This document shows, one piece after another, positions 1-64,000 of a DNA stretch of 64,000 nt (positions within the stretch are counted from its first letter, which is position 1; every line of letters starts with the position of its first letter). The stretch comes from Rhodosporidiobolus odoratus (lineage: Eukaryota; Basidiomycota; Microbotryomycetes; Sporidiobolales; Sporidiobolaceae). The notes below the pieces were generated by a model that did not search any database, had not been told where the DNA came from, and saw only the letters and a program-made list of their open reading frames with translations. The stretch is from positions 434,001 through 498,000 of the forward strand of contig JAOANU010000014.1 of NCBI GenBank assembly GCA_034387635.1. The letters are read 5' to 3'. The position numbers and the translations under genes were made by a program.

Positions 1-690
1 AGCTGCGACTGGAGGCGCACGAGTTCGGCGTGCTTTTCTGAGCGATGGTTTGACCATTCGGACCGGCCGCGTTCAAGCTCGGTGGACAAGAAAGTCTTAT
101 CAGCCTGTAAGGAGGTGACGGTGGATTCGAGGGTCTGGATGCGTAGAAGGGAAGTGCGGGAAGTCGAGGTGGTGCTGGCGAGGGAGGCTTCCAGTTCCGC
201 ATGCGCGGTGAGGAGAGTGGTGTGTGTCTGGCGGAGCGCTGTGAGAGTTTCTGCGGATAGACCACATCAGTAAAGGCTAAAGCTCGCTGGAAAAAGCAAC
301 AGCAACTCGAGGTGAATGAGACAACATACCTTCGACGCCTTCGCGATCGCGTTTCTCCTTTTCGACAACCTCGAGAAGGTCCCTCTTTTCCCTCTCGACC
401 TTGTCAACCTTCTTCTGCAGCTCTTCGTCCTTATCCCCACCCAGCTGAACTCTCCCCTCAGCCTCCGTCACCTTAGTCTCTGCAAGCTCCCTCTTGCCCT
501 TCTCCTCCAACGCCGCCCGTTGCGCCTGCTCGAGCGACCCTTTTGCCGCTGCTAAGTCGGCTTCCAAGCCAGTAACCTTAGCGGTAAAGTCGTGGACTAG
601 TTGATCGGCTTCGAGTTGTTGACGGGTGGCTTCGCTCCGTAGTTCGTCAAGCTGAGATTGGAGAGTGGCCGTTTCGGGTAGAACAGACAT
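1..690 (-). CDS. coiled-coil protein, N-terminal part (cut by window edge)
   Basis: No function recognised. Read on the minus strand, the first exon is 690-330. An intron follows (donor GTATG at 329, acceptor CAG ending at 251), and exon 2 runs 250-1 and leaves the window. The start is the ATG at 690-688 (MSVLPETAT); an ATG 35 codons upstream opens into a hydrophobic stretch unlike the rest and is probably untranslated. From about residue 8 nearly all of the roughly 200 visible residues are Gln, Glu, Lys, Leu and Ala in heptad-like order, as in a long coiled coil, with a short Thr/Ser-rich interruption in exon 2. No signal peptide or membrane segment is seen from the chosen start. It could be a golgin, tropomyosin-like or spindle/cytoskeletal protein; the visible part cannot decide. 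Confidence 0.7.
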
Positions 691-1325
691 GCCGATACTC
701 CCTCCCGCTAGTCTCGAAGCACCCCGAGACAGAGCGAAAGAGGGTCGAGTGATGAGAAGCAGGAGTGGGAAATTAGCCATTACAACTAATGGCAAACCTT
801 GTCGGACTACAGTTGACTACAGTTGCTCTCTTTTCCTTTTCTCCCTCTTCGAGACGCGATTTCGCGATGCTCACCGCCCTTTAGCATGCGAGAGCGAGGA
901 AGCTGATGATTAATAAATTGCTACACTGCAAGTTGCTTGAATACGCTCGCCAGCCGACGAGATGCTGCAAGGATCGTGACGAGGGGAATGCTGGACGATG
1001 ACGGGGAGTGAGGGTAAGGGTAGGGGGCGAGAAACTACGACAAGAAACGACAAGACAAGGAGGCAGAGCAAAACGAGATGGGGGGAGATAGCGGACTAAT
1101 ATTTGATGCCGCTACGATAACGGGTGAGGGATGAATGCCAAAAGAGATTCAGGCGACAGAGATTGACATGCTCGTGACGTGGTCGTGATTCGATTTGAGA
1201 TGTAGAGAGTAGGACAGGTGGATCTTGTGAGAAGTGATGGGTACAAGAGGTAGGAGTGTCTGAGAAAAGCGAAAAGTAAAACAGGAAAAGAACCGCCCAA
1301 CACCGCTGTCGCTGCTGACCGACTC
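691..1325. other. intergenic region
   Basis: This stretch holds the promoter of the minus-strand coiled-coil gene next to 690 and the 3' flank of the minus-strand Ser-rich gene. Pyrimidine-rich blocks occur around 820-850. No further gene, repeat or RNA gene is seen. Confidence 0.6.
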
Positions 1326-3068
1326 CTACGCCCCCAAAATACCGACCACATCTTCGAAGCTGAGCTTGCCCTTCTGGTGACCGTGGGCGGAACCGGACCT
1401 GGGAGCGCGCCTCTGCATACGCTCGTGCATCTGCTGCGCGGCACCCCAACCGCCCTCTTCCGTCACCCGATCCCGACTTTCAGCCGCAACGAGCTCGGCC
1501 TCGTCGTGCTCAATGCACATATCAAGCATACTGCGACCGACAAGCGAGGCAGACGCGCCCCGTTGAGTCGGCGAGTCGTCCTCCGGGGTGGTGCCGTTGG
1601 TCCGGCCGCGAGGGGTGAGGGTCGACGGCGACGAGGAGGCAGAAGTGGGAAATTGGGTGGGCGTGCGAAGTTTCTCGTTCGCGAGCGGGGTGGCGGTGAG
1701 ATAGGGCGCGTAAATATCGCCAACGTCGGAGGGACCCAAGTGCGAGGGTGGATTCGGGGTGCACGGGCGGAATGGAGGCGAGTGCGGCGTAAAAGAGGCG
1801 TCGAGGGGAGAAGGAGGCTCGACGACGAAGGGCGAAGAGACATGGGCGTTGGGCGGGAAGGCGGGAGAAAGAGGAGAAGGGACCGCGGAGGAAACGCCCG
1901 TCGAAAGCGATGAGACGGAGGAGGTGAGAGACGGGGTACGACGGGAAGATGTACGAGGGGGCGGTGCCAACCCTGGCGTCGGAACGTGAGAGGTCGAAGC
2001 CTGCTGAGATTCGCCGGAACCCACTCGCAGCGATGCCACTTTGACGTTGTTCCTCCAGAGGCTCCCTTGCACCTTCTTCCCGCTGTCACCGCTAGACCTA
2101 GCTGCGTTCCGCTTGGCCTCCCTCCGATCTTTGCTCAGCCTCGCCTGACGTTCCTGTTCCTTCCTCGCTTCCTCCTGCTCGACCCGACGGTAGTGCGTCT
2201 CGCCACCACTGCTTGGTCGCCCGCTGCTGTCCGCACTACCACTCTGCAGTGATGCGGCGTCGCTGCTGTCCTCGGCGCCGCTGCTGCCAGCGCAAAGTGC
2301 ATTGAGAGCATCTGCCCGGGCGCAGATCCGAGAGCAATAGATTGAGTCCTCCTCGGGATCCTTACCACAGAAGCACTTGTCGAGGGTATTGAGCGAGAGG
2401 GAAGCGAGGAGGGAGGCGTACTGGTGGGGAGGGGCTTGACGGGCGCGAGGAGAAGCAGGAGAGGAGGAGGAAGGTGGGGGATGGGCACTGCCTACAGCGG
2501 GGGCATACGAAGCTGACGAGCGGTAGCGCGTACGTTCCCGAAGCAGGAGGGAAGAATCGGTAGGCGAGGCGACCCGAGGTGGTTCTTCCTCAAGCAGCGC
2601 GTCAAGTCTCCCTGGCCCGACACGCGACTCTCCGATCTGGCCACCCATGAGCCCGTACAGGTCCTCGAGTACGCTCGCGTTGTCCTCGTCGTAGTCGTAG
2701 CAGTCGTCGTCGTAGAACTCGCTGGTGCAGTCGGTCGAGGCGGCAGAGACGCGTCGAGAGAACGAGGGGTGGTGGGCCTCGAGAGACGACGTAGACCTAG
2801 CAGCTGATGACGAGGAGGTACTGGACGATGTAGTGGAAGTTTCAGAGAGGTTGGGCTGATGGCGTGCGAGGGAAGCACCGCGAGGAGGGAGATTGAAAGC
2901 GGGAGCGAGGGGATGAGAGGGGCGGGAGGCGGAGGAGGAAGGGCGATGAGGAAAGGCAAACTTGTTCGGAGACAGAGGTTGGGTGTACTGCATCCTGATC
3001 CCCGAGTACGGTGGTGACTCTCCTGTACGGGTGAACGCAGAGAGAGTGCGGAAGGAGAGATCGAACAC
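1326..3068 (-). CDS. Ser/Pro-rich protein with Ecl1-like Cys motif
   Basis: A single uninterrupted 580-codon frame, unusual beside the intron-rich neighbours. Most of the protein is low-complexity Ser/Thr/Pro with an acidic Asp/Tyr patch near residues 119-131. One compact motif stands out at residues 232-250: CFCGK, a short acidic spacer, then YCSRIC followed by Asp two residues later. This C-x-C-G...Y-C-S-x2-C arrangement resembles the zinc-binding core of the fungal Ecl1/2/3 family (Pfam ECL1/2/3 zinc-binding proteins), linked in fission yeast to chronological lifespan and stress responses. Assignment rests on that motif alone. The extreme C-terminus (KLSFEDVVGILGA) looks like a second short conserved helix. 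The first ATG is used; another at codon 26 (MQYTQ) is possible. The rest is probably intrinsically disordered. Function is not assigned. Confidence 0.75.
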   Translation of the reverse strand: MFDLSFRTLSAFTRTGESPPYSGIRMQYTQPLSPNKFAFPHRPSSSASRPSHPLAPAFNLPPRGASLARHQPNLSETSTTSSSTSSSSAARSTSSLEAHHPSFSRRVSAASTDCTSEFYDDDCYDYDEDNASVLEDLYGLMGGQIGESRVGPGRLDALLEEEPPRVASPTDSSLLLRERTRYRSSASYAPAVGSAHPPPSSSSPASPRARQAPPHQYASLLASLSLNTLDKCFCGKDPEEDSIYCSRICARADALNALCAGSSGAEDSSDAASLQSGSADSSGRPSSGGETHYRRVEQEEARKEQERQARLSKDRREAKRNAARSSGDSGKKVQGSLWRNNVKVASLRVGSGESQQASTSHVPTPGLAPPPRTSSRRTPSLTSSVSSLSTGVSSAVPSPLSPAFPPNAHVSSPFVVEPPSPLDASFTPHSPPFRPCTPNPPSHLGPSDVGDIYAPYLTATPLANEKLRTPTQFPTSASSSPSTLTPRGRTNGTTPEDDSPTQRGASASLVGRSMLDMCIEHDEAELVAAESRDRVTEEGGWGAAQQMHERMQRRAPRSGSAHGHQKGKLSFEDVVGILGA

Positions 3069-3369
3069 CTCCGCGGCATGTGACGGGAAAAGAATTTCAG
3101 CTCCTCACGTGACGTGTTGCAACGCGTCTCGAACTGTTCCCCGATAAGTTATATGTACTTACTGTACTCCGGCTTGAGCTTCCACTTCCTGCACAGTCGG
3201 CACTTTCCTATGCTCGACTCTCCGAGAGCGTTTGATGCCGAGAGGGGGATGCGGCCGCGGCGACCCTGCGCTTGATGGCCCTGGAGGCGGCGCCAGGCGA
3301 CCGACTGCTACATGCTTTCACAGCCATTGCTGTGCATCTTCCCTCACCGCTCACGCCGCCTACCAGCCA
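3069..3369. promoter_or_regulatory. divergent promoter region
   Basis: About 300 bp separate the ATGs of the minus-strand Ser-rich gene and the plus-strand DUF3605 gene, so both promoters must lie here. A short A/T-rich segment (gataagttatatgtac) sits near 3142-3157. No defined operator was recognised. Confidence 0.4.
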
Positions 3370-4433
3370 ATGTCCACCTTGACCCCCACCCCGTCTCCCT
3401 ACGACGACCAGAAGATCTCCGCTGTCTTGCAACGAGCGAAGGCACTGCATGCCTCTTTGGAGCCTCTCTACACATGGGACGAGCTGTGCGAGCTGATCGG
3501 GTCTTGGTACGCTTGTTGCTTTTCTTCCTCGTTGCGTATATACTAGGAGTCGCTGATCTTTATCCTCTGCAAGAAGCCAACTTGCGGTCCTCTCCCGCCA
3601 GCCTGAGTTCGAAGAGCTGTACGCCAAAGAGTTCGGCCTGCTAGTCCGCTCGAAGTACGGTACCATGGAACGCTACTTGCGAAAGCAGCTCGGATGGCAA
3701 GGGAACGAAGAAGGGGACTATTGGGTCAGAACGGGCAAGACGAATGTGAGGAGGAACGACTGGCCGTATGGTATACCGAAGGACGTATCGTACGTAAACC
3801 CTTGCTGCCATTCCTGAAGAGCCTTCGTGGCTGATGTCTGCTTTTTTTTCCGTCACGTATTCTTTACTACGTAGACACTGGGTCGTCTGGGTTCCGCTTC
3901 CACTCTTCCATCCCTCACTCTGTGCGCCCTCCCCATCTCGCGCCTCGACGCCTCTGCCGCCGCACTTGCTTCAACAAGCCTGGTCCTCCAACGGCACTTC
4001 CACTCCATCTGGGGTCGCGCCACAGAACCCCCTCGCGCATGACTTGGTGATGCCTACGAAAGGTACATGGGACTGGGTATCTAGAAATGGCTTGAGTGGG
4101 CTGACGGGGCAAGCGGAAGAGAGGTGGAGGGAGAAGAGGAAGCGAGAAAGGGCGTTCACACTCGAGAACGGCGCAGAGGATGACAATATGCGGGTAGAAA
4201 GTGCAGAGGCAGAAGCGCAGACCGATGTTGGAGTAGAGGTGCAAGAGGAGGGGCCGGAACGAGAGATCGAGGGGTTTGTGAAGGGGCGATGGAAGGTCGA
4301 GGATGGGTGGGAAACCGCATGGTCCGTCTCCCTTCCCCTGCTAATCTCTCTCCTCCCCATTCCACTCAGGCTGCCTTGCCTGCATGGGTACTCATACCCT
4401 GCCGCCGCCTCGTGTCGTGCTGCGCCCGATTGA
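3370..4433 (+). CDS. DUF3605 family protein
   Basis: Fungal protein of unknown function. Exon 1 starts at the ATG at 3370 (MSTLTPTPS). The first intron ends near 3583-3586; its exact ends are ambiguous, with donor GTACGC at 3507 or GTCTTG at 3500. Exon 2 ends at 3789 and exon 3 starts at 3875. A last 48 nt intron (4322-4369) may or may not be spliced because it keeps the frame. The spliced product shows the family signature in order: a helical segment ending in a Tyr-Gly-Thr-Met block, LGW, then NDWPYGIPKDVS joined across the intron to HWVVWVPLPL. The NDWPYG...H-x-V-V-W core is what identifies DUF3605. The exon 3 tail is acidic and Glu-rich. Function is unknown for the family as far as I know. 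It precedes VPS45 in the same orientation. Confidence 0.72.
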
Positions 4434-4883
4434 CTAGCTTCCATTTCCTGTCCTGTAACTGACGCCGCTGTTCTCCGGAATTGGCTCCACGTTGCGGCAC
4501 CTGCCTTTCTCGCAGGTTTGCGAATCCTCCAGCGTTGCAGAGTGTGCCCGGTCTGGCGCACTTCCATGTATTGGCTCGGAGAAACGGCGGCAAGGCTCGC
4601 GAGATGCGGGTGGACTCCCCTCAGCGGGCGTAGACTGGCAGAAGGTAGAAGCTGTCATCCTTGTTTTCCGTCGACTATTGCTGCTTCTTGAGAAATGAGG
4701 AATTCAATGGTCCGCGGTTCTCGAGGTGCTTGTTGGCTCTCTCACGCTCCTCGATCCAAGTCTGACGTTGTCTGAAGCGTACTGGGGCCATACACGACCA
4801 AGTCTCGAGCCGCCTGAAGCAGTCACGCCCCGTCCCAGAGTGTCAGTTCTTGACCCGCTTCATCACTCGACCTCCGGGAGAAC
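4434..4883. other. intergenic region upstream of VPS45
   Basis: Contains the 3' end of the DUF3605 gene and the promoter and 5' leader of VPS45. Several short open frames on both strands have no family resemblance and are treated as chance. No repeat or RNA gene seen. Confidence 0.5.
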
Positions 4884-7804
4884 ATGAACGTTCTCGTCGC
4901 AATACAAGCCTATGTGGACAAGATCATCAAGGGGACTCAAGGGATCAAAGTGTTGCTGCTGGACGCTGAGACCGTACGCTCCCTTCCCTTGTTCTCCCAC
5001 AGCTTGTCGAGGTTGTTGACACGCCCCACTACGTTCCCTCTTCCCTCTCCGACTGCTGCCCTTGGTGCGAAATGTAGACGCCGATCCTCTCGTTAGCGAC
5101 CACTCAATCCCACCTTCTCCAGCACGAAGTTTACCTCACAGATCGAATCGACAACCCATCTCGAGCAGTTCCTTCCGCCGCTCTCGCCTCTTCGTCCCCT
5201 TCATCCACTTCAGCCTATCCTCCTAGTGGAACAAGTAAGGCTATAGAGCGGCTACCGCATCTCAAGTGCATATGTGTGCTGAGGCCTACGGATGAGAGTA
5301 TCGAGCAGTGCGAGCGGGAATTACGAGAAGGAAGGTACGGAGGGTACTGGCTATGTAAGCCCCTTCTGGCTCGTCTGGACAATCTCACACAACAGACCTC
5401 AGTAAACCGAGTGTTGAGGTGTATTGCTTCCCCAGACTTCACCAACGTCTTGAAGAAAAGTCAGATCGAGCGGTTAGCAGAGGCGGACGAGCATGAGCTG
5501 GTTCGGGAAGTACAGGTGTGTCTCGATGTTCACGTACGTGTGAAATGTTTCGCTGAGACGAACGACTATGTACAGGAATACTTCTGCGACTATTCACCCC
5601 TTACTTCCTCTCACTTCTCTCTTTCTCTCCTCTCCACACCTTTGCACCCTTCTCCAACGCAACGAGCGCTTACTTTGTACGGCGACTCTCCCTCCGTCTT
5701 TTCGTCTTCCTCTCCTGCCTTGCCTCGCCACCTAGAAGGCCTCACCTCCCTCTTGCTCTCGCTTAAGAAACGCCCGATAGTCCGCTACGAGCGCATGAGC
5801 GGCATGGCCCGGAACCTTGGACAAGAGCTCGTGTACAGCATGAATCAGGGTCAGCCGGAGCTGTGGGACTTCAGGCGGACTGCCAGCGCGCCGCTGCTGT
5901 TGATACTGGATAGGAGGAACGATCCGGTTACGCCGCTGCTCACGCAGTGGACTTACCAGGCCATGGTACATGAGCTTCTGGGGATCACCAACGGTCGGGT
6001 GAGCTTGGAGGATGCGCCGGATGTGCGGGATGAAGTCAAGGTGCGTTGCTCCTGCTTTTCTCGACTTTCTTCCTTTCTGACCTGGAGTGCAATCCAGGAA
6101 ATCTCGCTGTCTCCGGACAATGACCCTTTCTACGCGGCAAACCTGTACGATAACTTCGGCGATCTGGGCGCGCATCTGTCAGCCTATGTCAGCGATTACT
6201 CGACAAGATCGGCGAGCTCGCAAGCCGGGAAGATCGAGACGGTGGCAGACATGAAGCGGCACGGCTCTCTCCCGCTTGCCCCTCGTTATCTACTCCAGCT
6301 GAACGATTTATGTGTGCTTGCAGATTCATCGACGAGTACCCCGAGTTCCGTAAACTCGGGTCGAACGTTTCCAAGCATGTCGCCCTTGTGGGAGAGCTCT
6401 CGCGATTGGTCAACGCGCGACAGCTGCTCCAGGTCTCGGAATTAGAACAGAGCTTGGCCAGTAACGAGAGTCACGGGTCAGATTTACGGGTAAGCGAGTC
6501 TGCCATTCGGCGCCGACAAGCCCTTCTTCTCGACCTTTCCCGCATGTTCAACCGTGTCACCTCATCCCGTCTGAAGTCTGACGCTCCCTCCTGCCCGCAT
6601 AGGCCGTTCAAGCCCTCATCGCTTCTTCCGACGTTCCCTCTGAATCCAAGCTACGACTCGCCATTCTGTACGCTCTTCGTTACCAGAAGCTACCTCAAAA
6701 TCAAATCACCGCCGTGATTGATGCTCTGCGGCAGCAAGGTGTGGAAGATACGGAGGTGCGGCTGCGTTCCTTCTCACCTTTCCTGGCTATTCTCGTGTTG
6801 GGTTGATGCGCTGACCTCGTTACCATGTTGCTGTCGCACTGGTAGATGGTTAGTTTCATGCTTGATTTTGCGGGTGCGGATCAACGGCAAGACGACCTCT
6901 TCGCGAACGAGAATTTCTTCAGCCGAGGGAAGAGCGCTTTGAAGGGGTTGAAGGTGCGTTTCCTCATGCATTGTTTGTGTACCCTCGTCCAACCGCTCAG
7001 TCAGATGTGCTCCGTTGACCTTGCTAACCCTTCCGCGGTACTTCGCAGGGCGTCGAGAACGTGTACACTCAGCATACACCACATCTTGCGGAAACTATCG
7101 ATCTCCTTCTCAAGGGTCGCTTGAAGGAGACGAGCTATCCGTACATCGACGGGCAGAATGTGGGACCGCAAGGAAGCTCACGGTACGCTGCTCCTTTGCG
7201 CTTCGAGCCATCCTGGCGAGGATAAGCTGACTGAGTGTCCTCCTTCGCCATAGACCGCAGGAGATCATCATCTTCATGGTCGGCGGGACGACCTACGAGG
7301 AAGCCAAGGCGGTAGCTCAACTTAACGCACAATTCGCAGCGGGTCAAGGCTTGAGCGGTTCTGTCGGTCCCGGCGGTCCGATCGGCGCGGGTACAAGGAT
7401 CATTCTCGGCGGGACCTGTGTACACAACTCAAAAAGGTGCGCGCTTTTCCCCTCGCACGCACTTTGCCTCGCTGATCCTTCGCATGCCCGTGTGTAACAG
7501 CTTCCTCACCATGGTTCGCGATGCGGCTTTCGCCTTTGGCCCTTCCTTCGGTGCTGCACCGCCGCAATTAGCCACCTCTGCGTCCTATCATGTCGCCGGA
7601 CCTTCAGCCTCGCTCTCGCCCTCATCTTCCCAACCGCCGCCTCCACCGCCGCAAAACTTCAACCTCAACCTGGGCCCGATCTCGCTTAACGTAGGCGGAC
7701 AGGCGGGCAATACGCTCGAAGCGGGAGTCGATGCAGCGCGGGATGGACTTCGGGATGTGTTTGGGAAGATTCGGAGTAAAGTCGACGGGGTCCGGTTACC
7801 TTGA
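4884..7804 (+). CDS. VPS45: vacuolar protein sorting protein 45 (Sec1/Munc18 family)
   Basis: SM protein that binds endosomal/trans-Golgi syntaxins and promotes SNARE-driven fusion. Eleven exons: 4884-4973, 5078-5354, 5436-5515, 5576-6040, 6098-6258, 6324-6489, 6603-6755, 6846-6953, 7049-7182, 7254-7436, 7501-7804. They splice to 706 codons in one frame. The N-terminus ([15 protein letters not shown] then [22 protein letters not shown]) is the typical Vps45 start. Later landmarks are [54 protein letters not shown] and the terminal [16 protein letters not shown] block. The intron after codon AAG at 6258 begins GCACGG, so it is a GC-AG intron: no GT there preserves the conserved [10 protein letters not shown] join. 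The tail after 7501 carries a Ser/Pro-rich insertion longer than in yeast Vps45. Peripheral membrane or cytosolic protein; no membrane segment. Confidence 0.95.
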
Positions 7805-8204
7805 CGCAATCAATATCCGAAGTCGTACCGTAGCTCCTCCGTGCTCTGCGTCGAAGTCTTTGATGCGGCCAGGGAGAGGACTGCGGCGCAAGTGAGATTA
7901 CTCGGAAGCCAACTTCCCGCCGCTCTCTTCTTCGCGTCTTCCCCTTCGACTGTTCTTGCGCATCGGAGCTTCCTATCTCTTTTGCTCCCTAGGCTCAGAG
8001 AGCACGACTGAAGCCCGCCGGAAAGATGCATCGCCTGCCATAGGCTCTGCTAGCTATCCATTCCACATCTGATACAGACTGTGCTGCTCACCAGTTCAGA
8101 CATGTTGCGCAATCAACCACGGCCGTAAGCATCGTGCGGCGATAGCGGTCAAGTTTCGCATGCGCCTTCATTGCTTAGCGCCTGCCTGAGCCTAAGACAT
8201 CGTC
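7805..8204. other. convergent intergenic region
   Basis: 3' flanks of VPS45 (plus) and the MYND gene (minus). No gene, repeat or terminator-like hairpin was recognised. Confidence 0.5.
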
Positions 8205-9202
8205 TCAGCAGCCGCCACGGTGCAATTTGCTACCAAAAACCGCCTCTTCCCCCAGCAATCCCGCCATTGCGCCCACCATTGGCATTTCCACCGCACCATT
8301 GAGGCAGTTCTGCGCAACCTTCCACAAACACTGCCCGAGCGCTTCCGACAGAGCGAGGTTGCTCTTCTGAAGGTGAGGAAGGAGGCGCTTTGTGGCGGTC
8401 AGGCGGAGGGTGTGGATGACGCGCCCCTGAGAATAAGGGCGCTTGTCAAGGGACAGGGTGTGATAGATGAGGATCTGCTGAAAGAAGGGGTTGACGCGCT
8501 CGAGGATATCGGCGGGGAGGGTGAGCCCTTCCTCCTCTGCGAGTTGGGTGAACCAGAGCAGATCATGCCCGCTCATGTGCCACTGTGAGCGGGGAGGACA
8601 GGGTAGGTGTGGGGCTGCGTTGGCGAAGTAGATGTGTTGAAAGAGCCCGGCGATAATGAAGGTACGTCCAGGCTCGGGAATCGCACAACCTTCCTTCTTG
8701 ACAAGTTCGGCCATAAGTTCCTGCGAGAAGGGCAAGGGACAGGACAAAGCGATGGCGAGATTGCACGTCAGCACTGGTGATATGGGAACAGAGATAGAGG
8801 AACGCACGTCTCCGGTGTACTCCATGCCAGGGAACCACTCCCTCTTTGCCATGTATTCATCCCAATACATCCTTGTCCGCTTAACCAGGTTCAGCACAAA
8901 TGGTCCGTTGGCAGGCGAAACGGGCTTGGTGAAGTAAGCAGCTTCATCTTTGGTGAGGGGAGGGAGAGTGAACGCCGTGGGAGCTGGTCGAGTGCAAAAT
9001 TGCTTGTGCGTCTTCCAAATCTGTCGGGACGAGGAGGGACTGTCAGCATGGTTGACGCAGGTGAATGGAAAGGTCAAAGGGTCCGTGAACCTACAAGCGA
9101 TTGACACGCGCGCGAGCAGAACGGTACGACGGAACAGCCCGAACATCGTTGCGAAGTCTTGGAGTCGCATACGGCGCAGTCTTGAGTATCGAGGGAACTC
9201 AT
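8205..9202 (-). CDS. MYND zinc-finger protein
   Basis: Three exons on the minus strand: 9202-9095, 9020-8808 and 8720-8205, giving 278 residues. The start is the ATG at 9202 (MSSLDTQDCAVC), directly before the finger. The MYND finger is complete only after splicing: CAVC, CSGC, FC-SRAC, then across intron 1 (donor GTAGGT) SLIWKTHKQFC, giving the C-x2-C...C-x2-C...C-x3-C...H-x3-C zinc ligand order. MYND fingers usually mediate protein-protein contacts with Pro-rich partners. The remaining 230 residues are helical-looking and match no family I can name; no SET domain motif is visible, so it is not an obvious SMYD-type methyltransferase. It is convergent with VPS45 and head-to-head with the decayed F-box gene. 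Confidence 0.85.
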
Positions 9203-9383
9203 CTGGGGAGCTTGCTGTCCGTCGGGTGCGGTTCTCGAAGAGATGTAAGAGTGGTGGGGCGAGAGAATCGAAATCGCTGCTCTCGCTCCACTACCTCGCA
9301 TCGAGCACAGCGCATCAGGGCGTGCTTATAGACACACTCGAGGTTGAGTCTGCTTTCACCTGACCCGTCCGGCCACTCGCAGC

Positions 9384-10134
9384 ATGCCCACCGACCTTCT
9401 CTCGCTCCCCGTCGAACTCCTACAACGCATCGCAGACCTCGCCACCCCACGCTACTCGCCCCAGCCAGGGGCGTTCACACAGCGGCGCAGAGAATGCAGC
9501 GCGCTGTCACTCGTCTGCAGCGCTTTCCGCCGCATCGGACAGAACGAAGGGCACGAGGTACTCGAGCCAAGGTCAATCGTCGACAGTTGCACGGCGCAGT
9601 TGAAGAAAGACCGCTGCCGAATTTGCGGATCTTGGGGAGTAAGGAAGTGGACTTGTGGCTTGTCTCCAAGTTACCGAGCACGTGACTTCGCGATATCTCC
9701 GGCTGAGAGAACCGGCTAAGTCCACGTCGTGCAGATCGTTCCCGACTTGTTTTCTACCTCGTCTCCCTCACTGCTTCTCGGCCCTTCGCCTTTCCTCGCC
9801 TTGTCGAACTATCCCTGCAAGCCACGTACTTCCACCACGCTCAGCCGTCGCCCCTTTCTCTGTTCGATCAGTCCGCCCTCCCTCGTTTGAGAGCTCTCGC
9901 TCTCAATTTCAACGAGCCTTCGTCTACGATCAGGATGACCCCTGTCCTGTGCCCTCGAAGGCGCTACCGCGGCAGCTCGAGGCAGTTGTCCACCACCCAC
10001 GCTTGACCAGCCAGGGAGGGTTGGCCGACTACAACGACATTTGCCTCAATCTGGTGCTGCGAGAAGCCACTTTTGCAGCTTTGGAGCTATTTTGGAACCG
10101 ATGCAGTGGGCTTCTGAAGATGAGGCGGATGTAG
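9384..10134 (+). pseudogene. F-box/LRR-like gene, apparently frameshifted
   Basis: The frame opens with a good F-box start (LLSLPVELLQRIADLA, then ALSLVCSAFRRIGQN), as in substrate adaptors of SCF ubiquitin ligases, but ends at a stop after 111 codons. LRR-like text continues downstream in other frames: VDLWLVSKLPS near 9650, SRYLRLRE near 9690, and FPRLVELSLQATYF and LPRLRALALNF at 9790-9915. A 34 nt GTACTC...ACAG segment at 9561-9594 could be an intron, but no set of introns I tried restores a single frame, and one switch lies in a T-run near 9750. I infer a decaying gene with several indels. Sequencing error or missed introns remain possible. Confidence 0.5.
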
Positions 10135-10290
10135 CGGTTCTCGTGAGGTGAGACTTGGCCTTCCTGCGAGACTGTACGCGCGCAGGACAGGTCTCCTCTC
10201 GCTGCTTGCACGATGATTATCAAGCGCGGGCAACGATGCGATATGTCGTGCCGATGAACGATAATCCCCTCGTTCCATGCTAGGCGCATG

Positions 10291-11255
10291 CTAGGCTTTC
10301 GCTTTCTTCTGCCGTGCTGCACGTATCGCCTCCAGTCGTCGCTTGAGCACCTGTAAGCAGCGTTCAAATCATCGGATGAGGGAGGGGGAGAGCCCGCGCA
10401 AAGTCGAAACGCATCAGCATAGGATTGTTGACGAACGCATGAGATCAGCGGGAAAAAAGCGCACCGTGACTTTCTCGTCTGCCTCCTTCTGTTCCCTCTC
10501 TTCCTCTTCGAGCCTTGCGAGCATCTCCTCGCGTTCTTCCCGCATCTCGCGCTCTACCCGCTCATCTTGCGTCTCTTGCGGCGCTTCCTCCTCCTCTGCA
10601 TTCCCGTTCCCGCCGTCCTCATCCTCCTTGGGTGCCCCAAACTCGTACTTGACGGGCCCTGCAGAGATAGTCGCGGTAACGGTTGATCTGGCAGGTGCGC
10701 CTGTCGAGTCGGAACCGTCGGCGAGGGAATCGAGAAAGTCGGCGAGGTCGGGGTCGTCCTCGTCGCCTGGTCGGGCCGTAGTTTCTGTAGTAGTGCTGGT
10801 CTCGACCGGTGCCTGCGAAGCGTCGGCGAAGAACCCGGTCTGAAGGGAGTTGGCGGCAGATGAAGGTGGGGCGGCATGGGGATCCGAGGTAGAGGAGTTG
10901 TCGGGTCTGGCGCGCTTGACCGGGTTGGCAGCTCCATCCTCTCCCTGATACTCCTCCTCGTCTCGCTTGCGCTTCTTTTCAGCGGCGGCTGCCTGTTCTG
11001 CGTCGTACTTCTGGAGATTGAGGCGATGGGTCTGGGAGAACGAACGGCGTCAGCTGAGGCGGAAGAGTAAGCGCGGATAGCCGTAGGGCACGTGCATACC
11101 TTTGAGATGATATGGGAACCCCAGAGTGACTCGTGTTTGAGGTTGAGACCGCAGAGAGCGCAAGAGAGTTGACCGGAATGAGAGTAGCGGGCGTGAGGGG
11201 CGTCTAACCGGGCTGAAGCTTTCTTTGCCTTGATAAGATTCTTAAGGCTTGCCAT
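10291..11255 (-). CDS. zinc finger protein 830-like splicing factor
   Basis: Three exons on the minus strand: 11255-11100, 11031-10465 and 10350-10291, giving 260 residues. The N-terminus MASLKNLIKAKKASARLDAPHARY is followed by a C2H2-type finger CALCGLNLKHESLWGSHIISK joined over intron 1 to THRLNL. This U1-C/matrin-like finger, with its His pair split by an intron, matches ZNF830 (CCDC16/OMCG1), a nuclear protein found with XAB2 and Prp19-type spliceosome complexes. After it come a Lys/Arg-rich nuclear-localisation-like block, an acidic DEDDPDLADFLDSL motif typical of the family, VKYEFG, a long Glu/Arg coiled coil, and the tail VLKRRLEAIRAARQKKAKA. Length is slightly shorter than the human protein. 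Function is taken from the family. Confidence 0.85.
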
Positions 11256-11432
11256 TCTTTACTTTAACACGAGGTCTAAGCGGGAGTGTGATGAGCAAGA
11301 GAATGGAAATTCAAGTTAACATTCAAACAGAATCGAGCGTCCCCCTTCTCGTGGCTCCCTCTTGTTCTGGTTATAAGCGACTCGGGTATACTCCGATACG
11401 CCTGTACTAGCGCCTCAACCCCTCCTCCAGCC

Positions 11433-13002
11433 ATGCCCGTGTAAGCTGTCTCTTCGGCCCCGCGCACAATCGCCAATACAAGCGCATGTACCTCCCCAAA
11501 CATCTCCAACGACTCGTGATGCGGCCGGGACGACGTCAGGCAGGGCAAGATTGACTGTTGGCAGCGAAGTGTGCTGGGACTCGGCGGGAGTTGCCGTTGC
11601 AAGCGGGATCGACTCGCATTTTCAACGGAAAGCGCGCGCTATGCATGTGGGGGAGGTTCAACACACCGGCTGTTGATAGTGGGAAGCACGCCGGACGGTC
11701 CGATGAGCCTGCTAAGAGGGACTCGCAAGCTTCGGAGCTCGCGGAGTGATATAATAGCCATCGCTTCTTTTTCCTCCGCCTCAAGACTCCCTTTTGCCCT
11801 TGCTGAAGCAGAGAGCCTAACGAACCTTTTCTTCCTTCCGACTGCCCGTACAGCCCCGAGTACAAGATTGTCGTCATGGGTGGAGGTGTAGGTTTGCTGT
11901 CCTCCCGCGGTCTCCTGCTCCGAAGCATGGACAGATGACCTTTTATGTCTACAGGGAGTCGGAAAATCGGCCTTGACGGTTCGATTCGTGCATCAGATGT
12001 TCGGTGCGTCTCTCTGTCCTCACGCGCCGTGGTGCACTGTCAGCTGACGGTTTGTGCGCGACAGTGGAGAAATACGGCAAGTCGACCTCGTCTCGCTTAG
12101 CATGCAACCAACCCTAGCTCGATCTGGCGTGTCGGCTCACCCGCACCCTGTCCATCAGATCCCACCATTGAAGACAGCTACCGGCGGAACCTCACGGTAG
12201 ACGGCATCAATGTTGCGCTGGAAGTGCTAGATACGGCCGGAACGGAACAAGTGCGTCCCCATCCGCTTGCTCCCACTTCTTGCCGACCCCTGACCTACGC
12301 ACGCGACTATCAGGGCTGACCGAGTATGTGCTTCGTAGTTCATGTCTCTCTCGACACTCTACATGAAAAGCGGCGATGGCTTCTTGCTGGTCTTCTCGTT
12401 GACCTCGTTGGACAGCATTGGCGAGTTGCACAACATTCGCGAGCAGATACAACGGATCAAGGAAGCAACGACGCCCCCTGGACAGGCGCGTTCATCCCTT
12501 GTGCATCTGACTCTTGCTACCGAGGGTCAGCAGACTAATACTGCCTACTCTTGTGCCTGTAGGAGCCACCACGAGTCCCGCTCGTCCTAGTCGGCAACAA
12601 ACTAGATCTTACCGCCGAACGTCAGGTGCCTCGAGATGTGGCCATCGACCTGTCGCGGTCTTGGGGAGGGGTGAGCTTAGTTTTCCTCGTCTTTTGTGCT
12701 ACTGCAGCATAGCCAGTCCGGCTCCAATATCTACCTGATACTTACAGAAGCTCTAATCGCCTTCTACACAACCCAGGTACCTTATTACGAGTCATCAGCA
12801 AGAAAGGAGATCAATGTGAGCTATTGGTAGCTTTTCTCTTGCCAAAAAGGTGTCAGACTCACCGGGAAACGCCCAGCAGGTTACGGAGCTATTTGAGGAC
12901 TTGACCCGACAGTGTGTCAAGCAGGATCACGTGGCGGGACGAAATCGGCGCAGCAGCGGGAACAGACGGCGTGACAGGCCAAGAAAGTGCACCATTCTGT
13001 AA
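11433..13002 (+). CDS. RSR1: Ras-superfamily GTPase, Rap1/Rsr1(Bud1)-like
   Basis: Small GTPase of the Rap/Rsr1 group, which links polarity cues to Cdc42 at the plasma membrane in fungi. Exons: 11433-11440 (ATGCCCGT, tentative, after a 413 nt intron), 11854-11887, 11955-12003, 12065-12076 (only 12 nt), 12159-12250, 12339-12500 (or to 12485), 12563-12670, 12777-12815, 12880-13002; about 208 residues. G1 is [11 protein letters not shown], the effector loop [14 protein letters not shown]3 DTAGTEQ, G4 VGNKLD, G5 ESSAR. The C-terminus is polybasic and ends in the CAAX box CTIL; a final Leu predicts geranylgeranylation. The intron after 12076 begins GCAAGT, a GC-AG intron. The intron after exon 6 could use GC (GCGCGT at 12486) or GT (12501). 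Exons 7-9 and the 3' flank are duplicated at 30498-31205. Confidence 0.88.
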
Positions 13003-13237
13003 TCTTGCCCCAAGCTGCACCCCACATTGCTGCCCGCTACCGTCCCCTGCCTTCTGTGCCTCTACCCATAGCATTCACCTCCTTGCATCCAGATATTCCC
13101 TACGTATTATGTCGTTCTCGATACCCCTTTCTTTGTTCCTTTTGTTGCCATCCCTCACGATACCCTGCCTGCCTGTAAGCAGCTGAGGCTTGTTTCTCTT
13201 TGGACTGAGGTCGCCAATAATTGACAGCTACAGCTTT
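12530..13237 (+). repeat. source copy of 708 bp segmental duplication
   Basis: From 12530 to 13237 the sequence recurs in the same orientation at 30498-31205, with the same length and about nine substitutions by eye (roughly 98.7 percent identity). The unit starts inside intron 6 of the Rap1-like gene and ends about 235 bp past its stop codon. Confidence 0.95.
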
Positions 13238-13578
13238 CAGGATCTTTCTGCGGTGCTGCGGGTGAAGGCCAAGTGATGAGGCAAGTCCGATGTTGTATTC
13301 CGCTGCTGAGGGAAGAAAGGGTATACGCTAAAGCAAACAGCAAGGGCTGACGAGAGAGTGGAAAACATGCGTGAAAAGGGGGTACAAGGCGGACGAAAGA
13401 CGAATAATGTACAACGGCAAAATGGGTATCGACCGCCGGTGGGGAGGTCGCGGCGCAGCAGAACATGCAATGAAAATCAGGAGAAGGGAGAGAGGGAGCG
13501 GTGATCTAGCAGAGCGTGATGAGGCGGATCATATGCGGAAAGAATGGGAGAGAAAAGAAGGATCGAGCGAGGTCGACA
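13003..13578. other. convergent intergenic region
   Basis: 3' flanks of the Rap1-like gene (plus) and cyclin B (minus). The left 235 bp belong to the duplicated unit. No gene recognised. Confidence 0.5.
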
Positions 13579-15831
13579 CTAGACTTCAGCCTGAAGGGCC
13601 GAGTTCTGTTTGGCCCAGTTGCGCGCGAAAATGCTGGCCTTGAGGAATTCTGTGACGACATGAGTGAGTATCGATCGTATGCGGCGGAGTAGACTGGAAG
13701 CGTACTCTTATTAGAGTACTTCTTGTAGACAAACTTTTCCTCGAAGCCGGGGGCCGCGATCGACTCGAGCAGGAAGCCCGCGGGAACCAGAAGCTGTGCC
13801 TCAGTGTAACTGGAGTAGAAGATGAAGGCTTCGTTCTGCAGAGCACAGAATGGTCATGAGACTCGCTGACGGCCGACAGCGATGAGTCGAGATAGACGTA
13901 CCCAGTCGCCCCCGAGCATGCGTCGAGCGAGGTACATGCCGATGGCGGCGATCATGCTAGGCTTGGCGCGAAGGAAGCGGTGATCGAGGAGAGTAACTTC
14001 CATGAGGAACTTGGAAAGTGTGCGGGTCTGGATGTCGTAGTCGTCCGCCTTGGAGATACGACGGACCCAAGAGTAGGGAGAGCAGTAGCTCGAGACGTTG
14101 AACTCGAGACTCTGCAGGATGATGCGCTCGCCGCGAAGAATCTCGTCGCGCGCGTACCCACCCTCGGTCATGTAGACGAATTCTTCGACGGAAGGCGCCA
14201 TGATCTCCTCGTACTTGGCGGCGATGAACATGGCGGTGACTCCGACAAGCTGGAACTTGACGAGGGACACAACACGGTTCGAGAGGAATCGGTCGATTAG
14301 GTTGACCGCGATCCAGAGAGTTTCGGGAAGCATGTGGTAGCGCATGTGGACCTGCAGCAGCCAGTCGATCAAGGTCGTCCGCATCGACCTGCAAACGAGA
14401 TACTGCATCAGAATCGTAGCTTGCGAGACTGGCTCGAACGCACCATTGAATCTCGGTTTGGTGGTCCATGTACCGGGGGTTGGGCATCGATTGCTCCTAT
14501 GTGAGACAAGAAAATCAGCCACGATGCGAGGCGTCAGATCTGAGTTGGCAGCGACGCACCTCCAGCTCCGACATGTACTTGAAGATTTCCTCACTGTACT
14601 CGGCGACCATGCTGATGTCCCAGTAGTCGACGTGCTCTTGGAACTCGCGCTTGACCTCGTCTAGCAAGCGCTCGCTCTCCTCCGCCTCTTCATCGTCGCA
14701 CAGCTGCACGAGCCAATCCTCCGGATCGAAAGCGTCGGCGGCGTCGATGATGCGAACCTTGTCGTCGTGGTGGCCTGCTCGATGACCGGCCGAAAAAGCG
14801 GACTGAGCTGCCGCGTCAGCGCCCTCCTCGTCCGACAAGTCGAGATCGTGCGAGCGCTTGTGGCCTTGTTGAGCGGACGACGAAGGACCGAAGTCAGACT
14901 GTTGGTCGACCGCCATCTGGTCGGTGACCCAGTCCGACGCGCCCGGCAGAGTGATGCCCAGTCCAGTAGTGCCGGCAGCGTCGTCTTCTGGCAGTGCCTC
15001 GTTGTCTTCGTCGGGTGCTCCGGACCACTCGCCTTGCGGGATGCGGGGTGCAGGGGGGGCAACGACGGGCGCCACGCTGGACTGACTTGACTTCGACCCT
15101 AGTGCACGAGCTGGACGCGTGCTCTTTGAAGGCAGTGCCGAGACGTTGGTGGAGGAAGAGGCAATCTTGAGGCGAGATATCCCAGTGCCGGTTGATGAAG
15201 GCGGTTGCGAGGCGGTTTGTGAGCCGGAAGCTGTGCGAGAACGGGTTGTAGGCTTTGAGATATTGAGAGAATCCTTGGAGGTACGATCGGCGTTGGCCTG
15301 CAAGCGTGTCCATGTGAGCACGAAGGACGTCGAGGAAGGAAGGCCATAGACCGAGAGACGATGATGAGAGAACTGCTTACCCTTGCTGCCGCACCACCAT
15401 TAGTGACTTCGCCAAACGCTCGTCGCGGCGGTGGTAGTCCAGTCCCCGAGCTTGCTGCAGCCTTGCCAGCTGCGGCCGCCGTGGTCACTGCTGCACCCGC
15501 CTTCCCGGCCAGGCGTCCCGCCGTGGCCAACCCGACCGTTGACGTTTTACCGATCAGTCGCGGCTGTACAGGGTTGGTGGTGGTGGCAGTGGCGTTCTCG
15601 TCTTGGCCGAGACGAGCTGGTGCGCGTGAGGCACGGCGCGGGCGAGTAAGCTGTAGGCGAGGTCTACTACGTCAGCATGACGATCTGGCGAGTCGGTGCC
15701 CCGACTCTGCACCCTATTCATACTCCTAGCGGGGACGAGGTCCTCTACGTTGCCTTGAACGCGCGAGATAGAGACGCGGAACGGAATGTAGAAGATCGAC
15801 TGACCTTGGCTTGGGCGGCGCTTGAAGACAT
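13579..15831 (-). CDS. B-type cyclin
   Basis: Regulatory subunit of the mitotic CDK. Seven minus-strand exons: 15831-15805, 15650-15381, 15297-14560, 14496-14444, 14388-13902, 13835-13706, 13649-13579, splicing to 591 residues. The start MSSSAAQAK is chosen because it joins in frame to exon 2. Exon 2 holds a destruction-box-like RRAFGEVTN near residue 85 and an ARLGQDENA block typical of fungal B cyclins, giving APC/C-dependent proteolysis. The cyclin box begins YMDHQTEIQW/SMRTTLIDWLLQVH across an intron, then WIAVNLIDRFLSNR, LVGVTAMFIAAKYEEI, GERIILQSLEF. The C-terminal fold shows FLMEVTLLDHRFLRAKPSMIA, FYSSYTEAQL and KKYSNKKFLKAS. The long N-terminal Ser/Ala/acidic region is longer than in yeast Clb2. 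All introns here are GT-AG. Confidence 0.94.
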
Positions 15832-16448
15832 CTTGTCGCGGTGTTTGAGGGGTTGGGTCGAGTCTTCAAGTGATCTTCGACGGTCTCTAGGTCCGCTGAC
15901 GGTATACGAGTGAGGGTTGACGAGGTGGGAGAGGGCAAACAACTCTGGCGAGTATGCCGGTGACGGTCGGGAAGAAGCGGGGGTAGAGGTGTACTACTGT
16001 GCGGTGGTGATAGTAGATAGCCAGAGAGGGGCGTTGAACGTGTATCGGGCGGTAAAGAGAAGAGTCGGAGGGAGGAAGGTGGAGGAGAAGAAAGACTTTC
16101 GCCAGGCTGAGCGACTTTGTTGAACCATCGACAACATCCCGATTTCACCTTCGCCCCTGGCCTTTACTGGCTTGCCCTGACTACAGTCGGCAATGTGACC
16201 CAGTCCCTCAACCGGTACGCGGTCCCGCTCACCATGGCACTGAGTCTAACCCGGCCACCTCTTCTTCGACTTTCTCAAACTTTGCGCCGTCGATCGTCTG
16301 TACAGTTCTGTCGCCTCGCCAGAACCCTGTTCGATGTCACTTGCGTCCTCGTTTTCGGACCGTCGTACGCCTTTGTGCTCGTACATCGTCCAGCGTGCGC
16401 CGCTATGTGAAGGGGCGCGCGTATTGTGCCGTTTCTCCCAGGCCGGGT
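15832..16448. other. intergenic region up to the inverted-repeat edge
   Basis: Holds the promoter of cyclin B. A plus-strand ATG at 16234 opens a short Arg/Leu-rich frame (MALSLTRPPLLRLSQTLRRR) resembling a mitochondrial targeting peptide. No continuation survives beyond 16448, where the inverted repeat starts, so it may be the cut-off first exon of a lost gene. Support is weak. Confidence 0.35.
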
Positions 16449-16790
16449 ACTTCTTGCAGCGCACTTATTAGCGCACTGAGGGTGATAGCCAGGACTACCA
16501 GTGAGTGGTATCTATGGTGGCTGCAGCATTGGGCATGTTGGGGCACACTCTGAGCCATGGTGCTGTATTATGACAAGATTGTGACGGGTTGTGCCCTCTT
16601 CTCTACTACGATCTGGCATGGACCAGAGGCCTCAAAGTTGCTTCCAAGTCAGCTAGGCAAGAGTAAGTGTAGATGGACCCACACCTGTCACCCGTCTGCG
16701 ATGCCAGACGCGGCGTGAAGTCCGAATACAAGGAGGCAAGCGGAAAGAAAAGAGAAAACGGAAGCACAAAGATCGCTGTCGCAAAAGGAT

Positions 16791-16872
16791 TGCCGCTTGC
16801 CCGGATCGAACGGGCGACCTGCAGAATGCAATAGGCTTCAGTCTGTCGCTCTCCCAACTGAGCTAAAGCGGC
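16791..16872 (-). tRNA. tRNA-Phe (GAA), with intron
   Basis: Minus-strand cloverleaf of 82 nt. The acceptor GCCGCTT pairs with AAGCGGC and the discriminator is A. The D-arm is GCTC...GAGC. Anticodon stem CAGA/TCTG encloses CTGAAG with anticodon GAA, followed by an intron of about 9 nt after position 37. The T-arm GCCCG-TTCGATC-CGGGC is perfect. An identical copy lies at 37755-37836. It is the outermost feature of the arm, about 340 bp from its edge. Confidence 0.95.
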
Positions 16873-17454
16873 CATTCATGTTAATTGAGCCAAAGCAACT
16901 TTACATATCTTTACGCGTAGTTTAGCATCTATATAATCTTGACTTTGCTTGAAAGGACAGAGTTCCCTTGCTCACAATGTTTCTGCCCCTGCAGTAAGGT
17001 GCGGCCCTGTACACTTTGTTGAAAGGGTACCAACCTTGCTTATCATCTGTTTCTTTGCTGACAACGTGAAGCAAATGTTGTAGCTGGCAACTCTGCCAGA
17101 ACCCATGGCATACAGATCTGAGCAATTCACATACCCCACCAAGGTTGGTTCAGCTGCCCATACCACATCAAGGCTACAATAGTAGATTCCCTCTCGAAGA
17201 AACACATTGGGAGATCAGGTTCTTGCTTGTTTGCTGGGGCCAGCGACATCAACCGGAGGGAGGGAGGGGTACTAGCTATGGCGGAGATGATAACCTTGTA
17301 GTGTGTAGAGTAGTGGACACATTAGCAAGGGTAACAGTGAAGTAGCCCTTGTTGCGGTGGCCAAAGAAAAGAAGAAGAAGAATCTAGAGTATGTCCGCCG
17401 GTTGAGTCGGGGAAGACCGGGGTCCGGGCCCAACTGTAGCGATACGGAGCTTGC

Positions 17455-17600
17455 TAGAGGCGAGAGAGAACAAAGTGTGAACGGTGTGGCAGAGCAGTCA
17501 ACTAAAGAAGAACTACTTACCTACAGGCGAGAGAGAACAGAGTGTGAATGGTGAAGAAGAGAAAGGAAAGAAAGGAAGACGAGGTTATATAGGGAAGTGT
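17455..17600 (-). promoter_or_regulatory. TATA-type promoter-like repeat, left-arm copy
   Basis: On the minus strand a TATATAACC box (plus 17583-17592) is followed by a long pyrimidine tract and two direct repeats containing ttcacactytgttctctctc, the first ending in GTAG|GTAAGT like a splice donor. The right-arm copy is at 37033-37180 and a diverged third copy at about 40255-40395. The layout looks like a pol II promoter and leader, perhaps of an old LTR element. That is inference. Confidence 0.4.
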
Positions 17601-17734
17601 AGGTAGTGCGACAGACTGTCTCACAAGTCTCCCAGGCACAAAGGTGATACCGACAAAGGAGGGATAGGAATAACTTGGAAAAGGTAGAGGCTAACCAAAG
17701 AAGTGAAGGAGAACAAGAACTGAAGTGGAGTGAA

Positions 17735-18072
17735 TGTAAGGTATCACTACCTTACGACTCACAATGCTCAAGTTGCATTACGCTTCCGAGCTATGGTGCG
17801 GGGGATCTGTTGTGGGTCGTGGGATATTGAGTAGGAGGATTGTTGGATGAGGATAGGGAAATGTTGAAGGACGGGACTTAGGTTTTGAGCGAGAACCTGG
17901 CTTGCCTTCTTTCTTCTCGCTCACGCTGAGTTAGACTGCCTGCCAGGTTCGTGCATCTCTCTAGTACATCCGTAGACGCTCACGCTGAGTTAGACTGCCT
18001 GCCAGAACACACTATTGGCCCTTCAGTCTCTCTTCGTTCGAGCTAGTGAGGCGTCGAATACGACGCCCTCCA
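17735..18072 (+). repeat. 5' LTR
   Basis: 338 bp, TGTAAGG...CCCTCCA. It contains a 26-28 bp unit (gctcacgctgagttagactg and on) present twice, about 60 bp apart. It differs from the 3' LTR at three sites. Confidence 0.97.
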
Positions 18073-18307
18073 TTTTTTTTTTGAAGACGCCACTCTGGCT
18101 ACCCGTAACGCCTACCGACGGCTAGGAATCACACCTACCCATCCCTCCGTATACCCCCAAGAGCGCTCAAGACGACGTGAGCGAGCGCCATCGATCTCTT
18201 CCGAAATCAGTCAACAATCGACTTCCTCCTCAGCCTCCGACACGGACGCCGAAGACGAAGCCCCCGATCCTCCGTTACAAGCGCTACGCCCTCGTACACG
18301 CCCCGTC

Positions 18308-19978
18308 ATGTCCACCTATGTTCCCACCCCTTTCTCCCTCGGCAAACCTCCCCAACTTACCGACCTCTCCCCCCACTCCCTTGTCAACTTCCTACTCGCG
18401 TTTGAACTCTACTTCGATCTCAAGGATGTCACCGCCACACGCAAGAAGATTCTCATGGTCGGCCTTTCGGTCACCAACTTCGTCAAACTCAATGCCTGGT
18501 GGACTGGATCCATGGCCTCGCACCTTACGAAAACCTACGATCAGTTCGTGAAGGACCTCAAGAGGGAAGCGTTGCCGCGGGACTATGTATGGGAGGTTGA
18601 GCGGGACATTAGGGAGAGTAAGCAGCGTGGGAAGGATTATGGAGAATGGTCGGGAGCGCTCCGTCTCGCCCAACAGGCGATATCTACGGCAGCGATGACG
18701 GATCTGGAGTTGGTGAAGAACCTTCTATACGGAATGGACGAGGAGTTGGCTCGCTACCTTCGCCAACGCGAAGTACTTGTCGGCACCGGCTATCACGAAG
18801 ACGACAGGGACGCCATCGGCCTTGGTGCGAGCACCCCCTCTCTCCTCGAAACCGCTACAGACGCAGAAGGAGCGACAACGGCGATACAACTGGTGGATTA
18901 TGGAAAGTTCGATCGAGCGGCGAGGGATCAATGGGCGGTTATCTCGGCTAGGAGGACGGACGTCGCTAGGCAGGTAGGTACAGCGAAGAAGGGTAATGCG
19001 AGTGCAAACTCCGCTAGACAACCTAACAACGGCCCTACCACCCCCACCACGGCTACTCTTCTTTCGTCCTCGCCTCGCCCCGCCTCGCCCGCATCGCCCA
19101 CGGCTCAACCCGGTTCCGCCGCTCTTACGCCTATCGAACGCGCCTATCTGAGCGCTACTTACGGCTGTACCAAGTGTCGCAAACCCTGGCAGAAGCACCG
19201 CGCTATCAACTGTACCGACCCGATCTCCCGCAACCGAGTAGCAGTCCCCGCTTCCTTCCAGATCGGCGACACCGTTACTCCACCCCCCGGATTTACCCCT
19301 TCAGCCGACTCGTACGTCCCGACCTTGCCAACTACTCCCGGTTCCGCCCCAACTCCTACCACCCCAAAGGTCGTCTCAGGGTTACGCAAGTTCACCCTCG
19401 CCGAGGACGTCGACGATGGAACGGGTTTGGAAGAGCTGGACTGGTCAAGTGGTGACGATGAAGAGTGCGTTGAGATTCATCTTCCCTCCCTTTCCCTCCG
19501 AGCGGGTTTCCCTTCGATGAAGACTGAAGTAGGCGACGCACTAGCTGACTCCGGCTGCTCTTCCATCTATATTTCAGATAGGATGGCGGACAAGCTGGGG
19601 TTGGTTAAGCAGCGGCTGAAAAGGACTAGAACGGTGAAACTTGCAATTCAGGGAGGGTTAGAAACGAATCTCACGATCTCGCATTACGTCCGCGTCCCGG
19701 TACGAGTCGAAAACGGCTACTCCTTCGGTCCCATTCTGTTCAAGGTCGCGCCTCTTGAGGAGCCGTACGACTTCATCCTCGGCAATCCTTTTCTCCAACG
19801 TTTCCGCATCTCGATTCACCTTCACCCGTACCCCCGTCTCGTCATGCCCTCCGCCGACGCCAAGGAGGAGATCGACCTACTGCAGCAAGCCCTACCCGTC
19901 TTCGGCCCCCCTCCCTTGCCGACTCTCTTCCAACACTCGTCGACGAGCGGAAGGACCGTCTTTACGCCGCCAGCGTGA
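18308..19978 (+). CDS. Gag-protease polyprotein of the Ty3 element
   Basis: 556-codon frame from the ATG at 18308. The first 160 residues (SLVNFLLAFELYFDLKD..., TYDQFVKDLKREALP) form a helical capsid-like Gag domain. A variant zinc knuckle C-x2-C-x6-H-x4-C lies near residues 286-301. A retropepsin-like protease follows with ALADSGCSSIYISD near residue 411, the catalytic Asp in DSG. The same frame is open back into the region just after the LTR (about 18083) without an ATG, so a longer product from a non-AUG start cannot be excluded. It overlaps the pol frame by 220 nt. Having the protease in the gag frame rather than in pol is worth noting. Confidence 0.93.
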   Translation: MSTYVPTPFSLGKPPQLTDLSPHSLVNFLLAFELYFDLKDVTATRKKILMVGLSVTNFVKLNAWWTGSMASHLTKTYDQFVKDLKREALPRDYVWEVERDIRESKQRGKDYGEWSGALRLAQQAISTAAMTDLELVKNLLYGMDEELARYLRQREVLVGTGYHEDDRDAIGLGASTPSLLETATDAEGATTAIQLVDYGKFDRAARDQWAVISARRTDVARQVGTAKKGNASANSARQPNNGPTTPTTATLLSSSPRPASPASPTAQPGSAALTPIERAYLSATYGCTKCRKPWQKHRAINCTDPISRNRVAVPASFQIGDTVTPPPGFTPSADSYVPTLPTTPGSAPTPTTPKVVSGLRKFTLAEDVDDGTGLEELDWSSGDDEECVEIHLPSLSLRAGFPSMKTEVGDALADSGCSSIYISDRMADKLGLVKQRLKRTRTVKLAIQGGLETNLTISHYVRVPVRVENGYSFGPILFKVAPLEEPYDFILGNPFLQRFRISIHLHPYPRLVMPSADAKEEIDLLQQALPVFGPPPLPTLFQHSSTSGRTVFTPPA

Positions 19979-22974
19979 CTGCGCGAATCGCAGTGCTCGA
20001 GGAGGAGATGAAGCAGGCCGAAGAGAAGGCAAAGGAACTGAAGGAGATGGAGGAACTGCGATCGACGTTGATGGCTGACTACAAGGATCGCTTCCCCGAC
20101 GGCATTCCTCCGCTTTTCCAAGCCGACAAGTCGGACGTCCGCCACTACATCAAGTTCATCGACCCTCAGAAGGTGCATAACCAACGAGGGTTTCCGTCGC
20201 CGGCTAGGTGGAACGTCAGGTGGAAGGCCCTGCTGGATAAGCATGTCGCCGCCGGTCGTCTCCGCCCGTCTCGGTCCCAGTACGCTTCGCCATCCTTCGT
20301 ACAGCCCAAGAAGGATCCCATGGCCGACCCCCGTTGGCTCAACGATTATCGCCGTCTGAACGCCAACACGGTAAAGGATCGGACACCACTCCCGGTTCCC
20401 GACGAGATCTTGGCGCAGGGCGCGCAAGCTAAGTACTGGGCAAAGATTGACATGTCTGATGCCTTCTTCCAGACCCTCGTCTTCGAGGACGACATCGCCA
20501 AGACCGCAATCAAGACGCCATGGGGCCTTTACGAATGGGTCGTCATGCCTCAAGGTCTCTGCAACGCGCCGGCAACACATCAACGTCGCATGAACGAGGC
20601 GCTGTCCTCCCAGATCGGTCGTATATGCCACGCCTTCGTCGACGATATTCTCATCTGGTCGAACACCATCGAAGAACACGAGAAGAACGTCCGAGAAGTA
20701 CTTTCCGCATTACGCTCTGCCGGTCTCTACTGTTCACCCAAGAAGACCGACCTCGTCACCACCGACACGGAATTCCTCGGTCACCGTATCTCCCGCGCCG
20801 GCATAGCCGCCGATCCAAACAAGGTCGACCGAGTCGTCAACTGGCCAACTCCCACCACCGTCAAGCAGCTCCGGGGCTTCCTAGGTCTAGTTCAATACCT
20901 ACGCAAGTTCATCGTGGGACTAGCACAGCATACGGCTGTACTCACGCCGCTAACGCGCAAAGGGTTGGGGGATATTACGGCGTTATGGACGGATAAGGAG
21001 GAAGGAGCTTTCAAGGCTATCAGGCAAGTCGTCACTTCTCTTCCCGTTCTCCGCCCCGTGAACCACGCTGAGGGTGCAGAGCCTATCTGGCTCATGACGG
21101 ACGCCTCCAAGGTGGGGATTGGTGCGGTACTCCTCCAGGGACCGGACTGGAAGACGGCTTACCCTTGCAGCTACTATTCGCGACAGTATATCCCGGCTGA
21201 GAGGAACTATCCTACTCACAAGCAGGAGCTGTTGGCGATAGTAGCTGCTCTTAAGGCTTGGAGGATTGAACTACTGGGCGAGCGATTCTCTGTTCTCACG
21301 GATCATGAGACGCTCAAGCACTTCCGTACGCAACCGGATCTCTCGAAGCGCCAAGCTCGTTGGTCCGAAGTCCTTGCGGACTATGACTACGAGACGATAT
21401 ACGTTCCGGGCGAGAAGAACACGGTTGCGGATGGACTAAGCCGCTATCCCTTTCAGGCAGACAAGGCTGAGCCGGGTCTTGCGGTGATGGGGCTGAGTGA
21501 AGCATCCCTGAGCAAGGGTGTTCTGCAAACCATCAAGGATGGTTACAAGGAGGATGCAGATTGTGTGAAGATGCTTGATGCAGCGTCGAAGAGTGATCTC
21601 TTCCGAGAAGAAGACGGGTTACTTTACACTGATGACGGGCGTTTGGTGATTCCGCAGCATGCGAGGTTGCGCGAAACGCTCCTCCACGATTCCCACGATG
21701 CTGCGGGTCGTTTCGGCGCCCTGAAAACGTATCAAGCACTCTCAAGGTCCCTATTCTGGCCGGGAATGACCAGGGACGTGAAGCACTACTGTCGGTCGTG
21801 CGATTCCTGCCAACGCATGAAGGCAGAGACTAAGAAGGCGCAAGGTGCGCTTCACTCTCTTTCTGTACCCCCTGCATTGTTCTCGGACGTCGCCCTCGAC
21901 TTCGTCGGTCCGCTTCCAAAGTCGAGGGGGCACGATTACCTCTTGACGGTCTCGGATCGACTGTCAGGGTACGTTCGGCTCATTCCGTGCTCAACGAAGG
22001 ATGACGCGCGTGCTGTGGCTGCGCTGTTCTTTGAGCACTGGGTGAGGTTTTTTGGTCAGCCTCGCCGCATTGTCTCAGACAGGGATCGCCTTTTCACCAG
22101 CCGTTTCTGGAAGACGCTGCAAAAGGCAATGGGAACCCGATTACAAATGTCTACGGCGTTCCACCCTGAGACGGACGGGCGCAGCGAACACACCAACAAA
22201 ACCGCGGTGCAGGTGCTGCGTGGAATGGTCTCAAGGAGACAGACGGACTGGGCCAATCATCTTGCTCTCACGGAGTATAGTATGAATTGCGCTGTCAACG
22301 TCTCTACGGGTAAGTCTCCGTTTGAATTGGTACTTGGTTTTGTGCCAAACATTTCCCCTGCCTTGGCGGCGAGGGACGCTGTTCCTTCCGTTGAGGAGGT
22401 TCTCTCTGCACGCGAAGCTGGTATCAAGGAGGCACAAGATGCGCTGCGCTGGGCGAAAACCCAGCAGACGGCGCAAGTCGCTGCGCGCCGACGCAGCGAC
22501 GAAGAGCTGTTTACTGTGAATGACCTCGTTCTCGTCTCTTCCAGGGATCGTCGTCGTCGCTTCAAAGCATCTGGTTCCAAGGATCTCCGCTCCGCCAAAC
22601 TCTTCCCTCGATTCGACGGTCCATACCCCGTCACAGCTGCCTTCCCCGAACAATCCCTCTATCAACTACAACTCGGACCCGATGACCGCTCCTTCCCAAA
22701 ATTCCACGTCTCGAAACTCCGACGATACATCCCCAATGACGACAACTCCTTCCCCAACCGTACACCTCCCCGCCCCGAACCGATCGTCGTTAATGGTGCA
22801 GAAGAGTTTGTGGTCGAGAAGGTGGTGGATGAACGGAAAAGACGCGGTAAGATGGAGTACCTGGTGAAGTGGGAAGGGTATCCGGACGCGGAAAACACCT
22901 GGGAGCCGCTAGAGAGCTTGTCGGGGGTTGAAGCGCTGGAGGTTTGGAATGAGGACAGGGCGAGGGGGATTTGA
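19759..22974 (+). CDS. Pol polyprotein (RT, RNase H, integrase, chromodomain)
   Basis: This frame is open from 19759 and lies in the -1 frame relative to gag, overlapping it to 19978. No ATG starts it (only GTG at 19975), so translation most likely uses -1 frameshifting. Counting from 19975: reverse transcriptase to about residue 300 with MPQGLCNAPATHQ and the FVDD catalytic box near 219; RNase H with LMTDASKVGIGAVLL near 371 and TDHETLKHF; integrase zinc finger H-x3-H...CRSCDSC at 571-612; integrase core D (ALDFVGPLP near 640), D (IVSDRDRLFTS near 700) and E (PETDGRSEH near 735); and a chromodomain at about 944-995 (EFVVEKVVDE, YLVKWEGYPDAENTWEP). No stop or frameshift was found. Chromodomains of such elements can steer integration to heterochromatin by reading histone marks, which fits the setting. 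Confidence 0.96.
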   Translation, partial: GAVRLHPRQSFSPTFPHLDSPSPVPPSRHALRRRQGGDRPTAASPTRLRPPSLADSLPTLVDERKDRLYAASVTARIAVLEEEMKQAEEKAKELKEMEELRSTLMADYKDRFPDGIPPLFQADKSDVRHYIKFIDPQKVHNQRGFPSPARWNVRWKALLDKHVAAGRLRPSRSQYASPSFVQPKKDPMADPRWLNDYRRLNANTVKDRTPLPVPDEILAQGAQAKYWAKIDMSDAFFQTLVFEDDIAKTAIKTPWGLYEWVVMPQGLCNAPATHQRRMNEALSSQIGRICHAFVDDILIWSNTIEEHEKNVREVLSALRSAGLYCSPKKTDLVTTDTEFLGHRISRAGIAADPNKVDRVVNWPTPTTVKQLRGFLGLVQYLRKFIVGLAQHTAVLTPLTRKGLGDITALWTDKEEGAFKAIRQVVTSLPVLRPVNHAEGAEPIWLMTDASKVGIGAVLLQGPDWKTAYPCSYYSRQYIPAERNYPTHKQELLAIVAALKAWRIELLGERFSVLTDHETLKHFRTQPDLSKRQARWSEVLADYDYETIYVPGEKNTVADGLSRYPFQADKAEPGLAVMGLSEASLSKGVLQTIKDGYKEDADCVKMLDAASKSDLFREEDGLLYTDDGRLVIPQHARLRETLLHDSHDAAGRFGALKTYQALSRSLFWPGMTRDVKHYCRSCDSCQRMKAETKKAQGALHSLSVPPALFSDVALDFVGPLPKSRGHDYLLTVSDRLSGYVRLIPCSTKDDARAVAALFFEHWVRFFGQPRRIVSDRDRLFTSRFWKTLQKAMGTRLQMSTAFHPETDGRSEHTNKTAVQVLRGMVSRRQTDWANHLALTEYSMNCAVNVSTGKSPFELVLGFVPNISPALAARDAVPSVEEVLSAREAGIKEAQDALRWAKTQQTAQVAARRRSDEELFTVNDLVLVSSRDRRRRFKASGSKDLRSAKLFPRFDGPYPVTAAFPEQSLYQLQLGPDDRSFPKFHVSKLRRYIPNDDNSFPNRTPPRPEPIVVNGAEEFVVEKVVDERKRRGKMEYLVKWEGYPDAENTWEPLESLSGVEALEVWNEDRARGI

Positions 22975-22993
22975 GCTCGCGGGCTCGCTTCTA

Positions 22994-23006
22994 AAGGGGG
23001 GAGGGG
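22994..23006 (+). other. polypurine tract
   Basis: Thirteen purines (AAAGGGGGGAGGG G-type run) lie immediately before the 3' LTR at 23007, the usual plus-strand primer site. Confidence 0.85.
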
Positions 23007-23344
23007 TGTAAGGTATCACTACCTTACGACTCACAATGGTCAAGTTGCATTACGCTTCCGAGCTATGGTGCGGGGGATCTGTTGTGGGTCGTGGGATATT
23101 GAGTAGGAGGATTGTTGGATGAGGATAGGGAAATGTTGAAGGACGGGACTTAGGTTTTGAGCGAGAACCTGGCTTGCCTTCTTTCTTCACGCTCACGCTG
23201 AGTTAGACTGCCTGCCAGGTTCGTGCATCTCTCTAGTACATCCGTAGACGCTCACGCTGAGTTAGACTGCCTGCCAGAACACACTATTGGCCCTTCAGTC
23301 TCTCTTTGTTCGAGCTAGTGAGGCGTCGAATACGACGCCCTCCA
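23007..23344 (+). repeat. 3' LTR
   Basis: 338 bp. Three mismatches to the 5' LTR (one near each of 23039, 23189 and 23308). Followed by target duplication GTGAA. Confidence 0.97.
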
Positions 23345-24895
23345 GTGAAGCAGGAAAGAGGAAAGAAAGATTCGTCTCTCTGACTTCAACCATCAACTCC
23401 TCAAGTCTTCCGCCCACCCTGAAATGCTCTTGCAACCAACACCAACCCCCGTATCAGCCCGGGGAGTCGGGGTCCCGGTTTCCGGTCTGGATCCCGTTGG
23501 GAGACGGTAGATCCCGGTGCTTTTTCCGGCTCTCTAGGACTCTGCAGCAGACACTTTGTACTCTTTGCAAGCCCTTTGAATGCTCTCTACAGGGTATATA
23601 GGGGCCTAGAGTGGCACTCAAGGCTGTGTGAAGCCGCGGATTTGAGTGAAGGAAGGCGGACTTGATTCTTTCTTACTTTCTTCTGCTACCCACGCTTGCT
23701 GGGGTCTCTCTTCCTTCTGTAGACCTCTGCTGTATGTCAACTGTTGCTGTCTGGTGCTAGCAATCGTACAGGACTTCTATGCTCTCGAGTCTCGCCTTTT
23801 TCCCAACTTGCCTGGTCGGATCGGGGATTCTCCGGTCAGAATTGGGACACCGGGGTCCGACTCCCGGTCAGATCCCCGATGGCAGAAAGGCGGATTTTGA
23901 CCCCCAGTGCACCGGTCGCCGGGGTGACCGGAGACCGGCTGACAATCTCCAGAAGAATCCCAATCTATGAGTCCGTTCCATCCCTCAACATTTCATCTCA
24001 TACCCATCATCATCCTTGTTTGTAGCAGGGAACCACAGGTGTGGTGAAGCTGCAAGAAAGGAATGCCAGCACGGACAAGAAGAAGAAAAAGAGAGAAATG
24101 GAAGTAAGGAGAAAGACTCAACAAATGGGGGTGTTATAGCTAGCCATGCTAGCATTCTATTAGATAAGCATCTCTCACAGAGGTTGACATCTACCGTCTT
24201 ATAGCCACTGTTCTAGTTCCTCGAAACGTCCTTTTGCCTACATTGTGGCTACCCCGCAAAGCCAACATAAGGAAGTTGAAGTTGAGTTGAGAAGGCCAAC
24301 TCTGGTGTTGGCTGCAAAGCTCTTTCCCCTCTTTCCCAATATTCACAGATTCTCTCTCTATTGTGTGGGAGGCATCTACAGCATCATCTGTGTCGCATAC
24401 CCCCACTCTGGTCTGCTTCCAGACCATGCCGTTGACTCATTTCCTTAGACTAACCAGCTGTGCCTTTGCACAGACAGCTTCAAACAGCAGTGATGGCAGC
24501 AATGCCTCGGTATGTGATCCCTGAGCTGCTCATACACTTCTTACACTGCCCTGGTGCTCTGGCCTATGTTGCCCCGCTCAAGGCCAAAAACCCATGCTGC
24601 TCAAACTCCAGCCATGTTCGTGACCTTCTCAGTTCAGTTCTGCTGTTGACTGCCAAAGTTTTCAGGCTACATGGGGATAATGTGCTGGCAGGCAGTGTAG
24701 ACCTACAAGCTTGACAAGCTGTAGATAGGCTAGTGTGTGTTGTGTGCAGCAGGACAGGGGGGGATACACACACACACCAGCTTCACCCAAATGTGCTGTG
24801 CATGGCAGTTTGCCCCCAAGTGTCCTTTGACGGGTCTGCAGAAAACCCATGAAGCATGTCTAGCCATAAGAGAATGTACAACAACGACCTGGGTA

Positions 24896-26134
24896 TAGAG
24901 AATGCTCACCGACTCCCGGACCGCCGACAGCTCGGGATGTCGGGCTTTCCGGGGGCTGATCTGTCGGTCGGGGGAAAGGTCGGGGAGCGGGCTCCCGAAT
25001 CCCGAAAAAGTCGGCGATCGGCCCGACATGTCGGCAAAGTCGGGAAAAAGGTGAAACATGATTTTCACGCCTCAAGAGAACCAGCGAGAGCAGCGAAGCG
25101 CAGAAGGGAACAAAGCCATCATTTCCAAGAGAGACAAGAACAGCTACAGAAGAGAGAGCAGACGGAAACCGGAAAAAGGACTAGTCGAGAACAATATCGT
25201 CGTTGTCCTCCTCGGCCACATCAACCTCCCGCTCGCTGGCCAACAGCCTGAGCTTCGTCTCATCCTCCTTCCACCTCTTCTCCTTAGGCAGCAATCGTTC
25301 CGGCAAGAGGTCAGCCTTGGACCAAGCACCGACGGTGAGGGTGGCAGCGAGGGTGGAGGGGGAGAGGCGGTGACGGCGTTCAGACACCTGAAGGCGGCCG
25401 AAGGAGAAGGCTCTCTCAACGGTGACGGACGAGACTGCAAGGTAGAATAGAACAATCAGCTGCAGGCCCAGCAATAATGAGCAGCTAGAAAGAACGAAGG
25501 AACGCACCGGGCACCGAGAAGACGTCGAGGGCCATCTCCGTCAACCCACCCCATTCCCTGCCTTGCGCCCTCTCACTCGACCACCAGAGGAAGGGATTGA
25601 CGGCCTTGTTGTTGGCGCCAACGACAATGTCGCCGTTTATGAACGAGGCGAGGTAGTCGACTGGAGATGCCGTGGCGGTAGAGGCCGAGGCGGCAAGGAA
25701 GGCGGCGAGGGGAGAGCGGGTTGTGGTGGCGGAGGTGGAAGGAGACTGTATGTGAGAGGCATGTGAACAAAGGGGAATTCAAGGAAACAGAGGAGAAAGG
25801 CGAAGGACAAGAAATCGAGAGAAGTGCGTACCGAATCGGTCCGCGGAGCGGGATGCTTCACTTCGTAGTCCTGCTTGTAGCGTTCGAAGCGGGCCTTAGC
25901 AAGCTTGACGGCATCTTGTATCCAGTCCTTGGTCCAGCGCGCTCGATGGCGGAGGTACGAGAGTCGAATGGAAGGGTGGAGGACTGTGCAAGTGAGTAAG
26001 GTTCGGGGAGAAGTCAGGAAACCAGCTACCCATTTCGGCATCCATGTCGGGGTCGGCACCCCGACCCCCGAACCGTGTCGGAGACCGGCACCCCGACCCC
26101 GAAGATCCCCGACTTTTGTCGGATGCATTCTCTA
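24896..26134 (-). mobile_element. hAT-family DNA transposon, internally deleted
   Basis: A 1,239 bp insertion with perfect 10 bp terminal inverted repeats TAGAGAATGC / GCATTCTCTA and an 8 bp target duplication CCTGGGTA (24888-24895 and 26135-26142). The right arm of the inverted repeat has the empty site at 35326-35333. Subterminal regions are packed with GTCGGG/CCCCGAC motifs, as transposase-binding repeats often are. The TIR, the 8 bp duplication and the transposase remnant inside all point to hAT. The N-terminal half of the transposase is missing, so the copy is non-autonomous. A 501 bp relative with the same TIR is at 54321-54821. Confidence 0.95.
25181..25982 (-). pseudogene. hAT transposase, C-terminal remnant
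   Basis: Three minus-strand exons can be joined: about 25982-25832, 25745-25508 and 25434-25181, introns GT-AG. The product begins within the RNase H-like fold (VLHPSIRLSYL, then RFERYKQDYE) and continues to NPFLWWSSER...EMALDVFSVP. It ends with the hAT dimerisation motif SSVTVERAFSFGRLQVSERR followed by RLSPSTLAATLTVGAW and an acidic tail. Family transposases have about 600-700 residues; only about 210 remain. The zinc-finger N-terminus and the first catalytic residues are absent, and the DNA between the left TIR and 25982 has no matching coding text. Confidence 0.88.
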
Positions 26135-26294
26135 CCTGGGTAAATATTGTTGCTGGTGGACTAATCGCTCTTTTCCCCTTCCCCACTTTGCTCTGCTCTG
26201 TAGTTTTGTCTACTTTGCTTTTTTGTATACTCTTACTGCTGGGCAATTGAGCAAATACTTCTGTTGGTGGTCAGGGCACTGTGAGATGTAAGAA

Positions 26295-26318
26295 GGGGGG
26301 GGGGGGGGGGGGGGGGGG
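26295..26318 (+). repeat. poly-G tract (24 G)
   Basis: Uninterrupted run of 24 G. The mirror position in the right arm has 21 C, then A and four C. Confidence 0.95.
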
Positions 26319-27700
26319 TCTAGCTCAGTTTACCCCTTTGTCAACGGCCTTCGTCTGGGGTTGCTTCCCCTTCATTGGGAGGACATTGTCTCTTTCACCA
26401 TCAGACAAGGAGATCCCACAATGTAGCCTACTACTTTACCCTGCAGCCTAGATGAATGCATGCCATGATAGAGGTCGCACACAGCGGGCAAGCTGCCTCT
26501 GAGGGCCTTGATGGTCTTTGCATGGTGTGACTGCCGAGAGTAGTTCACTAGCAGGGTGACACTTTGTGCTGCTTGTTGTCTGCCTTTGGTTTGCACAGGT
26601 CCTGCTCTGTCTTGCCACCTGCACAGTCCTCCCCCTCCTCTCTGTAGTGCCTTCCCAGTGTCTGTGCCCGACTGCCTCACCTATTGCCACATCTCACTGT
26701 ATCTCCCCACGAAGACTGCCTGCACTCAACATCGCTAATGCCCAGTATTGCTGGGATAACTGCTGCCTGAGCCTCAAGCACATATCGCCTTGCACGACAT
26801 GGCCAGAGACAAGCATGCCAGGACTTGGGACAGTATCAGGACTAGGGCAGTAGTTCTGCCGGTGGCCAGTCAGTGCCAGGGCACGGTAGATCCCCGGATA
26901 TCAGTAGCAAGTTTGGCAAATTCACCTCTGTTTTCCCCAATATTGGGGATGGTGGGACCTCTCAAGGCTATGCTGTGTGCACTGATAGCATGCAGAGATA
27001 CCATTGCCCGCTCAACAGCGAGCCTCGGCATGTCCAAGGAACACCTCCATGAGCTGGACAGGAAGTAGGCAGTCCAATTGGCTGTGGTACAGGGAGGGAC
27101 TATGCACATAGACAGATCAAAACACACGACTTGACCACCTCTTGGCTCTACTGGTTAGAGAATGCCTTTCTGTGCCTGTCGGTCCCGTCGGACAGTGAGA
27201 CTGGGACAAAAACCATCTTTTTGGCTAACGGGATCCCGATGGGGACCAGGACTCCGTCATCCCCGACAAAACAGGAAGCACGGCGTCGAGACGGGCGAGA
27301 CAGGAGAAAAAGGTAAAATTCAGGATGGAATTGCCCCACCTAGTTCCAACCTCCAGACCAGACCAGCAGGGAGGAAAGAAGGGCTTGAGAGACACAGTAG
27401 AGGCTGACGAGGCTGACTCAGTACTACAAGAGCCAGGAGTACAATGGGAAGACCTTCTCTTCCCCTCTGCAGACCATGCCAAAGGCATGAGGGTCTTGCA
27501 GACAGCTCATTCTATTCTAGACGCTGTGATATACAGCCTTCAATGAGTAGGACACCCACAGACGGGGTGTACAGCTTTCTCGCAATTGAGAAGGTCAGCG
27601 TACCAGTGAATGCACTCATTGCAGTGCAAATGAGTAACAGCGATAAGTGCATTTGCTAGTGCGTTCATATGTGTAACATTTAGCACGAGTAGCATAACGT

Positions 27701-27780
27701 GGGGGTGTAGCTCAGGGGCAGAGCGCTCGCTTCGCACGCGTGAATGCGAGAAGCCCAGGGTTCAATTCCCTGCTCCTCCA
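27701..27780 (+). tRNA. tRNA-Ala (CGC), with intron
   Basis: 80 nt. Acceptor GGGGGTG pairs with CTCCTCC, including the G3:U70 wobble that marks tRNA-Ala and one T:T mismatch at 6:67; the discriminator is A. D-arm GCTC...GAGC. Anticodon stem CTCGC/GCGAG with loop TTCGCA, anticodon CGC, interrupted by about 8 nt. T-arm CAGGG-TTCAATT-CCCTG. The mirror copy is at 33686-33765. Confidence 0.93.
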
Positions 27781-29029
27781 AAAACACATTGTGTGTCTCT
27801 TTTTGCCTTTGTGTGCACCTTTAGCCTTGATTTGCAGTCGAGTGCAGTCAGGCCAGCTGCTGATGCCCTTCCAGGGTTAATCACAATGTTGTCATGGGCC
27901 CATTCAGCTCAAGACCTGCCGCAATGATCTCAGGACAGTGACACCTGGTTTGGCTCGGAATGAGGAAGCCCATCCTGGCTCATATGTCTATATATTAGCA
28001 AGATGTTACCATGGTCATCCCATACAGTGGGGACCCTCTATAACAACCATCCCTATAGAAAATTCCACTCTGTAAGAACCAGAAAGTTAGACTCCCTTGC
28101 CCGTTATATGGTGCCAGGATCAAAACAGCCCTATAGGGAACAAACAGCTGTGGGGAACAAAAGTTTGTTATACTGGATCACAGTATCAGGTGCCATAAAC
28201 CAAAAGTGTGCATGTACTAGACCAACAGTGCAATCGGCAGTCGACAGATGTTGTTTCATCGGGGCTGAGCCCGCTTTTTGGCCTCCATGTCAACTAGCCG
28301 GTTCAATTCACACATGGGCCAAGAAGAGTGAACACCCTTTTTGCTTGTGTCTCTCTTGTCTCATTTATACTTCTGCCTTCTCTCAGTGCTTAAAGGCTTG
28401 CAAGCATTGTACTCAAGCTGTGACAGTCTTTGCAGGCACTTTCCCTAACCTAACCTAAGTGCTCCAGAAGGTTAGAACAACACTTGGCGACGGATTCAGA
28501 ACTGGACAGAGTCCCTCCGCGACGGGGCTGAGGGTGGGGATTGGGGAAAGAATAGGGGGGGAGGGGGGGGGGGGCCTCCATGTCTGGAGTTCACTTCCTT
28601 CCAAAGAATTTGCAAGCTTGACAATAGCTCTCTATAGCACAAGCTTCAGTTGCTCCAGCAGAAGTGAGGGAGGGAACCGATTTCCTGCTGTTCAGTGATG
28701 CTTGGGAGCTCTGATACAGGATATAGCCAGAACTCGTAACTCATTCCCGCCGGGAGAGGGAGGTGGGACGTGGTCAGCTAACGGGTGTGGCATATGCAGT
28801 GCAGTGGCTTCCTTCTAGGAAGAAAATGTTGGGAGACATGGTTCCTGCTTCTTGCAGAGAGCAATTCCTCACAGAGGTCAACCTATGACACCTTGTAGTC
28901 CTCGTTCTGATTCCTCGACAACCCTTTTCACCTTGACTGTAGCTACTCAGTGCGGCCAGCAAAGTGAGGCTGAAGTTGCAAAGGCCAGACCTGGTGTTGA
29001 TGGCACAGTGACATATCGACTGGAGTTGC

Positions 29030-29375
29030 CGCGACGCGACAGAGATCCGCCAGCACTTCTTCTTCCACGGCCCACCTACACTAGCCAGCGCTCCGCACTC
29101 CTCTCCTCCCTCCCTACCCAGCACGTCCCTCCTTTCATCAGCAGCTTTCCTCCCAGCAATCCTTGCATACATCAGCGTGACTCATCGCTTCCCCCTATGA
29201 TCGTCCTTGCCTTGTTTCTTCCCCCTTCTTGTCCTTCTCTCGCCTTGTGTGTCCTCTCTTCTCGTCCCTTGTTATATGTGCCTTGTGTTCTTTCTCCTCC
29301 TCTATCTCTCTTGTAGTCTACATGGGCTGATGCCCCAATACAGACTCTCAACTTGGAATAAACAAACGAACAAAC
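29030..29375 (+). mobile_element. LINE 3'-end fragment (copy D)
   Basis: Starts in the Cys/His finger region of the LINE ORF (degenerate: gagcacttcttcc-like) and runs through the 3' UTR hallmark tagtctacatgggc...cagactctcaacttggaataa into an (AAAC)n-type tail. It is a 5'-truncated, diverged relative of the copies at 41065, 43497 and 45756. Confidence 0.75.
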
Positions 29376-30497
29376 AACTACACTATCCTTATGTAGTGTA
29401 GGACCACTCCATCACATCATCTGTGTCTCTTGATTCTGCTGTGATGTCGTTCCAGATCAAGCAATTGACTAAGTATTCTAAAGACCAACAAGTTTCACTA
29501 TTGCACGACCAGCTTGAAACAGGTTAAGGCTGATCTCCCATGCAATTACAAGAAACTTTCCTTCATTTTGGCAGCTTTCTACTGATAGAGGGCTTCTTGC
29601 CTCACACCGTAGAAGAGAGGTGGGAGACATCAAAGTCGGTTCCTGTAAACCACATGTCCCGTGGAGAGCCTTCTTACACAGGGAATCTACTGCACAATGC
29701 ATCAGAACAAGGGGGTGCCTGCCTTTGAAGACCAGCCTTGTCCTGTGACTAGATTCCATCATTAGGGCCCTTGTGTATCTGCCGTCATGGCCATGTAAGG
29801 CTATCTGAAACGGGTGGCAAGGAGGAGGGTACAGCCAGTACCCCATGTGAGGCCTCTGAATTGAATACAGCACCTCAGAAGAGTGAATGAGCCAGATGCT
29901 CTCATATCTCCAAATCTTCCTTTCCTTGTCTGCGCACATGTACAGCCAAATCTGGTCTCTACTTGTTCTGCCAGCGGAAAGAGCAGGAATGTGTTGCACA
30001 GAGGCCTCTTGACCAGCTTACTTGCTTGCTCCTAGCATATGAGTGCATATTGTATTGTATTGAGGCAGATTGAGCAGAAGCACACAGCAGAAGCGCACAC
30101 ATGTGGATGTACGACCTTGTCAAACTAGATAAGCCTCAAAGACTGGACATCAGCCCTTGATACGTAAGCTAATCTTTGTATCAAAAGATGACCGACATAA
30201 ACCCATACAACATGGGCCTCTTTGACCTAGACACACATTTATCTCAAGTCGGCACCCTTGTCAGTAAGTTAGAGATTGGTTTAGTACCCCTGTCCCTCTT
30301 GACGCAGCGCGAACAGTGACATCAGTGCCCTGCTCATCTTCTCCTCATCTCGATGATCAACGCTGGAGATCACAGGGCATGGTGAGCTGATGCAGCCAAT
30401 AGTGGAAGCGACAACGGTTCCTGGGCAGGCGTCTTCACTTCTCTCCTTTCAGGCCCTTTGTTGCCATCCATCTGTTCTACATCCTTTTGCTGACTCG

Positions 30498-31205
30498 GCA
30501 GACTAATACTGCCTACTCTTGTGCCTGTAGGAGCCACCAGGAGTCCCGCTCGTCCTAGTCGGCAACAAACTAGATCTTACCGCCAAACGTCAGGTGCCTC
30601 GAGATGTGGCCATCGACCTGTCGCGGTCTTGGGGAGGGGTGAGCTTAGTTTTCCTCGTCTTTTGTGCTACTGCAGCATAGCCAGTCCGGCTCCAATATCT
30701 ACCTGATACTTACAGAAGCTCTAATCGCCTTCTACACAACCCAGGTACCTTATTACGAGTCATCAGCAAGAAAGGAGATCAATGTGAGCTATTGGTAGCT
30801 TTTCTCTTGCCAAAAAGGTGTCAGACTCACCAGGAAACGCCCAGCAGGTTACGGAGCTATTTGAGGACTTGACCCGACAGTGTGTCAAGCAGGATCACGT
30901 GGCGGGACGAAATCGGCGCAGCAGCGGGAACAGACGGCGTGACAGGCCAAGAAAGTGCACCATTCTGTAATCTTCCCCCAAGCTGCACCCCACATTGCTG
31001 CCCGCTACCGTCCCCTGCCTTCTGTGCCTCTTCCCATAGCATTCACCTCCTTGCATCCAGATGTTCCCTACGTATTATGTTGTTCTCGATACCCCTTTCT
31101 TTGTTCCTTTTGTTGCCATCCCTCACGATACCCTGCCTGCCTGTAAGCAGCTGAGGCTTGTTTCTCTTTGGACTGAGGTCGCCAATGATTGAGAGCTACA
31201 GCTTT
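30498..31205 (+). pseudogene. partial duplicate of Rap1/Rsr1-like gene (exons 7-9)
   Basis: 708 bp direct copy of 12530-13237. It carries exons equivalent to 30531-30638, 30745-30783 and 30848-30970 with all splice sites, stop codon and CAAX box (CTIL) kept, but no P-loop, effector or G3 exons. It therefore cannot give a GTPase by itself. About nine substitutions exist; one changes Arg to Gly in exon 7 (PPRVP to PPGVP). No TIR, tail or target duplication marks the ends, so a DNA-level segmental copy is likelier than retroposition, and introns are retained. Confidence 0.93.
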
Positions 31206-33685
31206 TCCCCCGCCGTGGAGGGACTCCGTGCAGTTCAGAATGTGTCGCCAAGTGTTGTTTTAACCTTCTGGAGCACATCAGCGAGCTATCAGAAGGCCTA
31301 CCGGCTGCGGATAGGAAGCTGTAGCTGATATTCACCCTTTGCGCGCTTTAAAGAGCACTCAGAAAAAGCATAATTATGTCGGGTTGCGAAGGAAAAGCTG
31401 CTGTAGCTCTTTTAGCATAGGCTCTGTGCAGCCGCCGCTGCACCCAGACATGTAGCGGTATGCGATCACGCTCTGCTAGGTCCACTATCTCCGTAAATGC
31501 TGGCCCGTGCACTCGTGAATGCATAAGAAGGGAAAGAAAGGCACCTCTTCCTGTTCCCTTCAGCTCACTTCCTTGATCTCGTCTGTGCGCTCTCCCTTGC
31601 ATCCACAATCACTCCAGGTACGACGTGCTGCGTACGGCATACATTTGTCCCAGAATGCTAGCAGAAAGATGCGTAAGAAGGCCATGTTGAGTGGTCTCGC
31701 ACGTATTCTCTTCCAGAAAATGCGGCTTTTGGGCAAGATCGGTAATCCGCGATGCGCAATTACTGTACCTATGAGCTACTTGTATGGCGATTCAAAACTC
31801 GCACATACTGAGTGAGGAAAGGGCATAAGAAGGCAAGAGCCCTTGCCTGGTTTAGAACATGGGGCCGGTTGACCTGGCCCCCCAGTTACCGGGTACGCGG
31901 AGGGTTTTGACCGCCTTTTGGCCAACCGGCACCGGCGGTGCCCGGTGAGCCGGTCTTTCCCGGTTACCGGGGGCTTATGGGACAAAAAATGGGTTTTGAA
32001 GGCTGCCAAGGTATACCCAGCTATCTGACGCTAAACCTTGGAGTGGTATATTGCTGTCTCTAGTCCAAGGAGCTTGTCACCAGGGCCAGAAGGCCTTGAG
32101 TCAGCATGAAGAAACCTTTCTGAAAAATGGCTTGCTCTTTTCTACCAAGGAAGTGGTGCAGGAGGTACATCTTCTAGCCTAACCACCTGCATAGATAGCA
32201 TTAACTCAAGAAGGTGTGTTTGCAAGCCTGTGCAGACAGCTCATAAGCACTCAGCTGTTCAGCAGAAACCAAAAGTCAACCTTCTCAACTGAAAATTGAG
32301 TGTGATGTACCGCTGTGACACACTTTCTGGTCGGCAGGATGTGTAGTTGCCCCCAGCTTACCAGACCCATGCTCTAGTCTGGTTGGCTGGCGGCCTGCCT
32401 CCTTGAACCTCCAACATGCAGGAAGACTTTGCTTCCTGCCTGCTAGCTATCCCTTCACTGTGATATGCAACAGCAGTGAGACTGGGCTTCAGCCCTGAAG
32501 GCCCAGCTTACGGTTGGTGGGACTTCCTCTTCCGGCTCACGCTTGGCGAGCCAGGCTGGGAGCACTTGTGCAGTAAGCTAGCAAGCACCGAGATGTGTGA
32601 GGCTGCTGAGTGTCATCAGCTGTGCTGTGTCGCAGCCAATCAATCAGCTTGAGGGGCCCTGGAGGCCTGCATGTTCATCCCGGTGTGGGTATCTGGGAGT
32701 GCAGTGTGAGACTGTGCATTGTCTACACCTAATTACATATGGGACACCCTATAAGGAAAATATCGGTTTGAGGGATATTTGTTCCTTACAGATAGCGTTC
32801 ATTACAAAGGTCAACTCATACCAGATTGTAGCCCTTGCTCTGATTCCTTGGCAACTTGTCTCTGTTCTTTGCTAGCTAGTGTATAGACCGAGGAAAGTGA
32901 GCTTGAAGTTGGGAAGGTTGTATTTCGTTGAGTCCCCCCGGGTAAGGCATAAGTGCGGAGAGAAAGGAAAGTCCGAGGTCGAGGGTTTGAACCCGGTTCA
33001 CTTCTCCATCTCGGGACTTTTTGAAAGTGCCTGCAAAGACTGTCACAGCTTGAGTACAATGCTTGCAAGCCTTTAAGCACTGAGAGAAGGCAGAAGTATA
33101 AATGAGAGAAGAGAGACACAAGCAAAAAGGGTGTTCACTCTTCTTGGCCCATGTGTGAATTGAACCGGCTAGTTGACATGGAGGCCAAAAAGCGGGCTCA
33201 GCCCCGATGAAACAACATCTGTCGACTGCCGATTGCACTGTTGGTCTAGTACATGCACACTTTTGGTTTATGGCACCTGATACTGTGATCCAGTATAACA
33301 AACTTTTGTTCCCCACAGCTGTTTGTTCCCTATAGGGCTGTTTTGATCCTGGCACCATATAACGGGCAAGGGAGTCTAACTTTCTGGTTCTTACAGAGTG
33401 GAATTTTCTATAGGGATGGTTGTTATAGAGGGTCCCCACTGTATGGGATGACCATGGTAACATCTTGCTAATATATAGACATATGAGCCAGGATGGGCTT
33501 CCTCATTCCGAGCCAAACCAGGTGTCACTGTCCTGAGATCATTGCGGCAGGTCTTGAGCTGAATGGGCCCATGACAACATTGTGATTAACCCTGGAAGGG
33601 CATCAGCAGCTGGCCTGACTGCACTCGACTGCAAATCAAGGCTAAAGGTGCACACAAAGGCAAAAAGAGACACACAATGTGTTTT

Positions 33686-33765
33686 TGGAGGAGCAGGGAA
33701 TTGAACCCTGGGCTTCTCGCATTCACGCGTGCGAAGCGAGCGCTCTGCCCCTGAGCTACACCCCC
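33686..33765 (-). tRNA. tRNA-Ala (CGC), with intron, second copy
   Basis: Mirror of 27701-27780 with the same 80 nt cloverleaf, anticodon CGC, G3:U70 pair and intron. Confidence 0.93.
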
Positions 33766-35147
33766 ACGTTATGCTACTCGTGCTAAATGTTACACATATG
33801 AACGCACTAGCAAATGCACTTATCGCTGTTACTCATTTGCACTGCAATGAGTGCATTCACTGGTACGCTGACCTTCTCAATTGCGAGAAAGCTGTACACC
33901 CCGTCTGTGGGTGTCCTACTCATTGAAGGCTGTATATCACAGCGTCTAGAATAGAATGAGCTGTCTGCAAGACCCTCATGCCTTTGGCATGGTCTGCAGA
34001 GGGGAAGAGAAGGTCTTCCCATTGTACTCCTGGCTCTTGTAGTACTGAGTCAGCCTCGTCAGCCTCTACTGTGTCTCTCAAGCCCTTCTTTCCTCCCTGC
34101 TGGTCTGGTCTGGAGGTTGGAACTAGGTGGGGCAATTCCATCCTGAATTTTACCTTTTTCTCCTGTCTCGCCCGTCTCGACGCCGTGCTTCCTGTTTTGT
34201 CAGGGATGACGGAGTCCTGGTCCCCATCGGGATCCCGTTAGCCAAAAAGATGGTTTTTGTCCCAGTCTCACTGTCCGACGGGACCGACAGGCACAGAAAG
34301 GCATTCTCTAACCAGTAGAGCCAAGAGGTGGTCAAGTCGTGTGTTTTGATCTGTCTATGTGCATAGTCCCTCCCTGTACCACAGCCAATTGGACTGCCTA
34401 CTTCCTGTCCAGCTCATGGAGGTGTTCCTTGGACATGCCGAGGCTCGCTGTTGAGCGGGCAATGGTATCTCTGCATGCTAGCAGTGTACACAGCATAGCC
34501 TTGAGAGGTCCCACCATCCCCAATATTGGGGAAAACAGAGGTGAATTTGCCAAACTTGCTACTGATATCCGGGGATCTACCGTGCCCTGGCACTGACTGG
34601 CCACCGGCAGAACTACTGCCCTAGTCCTGATACTGTCCCAAGTCCTGGCATGCTTGTCTCTGGCCATGTCGTGCAAGGCGATATGTGCTTGAGGCTCAGG
34701 CAGCAGTTATCCCAGCAATACTGGGCATTAGCGATGTTGAGTGCAGGCAGTCTTCGTGGGGAGATACAGTGAGATGTGGCAATAGGTGAGGCAGTCGGGC
34801 ACAGACACTGGGAAGGCACTACAGAGAGGAGGGGGAGGACTGTGCAGGTGGCAAGACAGAGCAGGACCTGTGCAAACCAAAGGCAGACAACAAGCAGCAC
34901 AAAGTGTCACCCTGCTAGTGAACTACTCTCGGCAGTCACACCATGCAAAGACCATCAAGGCCCTCAGAGGCAGCTTGCCCGCTGTGTGCGACCTCTATCA
35001 TGGCATGCATTCATCTAGGCTGCAGGGTAAAGTAGTAGGCTACATTGTGGGATCTCCTTGTCTGATGGTGAAAGAGACAATGTCCTCCCAATGAAGGGGA
35101 AGCAACCCCAGACGAAGGCCGTTGACAAAGGGGTAAACTGAGCTAGA

Positions 35148-35168
35148 CCCCCCCCCCCCCCCCCCCCC
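35148..35168 (+). repeat. poly-C tract (21 C)
   Basis: Mirror of the 24-G run in the left arm; followed by A and four C, so the tract length and purity differ between arms. Confidence 0.95.
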
Positions 35169-35325
35169 ACCCCTTCTTACATCTCACAGTGCCCTGACCA
35201 CCAACAGAAGTATTTGCTCAATTGCCCAGCAGTAAGAGTATACAAAAAAGCAAAGTAGACAAAACTACAGAGCAGAGCAAAGTGGGGAAGGGGAAAAGAG
35301 CGATTAGTCCACCAGCAACAATATT

Positions 35326-35333
35326 TACCCAGG
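35326..35333. other. empty hAT target site
   Basis: TACCCAGG, the complement of CCTGGGTA, occurs once here with flanks equal to those outside the hAT element in the left arm. Confidence 0.93.
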
Positions 35334-36893
35334 TCGTTGTTGTACATTCTCTTATGGCTAGACATGCTTCATGGGTTTTCTGCAGACCCATCAAAGGACA
35401 CTTGGGGGCAAACTGCCATGCACAGCACATTTGGGTGAAGCTGGTGTGTGTGTGTATCCCCCCCTGTCCTGCTGCACACAACACACACTAGCCTATCTAC
35501 AGCTTGTCAAGTTTGTAGGTCTACACTGCCTGCCTGCCAGCACACGGTCCCCATGTAGCCTGAAAACTTTGGCAGTCAACAGCAGAACTGAACTGAGAAG
35601 GTCACGAACATGGCTGGAGTTGCCCAAGACCTGTTGTATTGCTTTGAGCAGCATGGGTTTTTGGCCTTGAGCGGGGCAACATAGGCCAGAGCACCAGGGC
35701 AGTGTAAGAAGTGTATGAGCAGCTCAGGGATCACATACCGAGGCATTGCTGCCATCACTGATGTTTGAAGCTGTCTGTGCAAAGGCACAGCTGGTTAGTC
35801 TGAGGAAATGAGTCAACGGCATGGTCTGGAAGCAGACCAGAGTGGGGGTATGCGACACAGATGATGCTGTAGATGCCTCCCACACAATAGAGAGAGAATC
35901 TGTGAATATTGGGAAAGAGGGGAAAGAGCTTTGCAGCCAACACCAGAGTTGGCCTTCTCAACTTCAACTTCCTTATGTTGGCTTTGCGGGGTAGCCACAA
36001 TGTAGGCAAAAGGACGTTTCGAGGAACTAGAACAGTGGCTATAAGACGGTAGATGTCAACCTCTGTGAGAGATGCTTATCTAATAGAATGCTAGCATGGC
36101 TAGCTATAACACCCCCATTTGTTGAGTCTTTCTCCTTACTTCCATTTCTCTCTTTTTCTTCTTCTTGTCCGTGCTGGCATTCCTTTCTTGCAGCTTCACC
36201 ACACCTGTGGTTCCCTGCTACAAACAAGGATGATGATGGGTATGAGATGAAATGTTGAGGGATGGAACGGACTCATAGATTGGGATTCTTCTGGAGATTG
36301 TCAGCCGGTCTCCGGTCACCCCGGCGACCGGTGCACTGGGGGTCAAAATCCGCCTTTCTGCCATCGGGGATCTGACCGGGAGTCGGACCCCGGTGTCCCA
36401 ATTCTGACCGGAGAATCCCCGATCCGACCAGGCAAGTTGGGAAAAAGGCGAGACTCGAGAGCATAGAAGTCCTGTACGATTGCTAGCACCAGACAGCAAC
36501 AGTTGACATACAGCAGAGGTCTACAGAAGGAAGAGAGACCCCAGCAAGCGTGGGTAGCAGAAGAAAGTAAGAAAGAATCAAGTCCGCCTTCCTTCACTCA
36601 AATCCGCGGCTTCACACAGCCTTGAGTGCCACTCTAGGCCCCTATATACCCTGTAGAGAGCATTCAAAGGGCTTGCAAAGAGCACAAAGTGTCTGCTGCA
36701 GAGTCCTAGAGAGCCGGAAAAAGCACCGGGATCTACCAACTCCCAACGGGATCCAGACCGGAAACCGGGACCCCGACTCCCCGGGCTGATATGGGGGTTG
36801 GTGTTGGTTGCAAGAGCATTTCAGGGTGGGCGGAAGACTTGAGGAGTTGATGGTTGAAGTCAGAGAGACGAATCTTTCTTTCCTCTTTCCTGC

Positions 36894-36898
36894 TTCAC
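36894..36898. other. empty Ty3 target site
   Basis: TTCAC (complement of GTGAA) occurs once with uninterrupted flanks equal to both sides of the Ty3 element in the left arm. Confidence 0.95.
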
Positions 36899-37032
36899 TC
36901 CACTTCAGTTCTTGTTCTCCTTCACTTCTTTGGTTAGCCTCTACCTTTTCCAAGTTATTCCTATCCCTCCTTTGTCGGTATCACCTTTGTGCCTGGGAGA
37001 CTTGTGAGACAGTCTGTCGCACTACCTACACT

Positions 37033-37180
37033 TCCCTATATAACCTCGTCTTCCTTTCTTTCCTTTCTCTTCTTCACCATTCACACTCTGTTCTCTCTCG
37101 CCTGTAGGTAAGTAGTTCTTCTTTAGTTGACTGCTCTGCCACACCGTTCACACTTTGTTCTCTCTCGCCTCTAGCAAGCT
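37033..37180 (+). promoter_or_regulatory. TATA-type promoter-like repeat, right-arm copy
   Basis: CCTATATAACC at 37034-37044, then pyrimidine-rich sequence and two near-identical ttcacactytgttctctctc repeats. The first is followed by GTAAGT and the second preceded a CTAG acceptor-like end, so a short spliced leader is conceivable. No protein frame follows. Role is inferred only. Confidence 0.4.
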
Positions 37181-37754
37181 CCGTATCGCTACAGTTGGGC
37201 CCGGACCCCGGTCTTCCCCGACTCAACCGGCGGACATACTCTAGATTCTTCTTCTTTTTTCTTTGGCCACCGCAACAAGGGCTACTTCACTGTTACCCTT
37301 GCTAATGTGTCCACTACTCTACACACTACAAGGTTATCATCTCCGCCATAGCCAGTACCCCTCCCTCCCTCCGGTTGATGTCGCTGGCCCCAGCAAACAA
37401 GCAAGAACCTGATCTCCCAATGTGTTTCTTCGAGAGGGAATCTACTATTGTAGCCTTGATGTGGTATGGGCAGCTGAACCAACCTTGGTGGGGTATGTGA
37501 ATTGCTCAGATCTGTATGCCATGGGTTCTGGCAGAGTTGCCAGCTACAACATTTGCTTCACGTTGTCAGCAAAGAAACAGATGATAAGCAAGGTTGGTAC
37601 CCTTTCAACAAAGTGTACAGGGCCGCACCTTACTGCAGGGGCAGAAACATTGTGAGCAAGGGAACTCTGTCCTTTCAAGCAAAGTCAAGATTATATAGAT
37701 GCTAAACTACGCGTAAAGATATGTAAAGTTGCTTTGGCTCAATTAACATGAATG

Positions 37755-37836
37755 GCCGCTTTAGCTCAGTTGGGAGAGCGACAGACTGAAGCCTATTGCA
37801 TTCTGCAGGTCGCCCGTTCGATCCGGGCAAGCGGCA
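37755..37836 (+). tRNA. tRNA-Phe (GAA), with intron, second copy
   Basis: Plus-strand mirror of 16791-16872, identical 82 nt cloverleaf. It lies about 340 bp inside the outer end of the arm. Confidence 0.95.
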
Positions 37837-38178
37837 ATCCTTTTGCGACAGCGATCTTTGTGCTTCCGTTTTCTCTTTTCTTTCCGCTTGCCTCCTTGTA
37901 TTCGGACTTCACGCCGCGTCTGGCATCGCAGACGGGTGACAGGTGTGGGTCCATCTACACTTACTCTTGCCTAGCTGACTTGGAAGCAACTTTGAGGCCT
38001 CTGGTCCATGCCAGATCGTAGTAGAGAAGAGGGCACAACCCGTCACAATCTTGTCATAATACAGCACCATGGCTCAGAGTGTGCCCCAACATGCCCAATG
38101 CTGCAGCCACCATAGATACCACTCACTGGTAGTCCTGGCTATCACCCTCCGTGCGCTAATAAGTGCGCTGCAAGAAGT

Positions 38179-41064
38179 CCCTGAGAAGAAGAAGAAAACC
38201 AGTTCTTGAAGATGGATGCCCAGCCTGGGCATTCCACTGTCGCTCAGCCTGCCTGCTGTCCGGCTGGGACACGCACTACGGGCTCCGGTATGTGTGGGCA
38301 CTGCCTTGCAGGCCTGTGGCCCAAAATACTGGCAGGGCATGCCCTGAGCAGTACTCTTCTCTGGTCTCGCTCCACGAAAACACAAATTCAAGGCTTTCTG
38401 ACTAGCTAACCTTGCTCAGGCCTAAGCTGGGGCCATCTCGAGCGACACTGAGCGGGATCAGGGTGTTGCGAGATGTATTACCCGGACTGAGACTTCCCTA
38501 CTGAGGCATTGTGGCTCACTTCCTGGTAGAAAGGCTGCAACACTTCCCGCTTTGGATCTTTGTTGAGCACCAGCTTGGAGTAAGGCACCTTTTGGTAGTT
38601 TGCAACACTGTAACTGGCAAGTTGCTGCTGCAAGACGCACATTTGGAACAAGAGGGGCAGCAGCCCGTAAAGGCGGAGGAAATGGTGGGAGTTGCGGAGT
38701 GAACACTACCATAGATAGGCATCCCACTGAGAAGGTGATTGGCATCTGCTCTGAGGAGGAGCTGAATTTCGAAGGGGGTGTGCCTTGCCTCTACTGCTAC
38801 TGGTGAAGCAGTGCAGACTTTGAACTTGCTGTAAGCGCTGCTGCAAACCTCCGAGTCCTACCCTGGCCTCCTGAAAGTGATCTGCACCGACATCGTACAA
38901 GATGGAAACGGGAGAATTGAGACACTCACAAGTCCGCTTCACAGTCATGTTGGAACCAATTTGAGTGCCCAGCCCGGCCTTTTGCGGGCCTCAACCTTGG
39001 GTCCACACGCTGGGCTTGGGATTATAGCCTGCAATCTTGGGTAGTGCACAATCTGGAAAGTACTTACTGTCTCTCTCTAACTGCCTGTAACAATGAGAAA
39101 TGTGCTTTTGAGCTTGCTGTTAGAGCTCCTATGAACGAACTCAGCTGCTGATGCACCCTCAGAGGCTTTTGTACCTAGCAAAGCCCAGGCTTTTCCCAAG
39201 CAAGCCCCCAATCAGCCTAGAGCATGGGGAAGGTTCACCGGGGGCAACCGGCTCACCGGCCACAGTAAGTGGGGTTCAGCCACCCGGTGACCAGGCTCAG
39301 TCCTGTCCCTGGTGCAGATAGGCATTTTTGAGCGAACTGCCAGTGATTCGGCAGGTTACCAGGTGACTGCCTCTGTCCTGTTGCTCTCTCTGGTCCAGCA
39401 GGACTGAGCAAGCACAATTGGACCATTCACTGTAGTCTAGCGGGGTAAGGAACTGTCCCATCAGTGAGGAACAGGTCTAGCAGCAGGAAAGCCGGCCCGC
39501 ATCAGATCTCAGGTGAGAAGGCTCACGTCTGGTTTCTGCCAACCAGCTTAATGTCTGCGGGGCGTCTGTACAGGCCTGAGCAATGAGCTTCTCGCATAAA
39601 AGCTGAGCGTGCAACTTGCTTGGATGTAATGTATGCCTCCTGCAGCATTTCGCCTGGTAGACACAAGGAGGCATCTCTGCAGAAAGGCTCACTTGAGGCC
39701 TTCTGGGACTTGCTGACAAGGTCCATGGGAGTAGAACAGCAATTGAGGTTGCTGGGGCACAGCACGACTGTGCATAGCGTAGCAGTTGTCAATGTCCATT
39801 TTATGTCCTATGAGCACTTGGTTAGCGGGGAGAACCCAGGTCACCAGCCACTGTTAATGGCTATTGACAAAGAGGAGGTCAGAACACTCCGCGGAGCCGG
39901 AACCTGGGGGGGGGGGGGGAACCAGGTAAAACTGGACCCATAACCTAGGTAGGTGTGGTGGTGACTGGAGAGTGTCAAACAGAGAAGACATAGTGATTGG
40001 GAGTAGTCACGGCTTGACAGTCACTGCTTCAGGTGGAAGAAGGAGAGCTTAGCAAAGAGAGTCTGACTGGCAGAGGAGGCTAGTACGGGGCAGTTGTTGC
40101 TGGAGGCAATGAATCCGGTGAGGTAGCGATCAGAGTCCGGGCCAGAACTGGTGGCGACTGTTCAGTCAATTGGCGTATGCTTAAAGTTTTGTGGGTGTTG
40201 TGGTTAGCAAAGACTCTGATTGTGAACTTGTAGCGATATGAAGCCTTACTAAGGTTGAGAGAGAACAGAGTGTGACTGGTCGGTATAGCGGTCTAGTGTG
40301 AAAGGACCACTTACCCAAGAACAAAAGAGAACAAAGTGTGAACGGTGAAGAAGAGGAAAGAAAGAAAGGAAGACAGGGTTATAAGGGAAGTGGAGTGGTA
40401 CTGTGAACTGTTTCCAAGAGGCGTAGGAGAACAGGAAACAAAGTATGTACAGTCACAGTCTCAGGGACACGTGCTTCCTCTGCGCGAGATTGTAGCACAT
40501 GCTGCGGAGGTCGGGAAGAATAAGAGAGGGTCCCCTCAGAGGCATCAAACCATTGATACTGATTTGAGCCAAGAGCAGAGGGCTCCAGTACTTGCCCATC
40601 TTGTGCAGTGCCGCAATGCTACTATCAAAGTGTGGCTCCACATCACCTCCACCGAGAAAAATATTTGCACGGATGTCAGTCGACAAGCTACGTGCCTTAC
40701 TGGTGAAGCATGAGTGTGATGACGATTGCTTTGTATCGACTGACCAGCTGAGGACGCTGGTGTTGAAGTGACACAAGCAAATCAAGAATTTGCAAAAAGT
40801 CCTGCAAGAGCCCAAGCTGCTTGCTTCTGTGATTTCCCTGGTGATGTTCGCGCAACCCAAGCGGTCTTCAGCCACCTCGGGCTTAAGGCCACATTCCAGA
40901 CTTGAGATGAGCTGCATATAGTTCTTAGATTTCATGCTACTTCTAACAATGTTTTTCTTTTGAGCAAGGACAAGCTCTTGGATGTTTTTGCTGCACATTC
41001 CTGCACAAGATTTTGCTTTGTACCAGTGCAACACGTTTCTCCTGCTGGCATCTCTGCCCTTGAC
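38179..41064. other. gene-free repeat-rich region
   Basis: No host gene seen. It holds a GC-rich CCGG-type island (about 39220-39300), a 12-13 nt G-run (39907-39918) and a third diverged copy of the promoter-like repeat (about 40255-40395, minus strand, TTATAA at 40379). A minus-strand frame at 40453-41034 (193 codons) matches no family I know and may be decayed transposon sequence. Confidence 0.6.
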
Positions 41065-42063
41065 GTTTGTTTGTTTGTTTGTTTGATTCCAAGTTTAAAG
41101 TCTGTATCGGGCCAGTGGCCCATGTAGACTACGAGAGAGGGGGGGGGGAGGGAGCGGAAACATGGCACGGACAATTATGGGGGGAGGGGGAGGGAGAACA
41201 AAAAGGAAGGGGAAAGGAAAGATGGGAAGGGAGAAGAGAGCCCGCTCCGTCACCAACTCACCGCTTCTCTGCACCCCCACCATGCTCCTCCGCCATTCAC
41301 CGCTTCACTGCACCACCACCATTCTCCGTCACTGTGGCATAAAGCCGCGGGAAGCGATCAGTAGCGTTGATGCAGGTGAGAACCGCTGGGAGGAAAGCTT
41401 CCGTAGAAAGAAGGGAGCTGAGGGGGGGGAGGTGCCGAGTAGGGAGGGAGGAGAGGAGGGCAGAGCGCTGAGAGGAGTAGAGAGGGCAAGATTGGAAGAA
41501 ATGCTCGCGGGTTTCCTGATTGCCGCGCTCGCAAAGGCCGGTGGGGTGGAGCCTTGCACGGTGCAGGGGGTGGGCAAGATGAGAAAAGTCGGTTCGAAGG
41601 CGGGTGAGGAGGGAGGCTAGCGGTCGGGGGAGAGACCGTAGGCGACGGCGGAAGGCGGAGGACGGTGGGGCGGAATTGACGTCGCGTAGAGCTGCCCCAA
41701 CTGGAGCTGTAGACCACTCCCTCTCCCACTGAAGCTTCAAGGCAGCTTTGGCCGCCTGAAGCACCGATGCCGCGCTCTTGAGCATGGTATCGCCACCCGA
41801 GATCCGTCCCTCGTTGTCTGTCTCGCCGGTAGTGAGCGGCCGTAGCGGCCCGCGGCGGACCCGACCCGCGGCAACTCCGCTCGTTTCCTCCTCCCAGTAC
41901 AAGCTCCCCTCATCGTCAAGCGAGGACAGGCTAACCTCAATCGCTTCGCGAGGCATCACCAGTCCCCTGCGCCGACCCTGCTTCTTCTCCGCTGCCGCCT
42001 TCGCTTCGATCGCATCTCCCGATCCTCTCCGCGCCATCTCGTCCGCCAACTCGTTCCCCTCGA
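41065..42063 (-). mobile_element. LINE copy A (5'-truncated, RNase H C-terminus)
   Basis: Minus-strand non-LTR element, about 1.0 kb. It begins inside RNase H (VEGNELADEMARRGSGD), continues through a linker and a Cys/His finger (CERGNQETREHFFQSC, first-pair Cys partly lost) and ends in the family 3' UTR and a (CAAA)n tail, which appears as gtttgtttgtttg at 41065. An 8 bp duplication CCCTTGAC flanks it (41057-41064, 42064-42071). The frame from about 42060 to 41297 is still open but lacks the RT and endonuclease, so it is dead. Confidence 0.88.
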
Positions 42064-42289
42064 CCCTTGACACTCTCTCAACAACCACAGTTGAAGCTCG
42101 TTTGTGCGCTACGTGTGCGTCTGCTCACAAAATAGAGCGTACCAAGCAGCCTTTGCAAGATGCGGCACCTGCAAACAACCAGATCAAAGAACAGTTACCT
42201 ACTTTGCTCACATGAGCAGACAGGTTGCAACTTAAGAAAGTTCTTGAAAGCAGGGAGAGACAAGCCTGTAAGGCGGATGTTGAGTGTTC

Positions 42290-45200
42290 GTTTTGTGGTA
42301 CCCTGACTTGGCACACAGTGAAGTCACCTACCGCCAAAAGCAAGAGCTGAAAATAGCCTTGTTAGAGACTGCTGTGCGTGTCCTTCAGGAGAAGTGGGAC
42401 CAACCTGCATTTGAAGCTTACAATGCCCATGCACTACATGGCTTAAATTTACATATCAGCTGTGCAAAACTTGGAACAGCTGCACTCGCAAAGTGGGTAA
42501 GAAGTATCGCTTCAAGGAGTCGCCAGCCAAATCTTATGCTCGCAGAACCTGGGTAGGAAACGTACCATCTCATCTTCCTGTACTGACCAACTTTGAGATG
42601 CTCGTCATTGCCCGTGCCAGCTGCAGCAGAACTTTGATGAAACTTGTCCCTGGTGCTGCGTCCCTGGTGCTGCAGGGCAGCGTGCTACCAAGAATAATGC
42701 TTGCATATTCCCGCAAGAGCCCACAACTTGCTCAGTATGTTGCCGCGCCCAGTTGAATCTTGTGTTGATGAAGTGGCACTCAGTCTTGTCAAGACTGATG
42801 ATGTAGCGATTCATCTAGACATACAAGCCAGATCTCCCTTGCTTGTGCCCCGTGGTGCCATTCAAGCCTGGTCACTATGGTCGAAGGACAAGAATCCCCA
42901 CTACAAAGTGGTCAATATCGACTTTGCTGCATTTGATAAAAGTTTCCTGAGAACGGTTCCATACCCTTTCCATCAACTACTGTTCTCAAGAGCGCAAAAA
43001 AAAATTAGCAGAAGGAAGTGATTACACATCAGCTCAGCATGACAGTGGTAGATCTACTGAAGGTGATTGTTCAAAGTTATACAGACTGTTGGGATGTTTG
43101 CCACAGAAGGCACAACCTGCAGTGTCAGTTCAAGCAAGAGTGCTGCGTTGGCTGAACTCATGAGAGGCACAGCTTCATTTGATAAGTGTCTGTCTGGCAA
43201 TGAACCCCTTCCTACAAATCATCCCACACATATGCTTATCTCTGGCCTACTTTGTTTCCTTATGGCGTGGGTAGTTTCTGTAACCCCATACGCCTGGATC
43301 GGGGCATAGGGTGCAAGAAGCTTGACACCAAAGCACATCTCGCTGATGTGCTGCCTGTTGCAGACTGTTGCTTCCAGACCAATCCTAGGGACCTATTTGG
43401 CAGGTACAATAGTCTACAAAGGCGGCTTGCTTTACACACAGCTTACCTCGTTATAAACAGCAAATGGTTCCTGCAAGTTCAAGCTTCAGCGGCTAATGCT
43501 GCGTTGCTTTGAGGACTGAGCGAGATGGCGAGTTTCTGTGGGCAACTCGAAGTCGATCTCTCGGCCTCCTTCAAGGTGTCTACCAGGCCGAACTAGAAGG
43601 CTTACGCTTAGCATTCGCATTCCTTCCCTCTCTCTTTCCACCTACTAGTACGAACCGTGTCCATGTCTTTGCCGACAACTCGTCAGCCATCTCTCTCCCT
43701 TTCGATCCCCGCCCATCTTCAGCTCAGTTCCTACGCCTCGACATCCGACGACGCCTTCTGCAGCTTCAGCACTCCCACCCGCACCTATCTATCACCCTCC
43801 ATTGGATTGCAGGCCACGAAGGAGTCGAGGGAAACGAGTTGGCAGATGAGATGGCCCGGAGGGGATCGGGGGATGGGATCGAAGCCACTGCCGGGGTGGA
43901 GGCGAAGCGCGGGCAACGCAAGGGTATAGTCATGCCGCGCGAGGCGATTGAGCGCAGCCTGTCGTCGGAGGAGGAGGACGGCAGCTCTTATTGGGAGGAG
44001 GAGGCGAGCGGCCGCGCTCCGACTCTGCTTCCCACCATCGGAGAGACGGACGAGGAGGGACGGATTTCTAAGGGAGACTCCTTGCCAAAGAGTACAGCGG
44101 CGGTACTTCAGGAAGCGAGATCAGCCTTGAAGGACCAGTGGGAAAAGGAGTGGTCCGCCTCCGCCGTCGGCGCAGCTCTTCGAGCGATCGATCCCGCGCC
44201 TCCCTCGTCCGCCTTCCGCCAGCACCTTCGCTCCCTCCCTCGCCCACAGGCAACCCTTCTTACCCGTCTCCGAACCGACTTTTCCCACCTCGCCTATCCT
44301 CTACACCGCGCACGGCTCCACCCTACCGGCCTCTGCGAGTGTGGCGTCCAAGAGACCCGCGAGCACTTCTTCCTCCACTGCCCGCTCTACTCCAGCCAGC
44401 GCTCTACTCTCTTCCAACTCGCCACCTCCCCCCCCTCAGCACCCTCCTCTCTTCCCAGGCTTTCCTTCCAGCGGTCCTCACTTACATCAACGCTACCGAT
44501 CGCTTCCCGCGGCTGTATGCCACAGTGACGGAGAACGGCGGCGGTGCAGTGAAGCGGTGAATGGCGGAGGAGAACGGCGGGGGTGCAGCGAAGCGGTGAG
44601 TTAGCGATGGAATTGGTCCTTCCCCTTCTTATCCCTCTCTCGTCTTGCGTGTCCTCCCCTCCCTCCCCATTTCGTGCATGCCTTGTTTCCGTTTTCCCCT
44701 TACTCTCTCGTAGTCTACATGGGCCACTGGCCCGATACAGACTTTAAACTTGGAATAAAGCAAACAAACAAATCAGCGGCTAACCTGGCAGCAAATGATG
44801 TGCTCACATTCGCTAAAATTGTGAGCAAGATCCAAGGGCCAAACCATCAACGGAGAGTGCAGAGGCAGCAATGCAAATACTCAGATTTGTTGAGTACATG
44901 TCAGGCAAAGTCACAGGCTCTCAAGATGAACTGAAGAAAATATTTGAGGAAATCCGTGCATTTCACACGCATAAAGGTATGCCAACCCTGTTCATCACCA
45001 TCAATCCTGCAGACACAATCAATCCCGTTGCACAGATCTTTTCCGGGGCTCCCTCAAATCTAACAGGGCTCCTTGCAGGTGGTGATACTGAACGTTCCTC
45101 ACGGGCAATCACTGTAGCAAGAAACCCTGCGCAGTTTCCCGGAGATCCTGCTCAGGACTGGCACAGGGATTCACAGGGATTGAGACTGGATTGTTTGGCA

Positions 45201-45755
45201 AAGTCAGCAGTTATTATGGTGTGGTGGAAATGCAGAGTTGTGTTTCGCTCCACCTCTGTCTTGAGTGTGGCTCGACGGTGCGCTGTCTCCATTGGAAATG
45301 CGCAAAAGAGCGGAGGAGAATCCAATCTGCCTCTTTTCTTGGCTCGAAGGGGTGATCAAGCATGACTTCCCCAAAGAAACTGATCAGCAGCGCAAGCCTA
45401 CAGTCAGTCCAGTGCTTCAAAGCAAGGTCAAGACAGCAACACCTGACTATGTATCAACAGCTCAACATGGTCTGACTGACCGCCTCAATGCGACTGGTCA
45501 AGTCCATACCCACACATTCACATGCTACAAGCATCTGCCTAAACTTGCCCTGGCTGCCAAAGACCCTGACACTGATGCCGTTTCAATTCCCCAATCAAGG
45601 CAGTCCCTGATACTCACCTAAAGGAAGAGGGAAAAATCCAGTTGAAGAAAATCAAGGAGTGGACGAATGGCTATAACAAGGATATGGTGTCTTCGTTGCA
45701 CTGCAACATGGACAAAAAACTCATTCAGAAGGGAACAGCAGGCTTAGCTATGATG
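42290..45755 (+). mobile_element. Helitron fragment (Rep N-terminal region), degenerate, interrupted
   Basis: Pieces in several frames, in the order of the Helitron-like N domain: FEMLVIARA near 42592, SPLLVPRGAIQAW and NPHYKVVNIDFAAFDK at 42830-42945, LFPYGVG near 43255 and LFGRYNSLQRRLALHTAYL at 43395-43450. After a LINE insertion come GMPTLFITINPADTINPVAQ near 44980, then GLFGKVSSYYGVVEMQS near 45190 (the YYG...E-x-Q rolling-circle region, with the following His motif damaged) and IQLKKIKEWTNGYNKDM near 45640. Frames shift repeatedly and the Rep His-x-His site and helicase are missing. Such elements normally encode a Rep-helicase that moves by rolling-circle transposition; this one cannot. 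No 5'-TC or 3'-CTRR hairpin end was found. Host sequence for LINE copy A (42072-42290) may belong to it too. Confidence 0.75.
43497..44772 (+). mobile_element. LINE copy B (5'-truncated) inserted in the Helitron
   Basis: 1,276 bp flanked by an 11 bp duplication TCAGCGGCTAA (43486-43496, 44773-44783), so its ends are exact. The 340-codon frame 43509-44528 starts in RNase H after its first Asp (LLQGVYQAELEGLRLA, VFADNSSAISLP, HWIAGHEGVEGNELADEMA). It passes a charged linker to a terminal finger C-x-C...H-x4-C (CECGVQETREHFFLHC), as in fungal Tad-like LINEs. The tail is tagtctacatgggccactgg...ttggaataaagcaaacaaac, an (AAAC)n end typical of target-primed insertion. No RT or endonuclease remains. 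Confidence 0.92.
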
Positions 45756-46445
45756 CACTCGAGCCGATCCCGCCTTGGGAGGTGTCGACGGCAGCGGTGA
45801 TAACAGTAGCGGAGTCGAAAGAAGCGGCGAAGGTGGTGCATGATGAGGTTCTAGGGAAGGCGGGAGAGCGGGACTTGGTGATCTATACAGACGGTAGCCT
45901 GATGGAGCAGCACAGCGGCGCAGGTGTGGCGGTTCGGGTGAAGAAGGAGGGGGAGATCTGGTGGGCGAAGCGAAGTCGGGCTCTCGGTCTCTTCCAAGGT
46001 GTCTACCAAGCTGAACTGGAAGGCCTGCGGCTTGCCTTGTCCTTTCTTCCCGTGCTCCTCTCTCCCCCTGACAACCCAGCGGTTCACCTCTTCGCCGACA
46101 ACTCGTTCGCCGTCTCCCTCCCTTTTGATGCTCGTCCCTCTTCTGCGCAATTTCTCCGCCTCGACATACGTCAACGACTGTCACAGCTACGCCAAACACA
46201 TCCTCTCGTCTCTATCATCTTCCACTGGATTGCTGGCCACGAAGGGGTCGAAGGGAACGAAATCGCCGATGAGATGGCTCGGAGGGGATTGGAGGAGGGG
46301 ATCGAGGCTTTGGCAGCAGCGGAGAGGAAGCGCAGTCGCCGCAGGAGGATAGTCATGCCCCGCGAGGCGGCGGAGGCCAGTCTGTCCTCACTAGACGATG
46401 AGGGGAGCTCGTATTGGGAGGAGGAGACGAGCAGGTTTGCCGCGG
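45756..46445 (+). mobile_element. LINE copy C (longest RNase H, 3' end lost)
   Basis: Frame 45782-46513 carries an almost whole type I RNase H: DLVIYTDGSLMEQHSGAG (first catalytic Asp), YQAELEGLRLAL (Glu), HLFADNSFAVS (Asp) and HWIAGHEGVEGNEIADEMA (His/Asp). Homology to copies A and B stops near 46445 (YWEEETS...), where the gag-like remnant begins, so its 3' end was cut off by that junction. At the 5' side it abuts the Helitron directly. Confidence 0.85.
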
Positions 46446-46446
46446 G

Positions 46447-47985
46447 TCAGAAAGATGATGAGGACGGTGAAGATGGGGGCTCATTGGGAAGAGAAGTGGG
46501 CCCATCTATCTGAAAGTAAGCAGTCTCGGTGAGAGCGGCTGTTGTTGTTGCCGTTGCGTGAGTTATCGCGACCAGATGGAGAAGGTCGCAAGTAGCTGCC
46601 GTTGTTGTTGCTCTCCTGTCTACGCTGAGGCTGGGAGAAGCCGGATTGAGTATCAAGCATCCTGAGAGCCTGCTTGATGTTGCGTGCTTCCTTGGCCATG
46701 TCACAGTAAAGGATCTTCTCCTTGCGGTTCCAACCGCAGAGGCCCTTCTCTCGGTAGAGATGCATCTTGATGTCCGGACGCAAAGCCTCAACAGAGCGGT
46801 TCTTGCGTTGCATAGGAGTGGCCTCGTTGAGCCTCTCAGCGATTTCAAGAAGCTTGGTGTCAAGGTCAGAGACCGACATGAAGGAAAACCATCCCTCCAG
46901 CGTGGCAAGAAGGGCTTCCCACTTGACCTCAGCCTTGAGATGGTCATCCTTGTTGACATAGCGACCGTAGAGCTCGTTGCGGATCCTACCAAGAGGCCAG
47001 GGGGAAGCGATCGTGCGCGAATCAACCAGTTCATCAGGGAGGCAAAGGTCGAGATCTTTTTGAGCCTCTCTGTTGGCCCAATCGCCGGCAGCAACATCGA
47101 GCGTGCTGATGGCGATGTTTGTAGCGTACTGAGAGGTTTCGTGGATCAGAGCCGTCCTCATTTGCGTGCGAAGAGCCATGTACCAGCGGTCGAGTTCAAG
47201 AGGAGAATCCTTCCTTCCGGAATACTTGCGCACAATGTCCAGCTTGAACGGAGCCTTAAGTCTTTGGCAGAGACTCCTTTGAGCAGAGTTCCCGCTTTCA
47301 GATAGGTGCGCCATGTAGCGCGGGAAAACTCCCAATGGCTGTCATCACTAGACGACTCGCTTGAAGTGTCACTCGAGTCAGAGCTGCTTCCATTGTCTCC
47401 CTTGCCACCGGCGTTCACGATAACACCTGCAGGTGTCGAGGTACAAACATAATTTCCAACACTAGCGGCCATGGGAGCGGAGACTTGAGTGGAAGAAGTA
47501 GCTTCAGCCCTGCAGTTGTTCTCAGCTGCGACTCTCTCCACAATCTCTCGGCGCTCCCTGGCGCGAGCAATAGTGCCCATGGCGTGATCAACTTTGCGGG
47601 ACAAACACTCCGGCGTGTGGGTAGCCACGGGAAGCGAACCAACGGAAATGCCCTTGGGGTGTTTCAAGGCTCCCTGTGCGTCGGAAGTGACCAATTTGGC
47701 AATAGAGGAGGCCCTTTCGTCGACCTTCTCAGGTTGGACCTTCTGATTAAGTAGCCTGGCAAAGGTTACTGGGTCCATTCCGGCGCTACCTAGCGTTGCA
47801 AGGACTTTGTATACAATGCTAGTAGGGTCTAACTCGACTTGTTGACCCTTGGGTGGCGCAGCAAAGAGAGCGGCCGTTGTAGGTGCCTCCCTCAACTCGG
47901 CAATTCCTGTCAGGATCTTCTGGCTGAGCAGGGAGGTGATAGTCTCCAACCTCTTGTCTTTGATGGGGGTTGAGCGGTGGTCCAA
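46447..47985 (-). pseudogene. LTR-retroelement gag, frameshifted
   Basis: Two overlapping minus-strand frames make one Gag-like protein. The first (47985 to about 47255; its nominal start is a TTG, and an ATG at about 48028 lies in another frame) is Ala/Ser-rich with DTSSESSSDDSHWEFSRATW. The second (from about 47255 to 46481) reads LKAPFKLDIVRKYSGRKDS, ELDRWYMALRTQM, WEALLATLEGWF, then Asn/Arg-rich. The join ...AKD/LKAPFKLD needs one extra nucleotide near 47254, so a 1 nt deletion is inferred. The central ELDRWYMAL...YV block is typical of retrotransposon Gag. Zinc knuckle, protease and RT are absent because the element stops against LINE copy C. LTRs were not found. Confidence 0.7.
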
Positions 47986-49675
47986 TACAGTGGACCAGTG
48001 TCAGGCATTGTGTTGCGGATCGAAAGCGAAGTCTCAGGATAAAGTAGAGCAAAGGTAACCTAGGTAGAAAGCGTTGGGGTAGCTAATCCCAACGAAGCAG
48101 TAGCAAATAGATAGCGACCGGCACTATCAAAGCGATAAAGCAGAAAAGAAAGCGAGAGCGATAAAAGGAAGCCTTGAGAAGAGGTTGGGTTGGTGACTAA
48201 AATGAAGCGCTATGAAGCAAATCTCGAAGGCACCTGGATGAACGGTAGGTTTGGTGTGTACTGTGTTCGTGAGAATTGCTGGTAGGACAATGGGAAGGGA
48301 CTGGTGTAGAAGGGCTTGTTAAAAAAAGCTGTAAGCATCGAGCAGACTCTAAGCTTGCAGTACAAGTCTTGGGGCAAGGGCGAGCAAACAATACCAACCA
48401 ATTGATTACACAAGTGATAGTCCAATAAAGCAAGGGACAACGAGAGACAAGGTCGAGGGGGAGGGGAAGTCTGGAGAGGAAGCAAGAGAGAGAGAGGGAG
48501 AACCAACGAGTGAGGCAGGGAGCGCGGGGGGCTTGCTATGTAGTTACAAAGGGCAAGTAATAAAGCATGAAAGGGGAAAGGCAGAAAGACGCGAGACGAA
48601 GGCGAGCGATTGAATTAACGGGAGAAATTGAAAATGGCGGGTGGACGGCACAGGAGCGGGGAACGATGACCTAGACCCTGACATTAACCAGGCTCTTCAG
48701 GATGCCAAACATGACAGACACGCTTCTGTGGCCTGTTTCTGAGTAGCACATTTGAGGGGGCTTCAACAGAGTCTGATGACAAATGAGACCAGCCAGGGAC
48801 CCCGGTAGATTCTGCATCTTCCAGTGCAGGAAAGCAATCACTTGTGCCCTCATTCAGCTGCAGATGGTGTAGCAAGGTTTCCATTGTAGCAGATCTCTCA
48901 TGAGAGATGTTGAGATGGAATGTGTTTTCAATAGACCCCTCAGGGAGCGGGCAGTTTCTTGACATGCCTGGCCTTTGATCACTGCAAAAGCTTGTCTAGA
49001 CCTATTGATATCAATATATTGTACATACACACAGCTGACTGATGAGGTTTTGTCAATCTCAAGCTCATGTTGACTTGGTCAAGATGAACTGGGACCCTGA
49101 TGAGGAGGAGACGGCGGCTGAATACCTGCAGCTGCAGCCTGATTCAGAGTGACACAGCAGCCCAGTTCACATCGATGAGTCAAGAGCGAGTTGAGCAGTC
49201 GCTGTGTAGAAGTGCGTGCAGAGATGTTTTGCCTTCAAGATGAAAAGGGGCCCACTGCTTGACAGTATCTGCTGTGTTTGTGAGAGAATAAGATAACACT
49301 TGTTGTTTTTCAGCCACACTCAGATCAGCCTCTACACTGTCAGGGCCAATAATGCCCTTTGGCTGTTGTGCCCGAAAACCCTCGTTGGAATCAGTATCAA
49401 TCTGAGCCTGCTCCTTGTTCCGTCTCAGATCTCGAGATGGGTCTGGATCTGAGACAGCTCATGATTATGTGACTGAGGCTGTAGCTGAGACTGAGACTGA
49501 CTTTGATCACAAAATCTGTTTTGCAAAGCAGACTGAAGAGTCAATGAGGGGGGAAGGGAAGAGGAGAAAGAGGGGAGAGGGGGAAGAAGGGAGAGTGAGG
49601 AAGAGGATGTGAGGAAACGGAGGATGTTGGAGGGTGAGTGAGATGAGGTAGAGGAGAAAACTGGAATAGAGAGCC
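47986..49675. other. gene-free region upstream of the gag remnant
   Basis: Purine-rich on the plus strand from 48060 to 48660, possibly the leader/LTR of the gag element, but no second LTR copy is in the window to prove it. Short frames (49415-49612 and others) have no family match. Confidence 0.5.
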
Positions 49676-50622
49676 AGCTATTGACCAGAGTAGGTCGTTT
49701 CCTGAGCCAGTCGACCAGAGTAGGTCGTTCTATGTCATTCTGGAGGAGCGCATCTTTGAACGGAGCGAAGGTTGCGGCAGCAGTTGTTGCGGATTGGACT
49801 GAACATGCTGAAGCACATCCTGGAGAGCTTTCTGCAACTCAGCTTGCTGTCTCTCGTGGACTCACCTACCAGATAACAGAACATCCATTCTCAGAAGACA
49901 TGAGCAAGTTAAAAGAAAGCACAGAAGAGAGCCCCTTTGACGGCAACCATAAATCTGACACCCCTGCCTCTTCGTTTGCGCAGGACCCTTCTTCCCCGGG
50001 GCCTTGATGGGTGGAGGAAGAAGGTTCTCCATCTCTTCCAGGCTGTGGAGGTCAATAGCGATAGAAGGGTAGGGAACCGGGTAGGTGAGGCGGCAGACTG
50101 CGGTCGTCATGCGGGGGTCGACATATTGAACCAGAGAATAACCCACGGCGCGGATGAGACGGGAAATACGAGAGGTTGAAGGTGATTGAGAAGGTCGGAA
50201 GATGATCAATGTTGGTGACGGAAGCAGCAGAAGCGCGGGGATATGGCAGTAGGGGAAGGCGGCCGAGATGGTCGACAGGAGGCAAAGAGGAGTTAGAAGA
50301 GCATGAGAAGAAAACGACAGGAATCAGTTGACATGAGAGAATCAGAACGGAGAAAAAGGGGAAAGGCTCACACCATGACAGCACGGAACGAGGGTATCGC
50401 GCCACCCCAAGCAGCTACAGATACCAGCCGCATAGCGGATCTCGTAGCAAGTGAAGGAAGAGAAAGAAGCGAGCCTGTGCTGCTCTCAGGATAACCGACA
50501 CGTCGCATTGCGGACCTCTCCCGTTTGCTCTTGGCAGCCACTGACCTGACGTAGTCCATCTCAGACCAAACTACCTACTCTGGTCGACTGGCTCAGGAAA
50601 CAACCTACTCTGGTCAATAGCT
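49676..50622. mobile_element. DNA-transposon-like element with 50 bp TIRs
   Basis: Ends 49676-49725 and 50573-50622 are inverted repeats of 50 bp with one mismatch, starting agctattgaccagagtaggt. Inside each TIR the unit gaccagagtaggt occurs twice, about 34 bp apart. If the element proper starts at TTGACCAG, the flanking dinucleotide on both sides is TA, the duplication of Tc1/mariner-type elements, but this is not decisive. The interior (about 0.85 kb) has frames up to 117 codons without transposase motifs. Non-autonomous element inferred. Confidence 0.75.
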
Positions 50623-50696
50623 CGTAGAGAGCAGAAGAAAGAGCAGGCGCACAGAGGGCGGGAGGGAGGAGCTGGGGGGCAGGAGGAAGGGGCAGG

Positions 50697-51551
50697 TGTC
50701 AGGAAACCTTGAAGGAGCTACTAATTGCCTATATGGCCATATATGGTCGACAACCTTGGATGCCCTAATTTTCTCTACTTTGCTACCCCTTTGAGCCAAG
50801 TTGGCTCGCTTCGGCGCGACATGGACATATTTGCTCCGGTCAACTCCATTTGCTCGTCGCGAGCATATATGGTTATATTTGACCATGTCCATTTAGGCTC
50901 GGGTTACCCCGGCCAGATGTGGCGCTGTCGCTGGTAGCGAGCGTACCTGTCTATGACGGCTGTGCAATGCCAGGACCACAGCTTGCAAGGATGCAGAGAA
51001 GAGAAGAGAGAAGCGTCGGAAAGATTAGATCTGTTCCTTCATTACGGGACTTGGCGTATTCGGCTCGCTCTCCTCTCTTTCTCCTCAACTCGCTACTCTC
51101 ACCGCTCATGCCTGCCCTTGTCCATACACTATGTGCTTGTTAATACTGCAGCAAGGCCAATTAGAGTTCCAGGTCAGGCGCTTGTACGCGCAACACGTCG
51201 CTCAATGCGACGCTGCTCTCGACGCTCACGCTTCCCCGGCCGGCCCACCCCCTGCTACTGCTTCTGCACCGCCTATCTGTATCCTGAACGACTTAGATCC
51301 ACCCCGTAAACGCCCCCGCGCTGCCTGGCCACTGCCGCAGGCCTCACCCTCCTGTTCGCGCTCGCTCCAAATATCCCCCACTTCTTCCGAAGTTAACCGT
51401 TGCCGTCCTTTCGGTGCAGTCGGATGACCCCTCGAACAAGTTTGTCGCAAAAACCATATTTGGTTATATTAAGCCTTATATGCTCAATTGACTTTGTAGT
51501 GGTTGATTTGCCCATATAATACAATGTATGATCAGTCAAGGTTTCCTGACA
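50697..51551. mobile_element. MITE-like element with 16 bp perfect TIRs
   Basis: TGTCAGGAAACCTTGA at 50697-50712 is repeated in perfect inverted form at 51536-51551, 855 bp apart. The subterminal DNA is rich in catatatgg/ccatata words (50732-50750, 50860-50880, 51455-51520). The flanks (ggggcagg and gggggggg) match at six of eight positions, so a target duplication is uncertain. No transposase is encoded. Confidence 0.72.
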
Positions 51552-54320
51552 GGGGGGGGTGAAATGAGGCAGCATGAGCGTATTTGCAGGGTTGTGGAGC
51601 AGCAGAGCGGCAGAAGTAAGAGAGAGGACAGTAGAAGGTTTGTGAAACGCCCCGCTTCTCTTCCTCTGGCACTTCCAGCCTCAACTTCCAGCACCTCCAT
51701 TCTGAACAGTTTGCGGAAGTGAGCAGCATGCCGCTTCTTGGCAGGCTACCCGAGCATGTCTCCGCTCCGCAGTACGGCAGAAAGACAAAGGGGTTCGCGC
51801 TGCAAAGTGCGGGGAGAGCAGCCAACGCGCTGACCTTCTCAAAATACTGGCGACTTGCATTGCAGTGCAGAGTGTAGTGTAGCTGTAGCCCTTGTGAGAT
51901 AGCATGTTCTCACAATGCTGTTTCCGTTCATAGCAGCGTGGAAGCAAACAAACAACAGTCTGAGCTCGCTCTTGACTGCCGGACCTAATTGCGTAGCCAA
52001 AACTAATCGAGTTGCGCTGAGAGACGGGTGTAAGATACAAAGATAAACATATAAAGAAGACAACTCGGAGGAGCGGGGGATGGTGGTGGGAGCGGAAAAT
52101 CAGATCGTAGCACGTCTGAAGGCGCTGCGTTTGGTGAATCAGGGTCAACTCCTGCAAGGAAAGAGCGGTAGAAAGCCGGGGCTCCTCACCAGGGACGTGC
52201 TAAGAACGGGGCAGACCGCTTGACGAGGAGGGGGGGGGGTGCCAACTCGAGACGGATCTGCGAGAAGGGGACTTCGGTCAGCCTCGAGTCCGGGGAGCTC
52301 GTCCAGCAGGCGACGTACCTAGCGAAGGTAGCCAATCTGCACAGTACAACGAGTCGGTAAGCGACTCGAAGGGAAGAGGTGCGGACAAGGACAGGAGCGC
52401 CCCGCCTCTCCCTCCTCCGGAACAAAGGGAAGACGGCGTACCAAGGGACCTCTGTACGGACTGTACGCCCGAGCCACCCTCCTTTGTTCCGCCGACCGTC
52501 AGCGCCTTTCGAGGCCGCGTCGCTGAGGCCTCTCCGGCAGGTTGACGCTGGAACAGGAAGTGGGGCTGTCCGTCAACTTCGCTCAGACTTGAGCGCGGGC
52601 TCCCTCGTTCCTCCTCCGACCGCAAACCTTGAGTCTCATCAATCTGCGGAGAGTCCGGGCGTCAAGTGGGCAAAGCCCTTGGACAGGTAGGGCTGAGCAA
52701 TACAGTGCCCCTGCAGTTGCTTACACGCCTTTACGGCCCTGGCTCAAAAGCAGTGCTGTAGCCATACCCGGCTGAACGAAGCAATGAGAGGGGAAGAAAA
52801 ATAACTTTGGAGGGACCCCGGAGCGGAGATGTGGAGAAAACTGTTCCTGTGCCTGCACACACCTGAGCATGGGGGGAGGCATGGTAAGAGCAGGTCTTCT
52901 TTGAAGTTTGCAATCACCAACGATATCACAAGGTTAGGAGCACTAGTGGATTCTTCATTCATGCTGTCTGCACTTGGAGCCACCCTCAGCAGCTTGGGAA
53001 ACTTGGCATCACACACACAAGCTGATGGTGCAAGCCTTGAGCCGCAGGACAAGTCTCGTTTACTACTGCTGAAGACTCGCAACTCCATGATTGGAGAATG
53101 TGAACTCTCTGCTCAACAGGTTGCCTCCTGGTTTCTCAAGCAGGCCAGTGAATCAGGTTCTGTCCTAGTCAGGTCGCCTACAAGAAAGGCAAAGAGGATG
53201 ATTATTGAGCTGTCCAGTGTCGAGGAGGAGGAGGGGGAGGTGGATGTGGAGGATCCAAGAGTGGCCCCTCGCAGTGCCAAGAGGGGACACAAGGATGGCA
53301 AAGAGGATGACAACGACCACCGAGGAGGTGCTGTGGTTGCTGAGGTCGCTTAGAGCTGTCAAGTATTACCTCCTCTTTCCCTCCTTTTTCCCTTTTGTTT
53401 TCCTTTCTTGTTTTACTATGGGTCGGATCAATGTCTGCAGTTTTACATCTGATAATAATCTATTACCTGTGAAAGCGAGTCCTACTTGCTGCCCCTGTCT
53501 GACGCTCCACTTCAAAGCTTGCACTGCCACTCGTTGGCATCCCCCCCCCCCCCCCCCTGGTGTCATAGCCTGAATGGTCAGTCAGTTTGTATTGAGCAGA
53601 GCATCAGTAGGGTCAATCACACTGGTGGACCAATCCCGACTGTGGCCGTGCTAACACCGTGCACTGTGGTTGGCATTCTTCTACAGCTCATGTGGGGTTC
53701 GTCCAGAATCCAGCATGGTCCACCAGCTGGAGTGCAGTATTGACAGCATATGGTGTCTGTCTGTCACTCTCCCCCCAGCTGGAGCAACCAGCTTACCTTC
53801 TACTTTATGTTCACTGCTTTCTGCCTGAAAGACACCAATGTCACGTTAGCCAGCATGCTGCATGTCAAGCTATGAGTGCTACATCTGTCATACTCAGCAA
53901 GCCACTCCGACACCATCCAAGCGCTACTCAGTACTGGCAACATGCATTGATGGGTACAACAGGAAGCCACATCCGTTGACCTTCTCAAACCACCGGGAGA
54001 AAACCATACACATCACTGCTTATCCACGGTCTCTGACACATATCCATACAGCCGTAAGACCTGAACCCTGGATGATAGTGGCAGATGCCCTTTCCGGGCA
54101 TTCTTGTGCTGACAGGGCTAATTTACCCTTTTCCGGTCCCCCCTTCCGCCGTGAAATCCGCTGTTCCCCTCTTGACGTCAATCTGCAGCTGGCATTGCCA
54201 GACAGACTGCACAAGGCTGCTCACTGGAGTGGGCAAGTAAGCTTTGCACACGTGTTCCTCATTCACAGGCCTGTTTTGCAGATGTCCTCATCAGTACGTG
54301 GTCTCCTGTCGGGCATAGGG
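51552..54320. other. gene-free region
   Basis: A plus-strand frame at 52829-53353 (174 codons; hydrophobic start, a Ser/Leu-rich middle, then a Glu/Asp-rich stretch) has no family resemblance and ends by a C-run; it may be transposon-derived. Other frames look accidental. G/C homopolymers occur at 52231-52240 and 53541-53557. No host gene is supported. Confidence 0.55.
53541..53557 (+). repeat. poly-C tract (17 C)
   Basis: Uninterrupted C-run, one of several long G/C homopolymers confined to the gene-free block. Confidence 0.9.
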
Positions 54321-54821
54321 TAGAGAACGCATCTGATCAGAGTCGGCAATCTTCGGCGTCGGCTCGCGGATCCCCGACAAAAGTTGGGAGATCGGGCTGC
54401 CATGCCCGAGCTGATTACCAATACGAGGAGCTGTTTTTTCAACTCAACCCCGACCCGAGTCTAGCTGGCACAGCGGTTTCGTGAGTAGCTGCTTTTTGGC
54501 AGGCTCATGCCAAGCACCTCCGGTCAAGTCTCGCAGGCTGCAATGACACAAAACCCTTGGAGAGCACGAAGTAACAGCTAGAATTCCCGGTCGAGAAGGC
54601 CAGAAAAGCTACTATTATTCCCTATTTCTGTTACTAGCCATACACCTGGAACTACCCTGTCCGACCGTTTCCCCGAAAGCCCCGGAATATTGGGCCAATT
54701 CTCAAGAAAGATCGGGGTTCGGGCTGCCAAACCCCGAGCTGACTCCCGTCGCGCCGCACTTGCCCCGAGCTGAACAATTTCCCGGCCTGTCGGCGGATCG
54801 GAAGTCGGCATGCATTCTCTA
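54321..54821. mobile_element. hAT-type MITE (501 bp)
   Basis: Ends TAGAGAACGCAT and ATGCATTCTCTA are the same TIR as the hAT element at 24896-26134, with one mismatch. An 8 bp imperfect target duplication flanks it: GCATAGGG (54313-54320) and GCACAGGG (54822-54829). The interior shares the ATCCCCGACAAAAG subterminal motif and repeated CCCGAGCTGA words but has no coding sequence. It was probably mobilised by the same hAT transposase; the mismatches make it older. Confidence 0.88.
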
Positions 54822-55124
54822 GCACAGGGGCGAGCTGCAAAGACTGTGCCTGACTGATAACACGGTCAACACCTGTCTAGCGATATTGGCCCTGTCCGTT
54901 CTCTCTTGCATGACTTTACCTCGTGCTAGCCCCCTTGACTGCATCCCTTAGAAACCGGACTCGAAGGAGAGCCAAAGCGGCTGAGCAGCATCTCACGTAC
55001 CTAAGCCACCGCGCGGGGGGTTTCTTCTACGTCGCTTCGACAAGACAACAACACCAAGACTATCAAAACGGGTTCAGCAGGGTGTCCACAGGGCAAACAC
55101 CGCCTGACACACATCAAACAGACA
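54822..55124. other. edge of gene-free block, 3' flank of HUL5
   Basis: About 300 bp between the MITE and the stop codon of the HECT ligase gene. No feature seen. Confidence 0.5.
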
Positions 55125-58100
55125 CTATGACAAGTCAAAGCCAGCACCACTGCTTATAGCGTCTACAGATCCACTGAGGTGTCAGTTGGATCTAAATTCA
55201 GAGGGCACAGAAAAGAGTTCGACACGCACAAAGTAGCTTTTGCCGCAAGCTCGCTGAATTGGTATACTCCGGTAGTTTGAGGAGATTGACGCATGTGGCA
55301 CTGTGGAAGAGAGCGACACAGTCAGTACCAGGCACGCCTGCACGGACCACTAGGCACGAGGGTACCTTGTTGGCAATCTCTCCTGGTCGTCGCCCGCTTT
55401 CCGGATGGCAAAGAGAGGGCTGAGCTGCTTGAAGCCAAGGAGTGGCGGCCTTTCACACGCAGTGACGAAGCGGACGAGCTGAGCCCGCTCTTCCTTCGAG
55501 AAGGATGCGACGGCTTCCCAGAACCAGCGGACGGTTGGGGTGTTCTCGTCCGCAGACCAACCAGCGTACACCTGGACAGAGGGCGAGTCAGCGTGGATCT
55601 GTCGCGTAAGGGCGGAAAAGGAAAGGAGGGCTGTAGCATGAGTGCAGAGGAGAGGAGCTGCATACCGTGTTCTGCCTCAAATCCTCAATGTCAATCGTCT
55701 CGTCGGTCCCTCCAACCAGCATAGCCAGCTCAGACTGGTTGAACATCCTCAACCACCTAGGCGAGATGATCTCGCTCAACCCGGCGAAAAAGGCTCGACA
55801 CTGAGGCGCGATTTGCGCGTTGAGGCGGTAGTGGGAGACGAGGACGATGTACTGCATGCGATTGTCGTTCGTAACGGCCGTCTCCGAGCCGTTAGGGATA
55901 AGGTCGATCGTGCGTGACACGCCGAAGTCTGCAGAAGACATGAAGGTCAGCTGGAGGGAAACTGACGCCGGCTGGTCGAAAGGGAGGCCACGAACCATCC
56001 TCAGTAATGGTGAAGTTGAGCGAAAGGTCTTCCTCGACGTTCCCGGGGTAGGTCTTCAGGCTGACGAGGCCTCGATAGAGTTCCTGGTCGAGCGAAGCTA
56101 AGTCGTCGAGGTAGCTCTGTCGGCCAAGCCACTGCAGGGGAAGGCAGAACCAGTCAAGCGCAGTTTGCGAAGCACGCAGAGGAGGAGGAGGAGGGTGGAG
56201 AGTCACAGGCAGACCTCGTACCTTGGCGAGGAAAAAGTCCGCGAAGCGAACGTTAACAAGGATGCCCTGATACAGCGCTTTACCGAGAATGCGCCCGAGG
56301 AATTGGAACCAGGAGAGTTGCGACGAGCCTTTCGCGTAATTGTGCGGATTCGGGTAGAGCTCCTGATTCTGCGTTTCGAGCCACAGACCACGAGCGGGGT
56401 CGAAGACTTCCTTGGAAAGGCTGCATCAGGCAAGCTCGTGATCAGCATCCTGGACAACACGGGCCACAAGGAACTGACGCACGAAGTGAGCAGCTCTTTG
56501 AACAGCCCGCCCCCGTCAATACCGCTTTCCTCCATGCCATGCTCGTCGATGAAGGCGATCTCAATCCGCTTCTTGAGCTCGACGCCCAGGCCGTTCAGGT
56601 GAGCATAAGCATCCTCGGCGAGATGGTTGCGTCGCACGACTGCACGATGGCGGGCACGTTGAATGAGGCCGTTCGAGTCGACGCCGAGTCGCTGAAAATC
56701 GGAGTTGACAAATTGACGGAAAATAGCGACGCGGGTCTCGAAGGGGATGACGAAGGGGACTGTCGGACCAGCGCGAGAGAGATGTTGCGTAACCGAATAG
56801 GGTCAGTCAGCTCGACATGCAGGGATAGCAGAAAGACCGACGCACCGTTGTTGAGCACCCCGAGCCTCGGGCTGACCAGAGCCAGCTGTCGCTTGCTCAA
56901 CAAAGCCTCTTTAGTTGCCGCCGCTGGCCGTCGTGAACCCCGCAGGGAGAAGGGGTTTTCATCGTCCGAGTTATCGGTATCCATGGGCTGAGGTGCACCC
57001 GAGTCGGCTTCGTTCTCTGTCGCCAGTCGCTCCTCTTCGTAGCTGCGCATGACCGAGAAGATCAGCACTTGCGAGAGACAAGGATAGTAGCCTGGGCGCA
57101 CGCACACAGCGGTTTGTACGAAGCTCGCGATGTCGAACTGGCTGGTCATGTGCCAATGACCGTCCGGAGTGAAGCGACGTCGAGAGCTGCAAGAGGGCAA
57201 TTAGCCTATTGTCGGAGGGAGACCCGGTCAGTAGAAGGCGAGACTTACTCGCGAGCGTGCACCTCCACCAAGAAACCCGTCAGAGCGCTGCGCAGCTCCT
57301 CGTAGCTCCAGCAAGTACCCACCACGGTCTTGGAGAGCACCTTCTCGCCCTCCGCCGCGCCGACCCAGTAGAGCGAGAACGCTACGTTCCGTGCGATCGC
57401 AGAGAGCGTCACGACTTCGTCGAGGCTCAGCGGGTTGCGACTCGCGACTCCTGCAGAAGCGGAGGAAGATGCGGGAGGACCGGCAAGTTGGGGCGAGGCG
57501 TAGAAGTCGTCATCTCCTAGGGTCAACAGCGCACGCCGGTAGAGCTCAACGGTGAGGATGAGGACCGGCCACTCGTGCTCTCCCTTTGACACATGCTTGT
57601 CGTCCCCGAGACTCGACAGAACGGCTCCGGCGTCGCTTCGTCCCGCGCTTCCCAGGAATCGACCGAGTCTACCGCTTCTCACATATCCACGGAAGAGCTC
57701 GCGAAGTAGACCTAGGCCAGAGGAGCTCGGAGCGTACACGAGCGTGTTCAGAGCTTCGGCTCGAGCTGCAGTAGGGAGGAGAGCGAGGATGGTGGTGAGG
57801 TAGCGGGCCAGAGAGGGGCGGGACGAGGCGGAGAATCGGGTCGAGAGGGCAAGGACGGCGAGGAGATGGGAGCGGGAGTAGAGTATCGCGAGGGCCGCGG
57901 CGGTGGGAGGTTCCAGCGTGGGAGCGTTTCGAGCCTCCTTCGACGCCCCGCCAGACTCCATCACCGTATCGTCTGCTTCGTCGTGACCCTCCAGCGCGCT
58001 GCCTGCTTCTTCTTCGTCCTCGCTACCATCGAGAATCAGCTCTTCAACCTCCGGCGCTTTTCCCTTCTCCGCGCTATCCTTCTGTCCCAGCGAAGGCGGC

Positions 58101-59493
58101 GGGAATGCCACGCGTCCAACAATCTCCAGCAACCGGGCGATCAGCTCGAGGTAGGCGCAGAGGGTTTTGGCGTCCGTGATGCTTTGTAGGCGGGTCGCGC
58201 CTGCGGGCGTTGTCGAACCTAGGACGTTCGCTGAAATATTGGCGGCGCTTTGAGAGTCGAGTGCGTCGATCGCGGCGGAGGAGGACGAGAGTGCGAGGAG
58301 GACGTCGGAGAAAGGGAGAGAAGAGGAGAAAAGAGCCGCTTCCTTCGCTGCCAGCCGTGACGGTAGGGATGGAATGGACAGAATGTCGGTGGAAAAGGCG
58401 AGCAGGGCGCGTCGCAAAAGCGGGCTGTTCGGACGCGATGGGGAGGCTTTGCACTTGTCGGCAGGGAGTGACAATCGGAAGGCTTTGAAGGGGAGCAGGG
58501 CGAGCGCGATGCCGGCGGGCAGAGATACATGGGCGGAACGTGTAGGAGGCTGCGCATGTCACACTTGGTCAGTCACCATGCGAGAGATTATACGAGTGAC
58601 ACTCACGATGGATAGAATCAGCTGTCGTAGTCCGGGATACAGCACGCCATCCTCGACTAACGACTCGAGCAGGAGCGGCACTCCGTCCCGAGCCCCGCCC
58701 TGTGCCTTGTACTTGGCGTAGCTTGACGGGTCGCACAAAATCTTGGTGATTTCGAGGAACAACGGAGCCTGGGCAAACCTGCGCCGAGGACGAGCGGTCA
58801 GTCGGCTGACACTTGCAGGAGCAGTCACAGGAAGGAACGTACGGAATTGTAGAGACAGAGGGCAGGAAGAGAACGCTCGTGCCAATGCGCCGGATGAGCG
58901 GAGTCCAGCTGAGACTCGAGAAGAGGGAAAAGAGAAGCGGTGTCTTGTCTGTACAGGAGCATCAGCGTCATGAGATTGGGAAGAGGAAGAAAAGGCAAGG
59001 CGCACCCGCATCGCCTAGGGGTTTCAGCACGGCTCGACACCAGGCGACAGCTCTCTTGCCATCATCTGGGCTGCTGCTCCGGAAGAAGAAGGCGAGTAGA
59101 CGGGAGGCGAGGAGGACGTTCGCTGGCGAAGGATTCGAGGTGGGGGCCAGAAGCGAGTCGAATTGTGCCCGAAGCGCCTGGCGAGACTGATGGGCTGAGC
59201 GGTGACCACGATAGAACGCCTAGGAGTAGCACTCGAGTCAGCATCCATTTGATCTTGGCCTTCTCCGCCACTTCGGCATCTGTTCACGCAACCGCACAAT
59301 CCTCTCAGGGAAGTTGTAAGAGTGGCAGACGCACCTGTAGCTTGACGGCGGCCTTTTCCCTGTTTCTGTCGCGGTCCCTCTGCTCCCTCTGTGCCCTTGC
59401 TCGTTGTACCAAGTCAAGTTGACGATTGTCGGATCTTCCCCCGAGGTTGATCTCTGGTCGACGGTTGGCTGAGCCTGTGAAGAGGTGTTGCAT
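55125..59493 (-). CDS. HUL5: HECT-type E3 ubiquitin ligase, HUL5/UBE3C family
   Basis: Proteasome-linked E3/E4 that extends ubiquitin chains. Thirteen minus-strand exons: 59493-59335, 59219-59006, 58948-58843, 58778-58607, 58549-57249, 57186-56846, 56759-56483, 56420-56222, 56131-55996, 55928-55666, 55571-55366, 55300-55230, 55162-55125; all GT-AG; 1,160 residues. The N-terminus is the UBE3C signature MQHLFTGSANRRPEINLGG followed by an Arg-rich helix and an IQ-like AAVKLQ/AFYRGHR split by intron 1. The middle holds helical repeats and an acidic insert. The pre-HECT segment is DSRRRFTPDGHWHM and RLGVLNN/VPFVIPFETR; the HECT domain follows with FIDEHGMEESGIDGGGLFKE, FLGRILGKALYQG and WFWEAVASFSKEER. 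The catalytic loop LPTSATCVNLLKLPEY has its Cys codon at 55293-55291. It ends YAISSGAGFDLS, the usual HECT terminus. Confidence 0.96.
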
Positions 59494-59752
59494 AGTCTTT
59501 TGTGTAGTGAATAATGGAGCGTGGCTGTAGTCAGGTAGATAGCTGTGCAGGGAAGAAGCAGACAGAGTTGAAAGTTGAAACTGCGTAAGCGACTCTCTTC
59601 TCTTCGCCTTGAACAACCGTCGCTTTACTCTGATTGACTGATTACACACACAGTCTGGCTACTAGGGCTCATACATACCCACACTACAGCTTACAGCTTG
59701 GCCCACCTGTCGCGCAACGTCACCATCGTCCCTCGCTTGCTCATCTTCAGGA
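59494..59752. promoter_or_regulatory. divergent promoter HUL5 / MED19 candidate
   Basis: About 260 bp separate the two start codons, with pyrimidine-rich stretches on both sides. No named element recognised. Confidence 0.4.
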
Positions 59753-60795
59753 ATGCAAAAGTATCTATTGCAATCAGCTAGTACGCCTTTTCCTTCTCTC
59801 CCTTTGCATGCTTGCTCACCTTGCTCTACCTAGACCCACATCCGGCCCCCATCTCTGGGACCGACGACCTCCTCACCCTTTTCCACCTCGAAGAAACCTA
59901 CAACACTTTCCTCCGCCCTTACCTCGATCCCTCCCTCCTGAACCAACCTGCCGCGCTTCCAGCCTTCGGTGCTCAAGCCGCCGATTCACCGGCAGACGCT
60001 TCGGCAGTCACAGGCAAGGTCGACCTGACCAAAGGAAAGGGAAAAGCCGCAAGCCCGGTGCCCGTAGGCGGAGGAGCCAGTCCGGCACCGCACGCGTCAG
60101 CGTCCGCAGGCGGGCTCAAGATCACGCTGGGCGGCATCAAGTTCGGCGCTGCTCACGGAGGTTCGCCGTCCCCTTCGCCTTCGGTCCCGCCAGAAGGAAC
60201 TGCAGCATTACCAAAGTCTGCAAAGCGGCTCAAGATGGAGAAAGGCTTTGATTGGATGGTTGGAGACGTACTTGGTGCGCACCTTTCTTCACCGGTCTCT
60301 CGTCTGCGCCTTCTCGTCTGAATCCCCTCTCTTTGGATTTCCCCGCTTCTGTGGTGAGGACCCACCGTGCACACCCTGATGCTGACCGTCCGCGTTTCTT
60401 ACAGGGCTGCCTCAGATCCGCTCTCGTAACGGTCCCCAGAACTTCCTCCGCGACCTCGTCCTCAACCCCGACCCAACGCCCTGTCCGCCCTTGCACCAGT
60501 TTGACGCGCACCAGTTGAAAGACGCCTTCACGCTCGAGAAAGGTGGGCTGGCTGGATTTGATATGGGGATCTGGGAGGGGAAGCCGCCAGCTGGTACTGG
60601 TGGGGGCGAGAAGAAGAAGGTTCGCATTCGCTTTCCCTCCTTCTTCTCTCGCTGTCTGCGGGTCTTTCTGAATGCGGGAGTTGCCCGCTCACATCTCGGA
60701 TTCTTTCGGTTCTGCGCATGCAGAAAAAGAGCAAGCGACAACGCGAGCAGCAGCATCAAGCCGCAGGAGGCGAGGCGAAAAAGCAGAGGCAGTAG
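59753..60795 (+). CDS. Mediator subunit 19 (Rox3)-like protein
   Basis: Four exons: 59753-59780, 59834-60274, 60405-60619 and 60724-60795, giving 251 residues in one frame. The short first exon (MQKYLLQSA) is chosen because it joins in phase across a 53 nt intron to NPHPAPISGTDDLLTLFHLE; further upstream exons are possible. The order is P-x-ISGTDDLL...YNTFLRPY, a Gly/Ala/Ser linker, KRLKMEKGFDWMVGDVLG/LPQI, a Pro-rich block, and a basic KKSKRQREQQHQ tail. A TYLxPxPxPISGT-DLL-type start with a basic C-terminal tail recalls basidiomycete Med19, the head-module subunit of Mediator that contacts activators in the nucleus. The match is from memory of pattern, not a search, so the name is tentative. 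Confidence 0.65.
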
Positions 60796-60997
60796 CAACG
60801 CGGCTGGGTATCCGTTTGTCACACCTTACTCCGATGTCCCGAACCTTCTCACACCGTGCCCCATCGTTTCAGCGTCCTTTCCATGTCTCGCGCTAGTACC
60901 CCCTCGTTGTTGTCACTTTCATACCCTGCATCGTTATTCATTCTCTTCCTTGCGTCTGCAAGACTGCATCATTTTGCCTGCGTACAAACGCGTCGGA

Positions 60998-62965
60998 TTA
61001 TGCTACAACATCAAGCGACGGCAGATCCAAGGCTTCTACGCGCCCGCCGGGCAAGTAACCGATTGGGCGGGGCGTCCAATTTTGCACGGGAGAAGGCCAA
61101 CTGCTGCTGCTGGTCCCGTTCGGCAACGAGGTAATCAAGGATAGAGCGGTTGTCGGAGATTGTGTCACCGTCGCGGCGTCCTGCAGAGGCAAGCACACAC
61201 GAAGTCAGACGCGATCCGCTCGAGTGCCAGCACAACCAAAGGAAGATTGACCTACTAGCTTAGCCTCGACCTCCCTCCTCCTCGTCTCGCATTCCTCCAC
61301 CCTGGCATCCGCATCCGCCGCTCCAATGGCAGGGAAGAATCCACTGTCGGCATTGCGCAGGATCTGTACCAATGGCTTGACTTTGACGGCGAGGGGGTCT
61401 GGGTCTGGGATCGAGGGTCGGGAGGAGCGGGCGCGAAGGAGAGCGTCGAGAAGGGCGAGTGAGCTAAGCGTAGATAATACAGTCAGTCACAAGCAGTCCT
61501 GCGGCAGCCGTGCAGAGCGCGAGAGATAAGAGGATGAAACGTGCTTGGGTGTTCCGGCCAGCAAGCAAGATTTGACCACAGCTTCCAGCGACTCATCCCA
61601 TCCTTTGCCGTCCTGCTGTTCCCGTTCCTCTTCCGCTGTGTCGCTCTCCTCCACGACGAGCTGCACCACCCAAGCCGTCAGAGTCAAGGCATAGCTATTA
61701 TCCGACAATGCCGGGTTGTCTGCCTCTTCGCCATCGTCTGTCGGTGATGTTGGAGCAGCGCACAGGAGGTCCACGGCATGCGAGACGACGAGGTCGGAGA
61801 AGGACGTAGGGAAGGAGGCGTAGATCGAGTCGAGGCGAGAGAGGAGGGGGTGCCACAGTTTCACAAGATCTTCTGGGAGAACAGGGGCGCGGGGGGTTGG
61901 GCGTTTTCTGCAGAAAGCGAGCATGGGATCAATAGAAAGCTAAGCAGGCTAGGAAACGATAAAACGCGCTTCTTGGCAAGCGGTACTAGCCCGCCACCCT
62001 CGTTCAGCAGGCACTCGACAACACCCATCAGAGCCCGACCCAATGCTTTTTCTGGCGCTTCTTTGCCGCCTAATGCATTATCAGCTACCCACCTCTCGAT
62101 CTCCTTGTAAGTCTTGAGAAGGTCGTTCTTAAGACGAGGCGCGAGCGAGGCGTCCTTGATCGAGGTCTTGAGGATCGACTTGTAGGTGTCAATGTGAGGT
62201 CGGAGAGTGTCGAGCGGGAGGGGAGGCAGGGGAGAGGAGGCGGAGGAGGCGTTGAGTAGAGGGTGCCAGTAAAATGTGTAAAGCCAGTCTAGGGCCTGCG
62301 CGAGCCCGATCATGATCAATACAGCGCACCCGAAGCAATGCGCACGAAGAGAGAAGCTGGTCTTGCCTGGCGGGCGGCATCCCTCAACACGCTTAGGGAT
62401 GGCAACTCCTCGTGAGTTGCTTGGTGTCGCAGCTCGACGAACCACAGCGGTAGTCCAATCTGAGCCGCCAATGAGGCGATCGAACGGGCATAGTAGGTCG
62501 TCTGAAGCGGATCCACGAGTGAGTTGACGAATCTGGAGGGACGAACGAGTCCAAGAAGAAAAGGGACAAGCGGATAGAGTCAGGGCAGGCGCGGCCACGG
62601 GGAAGAAAGCAAAACGCGACTGACCTGATGATGGCCATGGAGTAGGAGAGCCTCAGCTCGGCGGGGGAAGGTGCTCGGGCGGTGGAAGTCGACGGACAAT
62701 CAACCAGGATGAGGTCGAGGAGGTTGGCTGTACTTTCCACGGCATGAGGACAGTTTCCTCTCGCAATCCAGACTTTGATCTGCGGTAGAGTAAGCGGTAT
62801 GAGCGATCTCAACGGCACTGGGGGGCTCTGTCAAGGCGGACTTACCCTGTCGAGACCATCGCGTTGCAAGTCGTTGTTGGCATCCGAGAGAAAGAGCCTC
62901 GAGTAGACGAGTTCAAGTTCAGCTGGGCATGACCAGGGAGTTCTCCTCGGTAGTACAGTTGGCAT
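60998..62965 (-). CDS. LAS1: Las1 ribosome-biogenesis endonuclease
   Basis: HEPN-type nuclease that cuts ITS2 in pre-rRNA together with the Grc3 kinase in the nucleus. Seven minus-strand exons: 62965-62846, 62779-62625, 62532-62367, 62295-61970, 61907-61545, 61463-61256, 61180-60998; 506 residues. The N-terminal Las1 domain shows TPWSCPAELELVYSRLF, KVWIARGNCPHAVESTANL and LRLSYSMAIIR/FVNSLVD. The HEPN catalytic motif is R-x-x-x-x-H in LRHQATHEELPSL, then ALDWLYTFYW. A central LVPLAKKKRPTPRAP stretch and the C-terminal NWTPRPIGYLPGG are also typical. Three of six introns are GC-AG: after 62367 (GCAAGA), after 61970 (GCGCGT) and after 61545 (GCACGT). For each, the conserved reading frame is kept only by the GC site. 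Intron 1 and the others use GT. Confidence 0.93.
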
Positions 62966-63195
62966 GTGTGGTACTCTGGCTGAGATCGAGGTGAGTTAAG
63001 AATGACTTGTAATTCAGATTACTGTATGTACAGTATAGACTGTGTTGTATTCAAAGGGACCAAGCTGCTCAACTTGGACAAATGGGCGACAGATCTTCTT
63101 CCTCTTTTTCTTCCCCCATCTCGCTCTCTCTGCTTGTAAAGAGCAGTACCGCTTGCTCTTCTCCTCTCACCAAAACCCCCTACTCAGACTCAGAC
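62966..63195. promoter_or_regulatory. divergent promoter LAS1 / DBP2
   Basis: 230 bp shared upstream region of two RNA-metabolism genes. On the DBP2 side a pyrimidine-rich leader (63085-63170) precedes the ATG. No specific motif recognised. Confidence 0.4.
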
Positions 63196-64000
63196 ATGTC
63201 CTACGGTTACGGTTAGTCTCCCGCTCCTAGCCCTTCCCAGCTCATCAACCCAGACTCACCCTGCTCTTCTGCAACAGGCGGCGGCGGCTCTGGTGGTTAC
63301 GGAGGCGGTGGTGGCGGTGGCTATGGCGGTGGTGGCGGCGGTTACGGCGGTGGCGGTGGTGGCTACGGTGAGCGATGCGTCTCTCTCTCCTTCACGAGCA
63401 TACACTGACAAAATCACCTCCATGCTTAGGCGGCGGTGGCGGCGGCTACGGCGGTGGCGGTGGTGGCTTCGGCGGCGGCGGTGGTGGTGACCGCAGTGCG
63501 TTACTTTGGTCAGGTTGTACCCGATACCTCATTACTGACGCTTTCGACCCTCCTGTAGTGTCCGGCCTCGGCGCCGGTCTCCGCGCTCAGAACTGGGACC
63601 CGAGCACGCTCTCCAAATTCGAGAAGAACTTCTACGAGTACGTCCCTTGTGATTGCACATTTCCCGAATCTACCATACTGATCCCCCTTCTCCCATCTCA
63701 CAGGGAGGACGCCCGCGTTGTTGCCCGCTCTGATCGCGAGGTGCAGGAGTTCCGTCGCGAGAAGGAAATCCAGGTCTTCGGCAGCAACATTGCCAAGCCT
63801 GTCACCAACTTCGACGAGATGAACTTCCCCTCGTACATCATGTCCGAGATCAAGCGCGCCGGTTTCGCCAACCCGTCTCCCATCCAATGCCAGGCCTGGC
63901 CCATGGCTCTCTCCGGTCGTGACCTCGTCGCTGTCTCCGCCACTGGTTCCGGAAAAACCATCTCTTTCGCCCTCCCCGCCATGATCCACATTAACGCTCA
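63196..64000 (+). CDS. DBP2: DEAD-box RNA helicase, DBP2/DDX5 family (partial)
   Basis: ATP-dependent RNA helicase acting in rRNA processing, mRNP assembly and nonsense-mediated decay. Exons 63196-63211, 63278-63367, 63430-63495, 63559-63637 and 63704 onward; the gene leaves the window. The start is MSYGYG, followed by about 55 residues of Gly/Tyr repeats (YGGGGGG units) spread over three small exons, an RGG-like low-complexity region of the type found in Dbp2 and in phase-separating RNA-binding proteins. After it come [30 protein letters not shown], the Q motif with [14 protein letters not shown], and motif I SATGSGKT (most family members have AETGSGKT or AQTGSGKT). Dbp2 genes of many fungi carry regulatory introns; here the early region is split by four. 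Confidence 0.95.

Follow-up and report, generated by a model that had tools for sequence, protein, structure and literature searches.

A 39-kb gene-poor block in Rhodosporidiobolus odoratus is likely a long-silenced, heterochromatin-like chromosomal block and one of a recurrent class of tRNA-bearing silent blocks in this genome, judging from its sequence features. The block occupies positions 16,446-55,100 of the 64,000-nucleotide stretch analyzed here (the window), and no host gene was found in it by ORF scan and Pfam searches. This class probably includes centromeres.

Organization of the block

The features of the block are listed below with their strand and, where computed, the CpG observed/expected ratio (CpG).

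16446-17734, plus strand: outer segment of the left arm, mirrored by 36894-38181 (3 substitutions in 1,288 columns); CpG 0.56
16791-16872, minus strand: tRNA read as Phe(GAA), putative short intron; left arm, close to the left edge of the block
17735-23344, plus strand: Ty3/gypsy chromovirus bounded by 338-bp LTRs, with GTGAA as its 5-bp target duplication; CpG 1.07
23344-24895, plus strand: middle segment of the left arm, mirrored by 35326-36899 (11 substitutions in 1,547 columns); CpG 0.43
24896-26133, strand not applicable: hAT-like insertion of 1.24 kb; 8-bp target duplication; CpG 0.97
26134-28443, plus strand: inner segment of the left arm, mirrored by 33023-35334 (4 substitutions in 2,310 columns); CpG 0.36
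27700-27781, plus strand: tRNA-Ala(CGC), left arm; ARAGORN, Rfam 54.9 bits
28444-33022, strand not applicable: core, 4,579 bp; CpG 0.51
30495-31205, plus strand: 711-bp flank copy in the core; 98.6% identical to 12527-13237
31829-32353, plus strand: core sequence of about 525 bp; 8 matches listed, its own copy counted
32741-33446, minus strand: dispersed 706-bp element with sharp ends; the copy in the left arm is cut at 28443
33023-38181, minus strand: right arm, without interruption; CpG 0.42
33685-33766, minus strand: right-arm tRNA-Ala(CGC), with the same sequence as the left-arm copy
37755-37836, plus strand: right-arm tRNA read as Phe(GAA), with the same sequence as the left-arm copy
38182-55100, strand not applicable: right part of the block; CpG-poor, with LINE and retroelement relics and no left-side counterpart

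The two arms differ by 18 substitutions in 5,145 aligned bases with 5 gap events. In each arm the tRNA-Ala lies near the core and the putative tRNA-Phe at the outer end. The outer tRNA was labelled "???" or Val(GAC) by ARAGORN and missed at Rfam's gathering cut-off. We read CTGAA, giving the anticodon GAA (Phe), in agreement with the earlier note; the gene resembles yeast tRNA-Phe. The mirror symmetry is confined to the left 22 kb of the block and the right 17 kb consist of transposon relics and other unmirrored DNA, including ORFs that match RNase H at 43.5-44.5 kb (below Pfam's cut-off) and 45.8-46.5 kb.

The Ty3 element, with Pfam matches for RT, RNase H, integrase and chromodomain, and the hAT-like insertion are found in the left arm only, and the right arm retains both empty sites. 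A copy similar to the 1.24-kb insertion is located at C1:684494-685738 (88.6%). Both insertions are young as judged by their CpG ratios. The lower divergence of the arms (18/5,145) compared with the LTRs (3/338) points to gene conversion, though the difference is not significant (Fisher p = 0.14).

A distinct core between inverted repeats is present, as in regional centromeres of the fission-yeast type. The core contains LINE fragments, 280 bp of the dispersed 706-bp element, the 525-bp shared sequence and the 711-bp copy, whose counterpart in the flank directly follows a Ras-like exon. Pieces of dispersed elements, namely the 706-bp element and an LTR-like sequence of about 390 bp, are also held by the arms. 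The earlier note had described near-identical inverted arms around a 4.6 kb unique core, each with a tRNA-Ala near the core and a tRNA-Phe at the outer edge, the latter beside a chromodomain retrotransposon. The arms, the tRNA positions, the retrotransposon and the core size all agree with this description, with Phe representing a reading of the anticodon; the core is not wholly unique given the copies and fragments it contains.

Gene content and CpG depletion

The block contains 98 stop-to-stop ORFs of at least 100 aa, 18 distinct ones of which were scanned against Pfam (20 entries, two ORFs being entered twice). Four of the 18 matched retroelement domains, two of them under Pfam's cut-offs, and the other 14 had no Pfam match at E 0.01. 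The longest ORF was reached in a fraction of 0.16, 0.12 and 0.29 of 100 Markov shuffles for 28444-38181, 38182-41000 and 48200-55000, respectively, and in 0 of 100 for both flanks. The longest ORFs of these three stretches therefore do not exceed the Markov null. The block appears gene-free; small or spliced genes could remain. Within the 18 of 98 ORFs scanned, this is in line with the earlier claim that only tRNAs, transposons and non-coding DNA separate the conserved genes of the flanks, and, as in centromeres of the Cryptococcus type, the flanking genes enclose a region that is free of ORFs and holds truncated transposons.

CpG observed/expected, computed per 500-bp bin, is 1.01 in the flanks (n = 49) versus 0.45 in the arms, core and 38-41 kb (n = 33; p = 6.5e-14), and 0.69 at 41-55 kb (n = 28; p = 1.9e-8). 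An excess of TpG/CpA accompanies the CpG loss in the block. We infer that the strong depletion of the old parts of the block would be the footprint of long silencing. The flank and core copies of the 711-bp sequence weigh against such a footprint, as the core copy has lost no more than 3 CpGs and the flank copy 1. Just left of 16,446, CpG is near 1, leaving no footprint of an outer zone, and to the right it stays low until about 54-55 kb. Across the left edge the ratio is 0.99 at 16.4k, 0.73 at 16.6k, 0.82 at 16.8k, 0.51 at 17.0k and 0.34 at 17.2k, the dip setting in where the arm begins, on the outer side of the tRNA.

The CpG level shifts near a tRNA at this left edge and at the right edge of the block on C2. 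As domain edges, tRNAs are uneven: each arm carries them and one lies close to the left edge, the tRNA scan found none where the block ends on the right near 55 kb, and on C10 the CpG loss passes the left tRNA by about 0.9 kb.

Recurrence of the plan in the genome

The same plan, consisting of tRNA-bearing arms 99.5-99.8% alike, a distinct core and CpG loss, is also present on contigs C2, C9 and C10, with CpG ratios of 0.48, 0.51 and 0.63, respectively. Arm substitution divergence is 0.35% on C14, the contig of the window, 0.36% on C2, 0.11% on C9 and 0.38% on C10. The C2 block has the same tRNA order and orientation as that on C14, and the C10 block is just about 5.6 kb long with gene-like ORFs immediately outside. 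What all four blocks have in common is limited to tRNA genes and to repeats that are short or dispersed. The genome DNA searches scored the best candidates and skipped common words, and sequences found only at certain sites are those found by that search. Among the matches listed, the 525-bp sequence is confined to such paired-arm loci and C13:460k, its other sites being both outer arms on C2 and, in pieces, an inverted pair on C7 (927.8k/937.7k). A further tRNA-bearing inverted repeat is located on C7 at 1092k/1130k (97.5% over 600 bases), and a second one on C14 (159k/192k; 94.3% over at least 735 bp) shows weaker CpG loss (0.72/0.76).

Neighboring tRNAs of the same score no more than 50 kb apart form 18 inverted and 2 direct pairs among 62 scored tRNAs, with equal bit score and length serving as a proxy for identity. 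Of 573 first-look candidates 63 were scored, which gave the 62 matches of this sample, and a tRNA triple on C3 contributes two of the 18 inverted and one of the 2 direct pairs. At six of seven paired-tRNA loci with flanks examined, the arms extend past the tRNA. The inverted tRNA-Cys pair at C14:500.8/503.5k has only the 88-bp tRNA in common and lies in DNA with a CpG ratio of 1.01, so two tRNAs in inverted orientation are not by themselves the mark of a block. The gene between the two resembles FEN1 by eye.

Several other candidates were rejected. The inverted repeat at C3:354-370k (arms 97-99% alike) is no sister block, lacking tRNA and having a CpG ratio of 0.92, and indicates that long inverted repeats can also form without tRNA and CpG loss. 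A gene fragment at both of its outer ends looks by eye like glycine-cleavage H protein. The 706-bp element was considered as a once-per-contig centromere marker; its sharp ends, unrelated flanks and copies near gene-like ORFs identify it as a dispersed transposable element. C15:617-623k, C5:1278-1288k, C10:871-881k and C1:684-694k look like transposon or gene-like regions (CpG 0.96, 0.86, 0.84 and 0.76, respectively). CpG at C1:224-234k is intermediate (0.70).

Possible functions and comparison with known centromeres

The earlier note had proposed a candidate regional centromere. The block could plausibly be the regional centromere of its chromosome, though we consider this less likely than not; CENP-A would then occupy the 4.6-kb core and perhaps the inner arms, heterochromatin would cover the relics and outer arms, and tRNAs would act as boundaries as in fission yeasts. 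This is a special case of the silent-block explanation, with the block as the active member, and confidence in the two overlaps. The proposal is strengthened by the gene-free appearance, the CpG depletion and the recurrence on C2, C9 and C10. The core, inverted arms and tRNAs match the fission-yeast plan as described in PMC6538654, and the ORF-free gap with transposon relics resembles the Cryptococcus centromeres described in PMC8407549. Homologues of one gene per flank each lie on a 970,493-bp contig in R. nylandii, compatible with a conserved location. Against it stand the left arm adjoining CpG-rich DNA without an outer silent zone, the small C10 block beside gene-like ORFs, and Ty3 matches at several places on several contigs instead of one cluster per contig. 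The earlier note had also counted several such blocks per chromosome as evidence against a centromere, and this is partly what we observe: C7 has two sites (the tRNA-bearing repeat and the inverted 525-bp pair), and C14 carries two tRNA-bearing inverted repeats rather than one, a count that presumes correctly joined contigs and concerns the plan, not CENP-A. The telomere repeat was absent from all 8 sampled contig ends (150 bases each) and a telomere pattern search gave no match, so contigs cannot be equated with chromosomes or blocks counted per chromosome. A search for 5.8S rRNA also found nothing. CENP-A was not identified among the eight histone loci examined of 20 histone-fold matches; by eye, five of the eight are H3 and three H2B. 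In the open-licence literature we found no centromere mapping for Sporidiobolales.

Alternatively, inverted duplications may be retained for doubling tRNA and histone genes, silencing being a by-product of transposon insertion beside tRNA genes. The excess of inverted tRNA pairs among those scored, the tRNA-Cys pair bracketing an ordinary gene and an inverted pair of histone H3 genes on C9 (913 bp, 92.7%) fit such a dosage effect, which nevertheless appears improbable because it leaves unexplained kilobases of non-coding arm near 99.6% identity and the CpG depletion of the core. Transcription through the inverted repeat could also yield double-stranded RNA feeding RNAi against transposons, consistent with the dispersed-element pieces in the arms; a loop of 4.6 kb and arm tRNA genes that a hairpin would not need make this very unlikely. 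Long-read chimeras can produce palindromes, yet an assembly artefact is the least credible origin, given the long distinct cores, the one-arm insertions with target duplications and preserved empty sites, and the recurrence of the plan at independent loci. If the block is a long-silenced member of a recurrent class, as we favor, CpG loss would be the mutational trace of cytosine methylation, gene conversion between the arms would keep them nearly identical, and Pol III-transcribed tRNA genes may help keep silencing from spreading, a role also proposed for those of fission yeasts.

Like fission-yeast (Schizosaccharomyces) centromeres with their cnt core, imr inverted repeats and tRNA clusters, the block has a distinct core, inverted arms, arm tRNAs, one of them near an edge, and adjoining relics; the organization is alike without sequence homology. 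Differences are the basidiomycete host, the left side without a visible outer silent zone, the occurrence of such repeats more than once on a contig and the CpG footprint, S. pombe being described as lacking 5mC (PMC8407549). Candida tropicalis centromeres, described with inverted repeats of 3-4 kb and a core of about 3 kb (PMC7292649), similarly place a few-kb core between nearly identical few-kb inverted repeats. In contrast to the blocks on C14, C2, C9 and C10, whose inverted repeats are not homogenized among each other, they are, in that description, highly alike across all chromosomes and defined without tRNA. The block resembles the ORF-free, transposon-rich Cryptococcus centromeres with H3K9me2 and 5mC in being an ORF-poor gap with truncated transposons, and its CpG footprint fits 5mC; unlike it, those centromeres are described in PMC8407549 without a plan of tRNA-bearing inverted repeats.

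The CpG depletion of the old parts of the block and the recurrence of its plan on C2, C9 and C10 are new relative to the earlier note. We tentatively suggest that in Sporidiobolales tRNA-anchored inverted repeats, homogenized by conversion, may found and bound silent chromatin genome-wide, the larger members being centromeres; basidiomycetes would in that case have converged on the plan seen in fission yeasts. If true, the presence of a tRNA, inverted-repeat and core plan in a basidiomycete would mean that the fission-yeast arrangement can evolve independently. The natural set of loci with or without tRNA, with long or short arms and CpG-depleted or not would allow features required for CENP-A, for silencing and for mere gene conversion to be separated.

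Anatomy and gene content of the C14 block

The genome is assembled into 24.8 Mb in 45 contigs, and the window corresponds to C14:434001-498000 (C14 is contig JAOANU010000014.1; other contigs are named likewise). One ORF in the left flank aligns to R. odoratus JCM11641_007781 at 83% with 97% query coverage; by eye, the mismatches fall mostly in two intron-like stretches, with about three substitutions elsewhere. JCM11641_002311 and a right-flank protein share 97% identity over 85% of the query. The DNA thus comes from R. odoratus or a very near relative within Sporidiobolales. Pfam families were found for 5 of the 10 flanking ORFs submitted, the other five giving no Pfam match. The block itself (16,446-55,100) contains 98 stop-to-stop ORFs of at least 100 aa; 18 distinct ones were submitted to Pfam, yielding retroelement domains in four and no match for 14.

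Features of the block and its flanks
Left flank: Pfam-matched ORFs, Sec1, Ras and cyclin
16,446-38,181: inverted repeat, right arm unbroken, left arm split by two insertions
Right flank: Pfam-matched ORFs, HECT and DEAD-box helicase

The left-arm insertions are a Ty3 chromovirus with a GTGAA target duplication and a 1.24-kb hAT-like element with an 8-bp duplication. Empty sites of both elements are present in the right arm, indicating that the inverted repeat predates both insertions. Core positions 30495-31205 represent a 711-bp copy (98.6%) of 12527-13237, directly downstream of a Ras-like exon. A dispersed, sharp-ended 706-bp element lies at 32741-33446 and has at least 19 genome matches longer than 400 bases, two within the block; its termini are reminiscent of pogo/Fot-type inverted termini.

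Related repeats on C14 and other contigs

A genome search with tRNA-Ala identified inverted pairs on C2, C9, C10 and C14 itself; C7 and C10:1122.7k have one unpaired match each. A search with the outer tRNA (read as Phe) identified C2 alone besides C14, and C2 has the same layout, with outer tRNA(-) and Ala(+) to the left of the core and Ala(-) and outer tRNA(+) to its right. The C2 arms are 99.5-99.6% alike around a 12.6-kb core, and one carries a 5.6-kb insertion (8-bp duplication), the opposite arm retaining the empty site. On C9, the arms reach 1.8 kb or more (99.8%), hold Ala and Leu tRNAs and enclose a 3.7-kb core; an additional same-score tRNA pair (Leu where read) lies concentrically at 152.5k/164.0k. 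On C10, tRNA-Ala lies in 0.79-kb arms (99.5%) around a 4.0-kb core. With the best candidates of a genome search scored, a C14 core sequence of about 525 bp was found elsewhere only on C2, C7 and C13.

Copies of the ~525-bp core sequence
C2: both outer arms
C7 927.8k/937.7k: inverted pair, in pieces
C13:460k: copy

Among 62 tRNA matches (from 63 scored of 573 first-look candidates), same-score neighbours within 50 kb were inverted in 18 cases vs 2 direct (binomial p = 0.0004, the pairs being not fully independent), and 35/62 tRNAs belong to inverted pairs. Arms are present at 6 of the 7 paired-tRNA loci whose flanks were compared. The C7 pair at 1092k/1130k has tRNA-bearing arms (97.5% over 600 bases compared; CpG 0.76 at 1092k, 0.42 at 1126-1131k), and in the C14 pair at 159k/192k the arms extend over 735 bp or more (94.3%; CpG 0.72/0.76). 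At C14 500.8k/503.5k the tRNA alone is common to both sides and the surrounding DNA is CpG-rich. The earlier note named several such blocks per chromosome as evidence that would refute its centromere proposal; counted per contig, C14 holds a second tRNA-bearing inverted repeat (159k/192k), and C7 has one besides its inverted pair of the ~525-bp sequence, which in part counts against that proposal. No telomere repeat was found at 8 sampled contig ends (150 bases each) and a 60-base CCCTAA pattern had no genome match, so chromosomes are not countable from contigs. Ty3 pol matches (64 listed) occur at several places on each of C2, C5, C7, C8, C17 and C23, and also at the left end of C14; transposons are thus not limited to one cluster per contig.

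Other repeated structures were observed. C13:466054-496580 is a tandem array, possibly a different kind of silent block, with a LINE-like segment 12 times among the matches listed (mostly ~2.25-kb spacing); it encloses a Ty3 match (486-489k), and the C13 copy of the ~525-bp sequence lies nearby at 460k. C3:354431-370041 is a long inverted repeat (97-99%, 2.85-kb core) without tRNA, both outer ends holding part of a glycine-cleavage H-protein-like gene; CpG transitions make up 24/47 substitutions between its arms. An inverted H3 gene pair (C9:474520(-)/C9:543729(+), 92.7% over 913 bp) and three equal-scoring copies of H2B on C15 (37944(+), 126349(+), 142933(-)) indicate that inverted duplication is not limited to tRNAs.

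Arm similarity, CpG loss and the nature of the block

Arm divergence is 0.35% on C14, 0.36% on C2, 0.11% on C9 and 0.38% on C10, and at two of these four loci one-sided insertions are younger than the repeat. The Ty3 LTR pair diverges by 0.89% (3/338), not significantly different from the arms (p = 0.14). Similarly low divergence at four loci, two with later one-sided insertions, suggests ongoing gene conversion between arms. Alternatively, the arms may be alike by recent origin of all four repeats.

CpG observed/expected is 0.99-1.02 in both gene flanks vs 0.36-0.56 in arms and core, where TpG and CpA are in excess; the Ty3 and hAT-like insertions are not depleted. In 500-bp bins the ratio is 1.01 in the flanks (n = 49), 0.45 in the old block (n = 33) and 0.69 at 41-55 kb (n = 28). 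At the left edge, the CpG drop runs from 16.4 to 17.2 kb; this interval opens at the arm start and includes the outer tRNA. The C2, C9 and C10 blocks have ratios of 0.48, 0.51 and 0.63. We infer that methylation caused the CpG loss in the block.

According to PMC6538654, fission-yeast centromeres combine a core and inverted repeats with clusters of tRNA genes marking the transitions, and ~32% of tRNA genes are centromeric; PMC8407549 describes Cryptococcus centromeres as ORF-free, transposon-rich and methylated. The C14 block has features in common with both. In the open-licence literature, including portions of PMC9027234 and PMC12584667, we found neither Sporidiobolales centromere mapping nor a report of tRNA inverted repeats of this kind. 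That the block serves as a centromere is plausible, though we judge it less likely than not. Because the plan of tRNA-bearing inverted arms is found more than once on a contig, we file the C14 block, judged from its sequence, as a putative tRNA-bearing silent block.
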